DNA of 64,000 nt from NCBI RefSeq assembly GCF_964019385.1, contig NC_088655.1:13628731-13692730 (forward strand), read 5' to 3'. A program made the position numbers and the translations under genes. This document shows, one piece after another, positions 1 through 64,000 of this stretch; within the stretch, counting starts at the first letter, position 1; every line of letters begins with the position of its first letter. The stretch is from Sycon ciliatum. Its lineage: Eukaryota > Porifera > Calcarea > Leucosolenida > Sycettidae. The notes beneath the pieces were generated by a model that saw nothing but the letters and a program-made list of their open reading frames with translations, had not been told where the DNA came from and searched no databases.

Positions 1-600
1 ATCAAACCAATGTGACCACTGACATTACAGCTGGGTCACGTTATAGAGAGGTACGTTGAAATAGGAAGGTAAGCACAAATGGTCAAAATCCGACCTTTTC
101 TCACCTTTATGCCCGTTCGCAGCTCAGAAATTGACAATGACCATTCTCATCTCGTTTTGTAGCTGGACATAGACAAGGGCAACCAGAAAAAGACCCACAT
201 TTCTCTAAAGAACTTGCCCAGGGCTTCTGAAAGCTGGATAATTACCTATCTCCAAGTTAAGGGCTTGGTACCCGTGAATCTTCACTTTGCGACTAAACTA
301 TTCACAGCAGTGCCAAATTTTCTGGGTCACTGAATTCGGGTGCCAGCACCCTACAAGCAGACCAAAAATCAAACCAATGCGACCACTCATATTACAGCTG
401 GGTCATGTTATAGAGAGGTACGTTGAAATTCAAAGGTGAGCACAAATGGTCAAAATCCGACATTTTCGCACCTTTATGCCCGTTCGCAGATCAGAAAATG
501 ACAATGACCATCCTCATCTCGTTTTGTAGCTGGACATAGACAAGGGCACCAGGAAAAACAGTCACATTTCTCTAAAGAACTCGCCCAGGGCTGCTGAAAG
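1..600 (+). repeat. Tail of an upstream superunit copy, atypical join
   Basis: The first monomer and the 5' part of the second resemble the monomer pair at 2575-3309, sharing TTTTCGCACC, CAGATCAG and GTTTTGTAG. The second monomer then ends like the one at 26812-27179, with the extra T in AAATTTAACTA and the ATATGGGTGCTAGCG end. This is a join not seen elsewhere in the window. It implies that another copy of the superunit lies to the left, truncated by recombination between these two monomer positions. Confidence 0.6.
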
Positions 601-813
601 CTGGAAAATTTAACTATCTCCAAGTTTAGGGCTTGGTATCCGTGAATCTTCATTTTGCGACTAAACTATTCACAGCAATGCTAAAATTTCACAGTCACTG
701 AATATGGGTGCTAGCGCCCTACAAGCAAACCAAAAATCAAACCAATGCGACCACTGACATTACAGCTGGGTCACGTTATAGAGAGGTACGTTGAAATAGG
801 AAGGTAAGCACAA

Positions 814-817
814 AATA
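814..817 (+). repeat. AATA insertion marker 1
   Basis: There are four extra bases before the anchor, giving CACAAAATAATGG instead of CACAAATGG. The variant occurs only six times in 174 monomers, twice per superunit copy, and so is a phase marker for the superunit. The exact inserted bases are ambiguous because of the short A/T repeat. Confidence 0.9.
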
Positions 818-1106
818 ATGGTCAAAATCCGACATTTTCTCACCTTTATGCCCGTTCGCAGCTCAGAAATTGACAATGACCATTCTCATCTCGTGTTGTA
901 GCTGGACATAGACAAGGGCACCCAGAAAAACACCCACATTTCTCTAAAGAACTTTCCCAGGGCTGCTGAAAGCTGGATAATTACCTATGTCCAAGTTTAG
1001 GGCTTGGTACCCGTGAATCTTCACTTTGCGACTAAACTATTCACAGCAGTGCCAAATTTTCTGGGTCACTAAATTCGGATGACAGCGCCCTACAAGCAGA
1101 CCAAAA

Positions 1107-1473
1107 ATCAAACCAATGCGACCACTGATATTACAGCTGGGTCATGTTATAGAGAGGTACGTTGAAATTCAAAGGTAAGCACAAATGGTAAAAATCTGAC
1201 ATTTTCTCACCTTTATGCCCGTTCGCAGCTCAGAAATTGACAATGACCATCCTCATCTTGTTGTGTAGCTGGACATAGACAAGGGCACCCAGAAAAAGAC
1301 CCACTTTTCTTTAAAGAACTTGCCCAGGGCTGCTGAAAGCTGGATAATTACCTATCTCCAAGTTAAGGGCTTGGTACCCGTGAATCTTCACTTTGCGACT
1401 AAACTATTCACAGCAGTGCCAAATTTTCGGGGTCACTGAATTCGGGTGCCAGCGCCCTACAAGCAAACCAAAA
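1107..1473 (+). repeat. Hybrid B/A monomer, copy 1
   Basis: The 5' part is type B (GATATT, CATG, ATTCAAAGGTAAG, TTGTTGTGTAG). The 3' part is type A (CACCCAGAAAAAGACCC, GGATAATT, CCAAATTTTCGGGG, GAATTCGGG). The switch lies between about 1266 and 1289. It is followed by another B-start monomer, so strict alternation breaks here. Counterparts are at 27551 and 48104. Confidence 0.8.
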
Positions 1474-1840
1474 ATCAGTCCAATGCGACCACTGATATTA
1501 CAGCTGGGTCATGTAATAGAGAGGTACGTTGAAATTCAAAGGTGAGCACAAATGGTCAAAATACGACATTTTCTCACCTTTATGCCCGTTCGCAGATCAG
1601 AAAATGACAACAACCATCCTCATCTCGTTTTGTAGCGGGACATAGACAAGGGCACCAGGAAAAACAGTCACATGTCTCTAAAGAACTCGCCCAGGGCTGC
1701 TGAAAGCTGGAAAATTACCTATCTCCAAGTTTAGGGCTTGGTACCCGTGAATCTTCATTTTGCGACTAAATTATTCACAGCAGTGCTAAAATTTCTCGGT
1801 CACTGAATGTGGGTGCCAGCGCCCTACAAGCAAACCAAAA

Positions 1841-2207
1841 ATCAAACCAATGCGACCACTGACATTACAGCTCGGTCACGTTATAGAGAGGTACGTTGAA
1901 ATAGGAAGGTAAGCACAAATGGTCAAAATCCGACATTTTCTCACCTTTATGCCCGTTCGCAGCTCAGAAATTGACAATGACCATCCTCATCTTGTTGTGT
2001 AGCTGGACATAGACAAGGCCACCAGGAAAAACAGTCACATTTCTCTAAAGAACTCGATCAGGGCTGCTGAAAGCTGGAAAATTACCTATCTCCAAGTTTA
2101 GTGCTTGGTACCCGTGAATCTTCACTTTGCGACTAAACTATTCACAGCAGTGCCAAATTTTTTGGGTCACTGAATTCGGGTGCCAGCGCCCTACAAGCAG
2201 ACCAAAA
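1841..2207 (+). repeat. Hybrid A/B/A monomer with AAGGCCACC variant
   Basis: This monomer starts as type A (GACATT, CACG, AATAGGAAGG). It becomes type B from about 1983 (CATCCTCATCTTG to AACTCGATCAGG) and returns to type A by about 2119 (CTTCACTTT, GCCAAATTTTTTGGG). Private variants AAGGCCACC and CTCGATCAGG mark its descendants at 28652, 49205 and 49939. Two switches in one monomer suggest gene conversion rather than a single crossover. Confidence 0.78.
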
Positions 2208-2574
2208 ATCAAACCAATGCGACCACTGATATTACAGCTGGGTCATGTTATAGAGAGGTACGTTGAAATTCAAAGGTAAGCACAAATGGTAAAAATCCGA
2301 CATTTTCTCACCTTTATGCCCGTTCGCAGCTCAGAAATTGACAATGACCATCCTCATCTTGTTGTGTAGCTGGACATAGACAAGGGCACCAGGAAAAACA
2401 GTCACATTTCTCTAAAGAACTCGCCCAGGGCTGCTGAAAGCTGGAAAATTACCTATCTCCAAGTTAAGGGCTTGGTACCCGTGAATCTTCATTTTGCGAC
2501 TAAACTATTCACAGCAGTGCTAAAATTTCTCGGTCACTGAATGTGGGTGCCAGCGCCCTAAAATCAGGCCAAAA

Positions 2575-2941
2575 ATCAAACCAATGCGACCACTGACATT
2601 AGAGCTGGGTCACGTTATAGAGAGGTACGTTGAAATAGGAAGGTAAGCACAAATGGTCAAAATCCGACATTTTCTCACCTTTATGCCCGTTCGCAGCTCA
2701 GAAATTGACAATGACCATTCTCATCTCGTTTTGTAGCTGGACATAGACAAGGGCACCCAGAAAAAGACCCACATTTCTCTAAAGAACTTGCCCAGGGCTG
2801 CTGAAAGCTGGATAATTACCTATCTCCAAGTTAAGGGCTTGGTACCCGTGAATCTTCACTTTGCGACTAAACTATTCACAGCAGTGCCAAATTTTCTGGG
2901 TCACTGAATTCGGGTGCCAGCGCCCTACAAGCAGACCAAAA
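2575..2941 (+). repeat. Reference type A monomer (367 bp)
   Basis: This is a representative type A monomer. Diagnostic positions in order: ACATTAGAGC near the start (most type A have ACATTACAGC), GTCACGTT, AATAGGAAGGTAAGC just before the anchor, CATTCTCATCTCG, CACCCAGAAAAAGACCC, AACTTGCCC, GGATAATT, CTTCACTTT, GCCAAATTTTCTGGG, GAATTCGGG and AGCAGACC at the end. Type A normally alternates with type B, from which it differs at about 25-30 positions, so the two are roughly 92% alike by eye. Several differences are CpG-to-TpG changes in B (CACG to CATG, CTCG to CTTG), consistent with decay of methylated CpG, although direction cannot be fixed from one window. Confidence 0.93.
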
Positions 2942-3309
2942 ATCAAACCAATGCGACCACTGATATTACAGCTGGGTCATGTTATAGAGAGGTACGTTGA
3001 AATTCAAAGGTGAGCACAAATGGTCAAAATCCGACATTTTCGCACCTTTATGCCCGTTCGCAGATCAGAAAATGACAATGACCATCCTCATCTCGTTTTG
3101 TAGCTGGACATAGACAAGGGCACCAGGAAAAACAGTCACATTTCTCTAAAGAACTCGCCCCGGGGCTGCTGAAAGCTGGAAAATTACCTATCTCCAAGTT
3201 TAGGGCTTGGTACTCGTGAATCTTCATTTTGCGACTAAACTATTCACAGCAGTGCTAAAATTTCTCGGTCACTGAATGTGGGTGCCAGCGCCCTACAAGC
3301 AAACCAAAA

Positions 3310-6249
3310 ATCAAACCAATGCGACCACTGACATTACAGCTGGGTCACGTTATAGAGAGGTACGTTGAAATAGGAAGGTAAGCACAAAATAATGGTCAAA
3401 ATCCGACATTTTCTCACCTTTATGCCCGTTCGAAGCCCAGAAATTGCCAATGACCATTCTCATCTCGTTTTGTAGCTGGACATAGACAAGGGCACCCAGA
3501 AAAAGACCCACATTTCTCTAAAGAACTTGCCCAGGGCTGCTGAAAGCTGGATAATTACCTATCTCCAAGTTTAGGGCTTGGTACCCGTGAATCTTCACTT
3601 TGCGACTAAACTATTCACAGCAGTGCCAAATTTTCTGGGTCACTAAATTCTGGTGCCAGCGCCCTACAAGCAGACCAAAAATCAAATCAATGCGACCACT
3701 GATATTACAGCTGGGTCATGTTATAGAGAGGTACGTTGAATTTCAAAGGTGAGCACAAATGGTCAAAATCCGACATTTTCTCACCTTTATGCCCCTTCGC
3801 AGCTCAGAAATTGACAATGACCATCCTCATCTTGTTGTGTAGCTGGACATAGACAAGGGCACCAGGAAAAACAGTCACATTTCTCTAAAAAAATCGCCCA
3901 GAGCTGCTGAAAGCTGGAAAATTACCTATCTCCAAGTTAAGGGCTTGGTACCCGTGAATCTTCATTTTGCGACTAAACTATTCACAGCAGTGCTAAAATT
4001 TCACAGTCACTGAATGTGGGTGCCAGCGCCCTACAAGCTAACCAAAAATCAAACCAATGCGACCACTGACATTACAGCTGGGTCACGTTATAGAGAGGTA
4101 CGTTGAAATAGGAAGGTAAGCACAAATGGTCAAAATCCGACATTTTCTCACCTTTATGCCCGTTCGCAGCTCAGAAATTGACAATGACCATTCTCATCTC
4201 CCATTGTAGCTGGATAGAGACAAGGGCACCCAGAAAAATACCCACATTTCTCTAAAGAACTTGCCCAGGGCTGTTGAAAGCTGGATAATTACCTATCTCC
4301 AAGTTTAGGGCTTGGTACCCGTGAATCTTCACTTTGCGACTAAACTATTCACAGCAGTGCCAAATTTTCTGGGTCACTGAATTCGGGTGCCAGCACCCTA
4401 CAAGCAGACCAAAAATCAGTCCAATGCGACCACTGATATTACAGCTGGGTCATGTTATAGAGAGGTACGTTGAAATTCAAAGGTGAGCACAAATGGTCAA
4501 AATCCGACATTTTCTCACCTTTATGCCCGTTCGCAGATCAGAAAATGACAATGACCATCCTCATCTCGTTTTGTAGCTGGACATAGACAAGGGCACCAGG
4601 AAAAACAGTCACATTTCTCTAAAGAACTCGCCCAGGGCTGCTGAAAGCCGGAAAATTACCTATCTCCAAGTTTAGGGCTTGGTACCCGTGAATCTTCATT
4701 TTGCGACTAAACTATTCACAGCAGTGCTAAAATTTCTCGGTCACTGAATGTGGGTGCCAGCGCCCTACAAGCAAACCAAAAATCAAACCAATGCGACCAC
4801 TGACATTACAGCTGGGTCACGTTATAGAGAGGTACGTTGAAATAGGAAGGTAAGCACAAATGGTCAAAATCCGACATTTTCTCACCTTTATGCCCGTTCG
4901 AAGCCCAGAAATTGCCAATGACCATTCTCATCTCGTTTTGTAGCTGGACATAGACAAGGGCACCCAGAAAAAGACCCACATTTCTCTAAAGAACTTGCCC
5001 AGGGCTGCTGAAAGCTGGATAATTACCTATCTCCAAGTTTAGGGCTTGGTACCCGTGAATCTTCACTTTGCGACTAAACTATTCACAGCAGTGCCAAATT
5101 TTCTGGGTCACTGAATTTGGGTGCCAGCGCCCTACAAGCAGACCAAAAATCAAACCAATGCGACCACTGATATTACAGCTGGGTCATGTTATAGAGAGGT
5201 ACGTTGAAATTCAAAGGTGAGCACAAATGGTCAAAATCCGACATTTTCTCACCTTTATGCCCGTTCGCAGATCAGAAAATGACAATGACCATCCTCATCT
5301 CGTTGTGTAGCTGGACATAGAAAAGGGCACCAGGAAAAACAGTCACATTTCTCTAAAGAACTCGCCCAGGGCTGCTGAAAGCTGGAAAATTACCTATCTC
5401 CAAGTTTAGGGCTTGGTACCCGTGAATCTTCACTTTGCGACTAAACTATTCACAGCAGTGCTAAAATTTGACAGTCACTGAATGTGGGTGCTAGCGCCCT
5501 ACAAGCAAACCAAAAATCAAACCAATACGACCACTGACATTACAGCTGGGTCACGTTATAGAAAGGTACGTTGAAATAAGAAGGTAAGCACAAATGGTCA
5601 AAATCCGACATTTTCTCAACTTTATGCCCGTTCGCAGCTCAGAAATTGACAATGACCATTCTCATCTCCCTTTGTAGGTGGACATAGACAAGCGCACCCA
5701 GAAAAATACCCACATTTCTCTAAAGAACTTGCCCAGGGCTGTTGAAAGCTGGATAATTACCTATCTCCAAGTTTAGGGCTTGGTACCCGTGAATCTTCAC
5801 TTTGCGACTAAACTATTCACAGCAGTGCCAAATTTTCTGGGTCACTGAATTCGGGTGCCAGCGCCCAACAAGCAGACCAAAATTCAAACCAATGCGACCA
5901 CTAATATTACAGCTGGGTCATGTTATAGAGAGGTACGTTGAAATTCAAAGGTGAGCACAAATGGTCAAAATCCGACATTTTCTCACCTTTATGCCCGTTC
6001 GCAGCTCAGAAATTGACAATGACTATCCTCATCTTGTTGTGTAGCTGGAAATAGACAAGGGCACCAGGAAAAACAGTCACATTACTATAAAGAACTCGCC
6101 CAGGGCTGCTGAAAGCTGGAAAATTCCCTATCTCCAAGTTAAGGTCTTGGCACCCGTGAATCTTCATTTTGCGACTAAACTATTCACAGCAGTGCTAAAA
6201 TTTCTCGGTCACTGAATGTGGGTGCCAGCGCCCTACAAGCAAACCAAAA
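3310..6249 (+). repeat. Eight alternating A/B monomers, copy 1
   Basis: Four A-B dimers. Type A subtypes appear in the order CGAAGCCC, CTCCCATTGTAG with GGATAGAG, CGAAGCCC, and CTCCCTTTGTAGGTGG. Type B subtypes appear in the order CCCTTCGC with AAAAAAATCGCCC, AAAGCCGG, GTTGTGTAG with GACATAGAAAAGG, and GGAAATAG with TTACTATAAAG. The same order is found at 30121-33060 and 51408-54347. Confidence 0.85.
3388..3391 (+). repeat. AATA insertion marker 2
   Basis: This is the same 4-bp insertion as at 814, here in a type A monomer of the CGAAGCCC subtype. It lies 2574 bp from marker 1, which is seven monomers plus 5 bp of indels. Confidence 0.9.
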
Positions 6250-8818
6250 ATCAAACCAATGCGACCACTGACATTACAGCTGGGTCACGTTATAGAGAGG
6301 TAAGTTGAAATAGGAAGGTAAGCACAAATGGTCAAAATCCGACATTTTCTCACCTTTATGCCCGTTCGTAGCCCAGAAATTGCCAATGACCATTCTCATC
6401 TCGTTTTGTAGCTGGACATAGACAAGGGCACCCAGAAAAAGACCCACATTTCTCTAAAGAACTTGCCCAGGGCTGCTGAAAGCTGGATAATTACCTATCT
6501 CCAAGTTTAGGGCTTGGTACCCGTGAATCTTCACTTTGCGACTAAACTATTCACAGCAGTGCCAAATTTTCTGGGTCACTGAATTCGGGTGCCAGCGCCC
6601 AACAAGCAGACCAAAATTCAAACCAATGCGACCACTGATATTACAGCTGGGTCATGTTATAGAGAGGTACGTTGAAATTCAAAGGTGAGCACAAATGGTC
6701 AAAATCCGACATTTTCTCACCTTTATGCCCGTTCGCAGCTCAGAAATTGACAATGACCATTCTCATCTCCCTTTGTAGGTGGACATAGACAAGGGCACCC
6801 AGAAAAATACCCACATTTCTCTAAAGAACTTGCCCAGAGCTGTTGAAAGCTGGATAATTACCTATCTCCAAGTTTAGGGCTTGGTACCCGTGAATCTTCA
6901 CTTTGCGACTAAACTATTCACAGCAGTGCCAAATTTTCTGGGTCACTGAATTCGGGTGCCAGCGCCCAACAAGCAGACCAAAATTCAAACCAATGCGACC
7001 ACTGATATTACAGCTGGGTCATGTTATAGAGAGGTACGTTGAAATTCAAAGGTGAGCACAAATGGTCAAAATCCGACATTTTCTCACCTTTATGCCCGTT
7101 CGCAGCTCAGAAATTGACAATGACTATCCTCATCTTGTTGTGTAGCTGGAAATAGACAAGGGCACCAGGAAAAACAGTCACATTTCTATAAAGAACTCGC
7201 CCAGGGCTGCTGAAAGCTGGAAAATTACCTATCTCCAAGTTAAGGTCTTGGCACCCGTGAATCTTCATTTTGCGACTAAACTATTCACAGCAGTGCTAAA
7301 ATTTCTCGGTCACTGAATGTGGGTGCCAGCGCCCTACAAGCAAACCAAAAATCAAACCAATGCGACCACTGACATTACAGCTGGGTCACGTTATAGAGAG
7401 GTAAGTTGAAATAGGAAGGTAAGCACAAATGGTCAAAATCCGACATTTTCTCACCTTTATGCCCGTTCGTAGCCCAGAAATTGCCAATGACCATTCTCAT
7501 CTCGTTTTGTAGCTGGACATAGACAAGGGCACCCAGAAAAAGACCCACATTTCTCTAAAGAACTTGCCCAGGGCTGCTGAAAGCTGGATAATTACCTATC
7601 TCCAAGTTTAGGGCTTGGTACCCGTGAATCTTCACTTTGCGACTAAACTATTCACAGCAGTGCCAAATTTTCTGGGTCACTGAATTTGGGTGCCAGCGCC
7701 CTACAAGCAGACCAAAAATCAAACCAATGCGACCACTGATATTACAGCTGGGTCATGTTATAGAGAGGTACGTTGAAATTCAAAGGTGAGCACAAATGGT
7801 CAAAATCCGACATTTTCTCACCTTTATGCCCGTTCGCAGCTCAGAAATTGACAATGACCATCCTCATCTTGTTGTGTAGCTGGAAATAGACAAGGGCACC
7901 AGGAAAAACAGTCACATTTCTATAAAGAACTCGCCCAGGGCTGCTGAAAGCTGGAAAATTATCTATCTCCAAGTTAAGGTCTTGGCACCCGTGAATCTTC
8001 ATTTTGCGACTAAACTATTCACAGCAGTGCTAAAATTTCTCGGTCACTGAATGTGGGTGCCAGCGCCCTACAAGCAAACCAAAAATCAAACCAATGCGAC
8101 CACTGACATTACAGCTGGGTCACGTTATAGAGAGGTACGTTGAAATAGGAAGGTAAGCACAAATGGTCAAAATCCGACATTTTCTCACCTTTATGCCCGT
8201 TCGCGGCTCAGAAATTGACAATGACCATTCTCATCTCGTTTCGTAGCTGGATAGAGACAAGGGCACCCAGAAAAATACCCACATTTCTCTAAAGAACTTG
8301 CCCAGGGCTGTTGAAAGCTGGATAATTACCTATCTCCAAGTTTAGGGCTTGGTACCCGTGAATCTTCACTTTGCGACTAAACTATTCACAGCAGTGCCAC
8401 ATTTTCTGGGTCACTGAATTCGGGTGCCAGCGCCCTACAAGCAGACCAAAAATCAGTCCAATGCGACCACTGATATTACAGCTGGGTCATGTTATAGAGA
8501 GGTACGTTGAAATTCAAAGGTGAGCACAAATGGTCAAAATCCGACATTTTCTCGCCTTTATGCCCGTTCGCAGATCAGAAAATGACAATGACCATCCTCA
8601 TCTCGTTTTGTAGCTGGACATAGACAAGGGCACCAGGAAAAACAGTCACATTTCTCTAAAGAACTCGCCCAGGGCTGCTGAAAGCCGGAAAATTACCTAT
8701 CTCCAAGTTTAGGGCTTGGTACCCGTGAATCTTCATTTTGCGACTAAACTATTCACAGCAGTGCTAAAATTTCTCGGTCACTGAATGTGGGTGCCAGCGC
8801 CCTACAAGCAAACCAAAA
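6250..8818 (+). repeat. Seven monomers with a rearranged start, copy 1
   Basis: Two type A monomers of the CGTAGCCC subtype (6250, 7351) and two of the GGAAATAG type B subtype (6984, 7718) lie close together, separated by a B/A hybrid at 6617. Copies 2 and 3 have a different arrangement in the first part, with a net three more monomers (33061-34895 and 54348-56182). Copy 1 is therefore the odd one out and has probably lost 1101 bp. The block ends with the CGCGGCTCAG type A monomer and the AAAGCCGG type B monomer. Confidence 0.75.
6617..6983 (+). repeat. Hybrid B/A monomer at a contraction junction, copy 1
   Basis: The 5' end is type B (GATATT, CATG, ATTCAAAGGTGAG). From about 6758 it is type A of the CTCCCTTTGTAGGTGG subtype, with the private CCCAGAGCTGTTG also seen in the type A monomers at 34529 and 55816. 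The hybrid is followed directly by another type B monomer. It marks where copy 1 is three monomers shorter than the other copies. Confidence 0.75.
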
Positions 8819-11754
8819 ATCAAACCAATGCGACCACTGACATTACAGCTGGGTCACGTTATAGAGAGGTACGTTGAAATAGGAAGGTAAGCACAAATGG
8901 TCAAAATCCGACATTTTCTCACCTTTATGCCCGTTCGAAGCCCAGAAATTGCCAATGACCATTCTCATCTCGTTTTGTAGCTGGACATAGACAAGGGCAC
9001 CCAGAAAAAGACCCACATTTCTCTAAAGAACTTGCCCAGGGCTGCTGAAAGCTGGATAATTACCTATCTCCAAGTTTAGGGCTTGGTACCCGTGAATCTT
9101 CACTTTGCGACTAAACTATTCACAGCAGTGCCAAATTTTCTGGGTCACTGAATTTGGGTGCCAGCGCCCTACAAGCAGACCAAAAATCAAACCAATGCGA
9201 CCACTGATATTACAGCTGGGTCATGTTATAGAGAGGTACGTTGAAATTCAAAGGTGAGCACAAATGGTCAAAATCCGACATTTTCTCACCTTTATGCCCG
9301 TTCGCAGATCAGAAAATGACAATGACCATCCTCATCTCGTTGTGTAGCTGGACATAGACAAGGGCACCAGGAAAAACAGTCACATTTCTATAAAGAACTC
9401 GCCCAGGGCTGCTGAAAGCTGGAAAATTACCTATCTCCAAGTTTAGGGCTTGGTACCCGTGAATCTTCACTTTGCGACTAAACTATTCACAGCAGTGCTA
9501 AAATTTCACAGTCACTGAATGTGGGTGCTAGCGCCCTACAAGCAAACCAAAAATCAAACCAATACGACCACTGACATTACAGCTGGGTCACGTTATAGAA
9601 AGGTACGTTGAAATAAGAAGGTAAGCACAAATGGTCAAAATCCGACATTTTCTCACCTTTATGCCCGTTCGCAGCTCAGAAATTGACAATGACCATTCTC
9701 ATCTCCCTTTGTAGGTGGACATAGACAAGGGCACCCAGAAAAATACCCACATTTCTCTAAAGAACTTGCCCAGGGCTGTTGAAAGCTGGATAATTACCTA
9801 TCTCCAAGTTTAGGGCTTGGTACCCGTGAATCTTCACTTTGCGACTAAACTATTCACAGCAGTGCCAAATTTTCTGGGTCACTGAATTCGGGTGCCAGCG
9901 CCCAACAAGCAGACCAAAAATCAAACCAATGCGACCACTGATATTACAGCTGGGTCATGTTATAGAGAGGTACGTTGAAATTCAAAGGTGAGCACAAATG
10001 GTCAAAATCCGACATTTTCTCACCTTTATGCCCGTTCGCAGCTCAGAAATTGACAATGACCATCCTCATCTTGTTGTGTAGCTGGAAATAGACAAGGGCA
10101 CCAGGAAAAACAGTCACATTTCTATAAAGAACTCGCCCAGGGCTGCTGAAAGCTGGAAAATTACCTATCTCCAAGTTAAGGTCTTGGCACCCGTGAATCT
10201 TCATTTTGCGACTAAACTATTCACAGCAGTGCTAAAATTTCTCGGTCACTGAATGTGGGTGCCAGCGCCCTACAAGCAAACCAAAAATCAAACCAATGCG
10301 ACCACTGACATTACAGCTGGGTCACGTTATAGAGAGGTACGTTGAAATAGGAAGGTAAGCACAAATGGTCAAAATCCGACATTTTCTCACCTTTATGCCC
10401 GTTCGCGGCTCAAAAATTGACAATGACCATTCTCATCTCGTTTCGTAGCTGGACATAGACAAGGGCACCAAGAAAAAGACCCACATTTCTCTAAAGAACT
10501 TGCCCAGGGCTGCTGAAAGCTGGATAATTACCTATCTCCAAGTTTAGGGCTTGGTACCCGTGAATCTTCACTTTGCGACTAAACTATTCACAGCAGTGCC
10601 AAATTTTCTGGGTCACTAAATTCTGGTGCCAGCGCCCTACAAGCAGACCAAAAATCAAATCAATGCGACCACTGATATTACAGCTGGGTCATGTTATAGA
10701 GAGGTACGTTGAAATTCAAAGGTGAGCACAAATGGTCAAAATCCGACATTTTCTCACCTTTATGCCCCTTCGCAGCTCAGAAATTGACAATGACCATCCT
10801 CATCTTGTTGTGTAGCTGGACATAGACAAGGGCACCAGGAAAAACAGTCACATTTCTCTAAAAAAATCGCCCAGAGCTGCTGAAAGCTGGAAAATTACCT
10901 ATCTCCAAGTTAAGGGCTTGGTACCCGTGAATCTTCATTTTGCGACTAAACTATTCACAGCAGTGCTAAAATTTCACAGTCACTGAATGTGGGTGCCAGC
11001 GCCCTACAAGCAAACCAAAAATCAAACCAATGCGACCACTGACATTACAGCTGGGTCACGTTATAGAGAGGTACGTTGAAATAGGAAGGTAAGCACAAAT
11101 GGTCAAAATCCGACATTTTCTCACCTTTATGCCCGTTCGCAGCTCAGAAATTGACAATGACCATTCTCATCTCCCTTTGTAGCTGGATAGAGACAAGGGC
11201 ACCCAGAAAAATACCCACATTTCTCTAAAGAACTTGCCCAGGGCTGTTGAAAGCTGGATAATTACCTATCTCCAAGTTTAGGGCTTGGTACCCGTGAATC
11301 TTCACTTTGCGACTAAACTATTCACAGCAGTGCCAAATTTTCTGGGTCACTGAATTCGGGTGCCAGCGCCCTACAAGCAGACCAAAAATCAGTCCAATGC
11401 GACCACTGATATTACAGCTGGGTCATGTTATAGAGAGGTACGTTGAAATTCAAAGGTGAGCACAAATGGTCAAAATCCGACATTTTCTCGCCTTTATGCC
11501 CGTTCGCAGATCAGAAAATGACAATGACCATCCTCATCTCGTTTTGTAGCTGGACATAGACAAGGGCACCAGGAAAAACAGTCACATTTCTCTAAAGAAC
11601 TCGCCCAGGGCTGCTGAAAGCCGGAAAATTACCTATCTCCAAGTTTAGGGCTTGGTACCCGTGAATCTTCATTTTGCGACTAAACTATTCACAGCAGTGC
11701 TAAAATTTCTCGGTCACTGAATGTGGGTGCCAGCGCCCTACAAGCAAACCAAAA
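8819..11754 (+). repeat. Eight-monomer higher-order unit (2,936 bp)
   Basis: This is the complete 8-mer of alternating A and B. Type A subtypes in order are CGAAGCCC; CTCCCTTTGTAGGTGG with TAAGAAGG; CGCGGCTCAAAAATTG with TCACTAAATTCTGG; and CTCCCTTTGTAG with GGATAGAG. Type B subtypes in order are CAGATCAG with TTCTATAAAG; GGAAATAG with TTAAGGTCTTGGC; CCCTTCGC with AAAAAAATCGCCC; and CTCGCC with AAAGCCGG. The 8-mer reappears at 59853-62788 in copy 3 and is the parent of the 7-mers that follow. Confidence 0.88.
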
Positions 11755-14323
11755 ATCAAACCAATGCGACCACTGACATTACAGCTGGGTCACGTTATAG
11801 AGAGGTACGTTGAAATAGGAAGGTAAGCACAAATGGTCAAAATCCGACATTTTCTCACCTTTATGCCCGTTCGAAGCCCAGAAATTGCCAATGACCATTC
11901 TCATCTCGTTTTGTAGCTGGACATAGACAAGGGCACCCAGAAAAAGACCCACATTTCTCTAAAGAACTTGCCCAGGGCTGCTGAAAGCTGGATAATTACC
12001 TATCTCCAAGTTTAGGGCTTGGTACCCGTGAATCTTCACTTTGCGACTAAACTATTCACAGCAGTGCCAAATTTTCTGGGTCACTGAATTTGGGTGCCAG
12101 CGCCCTACAAGCAGACCAAAAATCAAACCAATGCGACCACTGATATTACAGCTGGGTCATGTTATAGAGAGGTACGTTGAAATTCAAAGGTGAGCACAAA
12201 TGGTCAAAATCCGACATTTTCTCACCTTTATGCCCGTTCGCAGATCAGAAAATGACAATGACCATCCTCATCTCGTTGTGTAGCTGGACATAGACAAGGG
12301 CACCAGGAAAAACAGTCACATTTCTATAAAGAACTCGCCCAGGGCTGCTGAAAGCTGGAAAATTACCTATCTCCAAGTTTAGGGCTTGGTACCCGTGAAT
12401 CTTCACTTTGCGACTAAACTATTCACAGCAGTGCTAAAATTTCACAGTCACTGAATGTGGGTGCTAGCGCCCTACAAGCAAACCAAAAATCAAACCAATA
12501 CGACCACTGACATTACAGCTGGGTCACGTTATAGAAAGGTACGTTGAAATAAGAAGGTAAGCACAAATGGTCAAAATCCGACATTTTCTCACCTTTATGC
12601 CCGTTCGCAGCTCAGAAATTGACAATGACCATTCTCATCTCCCTTTGTAGGTGGACATAGACAAGGGCACCCAGAAAAATACCCACATTTCTCTAAAGAA
12701 CTTGCCCAGGGCTGTTGAAAGCTGGATAATTACCTATCTCCAAGTTTAGGGCTTGGTACCCGTGAATCTTCACTTTGCGACTAAACTATTCACAGCAGTG
12801 CCAAATTTTCTGGGTCACTGAATTCGGGTGCCAGCGCCCAACAAGCAGACCAAAAATCAAACCAATGCGACCACTGATATTACAGCTGGGTCATGTTATA
12901 GAGAGGTACGTTGAAATTCAAAGGTGAGCACAAATGGTCAAAATCCGACATTTTCTCACCTTTATGCCCGTTCGCAGCTCAGAAATTGACAATGACCATC
13001 CTCATCTTGTTGTGTAGCTGGAAATAGACAAGGGCACCAGGAAAAACAGTCACATTTCTATAAAGAACTCGCCCAGGGCTGCTGAAAGCTGGATAATTAC
13101 CTATCTCCAAGTTTAGGGCTTGGTACCCGTGAATCTTCACTTTGCGACTAAACTATTCACAGCAGTGCCAAATTTTCTGGGTCACTAAATTCTGGTGCCA
13201 GCGCCCTACAAGCAGACCAAAAATCAAATCAATGCGACCACTGATATTACAGCTGGGTCATGTTATAGAGAGGTACGTTGAAATTCAAAGGTGAGCACAA
13301 ATGGTCAAAATCCGACATTTTCTCACCTTTATGCCCCTTCGCAGCTCAGAAATTGACAATGACCATCCTCATCTTGTTGTGTAGCTGGACATAGACAAGG
13401 GCACCAGGAAAAACAGTCACATTTCTCTAAAAAAATCGCCCAGAGCTGCTGAAAGCTGGAAAATTACCTATCTCCAAGTTAAGGGCTTGGTACCCGTGAA
13501 TCTTCATTTTGCGACTAAACTATTCACAGCAGTGCTAAAATTTCACAGTCACTGAATGTGGGTGCCAGCGCCCTACAAGCAAACCAAAAATCAAACCAAT
13601 GCGACCACTGACATTACAGCTGGGTCACGTTATAGAGAGGTACGTTGAAATAGGAAGGTAAGCACAAATGGTCAAAATCCGACATTTTCTCACCTTTATG
13701 CCCGTTCGCAGCTCAGAAATTGACAATGACCATTCTCATCTCCCTTTGTAGCTGGATAGAGACAAGGGCACCCAGAAAAATACCCACATTTCTCTAAAGA
13801 ACTTGCCCAGGGCTGTTGAAAGCTGGATAATTACCTATCTCCAAGTTTAGGGCTTGGTACCCGTGAATCTTCACTTTGCGACTAAACTATTCACAGCAGT
13901 GCCAAATTTTCTGGGTCACTGAATTCGGGTGCCAGCGCCCTACAAGCAGACCAAAAATCAGTCCAATGCGACCACTGATATTACAGCTGGGTCATGTTAT
14001 AGAGAGGTACGTTGAAATTCAAAGGTGAGCACAAATGGTCAAAATCCGACATTTTCTCGCCTTTATGCCCGTTCGCAGATCAGAAAATGACAATGACCAT
14101 CCTCATCTCGTTTTGTAGCTGGACATAGACAAGGGCACCAGGAAAAACAGTCACATTTCTCTAAAGAACTCGCCCAGGGCTGCTGAAAGCCGGAAAATTA
14201 CCTATCTCCAAGTTTAGGGCTTGGTACCCGTGAATCTTCATTTTGCGACTAAACTATTCACAGCAGTGCTAAAATTTCTCGGTCACTGAATGTGGGTGCC
14301 AGCGCCCTACAAGCAAACCAAAA
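11755..14323 (+). repeat. Seven-monomer higher-order unit 1 (2,569 bp)
   Basis: This has the same order as the preceding 8-mer, but the fourth and fifth monomers are fused into one hybrid at 12856-13222, removing exactly one monomer. The next 2569 bp repeat it with no difference that I could see by eye in the stretches compared, so it is a very recent tandem duplication. Confidence 0.88.
12856..13222 (+). repeat. Hybrid B/A monomer that creates the 7-mer unit
   Basis: It begins as the GGAAATAG type B monomer. At 13091-13094 it switches to the type A sequence GGATAATT and ends GTGCCAAATTTTCTGGG with TCACTAAATTCTGG. These are the 3' features of the CGCGGCTCAAAAATTG monomer that the 8-mer has next. 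The switch lies in or next to CAGGGCTGCTGAAAGCTGGA, which A and B share. This is the expected product of an unequal exchange offset by one monomer. Confidence 0.87.
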
Positions 14324-16892
14324 ATCAAACCAATGCGACCACTGACATTACAGCTGGGTCACGTTATAGAGAGGTACGTTGAAATAGGAAGGTAAGCACA
14401 AATGGTCAAAATCCGACATTTTCTCACCTTTATGCCCGTTCGAAGCCCAGAAATTGCCAATGACCATTCTCATCTCGTTTTGTAGCTGGACATAGACAAG
14501 GGCACCCAGAAAAAGACCCACATTTCTCTAAAGAACTTGCCCAGGGCTGCTGAAAGCTGGATAATTACCTATCTCCAAGTTTAGGGCTTGGTACCCGTGA
14601 ATCTTCACTTTGCGACTAAACTATTCACAGCAGTGCCAAATTTTCTGGGTCACTGAATTTGGGTGCCAGCGCCCTACAAGCAGACCAAAAATCAAACCAA
14701 TGCGACCACTGATATTACAGCTGGGTCATGTTATAGAGAGGTACGTTGAAATTCAAAGGTGAGCACAAATGGTCAAAATCCGACATTTTCTCACCTTTAT
14801 GCCCGTTCGCAGATCAGAAAATGACAATGACCATCCTCATCTCGTTGTGTAGCTGGACATAGACAAGGGCACCAGGAAAAACAGTCACATTTCTATAAAG
14901 AACTCGCCCAGGGCTGCTGAAAGCTGGAAAATTACCTATCTCCAAGTTTAGGGCTTGGTACCCGTGAATCTTCACTTTGCGACTAAACTATTCACAGCAG
15001 TGCTAAAATTTCACAGTCACTGAATGTGGGTGCTAGCGCCCTACAAGCAAACCAAAAATCAAACCAATACGACCACTGACATTACAGCTGGGTCACGTTA
15101 TAGAAAGGTACGTTGAAATAAGAAGGTAAGCACAAATGGTCAAAATCCGACATTTTCTCACCTTTATGCCCGTTCGCAGCTCAGAAATTGACAATGACCA
15201 TTCTCATCTCCCTTTGTAGGTGGACATAGACAAGGGCACCCAGAAAAATACCCACATTTCTCTAAAGAACTTGCCCAGGGCTGTTGAAAGCTGGATAATT
15301 ACCTATCTCCAAGTTTAGGGCTTGGTACCCGTGAATCTTCACTTTGCGACTAAACTATTCACAGCAGTGCCAAATTTTCTGGGTCACTGAATTCGGGTGC
15401 CAGCGCCCAACAAGCAGACCAAAAATCAAACCAATGCGACCACTGATATTACAGCTGGGTCATGTTATAGAGAGGTACGTTGAAATTCAAAGGTGAGCAC
15501 AAATGGTCAAAATCCGACATTTTCTCACCTTTATGCCCGTTCGCAGCTCAGAAATTGACAATGACCATCCTCATCTTGTTGTGTAGCTGGAAATAGACAA
15601 GGGCACCAGGAAAAACAGTCACATTTCTATAAAGAACTCGCCCAGGGCTGCTGAAAGCTGGATAATTACCTATCTCCAAGTTTAGGGCTTGGTACCCGTG
15701 AATCTTCACTTTGCGACTAAACTATTCACAGCAGTGCCAAATTTTCTGGGTCACTAAATTCTGGTGCCAGCGCCCTACAAGCAGACCAAAAATCAAATCA
15801 ATGCGACCACTGATATTACAGCTGGGTCATGTTATAGAGAGGTACGTTGAAATTCAAAGGTGAGCACAAATGGTCAAAATCCGACATTTTCTCACCTTTA
15901 TGCCCCTTCGCAGCTCAGAAATTGACAATGACCATCCTCATCTTGTTGTGTAGCTGGACATAGACAAGGGCACCAGGAAAAACAGTCACATTTCTCTAAA
16001 AAAATCGCCCAGAGCTGCTGAAAGCTGGAAAATTACCTATCTCCAAGTTAAGGGCTTGGTACCCGTGAATCTTCATTTTGCGACTAAACTATTCACAGCA
16101 GTGCTAAAATTTCACAGTCACTGAATGTGGGTGCCAGCGCCCTACAAGCAAACCAAAAATCAAACCAATGCGACCACTGACATTACAGCTGGGTCACGTT
16201 ATAGAGAGGTACGTTGAAATAGGAAGGTAAGCACAAATGGTCAAAATCCGACATTTTCTCACCTTTATGCCCGTTCGCAGCTCAGAAATTGACAATGACC
16301 ATTCTCATCTCCCTTTGTAGCTGGATAGAGACAAGGGCACCCAGAAAAATACCCACATTTCTCTAAAGAACTTGCCCAGGGCTGTTGAAAGCTGGATAAT
16401 TACCTATCTCCAAGTTTAGGGCTTGGTACCCGTGAATCTTCACTTTGCGACTAAACTATTCACAGCAGTGCCAAATTTTCTGGGTCACTGAATTCGGGTG
16501 CCAGCGCCCTACAAGCAGACCAAAAATCAGTCCAATGCGACCACTGATATTACAGCTGGGTCATGTTATAGAGAGGTACGTTGAAATTCAAAGGTGAGCA
16601 CAAATGGTCAAAATCCGACATTTTCTCGCCTTTATGCCCGTTCGCAGATCAGAAAATGACAATGACCATCCTCATCTCGTTTTGTAGCTGGACATAGACA
16701 AGGGCACCAGGAAAAACAGTCACATTTCTCTAAAGAACTCGCCCAGGGCTGCTGAAAGCCGGAAAATTACCTATCTCCAAGTTTAGGGCTTGGTACCCGT
16801 GAATCTTCATTTTGCGACTAAACTATTCACAGCAGTGCTAAAATTTCTCGGTCACTGAATGTGGGTGCCAGCGCCCTACAAGCAAACCAAAA
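14324..16892 (+). repeat. Seven-monomer higher-order unit 2 (2,569 bp)
   Basis: This is the tandem repeat of the unit at 11755-14323 with the same fusion monomer (15425-15791). These two units are the 5138 bp that copy 2 lacks relative to copy 1. The partial units in the rest of the window do not show the 7-mer fusion; the intact 8-mer order returns at 17994. Confidence 0.88.
15425..15791 (+). repeat. Second copy of the 7-mer fusion monomer
   Basis: It has the same B-to-A switch at GGATAATT (about 15661) as the monomer at 12856. It is copied with the 7-mer rather than arising anew. Confidence 0.87.
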
Positions 16893-19094
16893 ATCAAACC
16901 AATGCGACCACTGACATTACAGCTGGGTCACGTTATAGAGAGGTACGTTGAAATAGGAAGGTAAGCACAAATGGTCAAAATCCGACATTTTCTCACCTTT
17001 ATGCCCGTTCGAAGCCCAGAAATTGCCAATGACCATTCTCATCTCGTTTTGTAGCTGGACATAGACAAGGGCACCCAGAAAAAGACCCACATTTCTCTAA
17101 AGAACTTGCCCAGGGCTGCTGAAAGCTGGATAATTACCTATCTCCAAGTTTAGGGCTTGGTACCCGTGAATCTTCACTTTGCGACTAAACTATTCACAGC
17201 AGTGCCAAATTTTCTGGGTCACTGAATTTGGGTGCCAGCGCCCTACAAGCAGACCAAAAATCAAACCAATGCGACCACTGATATTACAGCTGGGTCATGT
17301 TATAGAGAGGTACGTTGAAATTCAAAGGTGAGCACAAATGGTCAAAATCCGACATTTTCTCACCTTTATGCCCGTTCGCAGATCAGAAAATGACAATGAC
17401 CATCCTCATCTCGTTGTGTAGCTGGACATAGACAAGGGCACCAGGAAAAACAGTCACATTTCTATAAAGAACTCGCCCAGGGCTGCTGAAAGCTGGAAAA
17501 TTACCTATCTCCAAGTTTAGGGCTTGGTACCCGTGAATCTTCACTTTGCGACTAAACTATTCACAGCAGTGCTAAAATTTCACAGTCACTGAATGTGGGT
17601 GCTAGCGCCCTACAAGCAAACCAAAAATCAAACCAATACGACCACTGACATTACAGCTGGGTCACGTTATAGAAAGGTACGTTGAAATAAGAAGGTAAGC
17701 ACAAATGGTCAAAATCCGACATTTTCTCACCTTTATGCCCGTTCGCAGCTCAGAAATTGACAATGACCATTCTCATCTCCCTTTGTAGGTGGACATAGAC
17801 AAGGGCACCCAGAAAAATACCCACATTTCTCTAAAGAACTTGCCCAGGGCTGTTGAAAGCTGGATAATTACCTATCTCCAAGTTTAGGGCTTGGTACCCG
17901 TGAATCTTCACTTTGCGACTAAACTATTCACAGCAGTGCCAAATTTTCTGGGTCACTGAATTCGGGTGCCAGCGCCCAACAAGCAGACCAAAAATCAAAC
18001 CAATGCGACCACTGATATTACAGCTGGGTCATGTTATAGAGAGGTACGTTGAAATTCAAAGGTGAGCACAAATGGTCAAAATCCGACATTTTCTCACCTT
18101 TATGCCCGTTCGCAGCTCAGAAATTGACAATGACCATCCTCATCTTGTTGTGTAGCTGGAAATAGACAAGGGCACCAGGAAAAACAGTCACATTTCTATA
18201 AAGAACTCGCCCAGGGCTGCTGAAAGCTGGAAAATTACCTATCTCCAAGTTAAGGTCTTGGCACCCGTGAATCTTCATTTTGCGACTAAACTATTCACAG
18301 CAGTGCTAAAATTTCTCGGTCACTGAATGTGGGTGCCAGCGCCCTACAAGCAAACCAAAAATCAAACCAATGCGACCACTGACATTACAGCTGGGTCACG
18401 TTATAGAGAGGTACGTTGAAATAGGAAGGTAAGCACAAATGGTCAAAATCCGACATTTTCTCACCTTTATGCCCGTTCGCGGCTCAAAAATTGACAATGA
18501 CCATTCTCATCTCGTTTCGTAGCTGGACATAGACAAGGGCACCAAGAAAAAGACCCACATTTCTCTAAAGAACTTGCCCAGGGCTGCTGAAAGCTGGATA
18601 ATTACCTATCTCCAAGTTTAGGGCTTGGTACCCGTGAATCTTCACTTTGCGACTAAACTATTCACAGCAGTGCCAAATTTTCTGGGTCACTAAATTCTGG
18701 TGCCAGCGCCCTACAAGCAGACCAAAAATCAAATCAATGCGACCACTGATATTACAGCTGGGTCATGTTATAGAGAGGTACGTTGAAATTCAAAGGTGAG
18801 CACAAATGGTCAAAATCCGACATTTTCTCACCTTTATGCCCCTTCGCAGCTCAGAAATTGACAATGACCATCCTCATCTTGTTGTGTAGCTGGACATAGA
18901 CAAGGGCACCAGGAAAAACAGTCACATTTCTCTAAAAAAATCGCCCAGAGCTGCTGAAAGCTGGAAAATTGCCTATCTCCAAGTTAAGGGCTTGGTACCC
19001 GTGAATCTTCATTTTGCGACTAAACTATTCACAGCAGTGCTAAAATTTCTCAGTCACTGAATGTGGGTGCCAGCGCCCTACAAGCAAACCAAAA
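16893..19094 (+). repeat. Six monomers of an unfused higher-order unit, copy 1
   Basis: It starts like the 7-mer, but the GGAAATAG type B monomer at 17994 is intact (TTAAGGTCTTGGC end) and is followed by the CGCGGCTCAAAAATTG type A monomer and the CCCTTCGC type B monomer. It therefore matches the 8-mer through its sixth monomer, then gives way to the diverse block at the 9-bp deletion monomer. Near the end it has GCCTATCTCC and TTTCTCAGTC variants shared with 40768-41134. Confidence 0.82.
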
Positions 19095-19452
19095 ATGCGA
19101 CCACTGACATTACAGCTGGGTCACGTTATAGAGAGGTACGTTGAAATAGGAAGGTAAGCACAAATGGTCAAAATCCGACATTTTCTCACCTTTATGCCCG
19201 TTCGCAGCTCCGAAATTGACAATGACCATTCTTATCTCGTTTCGTAGCTGGACATAGACAAGGGCACCAAGAAAAAGACCCACACTTCTCTAAAGAACCT
19301 GCCCAGGGCTGCTGAAAGCTGGATAATTACCTATCTCCAAGTTAACGGCTTGGTACCCGTGAATCTTCACTTTGCGACTAAACTATTCACAGCAGTGCCA
19401 AATTTTCTGGGTCACTGAATTCGGGTGCCAGCGCCCTACAAGCAGACCAAAA
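19095..19452 (+). repeat. Shortened monomer, 9-bp deletion (358 bp), copy 1
   Basis: CAAACCAAT is missing after CCAAAAAT, so the monomer starts AAAAATGCGACC. CCAAT-type direct repeats at the ends make slippage plausible. The only other monomer with this deletion is its superunit counterpart at 41135. Confidence 0.9.
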
Positions 19453-20900
19453 ATCAAACCGATGCGACCACTGATATTACAGCTGGGTCATGTTATAGAG
19501 AGGTACGTTGAAATTCAAAGGTGAGCACAAATGGTCAAAATCCGACATTTTCTCACCTTTATGCCCATTCGCAGCTTAGAAATTGACAATGACCATCCTC
19601 ATCTTGTTGTGAAGCTGGATATAGACAAGGGCACCAGGAAAAACAGTCACATTTCTCTAAAGAACTCGCCCAGGGCTGCTGAAAGATGGAAAATGACCTA
19701 TCTCCAAGTTAAGGGCTTGGTACCCGTGAATCTTCATTTTGCGACTAAACTATTCACAGCAGTGCTAAAATTTCTCGGTCACTGAATGTGGGTGCCAGCG
19801 CCCTACAAGCAGACCAAAAATCAAACAAATGCGACCACTGACATTACAGCTGGGTCACGTTATAGAGAGGTACGTTGAAATAGGAAGGTAAGCACAAATG
19901 GTCAAAATCCGACATTTTCTCATTTTTATACCCGTTCGCAGGTCAGAAATTTACAATGACCATTCTCATCCCGTTTTGTAGCTGGACATAGACAAGGGCA
20001 CCCAGAAAAAGACCCACATTTCTCTAAAGAACTTGCCCAGGGCTGCTGAAAGCTGGATAATTACCTATCTCCAAGATAAGGGCTTGGTACCCGTGAATCT
20101 TCACTTTGCGACTAAACTATTCACAGCAGTGCTAAAATTTCTCGGTCACTGAATGTGGGTGCCAGCGCCCTACAAGCAAACAAAAAATCAAACCAATGCG
20201 ACCACTGACATTACACCTGGGTCACGTTATAGAGAGGTACGTTGAAATAGGAAGGTAAGCACAAATGGTCAAAATCCGACATTTTCTCACCTTTATGCCC
20301 GTTCGCAGCTCAGAAATTGACAATGACCATCCTCATCTTGTTGTGTAGCTGGATATAGACAAGGGCACCAGGAAAAACAGTCACATTAGTCTAAAGAACT
20401 CGCCCAGGGCTGCTGAAAGATGGAAAATTACCTATCTCCAAGTTAAGGGCTTGGTACCCGTGAATCTTCATTTTGCGACTAAACTATTAACAGCAGTGCT
20501 AAAATTTCTCAGTCACTGAATGTGGGTGCCAGCGCCCTACAAGCAAACCAAAAATCAAACCAATGCGACCACTGACATTACAGCTGGGTCACGTTATAGA
20601 GAGGTACGTTGAAATAGGAAGGTAAGCACAAATGGTCAAAATCCGACATTTTCTCACCTTTATGCCCGTTCGCAGGTCAGAAATTGACAATGACCATTCT
20701 CATCTCGTTTTGTAGCTGGACATAGACAAGGGCACCCAGAAAAAGACCCACATATTTCTAAAGAACTTGCCCAGGGCTGCTGAAAGCTGGATAATTACCT
20801 ATCTCCAAGTTTAGGGCTTGGTACCCGTGAATCTTCACTTTGCGACTAAACTATTCACAGCAGTGCCAAATTTTCTGGGTCACTGAATTCGGGTGCCAGC

Positions 20901-20935
20901 GCCCTACAAACAGACCCTGCCCTACAAACAGACCC
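20901..20935 (+). repeat. 18-bp tandem duplication inside a monomer end
   Basis: GCCCTACAAACAGACCCT is followed directly by a second copy of its first 17 bases. With one further extra base in CCATTACCTATTACAG just downstream, the monomer spacing becomes 386 bp. It is unique to copy 1; the copy 2 counterpart of this region has been deleted as part of a four-monomer loss. Confidence 0.88.
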
Positions 20936-23900
20936 AAAATCAAACCAATGCGACCATTACCTATTACAGCTGGGTCATGTTATAGAGAGGTACGTTGAAA
21001 TTCAAAGGTGAGCACAAATGGTCAAAATCCGACATTTTCTCACCTTTATGCCCGTTCGCAGCTCAGAAATTGACAATGACCATCCTCATCTTGTTGTGTA
21101 GCTGGATATAGACAAGGGCACCAGGAAAAACAGTCACATTTCTCTAAAGAACTCGCCCAGGGCTGCTGAAAGATGGAAAATTACCTATCTCCAAGTTAAG
21201 GGCTTGGTACCCGTGAATCTTCATTTTGCGACTAAACTATTCACAGCAGTGCTAAAATTTCTCGGTCACTGAATGTGGGTGCCAGCGCCCTACAAGCAAA
21301 CCAAAAATCAAACCAATGCGACCACTGACATTACAGCTGGGTCACGTTATAGAGAGGTACGTTGAAATAGGAAGGTAAGCACAAATGGTCAAAATCCGAC
21401 ATTTTCTCATTTTTATGCCCGTTCGCAGGTCAGAAATTGAGAATGACCATTCTCATCCCGTTTTGTAGCTGGACATAGACAAGGGCACTAAGAAAAAGAC
21501 CCCCATATTTCTAAAGAACTTGCCCAGGGCTGCTGAAAGCTGGATAATTACCTATCTCCAAGTTAAGGGCTTGGTACCCGTGAATCTTCACTTTGCGACT
21601 AAACTATTCACAGCAGTGCTAAATTTTCTGGGTCACTGAATTCGGGTGCCAGCGCCCTACAAGCAGACCAAAAATCAAACCAATGCGACCACTGATATTA
21701 CAGCTGGGTCATGTTATAGAGAGGTACGTTGAAATTCAAAGGTAAGCACAAATGGTCAAAATCCGACATTTTCTCACCTTTATGCCCATTCGCAGCTCAG
21801 AATTTGACAATGACCATCCTCATCTTGTTGTGTAGCTGGACATAGACAAGGGCACCAGGAAAAACAGTCACATTTCTCTAAAGAACTCGCCCAGGGCTGC
21901 TGAAAGCTGGAAAATTACCTCTCTCCAAGTTTAGGGCTTGGTACCCGTGAATCTTCATTTTGCGACTAAACTATTCACAGCAGTGCTAAATTTTCTCGGT
22001 CACTTAATGTGGGTGCCAGCGCCCTACAAGCAAACCAAAAATCAAACCAATGCGACCACTGACATTACAGCTGGGTCACGTTATAGAGAGGTACGTTGAA
22101 ATAGGAAGGTAAGCACAAATGGTCAAAATCCGACATTTTCTCACCTTTATGCCCGTTCGCAGCCCAGAAATTGACAATGACCATTCTCATCTCGCTTTGT
22201 AGCTGGACATAGACAAGGGCACCCAGAAAAAGACCCACATTTCTCTAAAGAACTTGCCCAGGGCTGCTGAAAGCTGGATAATTACCTATCTCCAAGTTAA
22301 GGGCTTGGTACCCGTGAATCTTCACTTTGCGACTAAACTATTCACAGCAGTGCCAAATTTTCTGGGTCACTGAATTCGGGTGCCAGCGCCCTACAAGCAG
22401 ACCAAAAATCAAACCAATGCGACCACTGATATTACAGCTGGGTCATGTTATAGAGAGGTACGTTGAAATTCAAAGGTGAGCACAAATGGTCAAAATCCGA
22501 CATTTTCTCACCTTTATGCCCGTTCGCAGCTCAGAAATTGACAATGACCATCCTCATCTTGTTGTGTACCTGGACATAGACAAGGGCACCAGGAAAAACA
22601 GTCACATTTCTATAAAGAACTCGCCCAGGGCTGCTGAAAGCTGGAAAATTACCTATCTCCAAGTTAAGGGCTTGGCACCCGTGAATCTTCATTTTGCGAC
22701 TAAACTATTCACAGCAGTGCTAAAATTTCTCGGTCACTGAATGTGGGTGCCAGCGCCCTACAAGCAAACCAAAAATCAAACCAATGCGACCACTGACATT
22801 ACAGCTGGGTCACGTTATAGAGAGGTACGTTGAAATAGGAAGGTAAGCACAAATGGTCAAAATCCGACATTTTCTCACCTTTATGCCCGTTCGCAGCTCA
22901 GAAATTGACAATGACCATTCTCATCTCGTTTCGTAGCTGGACATAGACAAGGGCACCAAGAAAAAGACCCACATTTCTCTAAGGAACTTGCCCAGGGCTG
23001 CTGAAAGCTGGATAATTACCTATCTCCAAGTTTAGGGCTTGGTACCCGTGAATCTTCACTTTGCGACTAAACTATTCACAGCAGTGCCAAATTTTCAGGG
23101 TCACTAAATTCTTATGCCAGCGCCCTACAAGCAGACCAAAAATCAAATCAATGCGACCACTGATATTACAGCTGGGTCATGTTATAGAGAGGTACGTTGA
23201 ATTTCAAAGGTGAGCACAAATGGTCAAAATCCGACATTTTCTCACATTTATGCCCGTTCGCAGCTCAGAAATTGACAATGACCATCCTCATCTTGTTGTG
23301 TAGCTGGACATAGACAAGGGCACCAGGAAAAACAGTCACATTTCTCTAAAGAACTCGCCCAGAGCTGCTGAAAGCTGGAAAATTACCTATCTCCAAGGTA
23401 AAGGCTTGGTACCCGTGAATCTTCATTTTGCGACTAAACTATTCACAGCAGTGCTAAAATTTCTCAGTCACTGAATGTGGGTGCCAGCGCCCTACAAGCA
23501 AACCAAAAATCAAACCAATTCGAACACTGACATTACAGCTGGGTCACGTTATAGAGAAGTACGTTGAAATAGGAAGGTAAGCACAAATGGTCAAAATCCG
23601 ACATTTTCTCACCTTTATGCCCGTTCGCAGCTCAGAAATTGACAATGACCATGCTCATCTCGTTTCGTAGCTGGACATAGACAAGGGCACCCAGAAAAAG
23701 ACCCACATTTCTCTAAACAACTTGCCCAGGGCTGCTGAAAGCTGGATAATTACCTATCTCCAGGTTAAGGGCTTGGTACCCGTGAATCTTCATTTTGCGA
23801 CTAAACTATTCACAGCAGTGCAAAAATTTTACAGTCGCTGAATGTGGGTGCTAGCGCCCTACAAGCAAACCAAAAATCAAACCAATGCGACCACTGACAT

Positions 23901-25343
23901 TACAGCTGGGTCACGTTATAGAGAGGTACGTTGAAATAGGAAGGTAAGCACAAATGGTCAAAATCCGACATTTTCTCACCTTTATGCCCGTTCGCAGCTC
24001 AGAAATTGACAATGACCATACTCATCTCGTTTTGTAGCTGGACATAGACAAGGGCACCAAGAAAAAGACCCACATTTCTCTAAAGAACTTGCCCAGGGCT
24101 GCTGAAAGCTGGATAATTACCTATCTCCAAGTTTAGGGCTTGGTACCCGTGAATCTTCACTTTGTGACTAAACTATTCACAGCAGTGCCAAATTTTCTGG
24201 GTCACTAAATTCTGGTGCCAGCGCCCTACAAGGAGACCAAAAATCAAACCAATGCGACCACTGATATTACAGCTGGGTCATGTTATAGAGAGGTACGTTG
24301 AAATTCAAAGGTGAGCACAAATGGTCAAAATCCGACATTTTCTCACCTTTATGCCCGTTCGCAGCTCAGAAATTGACAATGACCATACTCATCTCGTTTT
24401 GTAGCTGGACATAGACAAGGGCACCAAGAAAAAGACCCACATTTCTCTAAAGAACTTGCCCAGGGCTGCTGAAAGCTGGATAATTACCTATCTCCAAGTT
24501 TAGGGCTTGGTACCCGTGAATCTTCACTTTGCGACTAAACTATTCACAGCAGTGCCAAATTTTCGGGGTCACCAAATTCTGGTGCCAGCGCCCTACTAGC
24601 AGACCAAAAATCAAACCAATGCGACCACTGACATTACACCTGGGTCATGTTATAGAGAGGTACGTTGAAATTCAAAGGTGAGCACAAATGGTCAAAATCC
24701 GACATTTTCTCACCTTTATGCCCGTTCGCAGCTCAGAAATTGACAATGACCATCCTCATCTTGTTGTGTAGCTGGACATAGACAAGGGCACCAGGAAAAA
24801 CAGTCACATTTCTCTAAAGAACTCGCCCAGGGCTGCTGAAAGCTGGAAAATTACCTATCTCCAAGTTAAGGGCTTGGTACCCGTGAATCTTCATTTTGCG
24901 ACTAAACTATTCACAGCAGTGCTAAAATTTCTCGGTCACTGAATGTAGGTGCCAGCGCCCTACAAGCAAACCAAAAATCAAACCAATGCGACCACTGACA
25001 TTACAGCTGGGTCACGTTATAGAGAGGTACGTTGAAATAGGAAGGTAAGCACAAATGGTCAAAATCCGACATTTTCTCACCTTTATGCCCGTTCGCACCT
25101 CAGATATTGACAATGACCATTCTCATCTCGTTTCGTAGCTAGACATAGACAAGGGCACCAAGAAAAAGACCCACATTTCTCTAAAGAACTTGCCCAGGGC
25201 TGCTGAAAGCTGGATAATTACCTATCTCCAAGTTAAGGGCTTGGTACCCGTGAATCTTCACTTTGCGACTAAACTATTCACAGCAGTGCCAAATTTTCTG
25301 GGGCACTGAATTCGGGTGCCAGCGCCCTACAAGCAGACCAAAA

Positions 25344-25710
25344 ATCAAACCAATGCGACCACTGATATTACAGCTGGGTCATGTTATAGAGAGGTACGTT
25401 GAAATTCAAAGGTGAGCACAAATGGTCAAAATCCGACATTTTCTCACCTTTATGCCCGTTCGCAGATCAGAAATTTACAATGACCATCCTCATCTCGTTG
25501 TGTAGCTGGACATAGACAAGGGCACCAGGAAAAACAGTCACATTTCTCTAAAGAACTCGCCCAGGGCTGCTGAAAGCTGGAAAATTACCTATCTCCAAGT
25601 TAAGGGCTTGGTACCCGTGAATCTTCATTTTGCGACTAAATTATTCACAGCAGTGCTAAAATTTCTCGGTCACTGAATGTGGGTGCCAGCGCCCTACAAG
25701 CAAACCAAAT
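25344..25710 (+). repeat. Reference type B monomer (367 bp)
   Basis: This is a representative type B monomer. Diagnostic positions in order: GATATTACAG, GTCATGTT, ATTCAAAGGTGAGC before the anchor, CATCCTCATC, GTTGTGTAG, CACCAGGAAAAACAGTCAC, AACTCGCCC, GGAAAATT, CTTCATTTT, GCTAAAATTTCTCGG, GAATGTGGG and AGCAAACC at the end. Type B monomers carry the 11-bp dyad TTGAAATTCAA 20-30 bp before the anchor, which type A lacks. Subtypes are distinguishable by CAGATCAG versus CAGCTCAG, by GGAAATAG versus GGACATAG, and by the 3' motif (TTTCTCGG, TTTCACAG, TTTGACAG). Confidence 0.93.
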
Positions 25711-27257
25711 ATCAAACCAATGCGACCACTGACATTACAGCTGGGTCACGTTATAGAGAGGTACGTTGAAATAGGAAGGTAAGCACAAATGGTCAAAATC
25801 CGACATTTTCTCACCTTTATGCCCGTTCGCAGCTCAGAAATTGACAATGACCATTCTCATCTCGTTTTGTATATGGACATAGACAAGGGCACCCAGAACA
25901 ATACCCACATTTCTCTAAAGAACTTGCCCAGGGCTGCTGAAAGCTGGATAATTACCTATCTCCTAGTTTAGGGCTTGGTACCCGTGAATCTTCATTTTGC
26001 GACTAAACTATTCACAGCAGTGCCAAATTTTCTGGGTCACTGAATTCGGGTGCCAGCGCCCTACAAGCAGACAAAAAATCAAACCAATGCGACCACTGAT
26101 ATCACAGCTGGGTCATGTTATAGAGAGGTACGTTGAAATTCAAAGGTGAGCACAAATGGTCAAAATCCGACATTTTCTCACCTTTATGCCCGTTCGCAGA
26201 TCAGAAAATGACAATGACCATCCTCATCTCGTTGTGTAGCTGAACATAGACAAGGGCACCAGGAAAAACAGTCACATTTCTCTAAAGAACTCGCCCAGGG
26301 CTGCTGAAAGCTGGAAAATTACCTATCTCCAAGTTTAGGGCTTGGTACCCGTGAATCTTCATTTTGCGACTAAACTATTCACAGCAGTGCTAAAATTTCA
26401 CAGTCACTGAATGTGGGTGCTAGCGCCCTACAAGCAAACCAAAAATCAAACCAATGCGACCACTGACATCACAGCTGGGTCACGTTATAGAGAGGTACGT
26501 TGAAATAGGAAGGTAAGCACAAATGGTCAAAATCCGACATTTTCTCACCTTTATGCCCGTTCGCAGCTCAGAAATTGACAATGACCATTCTCATCTCGTT
26601 TTGTAGCTGGACATAGACAAGAGCACCAAGACAAAGACCCACATTTCTCTAAAGAACTTGCCCAGGGCTGCTGAAAGCTGGATAATTACCTATCTCCAAG
26701 TTTAGGGCTTGGTACCCGTGAATCTTCACTTTGCGACTAAACTATTCACAGCAGTGCCAAATTTTCTGGGTCACTAAATTCTGGTGCCAGCGCCCTACAA
26801 GCAGACCAAAAATCAAACCAATGCGACCACTGATATTACAGCTGGGTCATGTTATAGAGAGGTACGTTGAAATTCAAAGGTGAGCACAAATGGTCAAAAT
26901 CTGACATTTTCTCACCTTTATGCCCGTTCGCAGCTCAGAAATTGACAATGACCATCCTCATCTTGTTGTTTAGCTGGACATAGACAAGGGCACCAGGAAA
27001 AACAGTCACATTTCTCTAAAGAACTCGCCCAGGGCTGCTGAAAGCTGGAAAATTTAACTATCTCCAAGTTTAGGGCTTGGTATCCGTGAATCTTCATTTT
27101 GCGACTAAACTATTCACAGCAATGCTAAAATTTCACAGTCACTGAATATGGGTGCTAGCGCCCTACAAGCAAACCAAAAATCAAACCAATGCGACCACTG
27201 ACATTACAGCTGGGTCACGTTATAGAGAGGTACGTTGAAATAGGAAGGTAAGCACAA

Positions 27258-27261
27258 AATA
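27258..27261 (+). repeat. AATA insertion marker 3
   Basis: This is the copy 2 counterpart of marker 1, 26444 bp downstream, in the same monomer context (GTTGTAG, ACTTTCCCAGG and TATGTCC variants shared). Confidence 0.9.
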
Positions 27262-28284
27262 ATGGTCAAAATCCGACATTTTCTCACCTTTATGCCCGTT
27301 CGCAGCTCAGAAATTGACAATGACCATTCTCATCTCGTGTTGTAGCTGGACATAGACAAGGGCACCCAGAAAAACACCCACATTTCTCTAAAGAACTTTC
27401 CCAGGGCTGCTGAAAGCTGGATAATTACCTATGTCCAAGTTTAGGGCTTGGTACCCGTGAATCTTCACTTTGCGACTAAACTATTCACAGCAGTGCCAAA
27501 TTTTCTGGGTCACTAAATTCGGATGACAGCGCCCTACAAGCAGACCAAAAATCAAACCAATGCGACCACTGATATTACAGCTGGGTCATGTTATAGAGAG
27601 GTACGTTGAAATTCAAAGGTAAGCACAAATGGTAAAAATCTGACATTTTCTCACCTTTATGCCCGTTCGCAGCTCAGAAATTGACAATGACCATCCTCAT
27701 CTTGTTGTGTAGCTGGACATAGACAAGGGCACCCAGAAAAAGACCCACTTTTCTTTAAAGAACTTGCCCAGGGCTGCTGAAAGCTGGATAATTACCTATC
27801 TCCAAGTTAAGGGCTTGGTACCCGTGAATCTTCACTTTGCGACTAAACTATTCACAGCAGTGCCAAATTTTCGGGGTCACTGAATTCGGGTGTCAGCGCC
27901 CTACAAGCAGACCAAAAATCAGTCCAATGCGACCACTGATATTACAGCTGGGTCATGTAATAGAGAGGTACGTTGAAATTCAAAGGTGAGCACAAATGGT
28001 CAAAATACGACATTTTCTCACCTTTATGCCCGTTCGCAGATCAGAAAATGACAACAACCATCCTCATCTCGTTTTGTAGCGGGACATAGACAAGGGCACC
28101 AGGAAAAACAGTCACATGTCTCTAAAGAACTCGCCCAGGGCTGCTGAAAGCTGGAAAATTACCTATCTCCAAGTTTAGGGCTTGGTACCCGTGAATCTTC
28201 ATTTTGCGACTAAATTATTCACAGCAGTGCTAAAATTTCTCGGTCACTGAATGTGGGTGCCAGCGCCCTACAAGCAAACCAAAA

Positions 28285-28651
28285 ATCAAACCAATGCGAC
28301 CACTGACATTACAGCTCGGTCACGTTATAGAGAGGTACGTTGAAATAGGAAGGTTAGCACAAATGGTCAAAATCCGACATTTTCTCACCTTTATGCCCGT
28401 TCGCAGATCAGAAATTGACAATGACCATCCTCATCTCGTTGTGTAGCTGGACATAGACAAGGGTACAAGGAAAAACAGTCACATTTCTCTAAAGAACTCG
28501 CCCAGGGCTGCTGAAAGCTGGAAAATTACCTATCTCCAAGTTTAGGGCTTGGTACCCGTGAATCTTCATTTTGCGACTAAACTATTCACAGCAGTGCTAA
28601 AATTTCACAATCACTGAATGTGGGTGCTAGCGCCCTACAAGAAAACCAAAA
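28285..28651 (+). repeat. Extra A/B monomer absent from copy 1
   Basis: It starts as type A with the private GCTCGGTCACG and AAGGTTAGC. It then becomes type B (CAGATCAG, GTTGTGTAG, GGGTACAAGG) and ends TTTCACAATCAC with AAGAAAACC. In copy 1 the GCTCGGTCACG start is joined directly to the AAGGCCACC monomer body, so copy 1 looks like a one-monomer deletion within a shared start. Copy 3 has it at 48838-49204. Confidence 0.8.
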
Positions 28652-30120
28652 ATCAAACCAATGCGACCACTGACATTACAGCTGGGTCACGTTATAGAGA
28701 GGTACGTTGAAATAGGAAGGTAAGCACAAATGGTCAAAATCCGACATTTTCTCACCTTTATGCCCGTTCGCAGCTCAGAAATTGACAATGACCATCCTCA
28801 TCTTGTTGTGTAGCTGGACATAGACAAGGCCACCAGGAAAAACAGTCACATTTCTCTAAAGAACTCGATCAGGGCTGCTGAAAGCTGGAAAATTACCTAT
28901 CTCCAAGTTTAGTGCTTGGTACCCGTGAATCTTCACTTTGCGACTAAACTATTCACAGCAGTGCCAAATTTTTTGGGTCACTGAATTCGGGTGCCAGCGC
29001 CCTACAAGCAGACCAAAAATCAAACCAATGCGACCACTGATATTACAGCTGGGTCATGTTATAGAGAGGTACGTTGAAATTCAAAGGTAAGCACAAATGG
29101 TAAAAATCCGACATTTTCTCACCTTTATGCCCGTTCGCAGCTCAGAAATTGACAATGACCATCCTCATCTTGTTGTGTAGCTGGACATAGACAAGGGCAC
29201 CAGGAAAAACAGTCACATTTCTCTAAAGAACTCGCCCAGGGCTGCTGAAAGCTGGAAAATTACCTATCTCCAAGTTAAGGGCTTGGTACCCGTGAATCTT
29301 CATTTTGCGACTAAACTATTCACAGCAGTGCTAAAATTTCTCGGTCACTGAATGTGGGTGCCAGCGCCCTAAAATCAGGCCAAAAATCAAACCAATGCGA
29401 CCACTGACATTAGAGCTGGGTCACGTTATAGAGAGGTACGTTGAAATAGGAAGGTAAGCACAAATGGTCAAAATCCGACATTTTCTCACCTTTATGCCCG
29501 TTCGCAGCTCAGAAATTGACAATGACCATTCTCATCTCGTTTTGTAGCTGGACATAGACAAGGGCACCCAGAAAAAGACCCACATTTCTCTAAAGAACTT
29601 GCCCAGGGCTGCTGAAAGCTGGATAATTACCTATCTCCAAGTTAAGGGCTTGGTACCCGTGAATCTTCACTTTGCGACTAAACTATTCACAGCAGTGCCA
29701 AATTTTCTGGGTCACTGAATTCGGGTGCCAGCGCCCTACAAGCAGACCAAAAATCAAACCAATGCGACCACTGATATTACAGCTGGGTCATGTTATAGAG
29801 AGGTACGTTGAAATTCAAAGGTGAGCACAAATGGTCAAAATCCGACATTTTCGCACCTTTATGCCCGTTCGCAGATCAGAAAATGACAATGACCATCCTC
29901 ATCTCGTTTTGTAGCTGGACATAGACAAGGGCACCAGGAAAAACAGTCACATTTCTCTAAAGAACTCGCCCCGGGGCTGCTGAAAGCTGGAAAATTACCT
30001 ATCTCCAAGTTTAGGGCTTGGTACCCGTGAATCTTCATTTTGCGACTAAACTATTCACAGCAGTGCTAAAATTTCTCGGTCAATGAATGTGGGTGCCAGC
30101 GCCCTACAAGCAAACCAAAA

Positions 30121-33060
30121 ATCAAACCAATGCGACCACTGACATTACAGCTGGGTCACGTTATAGAGAGGTACGTTGAAATAGGAAGGTAAGCACAAAA
30201 TAATGGTCAAAATCCGACATTTTCTCATCTTTATGCCCGTTCGAAGCCCAGAAATTGCCAATGACCATTCTCATCTCGTTTTGTAGCTGGACATAGACAA
30301 GGGCACCCAGAAAAAGACCCACATTTCTCTAAAGAACTTGCCCAGGGCTGCTGAAAGCTGGAAAATTACCTATCTCCAAGTTTAGGGCTTGGTACCCGTG
30401 AATCTTCACTTTGCGACTAAACTATTCACAGCAGTGCCAAATTTTCTGGGTCACTAAATTCTGGTGCCAGCGCCCTACAAGCAGACCAAAAATCAAATCA
30501 ATGCGACCACTGATATTACAGCTGGGTCATGTTATAGAGAGGTACGTTGAATTTCAAAGGTGAGCACAAATGGTCAAAATCCGACATTTTCTCACCTTTA
30601 TGCCCCTTCGCAGCTCAGAAATTGACAATGACCATCCTCATCTTGTTGTGTAGCTGGACATAGACAAGGGCACCAGGAAAAACAGTCACATTTCTCTAAA
30701 AAAATCGCCCAGAGCTGCTGAAAGCTGGAAAATTACCTATCTCCAAGTTAAGGGCTTGGTACCCGTGAATCTTCATTTTGCGACTAAACTATTCACAGCA
30801 GTGCTAAAATTTCACAGTCACTGAATGTGGGTGCCAGCGCCCTACAAGCTAACCAAAAATCAAACCAATGCGACCACTGACATTACAGCTGGGTCACGTT
30901 ATAGAGAGGTACGTTGAAATAGGAAGGTAAGCACAAATGGTCAAAATCCGACATTTTCTCACCTTAATGCCCGTTCGCAGCTCAGAAATTGACAATGACC
31001 ATTCTCATCTCCCATTGTAGCTGGATAGAGACAAGGGCACCCAGAAAAATACCCACATTTCTCTAAAGAACTTGCCCAGGGCTGTTGAAAGCTGGATAAT
31101 TACCTATCTCCAAGTTTAGGGCTTGGTACCCGTGAATCTTCACTTTGCGACTAAACTATTCACAGCAGTGCCAAATTTTCTGGGTCACTGAATTCGGGTG
31201 CCAGCACCCTACAAGCAGACCAAAAATCAGTCCAATGCGACCACTGATATTACAGCTGGGTCATGTTATAGAGAGGTACGTTGAAATTCAAAGGTGAGCA
31301 CAAATGGTCAAAATCCGACATTTTCTCACCTTTATGCCCGTTCGCAGATCAGAAAATGACAATGACCATCCTCATCTCGTTTTGTAGCTGGACATAGACA
31401 AGGGCACCAGGAAAAACAGTCACATTTCTCTAAAGAACTCGCCCAGGGCTGCTGAAAGCCGGAAAATTACCTATCTCCAAGTTTAGGGCTTGGTACCCGT
31501 GAATCTTCATTTTGCGACTAAACTATTCACAGCAGTGCTAAAATTTCTCGGTCACTGAATGTGGGTGCCAGCGCCCTACAAGCAAACCAAAAATCAAACC
31601 AATGCGACCACTGACATTACAGCTGGGTCACGTTATAGAGAGGTACGTTGAAATAGGAAGGTAAGCACAAATGGTCAAAATCCGACATTTTCTCACCTTT
31701 ATGCCCGTTCGAAGCCCAGAAATTGCCAATGACCATTCTCATCTCGTTTTGTAGCTGGACATAGACAAGGGCACCCAGAAAAAGACCCACATTTCTCTAA
31801 AGAACTTGCCCAGGGCTGCTGAAAGCTGGATAATTACCTATCTCCAAGTTTAGGGCTTGGTACCCGTGAATCTTCACTTTGCGACTAAACTATTCACAGC
31901 AGTGCCAAATTTTCTGGGTCACTGAATTTGGGTGCCAGCGCCCTACAAGCAGACCAAAAATCAAACCAATGCGACCACTGATATTACAGCTGGGTCATGT
32001 TATAGAGAGGTACGTTGAAATTCAAAGGTGAGCACAAATGGTCAAAATCCGACATTTTCTCACCTTTATGCCCGTTCGCAGATCAGAAAATGACAATGAC
32101 CATCCTCATCTCGTTGTGTAGCTGGACATAGACAAGGGCACCAGGAAAAACAGTCACATTTCTCTAAAGAACTCGCCCAGGGCTGCTGAAAGCTGGAAAA
32201 TTACCTATCTCCAAGTTTAGGGCTTGGTACCCGTGAATCTTCACTTTGCGACTAAACTATTCACAGCAGTGCTAAAATTTGACAGTCACTGAATGTGGGT
32301 GCTAGCGCCCTACAAGCAAACCAAAAATCAAACCAATACGACCACTGACATTACAGCTGGGTCACGTTATAGAAAGGTACGTTGAAATAAGAAGGTAAGC
32401 ACAAATGGTCAAAATCCGACATTTTCTCAACTTTATGCCCGTTCGCAGCTCAGAAATTGACAATGACCATTCTCATCTCCCTTTGTAGGTGGACATAGAC
32501 AAGCGCACCCAGAAAAATACCCACATTTCTCTAAAGAACTTGCCCAGGGCTGTTGAAAGCTGGATAATTACCTATCTCCAAGTTTAGGGCTTGGTACCCG
32601 TGAATCTTCACTTTGCGACTAAACTATTCACAGCAGTGCCAAATTTTCTGGGTCACTGAATTCGGGTGCCAGCGCCCAACAAGCAGACCAAAATTCAAAC
32701 CAATGCGACCACTGATATTACAGCTGGGTCATGTTATAGAGAGGTACGTTGAAATTCAAAGGTGAGCACAAATGGTCAAAATCCGACATTTTCTCACCTT
32801 TATGCCCGTTCGCAGCTCAGAAATTGACAATGACTATCCTCATCTTGTTGTGTAGCTGGAAATAGACAAGGGCACCAGGAAAAACAGTCACATTACTATA
32901 AAGAACTCGCCCAGGGCTGCTGAAAGCTGGAAAATTCCCTATCTCCAAGTTAAGGTCTTGGCACCCGTGAATCTTCATTTTGCGACTAAACTATTCACAG
33001 CAGTGCTAAAATTTCTCGGTCACTGAATGTGGGTGCCAGCGCCCTACAAGCAAACCAAAA
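30121..33060 (+). repeat. Eight alternating A/B monomers, copy 2
   Basis: This is the counterpart of 3310-6249 at offset 26811 and of 51408-54347 at offset 21287, with the same subtype order. The first monomer has GGAAAATT where its counterparts have GGATAATT (about 30361). Confidence 0.86.
30199..30202 (+). repeat. AATA insertion marker 4
   Basis: This is the copy 2 counterpart of marker 2, 2941 bp after marker 3. That is one monomer more than the spacing in copy 1. Confidence 0.9.
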
Positions 33061-36000
33061 ATCAAACCAATGCGACCACTGACATTACAGCTGGGTCACG
33101 TTATAGAGAGGTAAGTTGAAATAGGAAGGTAAGCACAAATGGTCAAAATCCGACATTTTCTCACCTTTATGCCCGTTCGTAGCCCAGAAATTGCCAATGA
33201 CCATTCTCATCTCGTTTTGTAGCTGGACATAGACAAGGGCACCCAGAAAAAGACCCACATTTCTCTAAAGAACTTGCCCAGGGCTGCTGAAAGCTGGATA
33301 ATTACCTATCTCCAAGTTTAGGGCTTGGTACCCGTGAATCTTCACTTTGCGACTAAACTATTCACAGCAGTGCCAAATTTTCTGGGTCACTGAATTTGGG
33401 TGCCAGCGCCCTACAAGCAGACCAAAAATCAAACCAATGCGACCACTGATATTACAGCTGGGTCATGTTATAGAGAGGTACGTTGAAATTCAAAGGTGAG
33501 CACAAATGGTCAAAATCCGACATTTTCTCACCTTTATGCCCGTTCGCAGCTCAGAAATTGACAATGACCATCCTCATCTTGTTGTGTAGCTGGAAATAGA
33601 CAAGGGCACCAGGAAAAACAGTCACATTTCTATAAAGAACTCGCCCAGGGCTGCTGAAAGCTGGAAAATTATCTATCTCCAAGTTAAGGTCTTGGCACCC
33701 GTGAATCTTCATTTTGCGACTAAACTATTCACAGCAGTGCTAAAATTTCTCGGTCACTGAATGTGGGTGCCAGCGCCCTACAAGCAAACCAAAAATCAAA
33801 CCAATGCGACCACTGACATTACAGCTGGGTCACGTTATAGAGAGGTACGTTGAAATAGGAAGGTAAGCACAAATGGTCAAAATCCGACATTTTCTCACCT
33901 TTATGCCCGTTCGCGGCTCAGAAATTGACAATGACCATTCTCATCTCGTTTCGTAGCTGGACATAGACAAGGGCACCCAGAAAAAGACCCACATTTCTCT
34001 AAAGAACTTGCCCAGGGCTGCTGAAAGCTGGATAATTACCTATCTCCAAGTTTAGGGCTTGGTACCCGTGAATCTTCACTTTGCGACTAAACTATTCACA
34101 GCAGTGCCAAATTTTCTGGGTCACTGAATTTGGGTGCCAGCGCCCTACAAGCAGACCAAAAATCAAACCAATGCGACCACTGATATTACAGCTGGGTCAT
34201 GTTATAGAGAGGTACGTTGAAATTCAAAGGTGAGCACAAATGGTCAAAATCCGACATTTTCTCACCTTTATGCCCGTTCGCAGATCAGAAAATGACAATG
34301 ACCATCCTCATCTCGTTGTGTAGCTGGACATAGACAAGGGCACCAGGAAAAACAGTCACATTTCTCTAAAGAACTCGCCCAGGGCTGCTGAAAGCTGGAA
34401 AATTACCTATCTCCAAGTTTAGGGCTTGGTACCAGTGAATCTTCACTTTGCGACTAAACTATTCACAGCAGTGCTAAAATTTCACAGTCACTGAATGTGG
34501 GTGCTAGCGCCCTACAAGCAAACCAAAAATCAAACCAATACGACCACTGACATTACAGCTGGGTCACGTTATAGAAAGGTACGTTGAAATAAGAAGGTAA
34601 GCACAAATGGTCAAAATCCGACATTTTCTCAACTTTATGCCCGTTCGCAGCTCAGAAATTGACAATGACCATTCTCATCTCCCTTTGTAGGTGGACATAG
34701 ACAAGGGCACCCAGAAAAATACCCACATTTCTCTAAAGAACTTGCCCAGAGCTGTTGAAAGCTGGATAATTACCTATCTCCAAGTTTAGGGCTTGGTACC
34801 CGTGAATCTTCACTTTGCGACTAAACTATTCACAGCAGTGCCAAATTTTCTGGGTCACTGAATTCGGGTGCCAGCGCCCAACAAGCAGACCAAAATTCAA
34901 ACCAATGCGACCACTGATATTACAGCTGGGTCATGTTATAGAGAGGTACGTTGAAATTCAAAGGTGAGCACAAATGGTCAAAATCCGACATTTTCTCACC
35001 TTTATGCCCGTTCGCAGCTCAGAAATTGACAATGACTATCCTCATCTTGTTGTGTAGCTGGAAATAGACAAGGGCACCAGGAAAAACAGTCACATTTCTA
35101 TAAAGAACTCGCCCAGGGCTGCTGAAAGCTGGAAAATTACCTATCTCCAAGTTAAGGTCTTGGCACCCGTGAATCTTCATTTTGCGACTAAACTATTCAC
35201 AGCAGTGCTAAAATTTCTCGGTCACTGAATGTGGGTGCCAGCGCCCTACAAGCAAACCAAAAATCAAACCAATGCGACCACTGACATTACAGCTGGGTCA
35301 CGTTATAGAGAGGTAAGTTGAAATAGGAAGGTAAGCACAAATGGTCAAAATCCGACATTTTCTCACCTTTATGCCCGTTCGTAGCCCAGAAATTGCCAAT
35401 GACCATTCTCATCTCGTTTTGTAGCTGGACATAGACAAGGGCACCCAGAAAAAGACCCACATTTCTCTAAAGAACTTGCCCAGGGCTGCTGAAAGCTGGA
35501 TAATTACCTATCTCCAAGTTTAGGGCTTGGTACCCGTGAATCTTCACTTTGCGACTAAACTATTCACAGCAGTGCCAAATTTTCTGGGTCACTGAATTTG
35601 GGTGCCAGCGCCCTACAAGCAGACCAAAAATCAAACCAATGCGACCACTGATATTACAGCTGGGTCATGTTATAGAGAGGTACGTTGAAATTCAAAGGTG
35701 AGCACAAATGGTCAAAATCCGACATTTTCTCACCTTTATGCCCGTTCGCAGCTCAGAAATTGACAATGACCATCCTCATCTTGTTGTGTAGCTGGAAATA
35801 GACAAGGGCACCAGGAAAAACAGTCACATTTCTATAAAGAACTCGCCCAGGGCTGCTGAAAGCTGGAAAATTATCTATCTCCAAGTTAAGGTCTTGGCAC
35901 CCGTGAATCTTCATTTTGCGACTAAACTATTCACAGCAGTGCTAAAATTTCTCGGTCACTGAATGTGGGTGCCAGCGCCCTACAAGCAAACCAAAAATCA

Positions 36001-36730
36001 AACCAATGCGACCACTGACATTACAGCTGGGTCACGTTATAGAGAGGTACGTTGAAATAGGAAGGTAAGCACAAATGGTCAAAATCCGACATTTTCTCAC
36101 CTTTATGCCCGTTCGCGGCTCAGAAATTGACAATGACCATTCTCATCTCGTTTCGTAGCTGGAAAGAGACAAGGGCACCCAGAAAAATACCCACATTTCT
36201 CTAAAGAACTTGCCCAGGGCTGTTGAAAGCTGGATAATTACCTATCTCCAAGTTTAGGGCTTGGTACCCGTGAATCTTCACTTTGCGACTAAACTATTCA
36301 CAGCAGTGCCACATTTTCTGGGTCACTGAATTCGGGTGCCAGCGCCCTACAAGCAGACCAAAAATCAGTCCAATGCGACCACTGATATTACAGCTGGGTC
36401 ATGTTATAGAGAGGTACGTTGAAATTCAAAGGTGAGCACAAATGGTCAAAATCCGACATTTTCTCGCCTTTATGCCCGTTCGCAGATCAGAAAATGACAA
36501 TGACCATCCTCATCTCGTTTTGTAGCTGGACATAGACAAGGGCACCAGGAAAAACAGTCACATTTCTCTAAAGAACTCGCCCAGGGCTGCTGAAAGCCGG
36601 AAAATTACCTATCTCCAAGTTTAGGGCTTGGTACCCGTGAATCTTCATTTTGCGACTAAACTATTCACAGCAGTGCTAAAATTTCTCGGTCACTGAATGT
36701 GGGTGCCAGCGCCCTACAAGCAAACCAAAA
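33061..36730 (+). repeat. Ten monomers, less rearranged form, copy 2
   Basis: The order is CGTAGCCC A; GGAAATAG B; CGCGGCTC A fused to a GAATTTGGG end; GTTGTGTAG B; CTCAACTTT A with CCCAGAGCTGTTG; GGAAATAG B; CGTAGCCC A; GGAAATAG B with TTATCTATC; CGCGGCTCAG A with GGAAAGAG; AAAGCCGG B. The first part is three monomers longer than in copy 1. Copy 3 carries the same arrangement at 54348-58017, so this form was present before copies 2 and 3 split. Confidence 0.8.
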
Positions 36731-39700
36731 ATCAAACCAATGCGACCACTGACATTACAGCTGGGTCACGTTATAGAGAGGTACGTTGAAATAGGAAGGT
36801 AAGCACAAATGGTCAAAATCCGACATTTTCTCACCTTTATGCCCGTTCGAAGCCCAGAAATTGCCAATGACCATTCTCATCTCGTTTTGTAGCTGGACAT
36901 AGACAAGGGCACCCAGAAAAAGACCCACATTTCTCTAAAGAACTTGCCCAGGGCTGCTGAAAGCTGGATAATTACCTATCTCCAAGTTTAGGGCTTGGTA
37001 CCCGTGAATCTTCACTTTGCGACTAAACTATTCACAGCAGTGCCAAATTTTCTGTATCACTGAATTTGGGTGCCAGCGCCCTACAAGCAGACCAAAAATC
37101 AAACCAATGCGACCACTGATATTACAGCTGGGTCATGTTATAGAGAGGTACGTTGAAATTCAAAGGTGAGCACAAATGGTCAAAATCCGACATTTTCTCA
37201 CCTTTATGCCCGTTCGCAGATCAGAAAATGACAATGACCATCCTCATCTCGTTGTGTAGCTGGACATAGACAAGGGCACCAGGAAAAACAGTCACATTTC
37301 TATAAAGAACTCGCCCAGGGCTGCTGAAAGCTGGAAAATTACCTATCTCCAAGTTTAGGGCTTGGTACCCGTGAATCTTCACTTTGCGACTAAACTATTC
37401 ACAGCAGTGCTAAAATTTCACAGTCACTGAATGTGGGTGCTAGCGCCCTACAAGCAAACCAAAAATCAAACCAATACGACCACTGACATTACAGCTGGGT
37501 CACGTTATAGAAAGGTACGTTGAAATAAGAAGGTAAGCACAAATGGTCAAAATCCGACATTTTCTCACCTTTATGCCCGTTCGCAGCTCAGAAATTGACA
37601 ATGACCATTCTCATCTCCCTTTGTAGGTGGACATAGACAAGGGCACCCAGAAAAATACCCACATTTCTCTAAAGAACTTGCCCAGGGCTGTTGAAAGCTG
37701 GATAATTACCTATCTCCAAGTTTAGGGCTTGGTACCCGTGAATCTTCACTTTGCGACTAAACTATTCACAGCAGTGCCAAATTTTCTGGGTCACTGAATT
37801 CGGGTGCCAGCGCCCTACAAGCAGACCAAAAATCAGTCCAATGCGACCACTGATATTACAGCTGGGTCATGTTATAGAGAGGTACGTTGAAATTCAAAGG
37901 TGAGCACAAATGGTCAAAATCCGACATTTTCTCGCCTTTATGCCCGTTCGCAGATCAGAAAATGACAATGACCATCCTCATCTCGTTGTGTAGCTGGACA
38001 TAGACAAGGGCACCAGGAAAAACAGTCACATTTCTCTAAAGAACTCACCCAGGGCTGCTGAAAGCTGGAAAATTACCTATCTCCAAGTTTAGGGCTTGGT
38101 ACCCGTGAATCTTCATTTTGCGACTAAACTATTCACAGCAGTGCTAAAATTTCACAGTCACTGAATGTGGGTGCCAGCGCCCTACAAGCAAACCAAAAAT
38201 CAAACCAATGCGACCACTGACATTACAGCTGGGTCACGTTATAGAGAGGTACGTTGAAATAGGAAGGTAAGCACAAATGGTCAAAATCCGACATTTTCTC
38301 ACCTTTATGCCCGTTCGCAGCTCAGAAATTGACAATGACCATTCTCATCTCCCTTTGTAGCTGGATAGAGACAAGGGCACCCAGAAAAATACCCACATTT
38401 CTCTAAAGAACTTGCCCAGGGCTGTTGAAAGCTGGATAATTACCTATCTCCAAGTTTAGGGCTTGGTACCCGTGAATCTTCACTTTGCGACTAAACTATT
38501 CACAGCAGTGCCAAATTTTCTGGGTCACTGAATTCGGGTGCCAGCGCCCTACAAGCAGACCAAAAATCAGTCCAATGCGACCACTGATATTACAGCTGGG
38601 TCATGTTATAGAGAGGTACGTTGAAATTCAAAGGTGAGCACAAATGGTCAAAATCCGACATTTTCTCGCCTTTATGCCCGTTCGCAGATCAGAAAATGAC
38701 AATGACCATCCTCATCTCGTTTTGTAGCTGGACATAGACAAGGGCACCAGGAAAAACAGTCACATTTCTCTAAAGAACTCGCCCAGGGCTGCTGAAAGCC
38801 GGAAAATTACCTATCTCCAAGTTTAGGGCTTGGTACCCGTGAATCTTCATTTTGCGACTAAACTATTCACAGCAGTGCTAAAATTTCTCGGTCACTGAAT
38901 GTGGGTGCCAGCGCCCTACAAGCAAACCAAAAATCAAACCAATGCGACCACTGACATTACAGCTGGGTCACGTTATAGAGAGGTACGTTGAAATAGGAAG
39001 GTAAGCACAAATGGTCAAAATCCGACATTTTCTCACCTTTATGCCCGTTCGAAGCCCAGAAATTGCCAATGACCATTCTCATCTCGTTTTGTAGCTGGAC
39101 ATAGACAAGAGCACCCAGAAAAAGACCCACATTTCTCTAAAGAACTTGCCCAGGGCTGCTGAAAGCTGGATAATTACCTATCTCCAAGTTTAGGGCTTGG
39201 TACCCGTGAATCTTCACTTTGCGACTAAACTATTCACAGCAGTGCCAAATTTTCTGGGTCACTGAATTTGGGTGCCAGCGCCCTACAAGCAGACCAAAAA
39301 TCAAACCAATGCGACCACTGATATTACAGCTGGGTCATGTTATAGAGAGGTACGTTGAAATTCAAAGGTGAGCACAAATGGTCAAAATCCGACATTTTCT
39401 CACCTTTATGCCCGTTCGCAGATCAGAAAATGACAATGACCATCCTCATCTCGTTGTGTAGCTGGACATAGACAAGGGCACCAGGAAAAACAGTCACATT
39501 TCTATAAAGAACTCGCCCAGGGCTGCTGAAAGCTGGAAAATTACCTATCTCCAAGTTTAGGGCTTGGTACCCGTGAATCTTCACTTTGCGACTAAACTAT
39601 TCACAGCAGTGCTAAAATTTCACAGTCACTGAATGTGGGTGCTAGCGCCCTACAAGCAAACCAAAAATCAAACCAATACGACCACTGACATTACAGCTGG

Positions 39701-40400
39701 GTCACGTTATAGAAAGGTACGTTGAAATAAGAAGGTAAGCACAAATGGTCAAAATCCGACATTTTCTCACCTTTATGCCCGTTCGCAGCTCAGAAATTGA
39801 CAATGACCATTCTCATCTCCCTTTGTAGGTGGACATAGACAAGGGCACCCAGAAAAATACCCACATTTCTCTAAAGAACTTGCCCAGGGCTGTTGAAAGC
39901 TGGATAATTACCTATCTCCAAGTTTAGGGCTTGGTACCCGTGAATCTTCACTTTGCGACTAAACTATTCACAGCAGTGCCAAATTTTCTAGGTCACTGAA
40001 TTCGGGTGCCAGCGCCCAACAAGCAGACCAAAAATCAAACCAATGCGACCACTGGTATTACAGCTGGGTCATGTTATAGAGAGGTACGTTGAAATTCAAA
40101 GGTGAGCACAAATGGTCAAAATCCGACATTTTCTCACCTTTATGCCCGTTCGCAGCTCAGAAATTGACAATGACCATCCTCATCTTGTTGTGTAGCTGGA
40201 AATAGACAAGGGCACCAGGAAAAACAGTCACATTTCTATAAAGAACTCGCCCAGGGCTGCTGAAAGCTGGAAAATTACCTATCTCCAAGTTAAGGTCTTG
40301 GCACCCGTGAATCTTCATTTTGCGACTAAACTATTCACAGCAGTGCTAAAATTTCTCAGTCACTGAATGTGGGTGCCAGCGCCCTACAAGCAAACCAAAA
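36731..40400 (+). repeat. Contracted higher-order region, copy 2 (ten monomers)
   Basis: Copy 1 has an 8-mer, two 7-mers and a partial unit here (8819-18360, 26 monomers). Copy 2 has only ten. The CTCCCTTTGTAGGTGG monomer at 37465 is joined to an AAAATCAGTCC type B start, skipping two monomers. Past 39667, two full 7-mer units (5138 bp) are absent. This region accounts for most of the length difference between the two copies. Confidence 0.84.
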
Positions 40401-40767
40401 ATCAAACCAATGCGACCACTGACATTACAGCTGGGTCACGTTATAGAGAGGTACGTTGAAATAGGAAGGTAAGCACAAATGGTCAAAATCCGACATTTTC
40501 TCACCTTTATGCCCGTTCGCAGGTCAGAAATTGACAATGACCATTCTCATCTCGTTTTGTAGCTGGACATAGACAAGGGCACCCAGAAAAAGACCCACAT
40601 ATTTCTAAAGAACTTGCCCAGGGCTGCTGAAAGCTGGATAATTACCTATCTCCAAGTTTAGGGCTTGGTACCCGTGAATCTTCACTTTGCGACTAAACTA
40701 TTCACAGCAGTGCCAAATTTTCTGGGTCACTAAATTCTGGTGCCAGCGCCCTACAAGCAGACCAAAA
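40401..40767 (+). repeat. Hybrid type A monomer, copy 2
   Basis: The 5' part has CGCAGGTCAG and CACATATTTCTAAAG, private features of the monomer at 20554 in copy 1. The 3' end TCACTAAATTCTGG belongs to the CGCGGCTCAAAAATTG subtype. It combines two positions that are about 2.2 kb apart in copy 1, and is probably a conversion patch. Confidence 0.72.
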
Positions 40768-41134
40768 ATCAAATCAATGCGACCACTGATATTACAGCTG
40801 GGTCATGTTATAGAGAGGTACGTTGAAATTCAAAGGTGAGCACAAATGGTCAAAATCCGACATTTTCTCACCTTTATGCCCCTTCGCAGCTCAGAAATTG
40901 ACAATGACCATCCTCATCTTGTTGTGTAGCTGGACATAGACAAGGGCACCAGGAAAAACAGTCACATTTCTCTAAAAAAATCGCCCAGAGCTGCTGAAAG
41001 CTGGAAAATTGCCTATCTCCAAGTTAAGGGCTTGGTACCCGTGAATCTTCATTTTGCGACTAAACTATTCACAGCAGTGCTAAAATTTCTCAGTCACTGA
41101 ATGTGGGTGCCAGCGCCCTACAAGCAAACCAAAA

Positions 41135-41492
41135 ATGCGACCACTGACATTACAGCTGGGTCACGTTATAGAGAGGTACGTTGAAATAGGAAGGTAAGCA
41201 CAAATGGTCAAAATCCGACATTTTCTCACCTTTATGCCCGTTCGCAGCTCCGAAATTGACAATGACCATTCTCATCTCGTTTCGTAGCTGGACATAGACA
41301 AGGGCACCAAGAAAAAGACCCACACTTCTCTAAAGAACCTGCCCAGGGCTGCTGAAAGCTGGATAATTACCTATCTCCAAGTTAACGGCTTGGTACCCGT
41401 GAATCTTCACTTTGCGACTAAACTATTCACAGCAGTGCCAAATTTTCTGGGTCACTGAATTCGGGTGCCAGCGCCCTACAAGCAGACCAAAA
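41135..41492 (+). repeat. Shortened monomer, 9-bp deletion (358 bp), copy 2
   Basis: It has the same 9-bp deletion as at 19095, and also shares CTCCGAAATTG, CACACTTCTC and GTTAACGGC. It lies 22040 bp downstream, so the deletion predates the superunit duplication. Confidence 0.9.
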
Positions 41493-41859
41493 ATCAAACC
41501 GATGCGACCACTGATATTACAGCTGGGTCATGTTATAGAGAGGTACGTTGAAATTCAAAGGTGAGCACAAATGGTCAAAATCCGACATTTTCTCACCTTT
41601 ATGCCCATTCGCAGCTTAGAAATTGACAATGACCATCCTCATCTTGTTGTGAAGCTGGATATAGACAAGGGCACCAGGAAAAACAGTCACATTTCTCTAA
41701 AGAACTCGCCCAGGGCTGCTGAAAGATGGAAAATGACCTATCTCCAAGTTAAGGGCTTGGTACCCGTGAATCTTCATTTTGCGACTAAACTATTCACAGC
41801 AGTGCTAAAATTTCTCGGTCACTGAATGTGGGTGCCAGCGCCCTACAAGCAGACCAAAA

Positions 41860-42226
41860 ATCAAACAAATGCGACCACTGACATTACAGCTGGGTCACGT
41901 TATAGAGAGGTACGTTGAAATAGGAAGGTAAGCACAAATGGTCAAAATCCGACATTTTCTCATTTTTATACCCGTTCGCAGGTCAGAAATTTACAATGAC
42001 CATTCTCATCCCGTTTTGTAGCTGGACATAGACAAGGGCACTAAGAAAAAGACCCCCATATTTCTAAAGAACTTGCCCAGGGCTGCTGAAAGCTGGATAA
42101 TTACCTATCTCCAAGTTAAGGGCTTGGTACCCGTGAATCTTCACTTTGCGACTAAACTATTCACAGCAGTGCTAAATTTTCTGGGTCACTGAATTCGGGT
42201 GCCAGCGCCCTACAAGCAGACCAAAA
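41860..42226 (+). repeat. Deletion-junction monomer, copy 2
   Basis: The first part matches 19820 (ATACCCG in place of ATGCCCG). The part after GGGCAC matches 21307 (ACTAAGAAAAAG). The switch lies within the shared CCCGTTTTGTAG to GACAAGGGCAC stretch. The result is a net loss of 1487 bp (four monomers plus 19 bp). Confidence 0.8.
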
Positions 42227-45200
42227 ATCAAACCAATGCGACCACTGATATTACAGCTGGGTCATGTTATAGAGAGGTACGTTGAAATTCAAAGGTAAGC
42301 ACAAATGGTCAAAATCCGACATTTTCTCACCTTTATGCCCATTCGCAGCTCAGAATTTGACAATGACCATCCTCATCTTGTTGTGTAGCTGGACATAGAC
42401 AAGGGCACCAGGAAAAACAGTCACATTTCTCTAAAGAACTCGCCCAGGGCTGCTGAAAGCTGGAAAATTACCTCTCTCCAAGTTTAGGGCTTGGTACCCG
42501 TGAATCTTCATTTTGCGACTAAACTATTCACAGCAGTGCTAAATTTTCTCGGTCACTTAATGTGGGTGCCAGCGCCCTACAAGCAAACCAAAAATCAAAC
42601 CAATGCGACCACTGACATTACAGCTGGGTCACGTTATAGAGAGGTACGTTGAAATAGGAAGGTAAGCACAAATGGTCAAAATCCGACATTTTCTCACCTT
42701 TATGCCCGTTCGCAGCCCAGAAATTGACAATGACCATTCTCATCTCGCTTTGTAGCTGGACATAGACAAGGGCACCCAGAAAAAGACCCACATTTCTCTA
42801 AAGAACTTGCCCAGGGCTGCTGAAAGCTGGATAATTACCTATCTCCAAGTTAAGGGCTTGGTACCCGTGAATCTTCACTTTGCGACTAAACTATTCACAG
42901 CAGTGCCAAATTTTCTGGGTCACTGAATTCGGGTGCCAGCGCCCTACAAGCAGACCAAAAATCAAACCAATGCGACCACTGATATTACAGCTGGGTCATG
43001 TTATAGAGAGGTACGTTGAAATTCAAAGGTGAGCACAAATGGTCAAAATCCGACATTTTCTCACCTTTATGCCCGTTCGCAGCTCAGAAATTGACAATGA
43101 CCATCCTCATCTTGTTGTGTACCTGGACATAGACAAGGGCACCAGGAAAAACAGTCACATTTCTATAAAGAACTCGCCCAGGGCTGCTGAAAGCTGGAAA
43201 ATTACCTATCTCCAAGTTAAGGGCTTGGCACCCGTGAATCTTCATTTTGCGACTAAACTATTCACAGCAGTGCTAAAATTTGACAGTCACTGAATGTGGG
43301 TGCCAGCGCCCTACAAGCAAACCAAAAATCAAACCAATGCGACCACTGACATTACAGCTGGGTCACGTTATAGAGAGGTACGTTGAAATAGGAAGGTAAG
43401 CACAAATGGTCAAAATCCGACATTTTCTCACCTTTATGCCCGTTCGCAGCTCAGAAATTGACAATGACCATTCTCATCTCGTTTCGTAGCTGGACATAGA
43501 CAAGGGCACCAAGAAAAAGACCCACATTTCTCTAAGGAACTTGCCCAGGGCTGCTGAAAGCTGGATAATTACCTATCTCCAAGTTTAGGGCTTGGTACCC
43601 GTGAATCTTCACTTTGCGACTAAACTATTCACAGCAGTGCCAAATTTTCAGGGTCACTAAATTCTTATGCCAGCGCCCTACAAGCAGACCAAAAATCAAA
43701 TCAATGCGACCACTGATATTACAGCTGGGTCATGTTATAGAGAGGTACGTTGAATTTCAAAGGTGAGCACAAATGGTCAAAATCCGACATTTTCTCACAT
43801 TTATGCCCGTTCGCAGCTCAGAAATTGACAATGACCATCCTCATCTTGTTGTGTAGCTGGACATAGACAAGGGCACCAGGAAAAACAGTCACATTTCTCT
43901 AAAGAACTCGCCCAGAGCTGCTGAAAGCTGGAAAATTACCTATCTCCAAGGTAAAGGCTTGGTACCCGTGAATCTTCATTTTGCGACTAAACTATTCACA
44001 GCAGTGCTAAAATTTCTCAGTCACTGAATGTGGGTGCCAGCGCCCTACAAGCAAACCAAAAATCAAACCAATTCGAACACTGACATTACAGCTGGGTCAC
44101 GTTATAGAGAAGTACGTTGAAATAGGAAGGTAAGCACAAATGGTCAAAATCTGCCATTTTCTCACCTTTATGCCCGTTCGCAGCTCAGAAATTGACAATG
44201 ACCATGCTCATCTCGTTTCGTAGCTGGACATAGACAAGGGCACCCAGAAAAAGACCCACATTTCTCTAAACAACTTGCCCAGGGCTGCTGAAAGCTGGAT
44301 AATTACCTATCTCCAGGTTAAGGGCTTGGTACCCGTGAATCTTCATTTTGCGACTAAACTATTCACAGCAGTGCAAAAATTTTACAGTCGCTGAATGTGG
44401 GTGCTAGCGCCCTACAAGCAAACCAAAAATCAAACCAATGCGACCACTGACATTACAGCTGGGTCACGTTATAGAGAGGTACGTTGAAATAGGAAGGTAA
44501 GCACAAATGGTCAAAATCCGACATTTTCTCACCTTTATGCCCGTTCGCAGCTCAGAAATTGACAATGACCATACTCATCTCGTTTTGTAGCTGGACATAG
44601 ACAAGGGCACCAAGAAAAAGACCCACATTTCTCTAAAGAACTTGCCCAGGGCTGCTGAAAGCTGGATAATTACCTATCTCCAAGTTTAGGGCTTGGTACC
44701 CGTGAATCTTCACTTTGTGACTAAACTATTCACAGCAGTGCCAAATTTTCTGGGTCACTAAATTCTGGTGCCAGCGCCCTACAAGGAGACCAAAAATCAA
44801 ACCAATGCGACCACTGATATTACAGCTGGGTCATGTTATAGAGAGGTACGTTGAAATTCAAAGGTGAGCACAAATGGTCAAAATCCGACATTTTCTCACC
44901 TTTATGCCCGTTCGCAGCTCAGAAATTGACAATGACCATACTCATCTCGTTTTGTAGCTGGACATAGACAAGGGCACCAAGAAAAAGACCCACATTTCTC
45001 TAAAGAACTTGCCCAGGGCTGCTGAAAGCTGGATAATTACCTATCTCCAAGTTTAGGGCTTGGTACCCGTGAATCTTCACTTTGCGACTAAACTATTCAC
45101 AGCAGTGCCAAATTTTCTGGGTCACCAAATTCTGGTGCCAGCGCCCTACTAGCAGACCAAAAATCAAACCAATGCGACCACTGACATTACACCTGGGTCA

Positions 45201-47810
45201 TGTTATAGAGAGGTACGTTGAAATTCAAAGGTGAGCACAAATGGTCAAAATCCGACATTTTCTCACCTTTATGCCCGTTCGCAGCTCAGAAATTGACAAT
45301 GACCATCCTCATCTTGTTGTGTAGCTCGACATAGACAAGGGCACCAGGAAAAACAGTCACATTTCTCTAAAGAACTCGCCCAGGGCTGCTGAAAGCTGGA
45401 AAATTACCTATCTCCAAGTTAAGGGCTTGGTACCCGTGAATCTTCATTTTGCGACTAAACTATTCACAGCAGTGCTAAAATTTCTCGGTCACTGAATGTA
45501 GGTGCCAGCGCCCTACAAGCAAACCAAAAATCAAACCAATGCGACCACTGACATTACAGCTGGGTCACGTTATAGAGAGGTACGTTGAAATAGGAAGGTA
45601 AGCACAAATGGTCAAAATCCGACATTTTCTCACCTTTATGCCCGTTCGCACCTCAGATATTGACAATGACCATTCTCATCTCGTTTCGTAGCTAGACATA
45701 GACAAGGGCACCAAGAAAAAGACCCACATTTCTCTAAAGAACTTGCCCAGGGCTGCTGAAAGCTGGATAATTACCTATCTCCAAGTTAAGGGCTTGGTAC
45801 CCGTGAATCTTCACTTTGCGACTAAACTATTCACAGCAGTGCCAAATTTTCTGGGGCACTGAATTCGGGTGCCAGCGCCCTACAAGCAGACCAAAAATCA
45901 AACCAATGCGACCACTGATATTACAGCTGGGTCATGTTATAGAGAGGTACGTTGAAATTCAAAGGTGAGCACAAATGGTCAAAATCCGACATTTTCTCAC
46001 CTTTATGCCCGTTCGCAGATCAGAAATTTACAATGACCATCCTCATCTCGTTGTGTAGCTGGACATAGACAAGGGCACCAGGAAAAACAGTCACATTTCT
46101 CTAAAGAACTCGCCCAGGGCTGCTGAAAGCTGGAAAATTACCTATCTCCAAGTTAAGGGCTTGGTACCCGTGAATCTTCATTTTGCGACTAAATTATTCA
46201 CAGCAGTGCTAAAATTTCTCGGTCACTGAATGTGGGTGCCAGCGCCCTACGAGCAAACCAAATATCAAACCAATGCGACCACTGACATTACAGCTGGGTC
46301 ACGTTATAGAGAGGTACGTTGAAATAGGAAGGTAAGCACAAATGGTCAAAATCCGACATTTTCTCACCTTTATGCCCGTTCGCAGCTCAGAAATTGACAA
46401 TGACCATTCTCATCTCGTTTTGTATATGGACATAGACAAGGGCACCCAGAACAATACCCACATTTCTCTAAAGAACTTGCCCAGGGCTGCTGAAAGCTGG
46501 ATAATTACCTATCTCCTAGTTTAGGGCTTGGTACCCGTGAATCTTCATTTTGCGACTAAACTATTCACAGCAGTGCCAAATTTTCTGGGTCACTGAATTC
46601 GGGTGCCAGCGCCCTACAAGCAGACAAAAAATCAAACCAATGCGACCACTGATATCACAGCTGGGTCATGTTATAGAGAGGTACGTTGAAATTCAAAGGT
46701 GAGCACAAATGGTCAAAATCCGACATTTTCTCACCTTTATGCCCGTTCGCAGATCAGAAAATGACAATGACCATCCTCATCTCGTTGTGTAGCTGAACAT
46801 AGACAAGGGCACCAGGAAAAACAGTCACATTTCTCTAAAGAACTCGCCCAGGGCTGCTGAAAGCTGGAAAATTACCTATCTCCAAGTTTAGGGCTTGGTA
46901 CCCGTGAATCTTCATTTTGCGACTAAACTATTCACAGCAGTGCTAAAATTTCACAGTCACTGAATGTGGGTGCTAGCGCCCTACAAGCAAACCAAAAATC
47001 AAACCAATGCGACCACTGACATCACAGCTGGGTCACGTTATAGAGAGGTACGTTGAAATAGGAAGGTAAGCACAAATGGTCAAAATCCGACATTTTCTCA
47101 CCTTTATGCCCGTTCGCAGCTCAGAAATTGACAATGACCATTCTCATCTCGTTTTGTAGCTGGACATAGACAAGAGCACCAAGACAAAGACCCACATTTC
47201 TCTAAAGAACTTGCCCAGGGCTGCTGAAAGCTGGATAATTACCTATCTCCAAGTTTAGGGCTTGGTACCCGTGAATCTTCACTTTGCGACTAAACTATTC
47301 ACAGCAGTGCCAAATTTTCTGGGTCACTAAATTCTGGTGCCAGCGCCCTACAAGCAGACCAAAAATCAAACCAATGCGACCACTGATATTACAGCTGGGT
47401 CATGTTATAGAGAGGTACGTTGAAATTCAAAGGTGAGCACAAATGGTCAAAATCTGACATTTTCTCACCTTTATGCCCGTTCGCAGCTCAGAAATTGACA
47501 ATGACCATCCTCATCTTGTTGTTTAGCTGGACATAGACAAGGGCACCAGGAAAAACAGTCACATTTCTCTAAAGAACTCGCCCAGGGCTGCTGAAAGCTG
47601 GAAAATTTAACTATCTCCAAGTTTAGGGCTTGGTATCCGTGAATCTTCATTTTGCGACTAAACTATTCACAGCAATGCTAAAATTTCACAGTCACTGAAT
47701 ATGGGTGCTAGCGCCCTACAAGCAAACCAAAAATCAAACCAATGCGACCACTGACATTACAGCTGGGTCACGTTATAGAGAGGTACGTTGAAATAGGAAG
47801 GTAAGCACAA

Positions 47811-47814
47811 AATA
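47811..47814 (+). repeat. AATA insertion marker 5
   Basis: This is the copy 3 counterpart of markers 1 and 3, 20553 bp after marker 3. Confidence 0.9.
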
Positions 47815-49204
47815 ATGGTCAAAATCCGACATTTTCTCACCTTTATGCCCGTTCGCAGCTCAGAAATTGACAATGACCATTCTCATCTCGTGTTGTAGCT
47901 GGACATAGACAAGGGCACCCAGAAAAACACCCACATTTCTCTAAAGAACTTTCCCAGGGCTGCTGAAAGCTGGATAATTACCTATGTCCAAGTTTAGGGC
48001 TTGGTACCCGTGAATCTTCACTTTGCGACTAAACTATTCACAGCAGTGCCAAATTTTCTGGGTCACTAAATTCGGATGACAGCGCCCTACAAGCAGACCA
48101 AAAATCAAACCAATGCGACCACTGATATTACAGCTGGGTCATGTTATAGAGAGGTACGTTGAAATTCAAAGGTAAGCACAAATGGTAAAAATCTGACATT
48201 TTCTCACCTTTATGCCCGTTCGCAGCTCAGAAATTGACAATGACCATCCTCATCTTGTTGTGTACCTGGACATAGACAAGGGCACCCAGAAAAAGACCCA
48301 CTTTTCTTTAAAGAACTTGCCCAGGGCTGCTGAAAGCTGGATAATTACCTATCTCCAAGTTAAGGGCTTGGTACCCGTGAATCTTCACTTTGCGACTAAA
48401 CTATTCACAGCAGTGCCAAATTTTCGGGGTCACTGAATTCGGGTGCCAGCGCCCTACAAGCAGACCAAAAATCAGTCCAATGCGACCACTGATATTACAG
48501 CTGGGTCATGTAATAGAGAGGTACGTTGAAATTCAAAGGTGAGCACAAATGGTCAAAATACGACATTTTCTCACCTTTATGCCCGTTCGCAGATCAGAAA
48601 ATGACAACAACCATCCTCATCTCGTTTTGTAGCGGGACATAGACAAGGGCACCAGGAAAAACAGTCACATGTCTCTAAAGAACTCGCCCAGGGCTGCTGA
48701 AAGCTGGAAATTTACCTATCTCCAAGTTTAGGGCTTGGTACCCGTGAATCTTCATTTTGCGACTAAATTATTCACAGCAGTGCTAAAATTTCTCGGTCAC
48801 TGAATGTGGGTGCCAGCGCCCTACAAGCAAACCAAAAATCAAACCAATGCGACCACTGACATTACAGCTCGGTCACGTTATAGAGAGGTACGTTGAAATA
48901 GGAAGGTTAGCACAAATGGTCAAAATCCGACATTTTCTCACCTTTATGCCCGTTCGCAGATCAGAAATTGACAATGACCATCCTCATCTCGTTGTGTAGC
49001 TGGACATAGACAAGGGTACAAGGAAAAACAGTCACATTTCTCTAAAGAACTCGCCCAGGGCTGCTGAAAGCTGGAAAATTACCTATCTCCAAGTTTAGGG
49101 CTTGGTACCCGTGAATCTTCATTTTGCGACTAAACTATTCACAGCAGTGCTAAAATTTCACAATCACTGAATGTGGGTGCTAGCGCCCTACAAGAAAACC
49201 AAAA

Positions 49205-50672
49205 ATCAAACCAATGCGACCACTGACATTACAGCTGGGTCACGTTATAGAGAGGTACGTTGAAATAGGAAGGTAAGCACAAATGGTCAAAATCCGACAT
49301 TTTCTCACCTTTATGCCCGTTCGCAGCTCAGAAATTGACAATGACCATCCTCATCTTGTTGTGTAGCTGGACATAGACAAGGCCACCAGGAAAAACAGTC
49401 ACATTTCTCTAAAGAACTCGATCAGGGCTGCTGAAAGCTGGAAAATTACCTATCTCCAAGTTTAGTGCTTGGTACCCGTGAATCTTCACTTTGCGACTAA
49501 ACTATTCACAGCAGTGCCAAATTTTTTGGGTCACTGAATTCGGGTGCCAGCGCCCTACAAGCAGACCAAAAATCAAACCAATGCGACCACTGATATTACA
49601 GCTGGGTCATGTTATAGAGAGGTACGTTGAAATTCAAAGGTAAGCACAAATGGTAAAAATCCGACATTTTCTCACCTTTATGCCCGTTCGCAGCTCAGAA
49701 ATTGACAATGACCATCCTCATCTTGTTGTGTAGCTGGACATAGACAAGGGCACCAGGAAAAACAGTCACATTTCTCTAAAGAACTCGCCCAGGGCTGCTG
49801 AAAGCTGGAAAATTACCTATCTCCAAGTTAAGGGCTTGGTACCCGTGAATCTTCATTTTGCGACTAAACTATTCACAGCAGTGCTAAAATTTCACAATCA
49901 CTGAATGTGGGTGCTAGCGCCCTACAAGAAAACCAAAAATCAAACCAATGCGACCACTGACATTACAGCTGGGTCACGTTATAGAGAGGTACGTTGAAAT
50001 AGGAAGGTAAGCACAAATGGTCAAAATCCGACATTTTCTCACCTTTATGCCCGTTCGCAGCTCAGAAATTGACAATGACCATCCTCATCTTGTTGTGTAG
50101 CTGGACATAGACAAGGCCACCAGGAAAAACAGTCACATTTCTCTAAAGAACTCGATCAGGGCTGCTGAAAGCTGGAAAATTACCTATCTCCAAGTTTAGT
50201 GCTTGGTACCCGTGAATCTTCACTTTGCGACTAAACTATTCACAGCAGTGCCAAATTTTTCGGGTCACTGAATTCGGGTGCCAGCGCCCTACAAGCAGAC
50301 CAAAAATCAAACCAATGCGACCACTGATATTACAGCTGGGTCATGTTATAGAGAGGTACGTTGAAATTCAAAGGTAAGCACAAATGGTAAAAATCCGACA
50401 TTTTCTCACCTTTATGCCCGTTCGCAGCTCAGAAATTGACAATGACCATCCTCATCTTGTTGTGTAGCTGGACATAGACAAGGGCACCAGGAAAAACAGT
50501 CACATTTCTCTAAAGAACTCGCCCAGGGCTGCTGAAAGCTGGAAAATTACCTATCTCCAAGTTAAGGGCTTGGTACCCGTGAATCTTCATTTTGCGACTA
50601 AACTATTCACAGCAGTGCTAAAATTTCTCGGTCACTGAATGTGGGTGCCAGCGCCCTAAAATTAGGCCAAAA
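49205..50672 (+). repeat. Recent dimer duplication (2 x 734 bp), copy 3
   Basis: Two consecutive A/B dimers share private variants (AAGGCCACC, CTCGATCAGG, GGTAAAAATCC). They differ in the first 3' end (TTTCACAATC versus TTTCTCGGTC) and in few other bases, for example AAATTTTTTGGG against AAATTTTTCGGG. Copies 1 and 2 have one such dimer, so this is a copy 3 event. Confidence 0.85.
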
Positions 50673-51407
50673 ATCAAACCAATGCGACAACTGACATTAG
50701 AGCTGGGTCACGTTATAGAGAGGTACGTTGAAATAGGAAGGTAAGCACAAATGGTCAAAATCCGACATTTTCTCACCTTTATGCCCGTTCGCAGCTCAGA
50801 AATTGACAATGACCATTCTCATCTCGTTTTGTAGCTGGACATAGACAAGGGCACCCAGAAAAAGACCCACATTTCTCTAAAGAACTTGCCCAGGGCTGCT
50901 GAAAGCTGGATAATTACCTATCTCCAAGTTAAGGGCTTGGTACCCGTGAATCTTCACTTTGCGACTAAACTATTCACAGCAGTGCCAAATTTTCTGGGTC
51001 ACTGAATTCGGGTGCCAGCGCCCTACAAGCAGACCAAAAATCAAACCAATGCGACCACTGATATTACAGCTGGGTCATGTTATAGAGAGGTACGTTGAAA
51101 TTCAAAGGTGAGCACAAATGGTCAAAATCCGACATTTTCGCACCTTTATGCCCGTTCGCAGATCAGAAAATGACAATGACCATCCTCATCTCGTTTTGTA
51201 GCTGGACATAGACAAGGGCACCAGGAAAAACAGTCACATTTCTCTAAAGAACTCGCCCCGGGGCTGCTGAAAGCTGGAAAATTACCTATCTCCAAGTTTA
51301 GGGCTTGGTACCCGTGAATCTTCATTTTGCGACTAAACTATTCACAGCAGTGCTAAAATTTCTCGGTCACTGAATGTGGGTGCCAGCGCCCTACAAGCAA
51401 ACCAAAA

Positions 51408-54347
51408 ATCAAACCAATGCGACCACTGACATTACAGCTGGGTCACGTTATAGAGAGGTACGTTGAAATAGGAAGGTAAGCACAAAATAATGGTCAAAAT
51501 CCGACATTTTCTCACCTTTATGCCCGTTCGAAGCCCAGAAATTGCCAATGACCATTCTCATCTCGTTTTGTAGCTGGACATAGACAAGGGCACCCAGAAA
51601 AAGACCCACATTTCTCTAAAGAACTTGCCCAGGGCTGCTGAAAGCTGGATAATTACCTATCTCCAAGTTTAGGGCTTGGTACCCGTGAATCTTCACTTTG
51701 CGACTAAACTATTCACAGCAGTGCCAAATTTTCTGGGTCACTAAATTCTGGTGCCAGCGCCCTACAAGCAGACCAAAAATCAAATCAATGCGACCACTGA
51801 TATTACAGCTGGGTCATGTTATAGAGAGGTACGTTGAATTTCAAAGGTGAGCACAAATGGTCAAAATCCGACATTTTCTCACCTTTATGCCCCTTCGCAG
51901 CTCAGAAATTGACAATGACCATCCTCATCTTGTTGTGTAGCTGGACATAGACAAGGGCACCAGGAAAAACAGTCACATTTCTCTAAAAAAATCGCCCAGA
52001 GCTGCTGAAAGCTGGAAAATTACCTATCTCCAAGTTAAGGGCTTGGTACCCGTGAATCTTCATTTTGCGACTAAACTATTCACAGCAGTGCTAAAATTTC
52101 ACAGTCACTGAATGTGGGTGCCAGCGCCCTACAAGCTAACCAAAAATCAAACCAATGCGACCACTGACATTACAGCTGGGTCACGTTATAGAGAGGTACG
52201 TTGAAATAGGAAGGTAAGCACAAATGGTCAAAATCCGACATTTTCTCACCTTTATGCCCGTTCGCAGCTCAGAAATTGACAATGACCATTCTCATCTCCC
52301 ATTGTAGCTGGATAGAGACAAGGGCACCCAGAAAAATACCCACATTTCTCTAAAGAACTTGCCCAGGGCTGTTGAAAGCTGGATAATTACCTATCTCCAA
52401 GTTTAGGGCTTGGTACCCGTGAATCTTCACTTTGCGACTAAACTATTCACAGCAGTGCCAAATTTTCTGGGTCACTGAATTCGGGTGCCAGCACCCTACA
52501 AGCAGACCAAAAATCAGTCCAATGCGACCACTGATATTACAGCTGGGTCATGTTATAGAGAGGTACGTTGAAATTCAAAGGTGAGCACAAATGGTCAAAA
52601 TCCGACATTTTCTCACCTTTATGCCCGTTCGCAGATCAGAAAATGACAATGACCATCCTCATCTCGTTTTGTAGCTGGACATAGACAAGGGCACCAGGAA
52701 AAACAGTCACATTTCTCTAAAGAACTCGCCCAGGGCTGCTGAAAGCCGGAAAATTACCTATCTCCAAGTTTAGGGCTTGGTACCCGTGAATCTTCATTTT
52801 GCGACTAAACTATTCACAGCAGTGCTAAAATTTCTCGGTCACTGAATGTGGGTGCCAGCGCCCTACAAGCAAACCAAAAATCAAACCAATGCGACCACTG
52901 ACATTACAGCTGGGTCACGTTATAGAGAGGTACGTTGAAATAGGAAGGTAAGCACAAATGGTCAAAATCCGACATTTTCTCACCTTTATGCCCGTTCGAA
53001 GCCCAGAAATTGCCAATGACCATTCTCATCTCGTTTTGTAGCTGGACATAGACAAGGGCACCCAGAAAAAGACCCACATTTCTCTAAAGAACTTGCCCAG
53101 GGCTGCTGAAAGCTGGATAATTACCTATCTCCAAGTTTAGGGCTTGGTACCCGTGAATCTTCACTTTGCGACTAAACTATTCACAGCAGTGCCAAATTTT
53201 CTGGGTCACTGAATTTGGGTGCCAGCGCCCTACAAGCAGACCAAAAATCAAACCAATGCGACCACTGATATTACAGCTGGGTCATGTTATAGAGAGGTAC
53301 GTTGAAATTCAAAGGTGAGCACAAATGGTCAAAATCCGACATTTTCTCACCTTTATGCCCGTTCGCAGATCAGAAAATGACAATGACCATCCTCATCTCG
53401 TTGTGTAGCTGGACATAGACAAGGGCACCAGGAAAAACAGTCACATTTCTCTAAAGAACTCGCCCAGGGCTGCTGAAAGCTGGAAAATTACCTATCTCCA
53501 AGTTTAGGGCTTGGTACCCGTGAATCTTCACTTTGCGACTAAACTATTCACAGCAGTGCTAAAATTTGACAGTCACTGAATGTGGGTGCTAGCGCCCTAC
53601 AAGCAAACCAAAAATCAAACCAATACGACCACTGACATTACAGCTGGGTCACGTTATAGAAAGGTACGTTGAAATAAGAAGGTAAGCACAAATGGTCAAA
53701 ATCCGATATTTTCTCAACTTTATGCCCGTTCGCAGCTCAGAAATTGACAATGACCATTCTCATCTCCCTTTGTAGGTGGACATAGACAAGCGCACCCAGA
53801 AAAATACCCACATTTCTCTAAAGAACTTGCCCAGGGCTGTTGAAAGCTGGATAATCACCTATCTCCAAGTTTAGGGCTTGGTACCCGTGAATCTTCACTT
53901 TGCGACTAAACTATTCACAGCAGTGCCAAATTTTCTGGGTCACTGAATTCGGGTGCCAGCGCCCAACAAGCAGACCAAAATTCAAACCAATGCGACCACT
54001 GATATTACAGCTGGGTCATGTTATAGACAGGTACGTTGAAATTCAAAGGTGAGCACAAATGGTCAAAATCCGACATTTTCTCACCTTTATGCCCGTTCGC
54101 AGCTCAGAAATTGACAATGACTATCCTCATCTTGTTGTGTAGCTGGAAATAGACAAGGGCACCAGGAAAAACAGTCACATTACTATAAAGAACTCGCCCA
54201 GGGCTGCTGAAAGCTGGAAAATTCCCTATCTCCAAGTTAAGGTCTTGGCACCCGTGAATCTTCATTTTGCGACTAAACTATTCACAGCAGTGCTAAAATT
54301 TCTCGGTCACTGAATGTGGGTGCCAGCGCCCTACAAGCAAACCAAAA
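51408..54347 (+). repeat. Eight alternating A/B monomers, copy 3
   Basis: This is the counterpart of 30121-33060 at offset 21287, with the same subtype order and the same AATA marker in the first monomer. Only scattered base changes are visible, such as CCGATATTTTC near 53707 and TAGACAGG near 54029. Confidence 0.87.
51486..51489 (+). repeat. AATA insertion marker 6
   Basis: This is the copy 3 counterpart of markers 2 and 4, 3675 bp after marker 5. The interval is ten monomers, against seven and eight in copies 1 and 2. Confidence 0.9.
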
Positions 54348-56916
54348 ATCAAACCAATGCGACCACTGACATTACAGCTGGGTCACGTTATAGAGAGGTA
54401 AGTTGAAATAGGAAGGTAAGCACAAATGGTCAAAATCCGACATTTTCTCACCTTTATGCCCGTTCGTAGCCCAGAAATTGCCAATGACCATTCTCATCTC
54501 GTTTTGTAGCTGGACATAGACAAGGGCACCCAGAAAAAGACCCACATTTCTCTAAAGAACTTGCCCAGGGCTGCCGAAAGCTGGATAATTACCTATCTCC
54601 AAGTTTAGGGCTTGGTACCCGTGAATCTTCACTTTGCGACTAAACTATTCACAGCAGTGCCAAATTTTCTGGGTCACTGAATTTGGGTGCCATCGCCCTA
54701 CAAGCAGACCAAAAATCAAACCAATGCGACCACTGATATTACAGCTGGGTCATGTTATAGAGAGGTACGTTGAAATTCAAAGGTGAGCACAAATGGTCAA
54801 AATCCGACATTTTCTCACCTTTATGCCCGTTCGCAGCTCAGAAATTGACAATGACCATCCTCATCTTGTTGTGTAGCTGGAAATAGACAAGGGCACCAGG
54901 AAAAACAGTCACATTTCTATAAAGAACTCGCCCAGGGCTGCTGAAAGCTGGAAAATTATCTATCTCCAAGTTAAGGTCTTGGCACCCGTGAATCTTCATT
55001 TTGCGACTAAACTATTCACAGCAGTGCTAAAATTTCTCGGTCACTGAATGTGGGTGCCAGCGCCCTACAAGCAAACCAAAAATCAAACCAATGCGACCAC
55101 TGACATTACAGCTGGGTCACGTTATAGAGAGGTACGTTGAAATAGGAAGGTAAGCACAAATGGTCAAAATCCGACATTTTCTCACCTTTATGCCCGTTCG
55201 CGGCTCAGAAATTGACAATGACCATTCTCATCTCGTTTCGTAGCTGGACATAGACAAGGGCACCCAGAAAAAGACCCACATTTCTCTAAAGAACTTGCCC
55301 AGGGCTGCTGAAAGCTGGATAATTACCTATCTCCAAGTTTAGGGCTTGGTACCCGTGAATCTTCACTTTGCGACTAAACTATTCACAGCAGTGCCAAATT
55401 TTCTGGGTCACTGAATTTGGGTGCCAGCGCCCTACAAGCAGACCAAAAATCAAACCAATGCGACCACTGATATTACAGCTGGGTCATGTTATAGAGAGGT
55501 ACGTTGAAATTCAAAGGTGAGCACAAATGGTCAAAATCCGACATTTTCTCACCTTTATGCCCGTTCGCAGATCAGAAAATGACAATGACCATCCTCATCT
55601 CGTTGTGTAGCTGGACATAGACAAGGGCACCAGGAAAAACAGTCACATTTCTCTAAAGAACTCGCCCAGGGCTGCTGAAAGCTGGAAAATTACCTATCTC
55701 CAAGTTTAGGGCTTGGTACCAGTGAATCTTCACTTTGCGACTAAACTATTCACAGCAGTGCTAAAATTTCACAGTCACTGAATGTGGGTGCTAGCGCCCT
55801 ACAAGCAAACCAAAAATCAAACCAATACGACCACTGACATTACAGCTGGGTCACGTTATAGAAAGGTACGTTGAAATAAGAAGGTAAGCACAAATGGTCA
55901 AAATCCGACATTTTCTCAACTTTATGCCCGTTCGCAGCTCAGAAATTGACAATGACCATTCTCATCTCCCTTTGTAGGTGGACATAGACAAGGGCACCCA
56001 GAAAAATACCCACATTTCTCTAAAGAACTTGCCCAGAGCTGTTGAAAGCTGGATAATTACCTATCTCCAAGTTTAGGGCTTGGTACCCGTGAATCTTCAC
56101 TTTGCGACTAAACTATTCACAGCAGTGCCAAATTTTCTGGGTCACTGAATTCGGGTGCCAGCGCCCAACAAGCAGACCAAAATTCAAACCAATGCGACCA
56201 CTGATATTACAGCTGGGTCATGTTATAGAGAGGTACGTTGAAATTCAAAGGTGAGCACAAATGGTCAAAATCCGACATTTTCTCACCTTTATGCCCGTTC
56301 GCAGCTCAGAAATTGACAATGACTATCCTCATCTTGTTGTGTAGCTGGAAATAGACAAGGGCACCAGGAAAAACAGTCACATTTCTATAAAGAACTCGCC
56401 CAGGGCTGCTGAAAGCTGGAAAATTACCTATCTCCAAGTTAAGGTCTTGGCACCCGTGAATCTTCATTTTGCGACTAAACTATTCACAGCAGTGCTAAAA
56501 TTTCTCGGTCACTGAATGTGGGTGCCAGCGCCCTACAAGCAAACCAAAAATCAAACCAATGCGACCACTGACATTACAGCTGGGTCACGTTATAGAGAGG
56601 TAAGTTGAAATAGGAAGGTAAGCACAAATGGTCAAAATCCGACATTTTCTCACCTTTATGCCCGTTCGTAGCCCAGAAATTGCCAATGACCATTCTCATC
56701 TCGTTTTGTAGCTGGACATAGACAAGGGCACCCAGAAAAAGACCCACATTTCTCTAAAGAACTTGCCCAGGGCTGCTGAAAGCTGGATAATTACCTATCT
56801 CCAAGTTTAGGGCTTGGTACCCGTGAATCTTCACTTTGCGACTAAACTATTCACAGCAGTGCCAAATTTTCTGGGTCACTGAATTTGGGTGCCAGCGCCC
56901 TACAAGCAGACCAAAA
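54348..56916 (+). repeat. Seven monomers matching copy 2
   Basis: This aligns to 33061-35629 at offset 21287. It includes the CGTAGCCC, CGCGGCTC fusion, CTCAACTTT and GGAAATAG subtypes. I see nothing else in it. Confidence 0.86.
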
Positions 56917-58751
56917 ATCAAACCAATGCGACCACTGATATTACAGCTGGGTCATGTTATAGAGAGGTACGTTGAAATTCAAAGGTGAGCACAAATGGTC
57001 AAAATCCGACATTTTCTCACCTTTATGCCCGTTCGCAGCTCAGAAATTGACAATGACCATCCTCATCTTGTTTTGTAGCTGGAAATAGACAAGGGCACCA
57101 GGAAAAACAGTCACATTTCTATAAAGAACTCGCCCAGGGCTGCTGAAAGCTGGATAATTACCTATCTCCAAGTTAAGGTCTTGGCACCCGTGAATCTTCA
57201 TTTTGCGACTAAACTATTCACAGCAGTGCTAAAATTTCTCGGTCACTGAATGTGGGTGCCAGCGCCCTACAAGCAAACCAAAAATCAAACCAATGCGACC
57301 ACTGACATTACAGCTGGGTCACGTTATAGAGAGGTACGTTGAAATAGGAAGGTAAGCACAAATGGTCAAAATCCGACATTTTCTCACCTTTATGCCCGTT
57401 CGCGGCTCAGAAATTGACAATGACCATTCTCATCTCGTTTCGTAGCTGGATAGAGACAAGGGCACCCAGAAAAATACCCACATTTCTCTAAAGAACTTGC
57501 CCAGGGCTGTTGAAAGCTGGATAATTACCTATCTCCAAGTTTAGGGCTTGGTACCCGTGAATCTTCACTTTGCGACTAAACTATTCACAGCAGTGCCACA
57601 TTTTCTGGGTCACTGAATTCGGGTGCCAGCGCCCTACAAGCAGACCAAAAATCAGTCCAATGCGACCACTGATATTACAGCTGGGTCATGTTATAGAGAG
57701 GTACGTTGAAATTCAAAGGTGAGCACAAATGGTCAAAATCCGACATTTTCTCGCCTTTATGCCCGTTCGCAGATCAGAAAATGACAATGACCATCCTCAT
57801 CTCGTTTTGTAGCTGGACATAGACAAGGGCACCAGGAAAAACAGTCACATTTCTCTAAAGAACTCGCCCAGGGCTGCTGAAAGCCGGAAAATTACCTATC
57901 TCCAAGTTTAGGGCTTGGTACCCGTGAATCTTCATTTTGCGACTAAACTATTCACAGCAGTGCTAAAATTTCTCGGTCACTGAATGTGGGTGCCAGCGCC
58001 CTACAAGCAAACCAAAAATCAAACCAATGCGACCACTGACATTACAGCTGGGTCACGTTATAGAGAGGTACGTTGAAATAGGAAGGTAAGCACAAATGGT
58101 CAAAATCCGACATTTTCTCACCTTTATGCCCGTTCGAAGCCCAGAAATTGCCAATGACCATTCTCATCTCGTTTTGTAGCTGGACATAGACAAGGGCACC
58201 CAGAAAAAGACCCACATTTCTCTAAAGAACTTGCCCAGGGCTGCTGAAAGCTGGATAATTACCTATCTCCAAGTTTAGGGCTTGGTACCCGTGAATCTTC
58301 ACTTTGCGACTAAACTATTCACAGCAGTGCCAAATTTTCTGGGTCACTGAATTTGGGTGCCAGCGCCCTACAAGCAGACCAAAAATCAAACCAATGCGAC
58401 CACTGATATTACAGCTGGGTCATGTTATAGAGAGGTACGTTGAAATTCAAAGGTGAGCACAAATGGTCAAAATCCGACATTTTCTCACCTTTATGCCCGT
58501 TCGCAGATCAGAAAATGACAATGAGCATCCTCATCTCGTTGTGTAGCTGGACATAGACAAGGGCACCAGGAAAAACAGTCACATTTCTATAAAGAACTCG
58601 CCCAGGGCTGCTGAAAGCTGGAAAATTACCTATCTCCAAGTTTAGGGCTTGGTACCCGTGAATCTTCACTTTGCGACTAAACTATTCACAGCAGTGCCAA
58701 ATTTTCTGGGTCACTGAATTTGGGTGCCAGCGCCCTACAAGCAGACCAAAA
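56917..58751 (+). repeat. Five-monomer unit, first copy (1,835 bp)
   Basis: The monomers are GGAAATAG B, CGCGGCTCAG A with GGATAGAG, AAAGCCGG B, CGAAGCCC A, and a CAGATCAG B that ends as type A. The same five follow at 58752-60586. An odd number of monomers breaks the A/B alternation, and the junction is the hybrid monomer at 58385. Confidence 0.85.
58385..58751 (+). repeat. Hybrid B/A monomer at the 5-mer duplication junction
   Basis: It is type B through GGAAAATT and CACAGCAGTG, then type A from GCCAAATTTTC (about 58694) with a GAATTTGGG end. That end is typical of the monomer preceding the GGAAATAG type B monomer. The next monomer is again B-start. This fits an unequal exchange offset by five monomers. 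Confidence 0.83.
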
Positions 58752-60586
58752 ATCAAACCAATGCGACCACTGATATTACAGCTGGGTCATGTTATAGAGA
58801 GGTACGTTGAAATTCAAAGGTGAGCACAAATGGTCAAAATCCGACATTTTCTCACCTTTATGCCCGTTCGCAGCTCAGAAATTGACAATGACCATCCTCA
58901 TCTTGTTGTGTAGCTGGAAATAGACAAGGGCACCAGGAAAAACAGTCACATTTCTATAAAGAACTCGCCCAGGGCTGCTGAAAGCTGGAAAATTATCTAT
59001 CTCCAAGTTAAGGTCTTGGCACCCGTGAATCTTCATTTTGCGACTAAACTATTCACAGCAGTGCTAAAATTTCTCGGTCACTGAATGTGGGTGCCAGCGC
59101 CCTACAAGCAAACCAAAAATCAAACCAATGCGACCACTGACATTACAGCTGGGTCACGTTATAGAGAGGTACGTTGAAATAGGAAGGTAAGCACAAATGG
59201 TCAAAATCCGACATTTTCTCACCTTTATGCCCGTTCGCGGCTCAGAAATTGACAATGACCATTCTCATCTCGTTTCGTAGCTGGATAGAGACAAGGGCAC
59301 CCAGAAAAATACCCACATTTCTCTAAAGAACTTGCCCAGGGCTGTTGAAAGCTGGATAATTACCTATCTCCAAGTTTAGGGCTTGGTACCCGTGAATCTT
59401 CACTTTGCGACTAAACTATTCACAGCAGTGCCACATTTTCTGGGTCACTGAATTCGGGTGCCAGCGCCCTACAAGCAGACCAAAAATCAGTCCAATGCAA
59501 CCACTGATATTACAGCTGGGTCATGTTATAGAGAGGTACGTTGAAATTCAAAGGTGAGCACAAATGGTCAAAATCCGACATTTTCTCGCCTTTATGCCCG
59601 TTCGCAGATCAGAAAATGACAATGACCATCCTCATCTCGTTTTGTAGCTGGACATAGACAAGGGCACCAGGAAAAACAGTCACATTTCTCTAAAGAACTC
59701 GCCCAGGGCTGCTGAAAGCCGGAAAATTACCTATCTCCAAGTTTAGGGCTTGGTACCCGTGAATCTTCATTTTGCGACTAAACTATTCACAGCAGTGCTA
59801 AAATTTCTCGGTCACTGAATGTGGGTGCCAGCGCCCTACAAGCAAACCAAAAATCAAACCAATGCGACCACTGACATTACAGCTGGGTCACGTTATAGAG
59901 AGGTACGTTGAAATAGGAAGGTAAGCACAAATGGTCAAAATCCGACATTTTCTCACCTTTATGCCCGTTCGAAGCCCAGAAATTGCCAATGACCATTCTC
60001 ATCTCGTTTTGTAGCTGGACATAGACAAGGGCACCCAGAAAAAGACCCACATTTCTCTAAAGAACTTGCCCAGGGCTGCTGAAAGCTGGATAATTACCTA
60101 TCTCCAAGTTTAGGGCTTGGTACCCGTGAATCTTCACTTTGCGACTAAACTATTCACAGCAGTGCCAAATTTTCTGGGTCACTGAATTTGGGTGCCAGCG
60201 CCCTACAAGCAGACCAAAAATCAAACCAATGCGACCACTGATATTACAGCTGGGTCATGTTATAGAGAGGTACGTTGAAATTCAAAGGTGAGCACAAATG
60301 GTCAAAATCCGACATTTTCTCACCTTTATGCCCGTTCGCAGATCAGAAAATGACAATGACCATCCTCATCTCGTTGTGTAGCTGGACATAGACAAGGGCA
60401 CCAGGAAAAACAGTCACATTTCTATAAAGAACTCGCCCAGGGCTGCTGAAAGCTGGAAAATTACCTATCTCCAAGTTTAGGGCTTGGTACCCGTGAATCT
60501 TCACTTTGCGACTAAACTATTCACAGCAGTGCTAAAATTTCACAGTCACTGAATGTGGGTGCTAGCGCCCTACAAGCAAACCAAAA
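58752..60586 (+). repeat. Five-monomer unit, second copy (1,835 bp)
   Basis: It repeats 56917-58751, but its last monomer (60220) has the normal type B end (TTTCACAGTC, GTGCTAGCG). Visible differences between the two copies are single bases, such as GTTTTGTAG against GTTGTGTAG in the first monomer and GCAACCAC near 59499. Confidence 0.85.
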
Positions 60587-63500
60587 ATCAAACCAATACG
60601 ACCACTGACATTACAGCTGGGTCACGTTATAGAAAGGTACGTTGAAATAAGAAGGTAAGCACAAATGGTCAAAATCCGACATTTTCTCACCTTTATGCCC
60701 GTTCGCAGCTCAGAAATTGACAATGACCATTCTCATCTCCCTTTGTAGGTGGACATAGACAAGGGCACCCAGAAAAATACCCACATTTCTCTAAAGAACT
60801 TGCCCAGGGCTGTTGAAAGCTGGATAATTACCTATCTCCAAGTTTAGGGCTTGGTACCCGTGAATCTTCACTTTGCGACTAAACTATTCACAGCAGTGCC
60901 AAATTTTCTGGGTCACTGAATTCGGGTGCCAGCGCCCAACAAGCAGACCAAAAATCAAACCAATGCGACCACTGATATTACAGCTGGGTCATGTTATAGA
61001 GAGGTACGTTGAAATTCAAAGGTGAGCACAAATGGTCAAAATCCGACATTTTCTCACCTTTATGCCCGTTCGCAGCTCAGAAATTGACAATGACCATCCT
61101 CATCTTGTTGTGTAGCTGGAAATAGACAAGGGCACCAGGAAAAACAGTCACATTTCTATAAAGAACTCGCCCAGGGCTGCTGAAAGCTGGAAAATTACCT
61201 ATCTCCAAGTTAAGGTCTTGGCACCCGTGAATCTTCATTTTGCGACTAAACTATTCACAGCAGTGCTAAAATTTCTCGGTCACTGAATGTGGGTGCCAGC
61301 GCCCTACAAGCAAACCAAAAATCAAACCAATGCGACCACTGACATTACAGCTGGGTCACGTTATAGAGAGGTACGTTGAAATAGGAAGGTAAGCACAAAT
61401 GGTCAAAATCCGACATTTTCTCACCTTTATGCCCGTTCGCGGCTCAAAAATTGACAATGACCATTCTCATCTCGTTTCGTAGCTGGACATAGACAAGGGC
61501 ACCAAGAAAAAGACCCACATTTCTCTAAAGAACTTGCCCAGGGCTGCTGAAAGCTGGATAATTACCTATCTCCAAGTTTAGGGCTTGGTACCCGTGAATC
61601 TTCACTTTGCGACTAAACTATTCACAGCAGTGCCAAATTTTCTGGGTCACTAAATTCTGGTGCCAGCGCCCTACAAGCAGACCAAAAATCAAATCAATGC
61701 GACCACTGATATTACAGCTGGGTCATGTTATAGAGAGGTACGTTGAAATTCAAAGGTGAGCACAAATGGTCAAAATCCGACATTTTCTCACCTTTATGCC
61801 CCTTCGCAGCTCAGAAATTGACAATGACCATCCTCATCTTGTTGTGTAGCTGGACATAGACAAGGGCACCAGGAAAAACAGTCACATTTCTCTAAAAAAA
61901 TCGCCCAGAGCTGCTGAAAGCTGGAAAATTACCTATCTCCAAGTTAAGGGCTTGGTACCCGTGAATCTTCATTTTGCGACTAAACTATTCACAGCAGTGC
62001 TAAAATTTCACAGTCACTGAATGTGGGTGCCAGCGCCCTACAAGCAAACCAAAAATCAAACCAATGCGACCACTGACATTACAGCTGGGTCACGTTATAG
62101 AGAGGTACGTTGAAATAGGAAGGTAAGCACAAATGGTCAAAATCCGACATTTTCTCACCTTTATGCCCGTTCGCAGCTCAGAAATTGACAATGACCATTC
62201 TCATCTCCCTTTGTAGCTGGATAGAGACAAGGGCACCCAGAAAAATACCCACATTTCTCTAAAGAACTTGCCCAGGGCTGTTGAAAGCTGGATAATTACC
62301 TATCTCCAAGTTTAGGGCTTGGTACCCGTGAATCTTCACTTTGCGACTAAACTATTCACAGCAGTGCCAAATTTTCTGGGTCACTGAATTCGGGTGCCAG
62401 CGCCCTACAAGCAGACCAAAAATCAGTCCAATGCGACCACTGATATTACAGCTGGGTCATGTTATAGAGAGGTACGTTGAAATTCAAAGGTGAGCACAAA
62501 TGGTCAAAATCCGACATTTTCTCGCCTTTATGCCCGTTCGCAGATCAGAAAATGACAATGACCATCCTCATCTCGTTTTGTAGCTGGACATAGACAAGGG
62601 CACCAGGAAAAACAGTCACATTTCTCTAAAGAACTCGCCCAGGGCTGCTGAAAGCCGGAAAATTACCTATCTCCAAGTTTAGGGCTTGGTACCCGTGAAT
62701 CTTCATTTTGCGACTAAACTATTCACAGCAGTGCTAAAATTTCTCGGTCACTGAATGTGGGTGCCAGCGCCCTACAAGCAAACCAAAAATCAAACCAATG
62801 CGACCACTGACATTACAGCTGGGTCACGTTATAGAGAGGTACGTTGAAATAGGAAGGTAAGCACAAATGGTCAAAATCCGACATTTTCTCACCTTTATGC
62901 CCGTTCGAAGCCCAGAAATTGCCAATGACCATTCTCATCTCGTTTTGTAGCTGGACATAGACAAGGGCACCCAGAAAAAGACCCACATTTCTCTAAAGAA
63001 CTTGCCCAGGGCTGCTGAAAGCTGGATAATTACCTATCTCCAAGTTTAGGGCTTGGTACCCGTGAATCTTCACTTTGCGACTAAACTATTCACAGCAGTG
63101 CCAAATTTTCTGGGTCACTGAATTTGGGTGCCAGCGCCCTACAAGCAGACCAAAAATCAAACCAATGCGACCACTGATATTACAGCTGGGTCATGTTATA
63201 GAGAGGTACGTTGAAATTCAAAGGTGAGCACAAATGGTCAAAATCCGACATTTTCTCACCTTTATGCCCGTTCGCAGATCAGAAAATGACAATGACCATC
63301 CTCATCTCGTTGTGTAGCTGGACATAGACAAGGGCACCAGGAAAAACAGTCACATTTCTATAAAGAACTCGCCCAGGGCTGCTGAAAGCTGGAAAATTAC
63401 CTATCTCCAAGTTTAGGGCTTGGTACCCGTGAATCTTCACTTTGCGACTAAACTATTCACAGCAGTGCTAAAATTTCACAGTCACTGAATGTGGGTGCTA

Positions 63501-63889
63501 GCGCCCTACAAGCAAACCAAAAATCAAACCAATACGACCACTGACATTACAGCTGGGTCACGTTATAGAAAGGTACGTTGAAATAAGAAGGTAAGCACAA
63601 ATGGTCAAAATCCGACATTTTCTCACCTTTATGCCCGTTCGCAGCTCAGAAATTGACAATGACCATTCTCATCTCCCTTTGTAGGTGGACATAGACAAGG
63701 GCACCCAGAAAAATACCCACATTTCTCTAAAGAACTTGCCCAGGGCTGTTGAAAGCTGGATAATTACCTATCTCCAAGTTTAGGGCTTGGTACCCGTGAA
63801 TCTTCACTTTGCGACTAAACTATTCACAGCAGTGCCAAATTTTCTGGGTCACTGAATTCGGGTGCCAGCGCCCAACAAGCAGACCAAAA
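60587..63889 (+). repeat. Intact 8-mer order in copy 3 (nine monomers)
   Basis: It matches copy 1 from 9553 at a constant offset of 51034, including the unfused GGAAATAG and CGCGGCTCAAAAATTG monomers that define the 8-mer. Copy 2 lacks two of these monomers. Copy 3 here is therefore closer to copy 1 than to its neighbour copy 2. Confidence 0.86.
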
Positions 63890-64000
63890 ATCAAACCAAT
63901 GCGACCACTGATATTACAGCTGGGTCATGTTATAGAGAGGTACGTTGAAATTCAAAGGTGAGCACAAATGGTCAAAATCCGACATTTTCTCACCTTTATG
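63890..64000 (+). repeat. Partial type B monomer at the right edge
   Basis: This is the first 111 bp of a type B monomer (GATATT, CATG, ATTCAAAGGTGAG and the anchor at 63968), cut by the window end. The array continues beyond. Confidence 0.95.

Follow-up and report, generated by a model that had tools for sequence, protein, structure and literature searches.

A block of 56 to 72 monomers is present three times in a satellite array

A 367-bp satellite array of the sponge Sycon ciliatum contains three head-to-tail copies of a segment of about 20-26 kb (56-72 monomers), with the monomer register kept. This arrangement is likely to have arisen by recent tandem duplication in register, through unequal homologous exchange, followed by smaller gains and losses. 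The window, as we call the complete 64,000-nt stretch of DNA analysed (contig C14 13628731-13692730, within a genome of 538 Mb in 313 contigs that was searched), consists throughout of a single head-to-tail tandem repeat of 367 bp (174.3 copies, 91% match). It is part of a 76-kb forward block, which reaches 5.8 kb to the left of the window and about 6.1 kb to the right of it, where the forward array ends at contig position 13698833. The array and the three copies of the superunit are, in window coordinates:

1..64000, forward strand: 367-bp satellite array, 174 monomers in a single orientation, GC about 44%
736..27179, forward strand: superunit copy 1, 72 monomers, 26444 bp (rounded to monomer boundaries; the actual edge lies at about 527-605)
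27180..47732, forward strand: superunit copy 2, 56 monomers, 20553 bp
47733..64000 and on to contig position 13698833, forward strand: superunit copy 3, 60 monomers in total, partly in the window

Among the 174 monomers in the window, 159 are 367 bp long, with six of 368 bp, six of 371 bp, two of 358 bp and one of 386 bp. There are two monomer classes, A and B (82 and 92 monomers), and since these alternate, with the alternation broken at 13 of the 173 neighbour pairs, they form a dimer of 734 bp. The mean number of differences is 13.2 within class A and 15.4 within class B (3.6 and 4.2%), and 32.7 between A and B. Among the open-licence papers listed there was no description of this satellite, and none contained the six monomer words. 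Two papers, on Chironomus and on tef, matched "367 bp" together with satellite terms; the tef paper was rejected, as there this is the mean read length and the satellite is 169 bp. The satellite window had no match in a plasmid collection, and no Rfam family reached the gathering score in the 10 of 29 flank and probe loci searched. In the genome, a COX1 search that was positive in 8 of 14 controls had no match, nor did a search for an arthropod cuticle family that was positive in 0 of 14 controls.

For the window with its flanks, only nhmmer matches spanning more than 330 monomer positions were used (479/505), and for clustering into monomer types (average of at most 3 differences) the relics to the right of contig position 13699500 were additionally left out. 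The ordered string of these types is read through three times in the window and the right flank. The original prediction of a 20-26 kb superunit above the monomer and the dimer is thus borne out, and its "about 2.4" repeats become about three copies once the right flank is counted. Between copies 1 and 2, 51/52 aligned monomer pairs have at most 8 differences and the divergence is 0.240%; this is 45/46 and 0.236% for copies 2 and 3, and 47/49 and 0.186% for copies 1 and 3, all three divergences leaving out the aligned pairs with more than 8 differences (1/52, 1/46 and 2/49, respectively). Against these 0.19-0.24% between copies stands a mean monomer difference inside one copy of 23.3-23.9 columns of about 367, or approximately 6.4%. 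The closest relative of a monomer, with ties allowed, is found in another copy for 70/72, 56/56 and 60/60 monomers of the respective copies (186/188 overall). The forward array has 1460 24-mers with exactly three occurrences; 1374 of them have one in every copy, and these are collinear for 1354 in copy 2 and for all 1374 in copy 3. One such word is private to the superunit, with three exact occurrences in the 538-Mb genome, all within the window and at the predicted offsets:

598..621, forward strand: superunit-private 24-mer, first copy (others at 27042 and 47595), from an exact search of the genome

Long parallel diagonals, named beforehand as the test for the superunit, are present both at the predicted and at shifted offsets. 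Positions 21307-29018 match 41860-49571 at an offset of 20553 (15 differing columns per 7.7 kb), 28652-37097 match 49939-58384 at 21287 (18 differences per 8.4 kb), 1841-6616 match 28652-33427 at 26811 (10 differences per 4.8 kb), and 7718-12855 match 58752-63889 at 51034 (1 difference per 5.1 kb). Over the 206 monomers of the forward block, flanks included, runs of monomer pairs with at most 3 differences at a lag of at least 20 reach a length of 23, compared with maxima of 6 when the order of dimers was permuted and 14 when the order of 7-mer blocks was permuted (200 shuffles each). The offset drifts along the copies from 20553 to 23122 and from 26444 to 27912, because of internal gains and losses, and with 20/4 (copies 1 and 2), 10/14 (copies 2 and 3) and 23/11 (copies 1 and 3) unmatched monomers the copies are structurally far from complete matches.

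This drift is also visible in the rare private variants, which had been predicted to recur in the same order at offsets of 26444 and 20553 bp. For AAATTTAACTA, found at 606, 27050 and 47603, the steps are exactly these. The other variants need correction. The AATA insertion (searched as AAAATAATGG) is present twice per copy (812/3386, 27256/30197 and 47809/51484), AAGGCCACC was found four times (2015, 28826, 49379 and 50113) and has a first step of 26811, and the 358-bp monomers with the 9-bp deletion are present in the window only at 18728 and 40768, an offset of 22040 that matches neither value.

A threefold repeat of this kind could also be an assembly artefact, with one superunit, or its two haplotypes, wrongly placed in tandem; more generally, copies this alike may have been collapsed, expanded or mis-joined in the assembly. 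The range of divergence between haplotypes in one individual includes 0.19-0.24%, so the divergence of the copies fits this explanation. Assembly is also difficult where satellite copies are near-identical, and some sub-repeats here are 100% identical. However, two haplotypes alone cannot yield three copies, the copies are distinguished by the structural gains and losses given above, and there is not a single N in the 264 kb joined, and we consider such an artefact unlikely.

Local repeats and variant monomers inside the copies

The original prediction placed a 7/8-mer level of 2.6-2.9 kb between the dimer and the superunit, giving four nested periodicities. While those of 367 bp, 734 bp and the superunit are confirmed, the 7/8-mer is a local expansion: a partner with at most 2 differences at lag 7 or 8 exists for only 38/174 monomers, chiefly in the 7-mer at 10654-17993, and we rejected it as an array-wide level. 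With the same threshold, 63/174 monomers have a partner at lags 5-8, 122/174 at lags 54-63 and 150/174 at lags 54-80, counts which are not strictly comparable as the lag ranges are of unequal width. As partners at the lag of the superunit are many and those at lag 7 or 8 are few, the levels running through the window are the monomer, the dimer and the superunit, and a count of four is overstated. Re-use of monomer types is also seen inside the superunit, with type 18 (at most 3 differences) recurring several times inside each copy. The local features are:

10654..17993, forward strand: local 7-mer (2569 bp), almost three repeats with zero differences, inside copy 1
18728..19085, forward strand: 358-bp monomer with the 9-bp deletion, copy 1, counterpart in copy 2 at 40768
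20554..20939, forward strand: 386-bp monomer with an 18-bp tandem duplication
7718..12855, forward strand: tract of copy 1 with 1 difference per 5138 bp from copy 3 (58752-63889)

The 18-bp duplication is also present in the flank part of copy 3 (window coordinate 66072), and is absent from copy 2. Copies 1 and 3 have one difference in the 5138 bp of the tract and 14 in 4776 bp of the front part (Fisher p 0.00035, for a tract chosen after inspection), and in the tract these two copies have probably exchanged sequence recently, with which the shared 18-bp duplication also fits.

Edges of the superunit and order of events

The left edge of the superunit was located by comparison with the sequence 26444 bp downstream:

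527..605, forward strand: left superunit edge, a switch inside one monomer, in register

Positions -400 to 526 carry 33 mismatches in this comparison, and from there until 1449 there are none. Over longer stretches, the two sequences diverge by 3.7% between -1400 and 526 and by 0.15% between 527 and 1829. The prediction of segmental duplication inside the satellite is supported by this sharp in-register edge, together with the collinear 24-mers and the low divergence of the copies. As the switch lies within a monomer and the register is kept, it points to exchange between homologous repeats. The junctions between copies 1 and 2 (at about 26971) and between copies 2 and 3 (at about 47524) are 4 mismatches apart over the approximately 3 kb compared, which is expected if a second event re-used a two-copy array.

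From these comparisons we propose that misaligned arrays underwent an unequal homologous exchange (or break repair in register), which produced a tandem duplication with its switch inside one monomer, and that a second unequal exchange within the resulting two-copy array added the third copy. Each copy would then have been changed by small gains and losses of a few monomers, while copies 1 and 3 would have exchanged some sequence and so renewed their middle part. With three copies, there is little power to tell unequal crossing-over and replication-based repair apart. Under this scheme the superunit would need no function, and would be a footprint of array turnover.

The flanks of the array contain a second duplication with a strand switch

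To the left of the forward block there are inverted, forward and inverted blocks of the 367-bp family with short breaks between them (13529333-13622961). A 3-kb probe at contig position 13500001 consists of inverted satellite over its full length, and no satellite was found in a 3-kb probe at 13400001. One junction at which the strand switches is present twice to the left of the window:

Contig C14 13597675-13597708 (L007) and 13622870-13622903 (L010): duplicated strand-switch junction 34-mer

The 34-mer has exactly two exact matches in the genome, the 209 bp across the strand switch are identical between both sites, and the junction with its surroundings (12 monomers, 22 differences) repeats 25195 bp apart. 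This repeat marks a second, older duplication of similar size, which carried the inversion site. That tandem jumps with a preferred size of 20-26 kb, in at least two independent events, account for most of the array's growth, and not monomer-by-monomer slippage, is improbable in our estimate; if true, the preferred jump size could mirror a physical unit such as the span of a replication fork or a chromatin loop.

At its right end the array stops abruptly against a GC-rich 10-bp minisatellite, GCAGAGGCCC (L011 6120-9354, L012 430-9999). The joining words AAAATTGGTCA at this border recur beside a satellite island of four monomers, and thus the array border itself seems to be duplicated. Past the minisatellite lies a satellite of 55 bp (CACACGGATTCGCTGTGCTC...) that contains many nested periods (L015 293-9940). 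Relics of the 367-bp family, degenerate and in part inverted, are found at contig C14 13763396-13783883 (L018-L020), each monomer being about 83 differences away from the array.

Comparison with higher-order repeats in other genomes

The units of 56-72 monomers had been described as long compared with typical alphoid units. They are indeed longer than the 34-mer that PMC12428378 gives as the largest unit of human alpha satellite, but that paper also reports "superHORs" of 58 and 84 monomers in orangutan alpha satellite, as well as 54-, 53-, 51- and 45-mers, and so unit length alone is not new. In the orangutan 58-mer, types are re-used inside the unit, copies are about 0.25% diverged, and variants arise via gain or loss of sub-blocks (PMC12428378). 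The Sycon superunit resembles this in its unit of at least 45 monomers, its re-used monomer types and a similar divergence between copies. It differs in that the orangutan repeat is alpha satellite (about 171 bp) with 67 copies according to the abstract or 310 according to the results text (PMC12428378), whereas here there are three copies only, and the monomers within the unit are much more alike. Alpha satellite was rejected as the class of the Sycon array, which has a 367-bp and not a 171-bp monomer and no CENP-B box with at most one mismatch.

Cascading higher-order repeats of human chromosome 15 (PMC11050224) are likewise nested, with sub-fragments inside a higher unit, and the 33-mer of human chromosome 21 (PMC6718397) is likewise a long unit, although the units of these chromosomes are shorter (15 to 34 monomers), and those of chromosome 15 have many copies (429 and 164) compared with three here. 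The macro-dyad satellites of Tribolium madens have inverted sub-arrays of kb size and repeated inversion sites, as in the left flank here, but their arrays are described in PMC13081366 as multi-megabase and located on all chromosomes, whereas here a single inversion site is present twice beside the array.

As a higher-order repeat in the broad sense the superunit is well described, with 0.19-0.24% between copies against about 6.4% within. In the sense of Willard, for which PMC12428378 gives monomers that typically differ by 20-40% within the unit and a 5% threshold for types, it is not one, given the mean within-copy difference of 23.3-23.9 columns of about 367. Size (72, 56 and 60 monomers) and re-use of types, here defined at 3 differences or fewer and not at the 5% of that paper, correspond to a superHOR, but three copies in a 76-kb block are not a homogenised array of many copies. 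At the 5% threshold, two types would probably take in the majority of monomers here, and three copies are few, so the structure is better called a "tandem segmental duplication inside a satellite array" than an established higher-order repeat.

The window could still be one piece of a regular, long and homogenised higher-order repeat array, of which the superunit is the standing unit, as the unit size, the internal re-use of monomer types and the low divergence are like those of the orangutan 58-mer (PMC12428378). The forward array, however, measures just 76 kb and holds three copies, and the inverted blocks to its left have 0 monomer types in common with the forward blocks (clusters at an average of at most 3 differences). 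Within the inverted stretch at 13529-13598 kb, among the 70 of 114 segments listed, the longest repeated run is 16 monomers at an offset of about 7 kb, and there is one run of 6 monomers at about 24.6 kb. A regular array is therefore very unlikely, and we retain tandem duplication by unequal exchange as the preferred reading. Block duplication is a known way for satellite arrays to grow, and the superunit is a small member of the superHOR kind. Single duplication events are often unreadable in higher-order repeat arrays because these are so homogenised, and the few copies and one sharp edge allow block copying to be seen clearly here. The order of the steps in array growth can be read from the three copies, the sharp edge, the internal changes specific to each copy and the older, similarly sized duplication nearby.

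Genome distribution of the satellite family and the centromere

A genome search with a 1101-bp satellite query returned candidate matches, which were unscored, and an 18-mer of the monomer has 272 forward and 1591 reverse exact matches in the whole genome. Among the 100 of these 1863 places listed, there is one region each on contigs C1 (spread over 1.9 Mb), C4, C7 (a single match) and C8, the last contig listed. The listing seems to follow contig order; if so, C2, C3, C5 and C6 have no exact match, and the family may be absent from some centromeres. The position of the window, 48% of the way along its 28.4-Mb contig, and the single region on each contig listed suggest that the array, of a chromosome-specific 367-bp satellite, may well be centromeric. 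A 60-kb sample of the cluster on C8 (127 monomers used of 137 matches, under the same length rule) contains the family without a marked dimer or a 20-kb superunit, and has only short local repeats of 4-5 and 15 monomers, with no monomer having fewer than 21 differences from any C14 monomer examined. Given this absence from the C8 sample, superunits are local and not a general property of the family.

The superunit might alternatively be maintained by selection, for example as a unit of kinetochore chromatin. In favour of this, the satellite is confined to one region on each of four contigs among the matches listed, and the genome encodes a candidate CENP-A, a divergent histone H3 variant whose N-terminal tail is unrelated and which is encoded in one open frame (L038, contig C1 87306801-87308800, minus strand), in addition to a canonical H3 that looks animal-like. 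The candidate scores 116 bits against the Pfam histone family, and its best matches in the Protein Data Bank are histone H3 chains, with none named CENP-A among the 60 of 181 matches listed. Against selection, the private 24-mer is restricted to one contig and C8 is without such a superunit in 60 kb, the length of the copies is not constant (56 to 72 monomers), and a search of either strand for the CENP-B box consensus with 0 or 1 mismatch found none. With two mismatches there were 49 and 84 sites per strand, compared with 43-57 in three shuffles. Maintenance by selection is extremely unlikely.

H3- and H4-like sequences were few among the histone-fold matches listed. A cluster of histone-fold genes is located on contig C10 at 19.37-19.78 Mb, many of them matched in two pieces (approximately positions 2-84 and 82-122 of the profile), and by eye these are probably intron-bearing H2A-like genes. 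On contig C1, the satellite matches at 34222285-34234123 and at 34797519-34808623, separated by about 575 kb, have nearly the same spacing, suggesting that another array has undergone a large segmental duplication.
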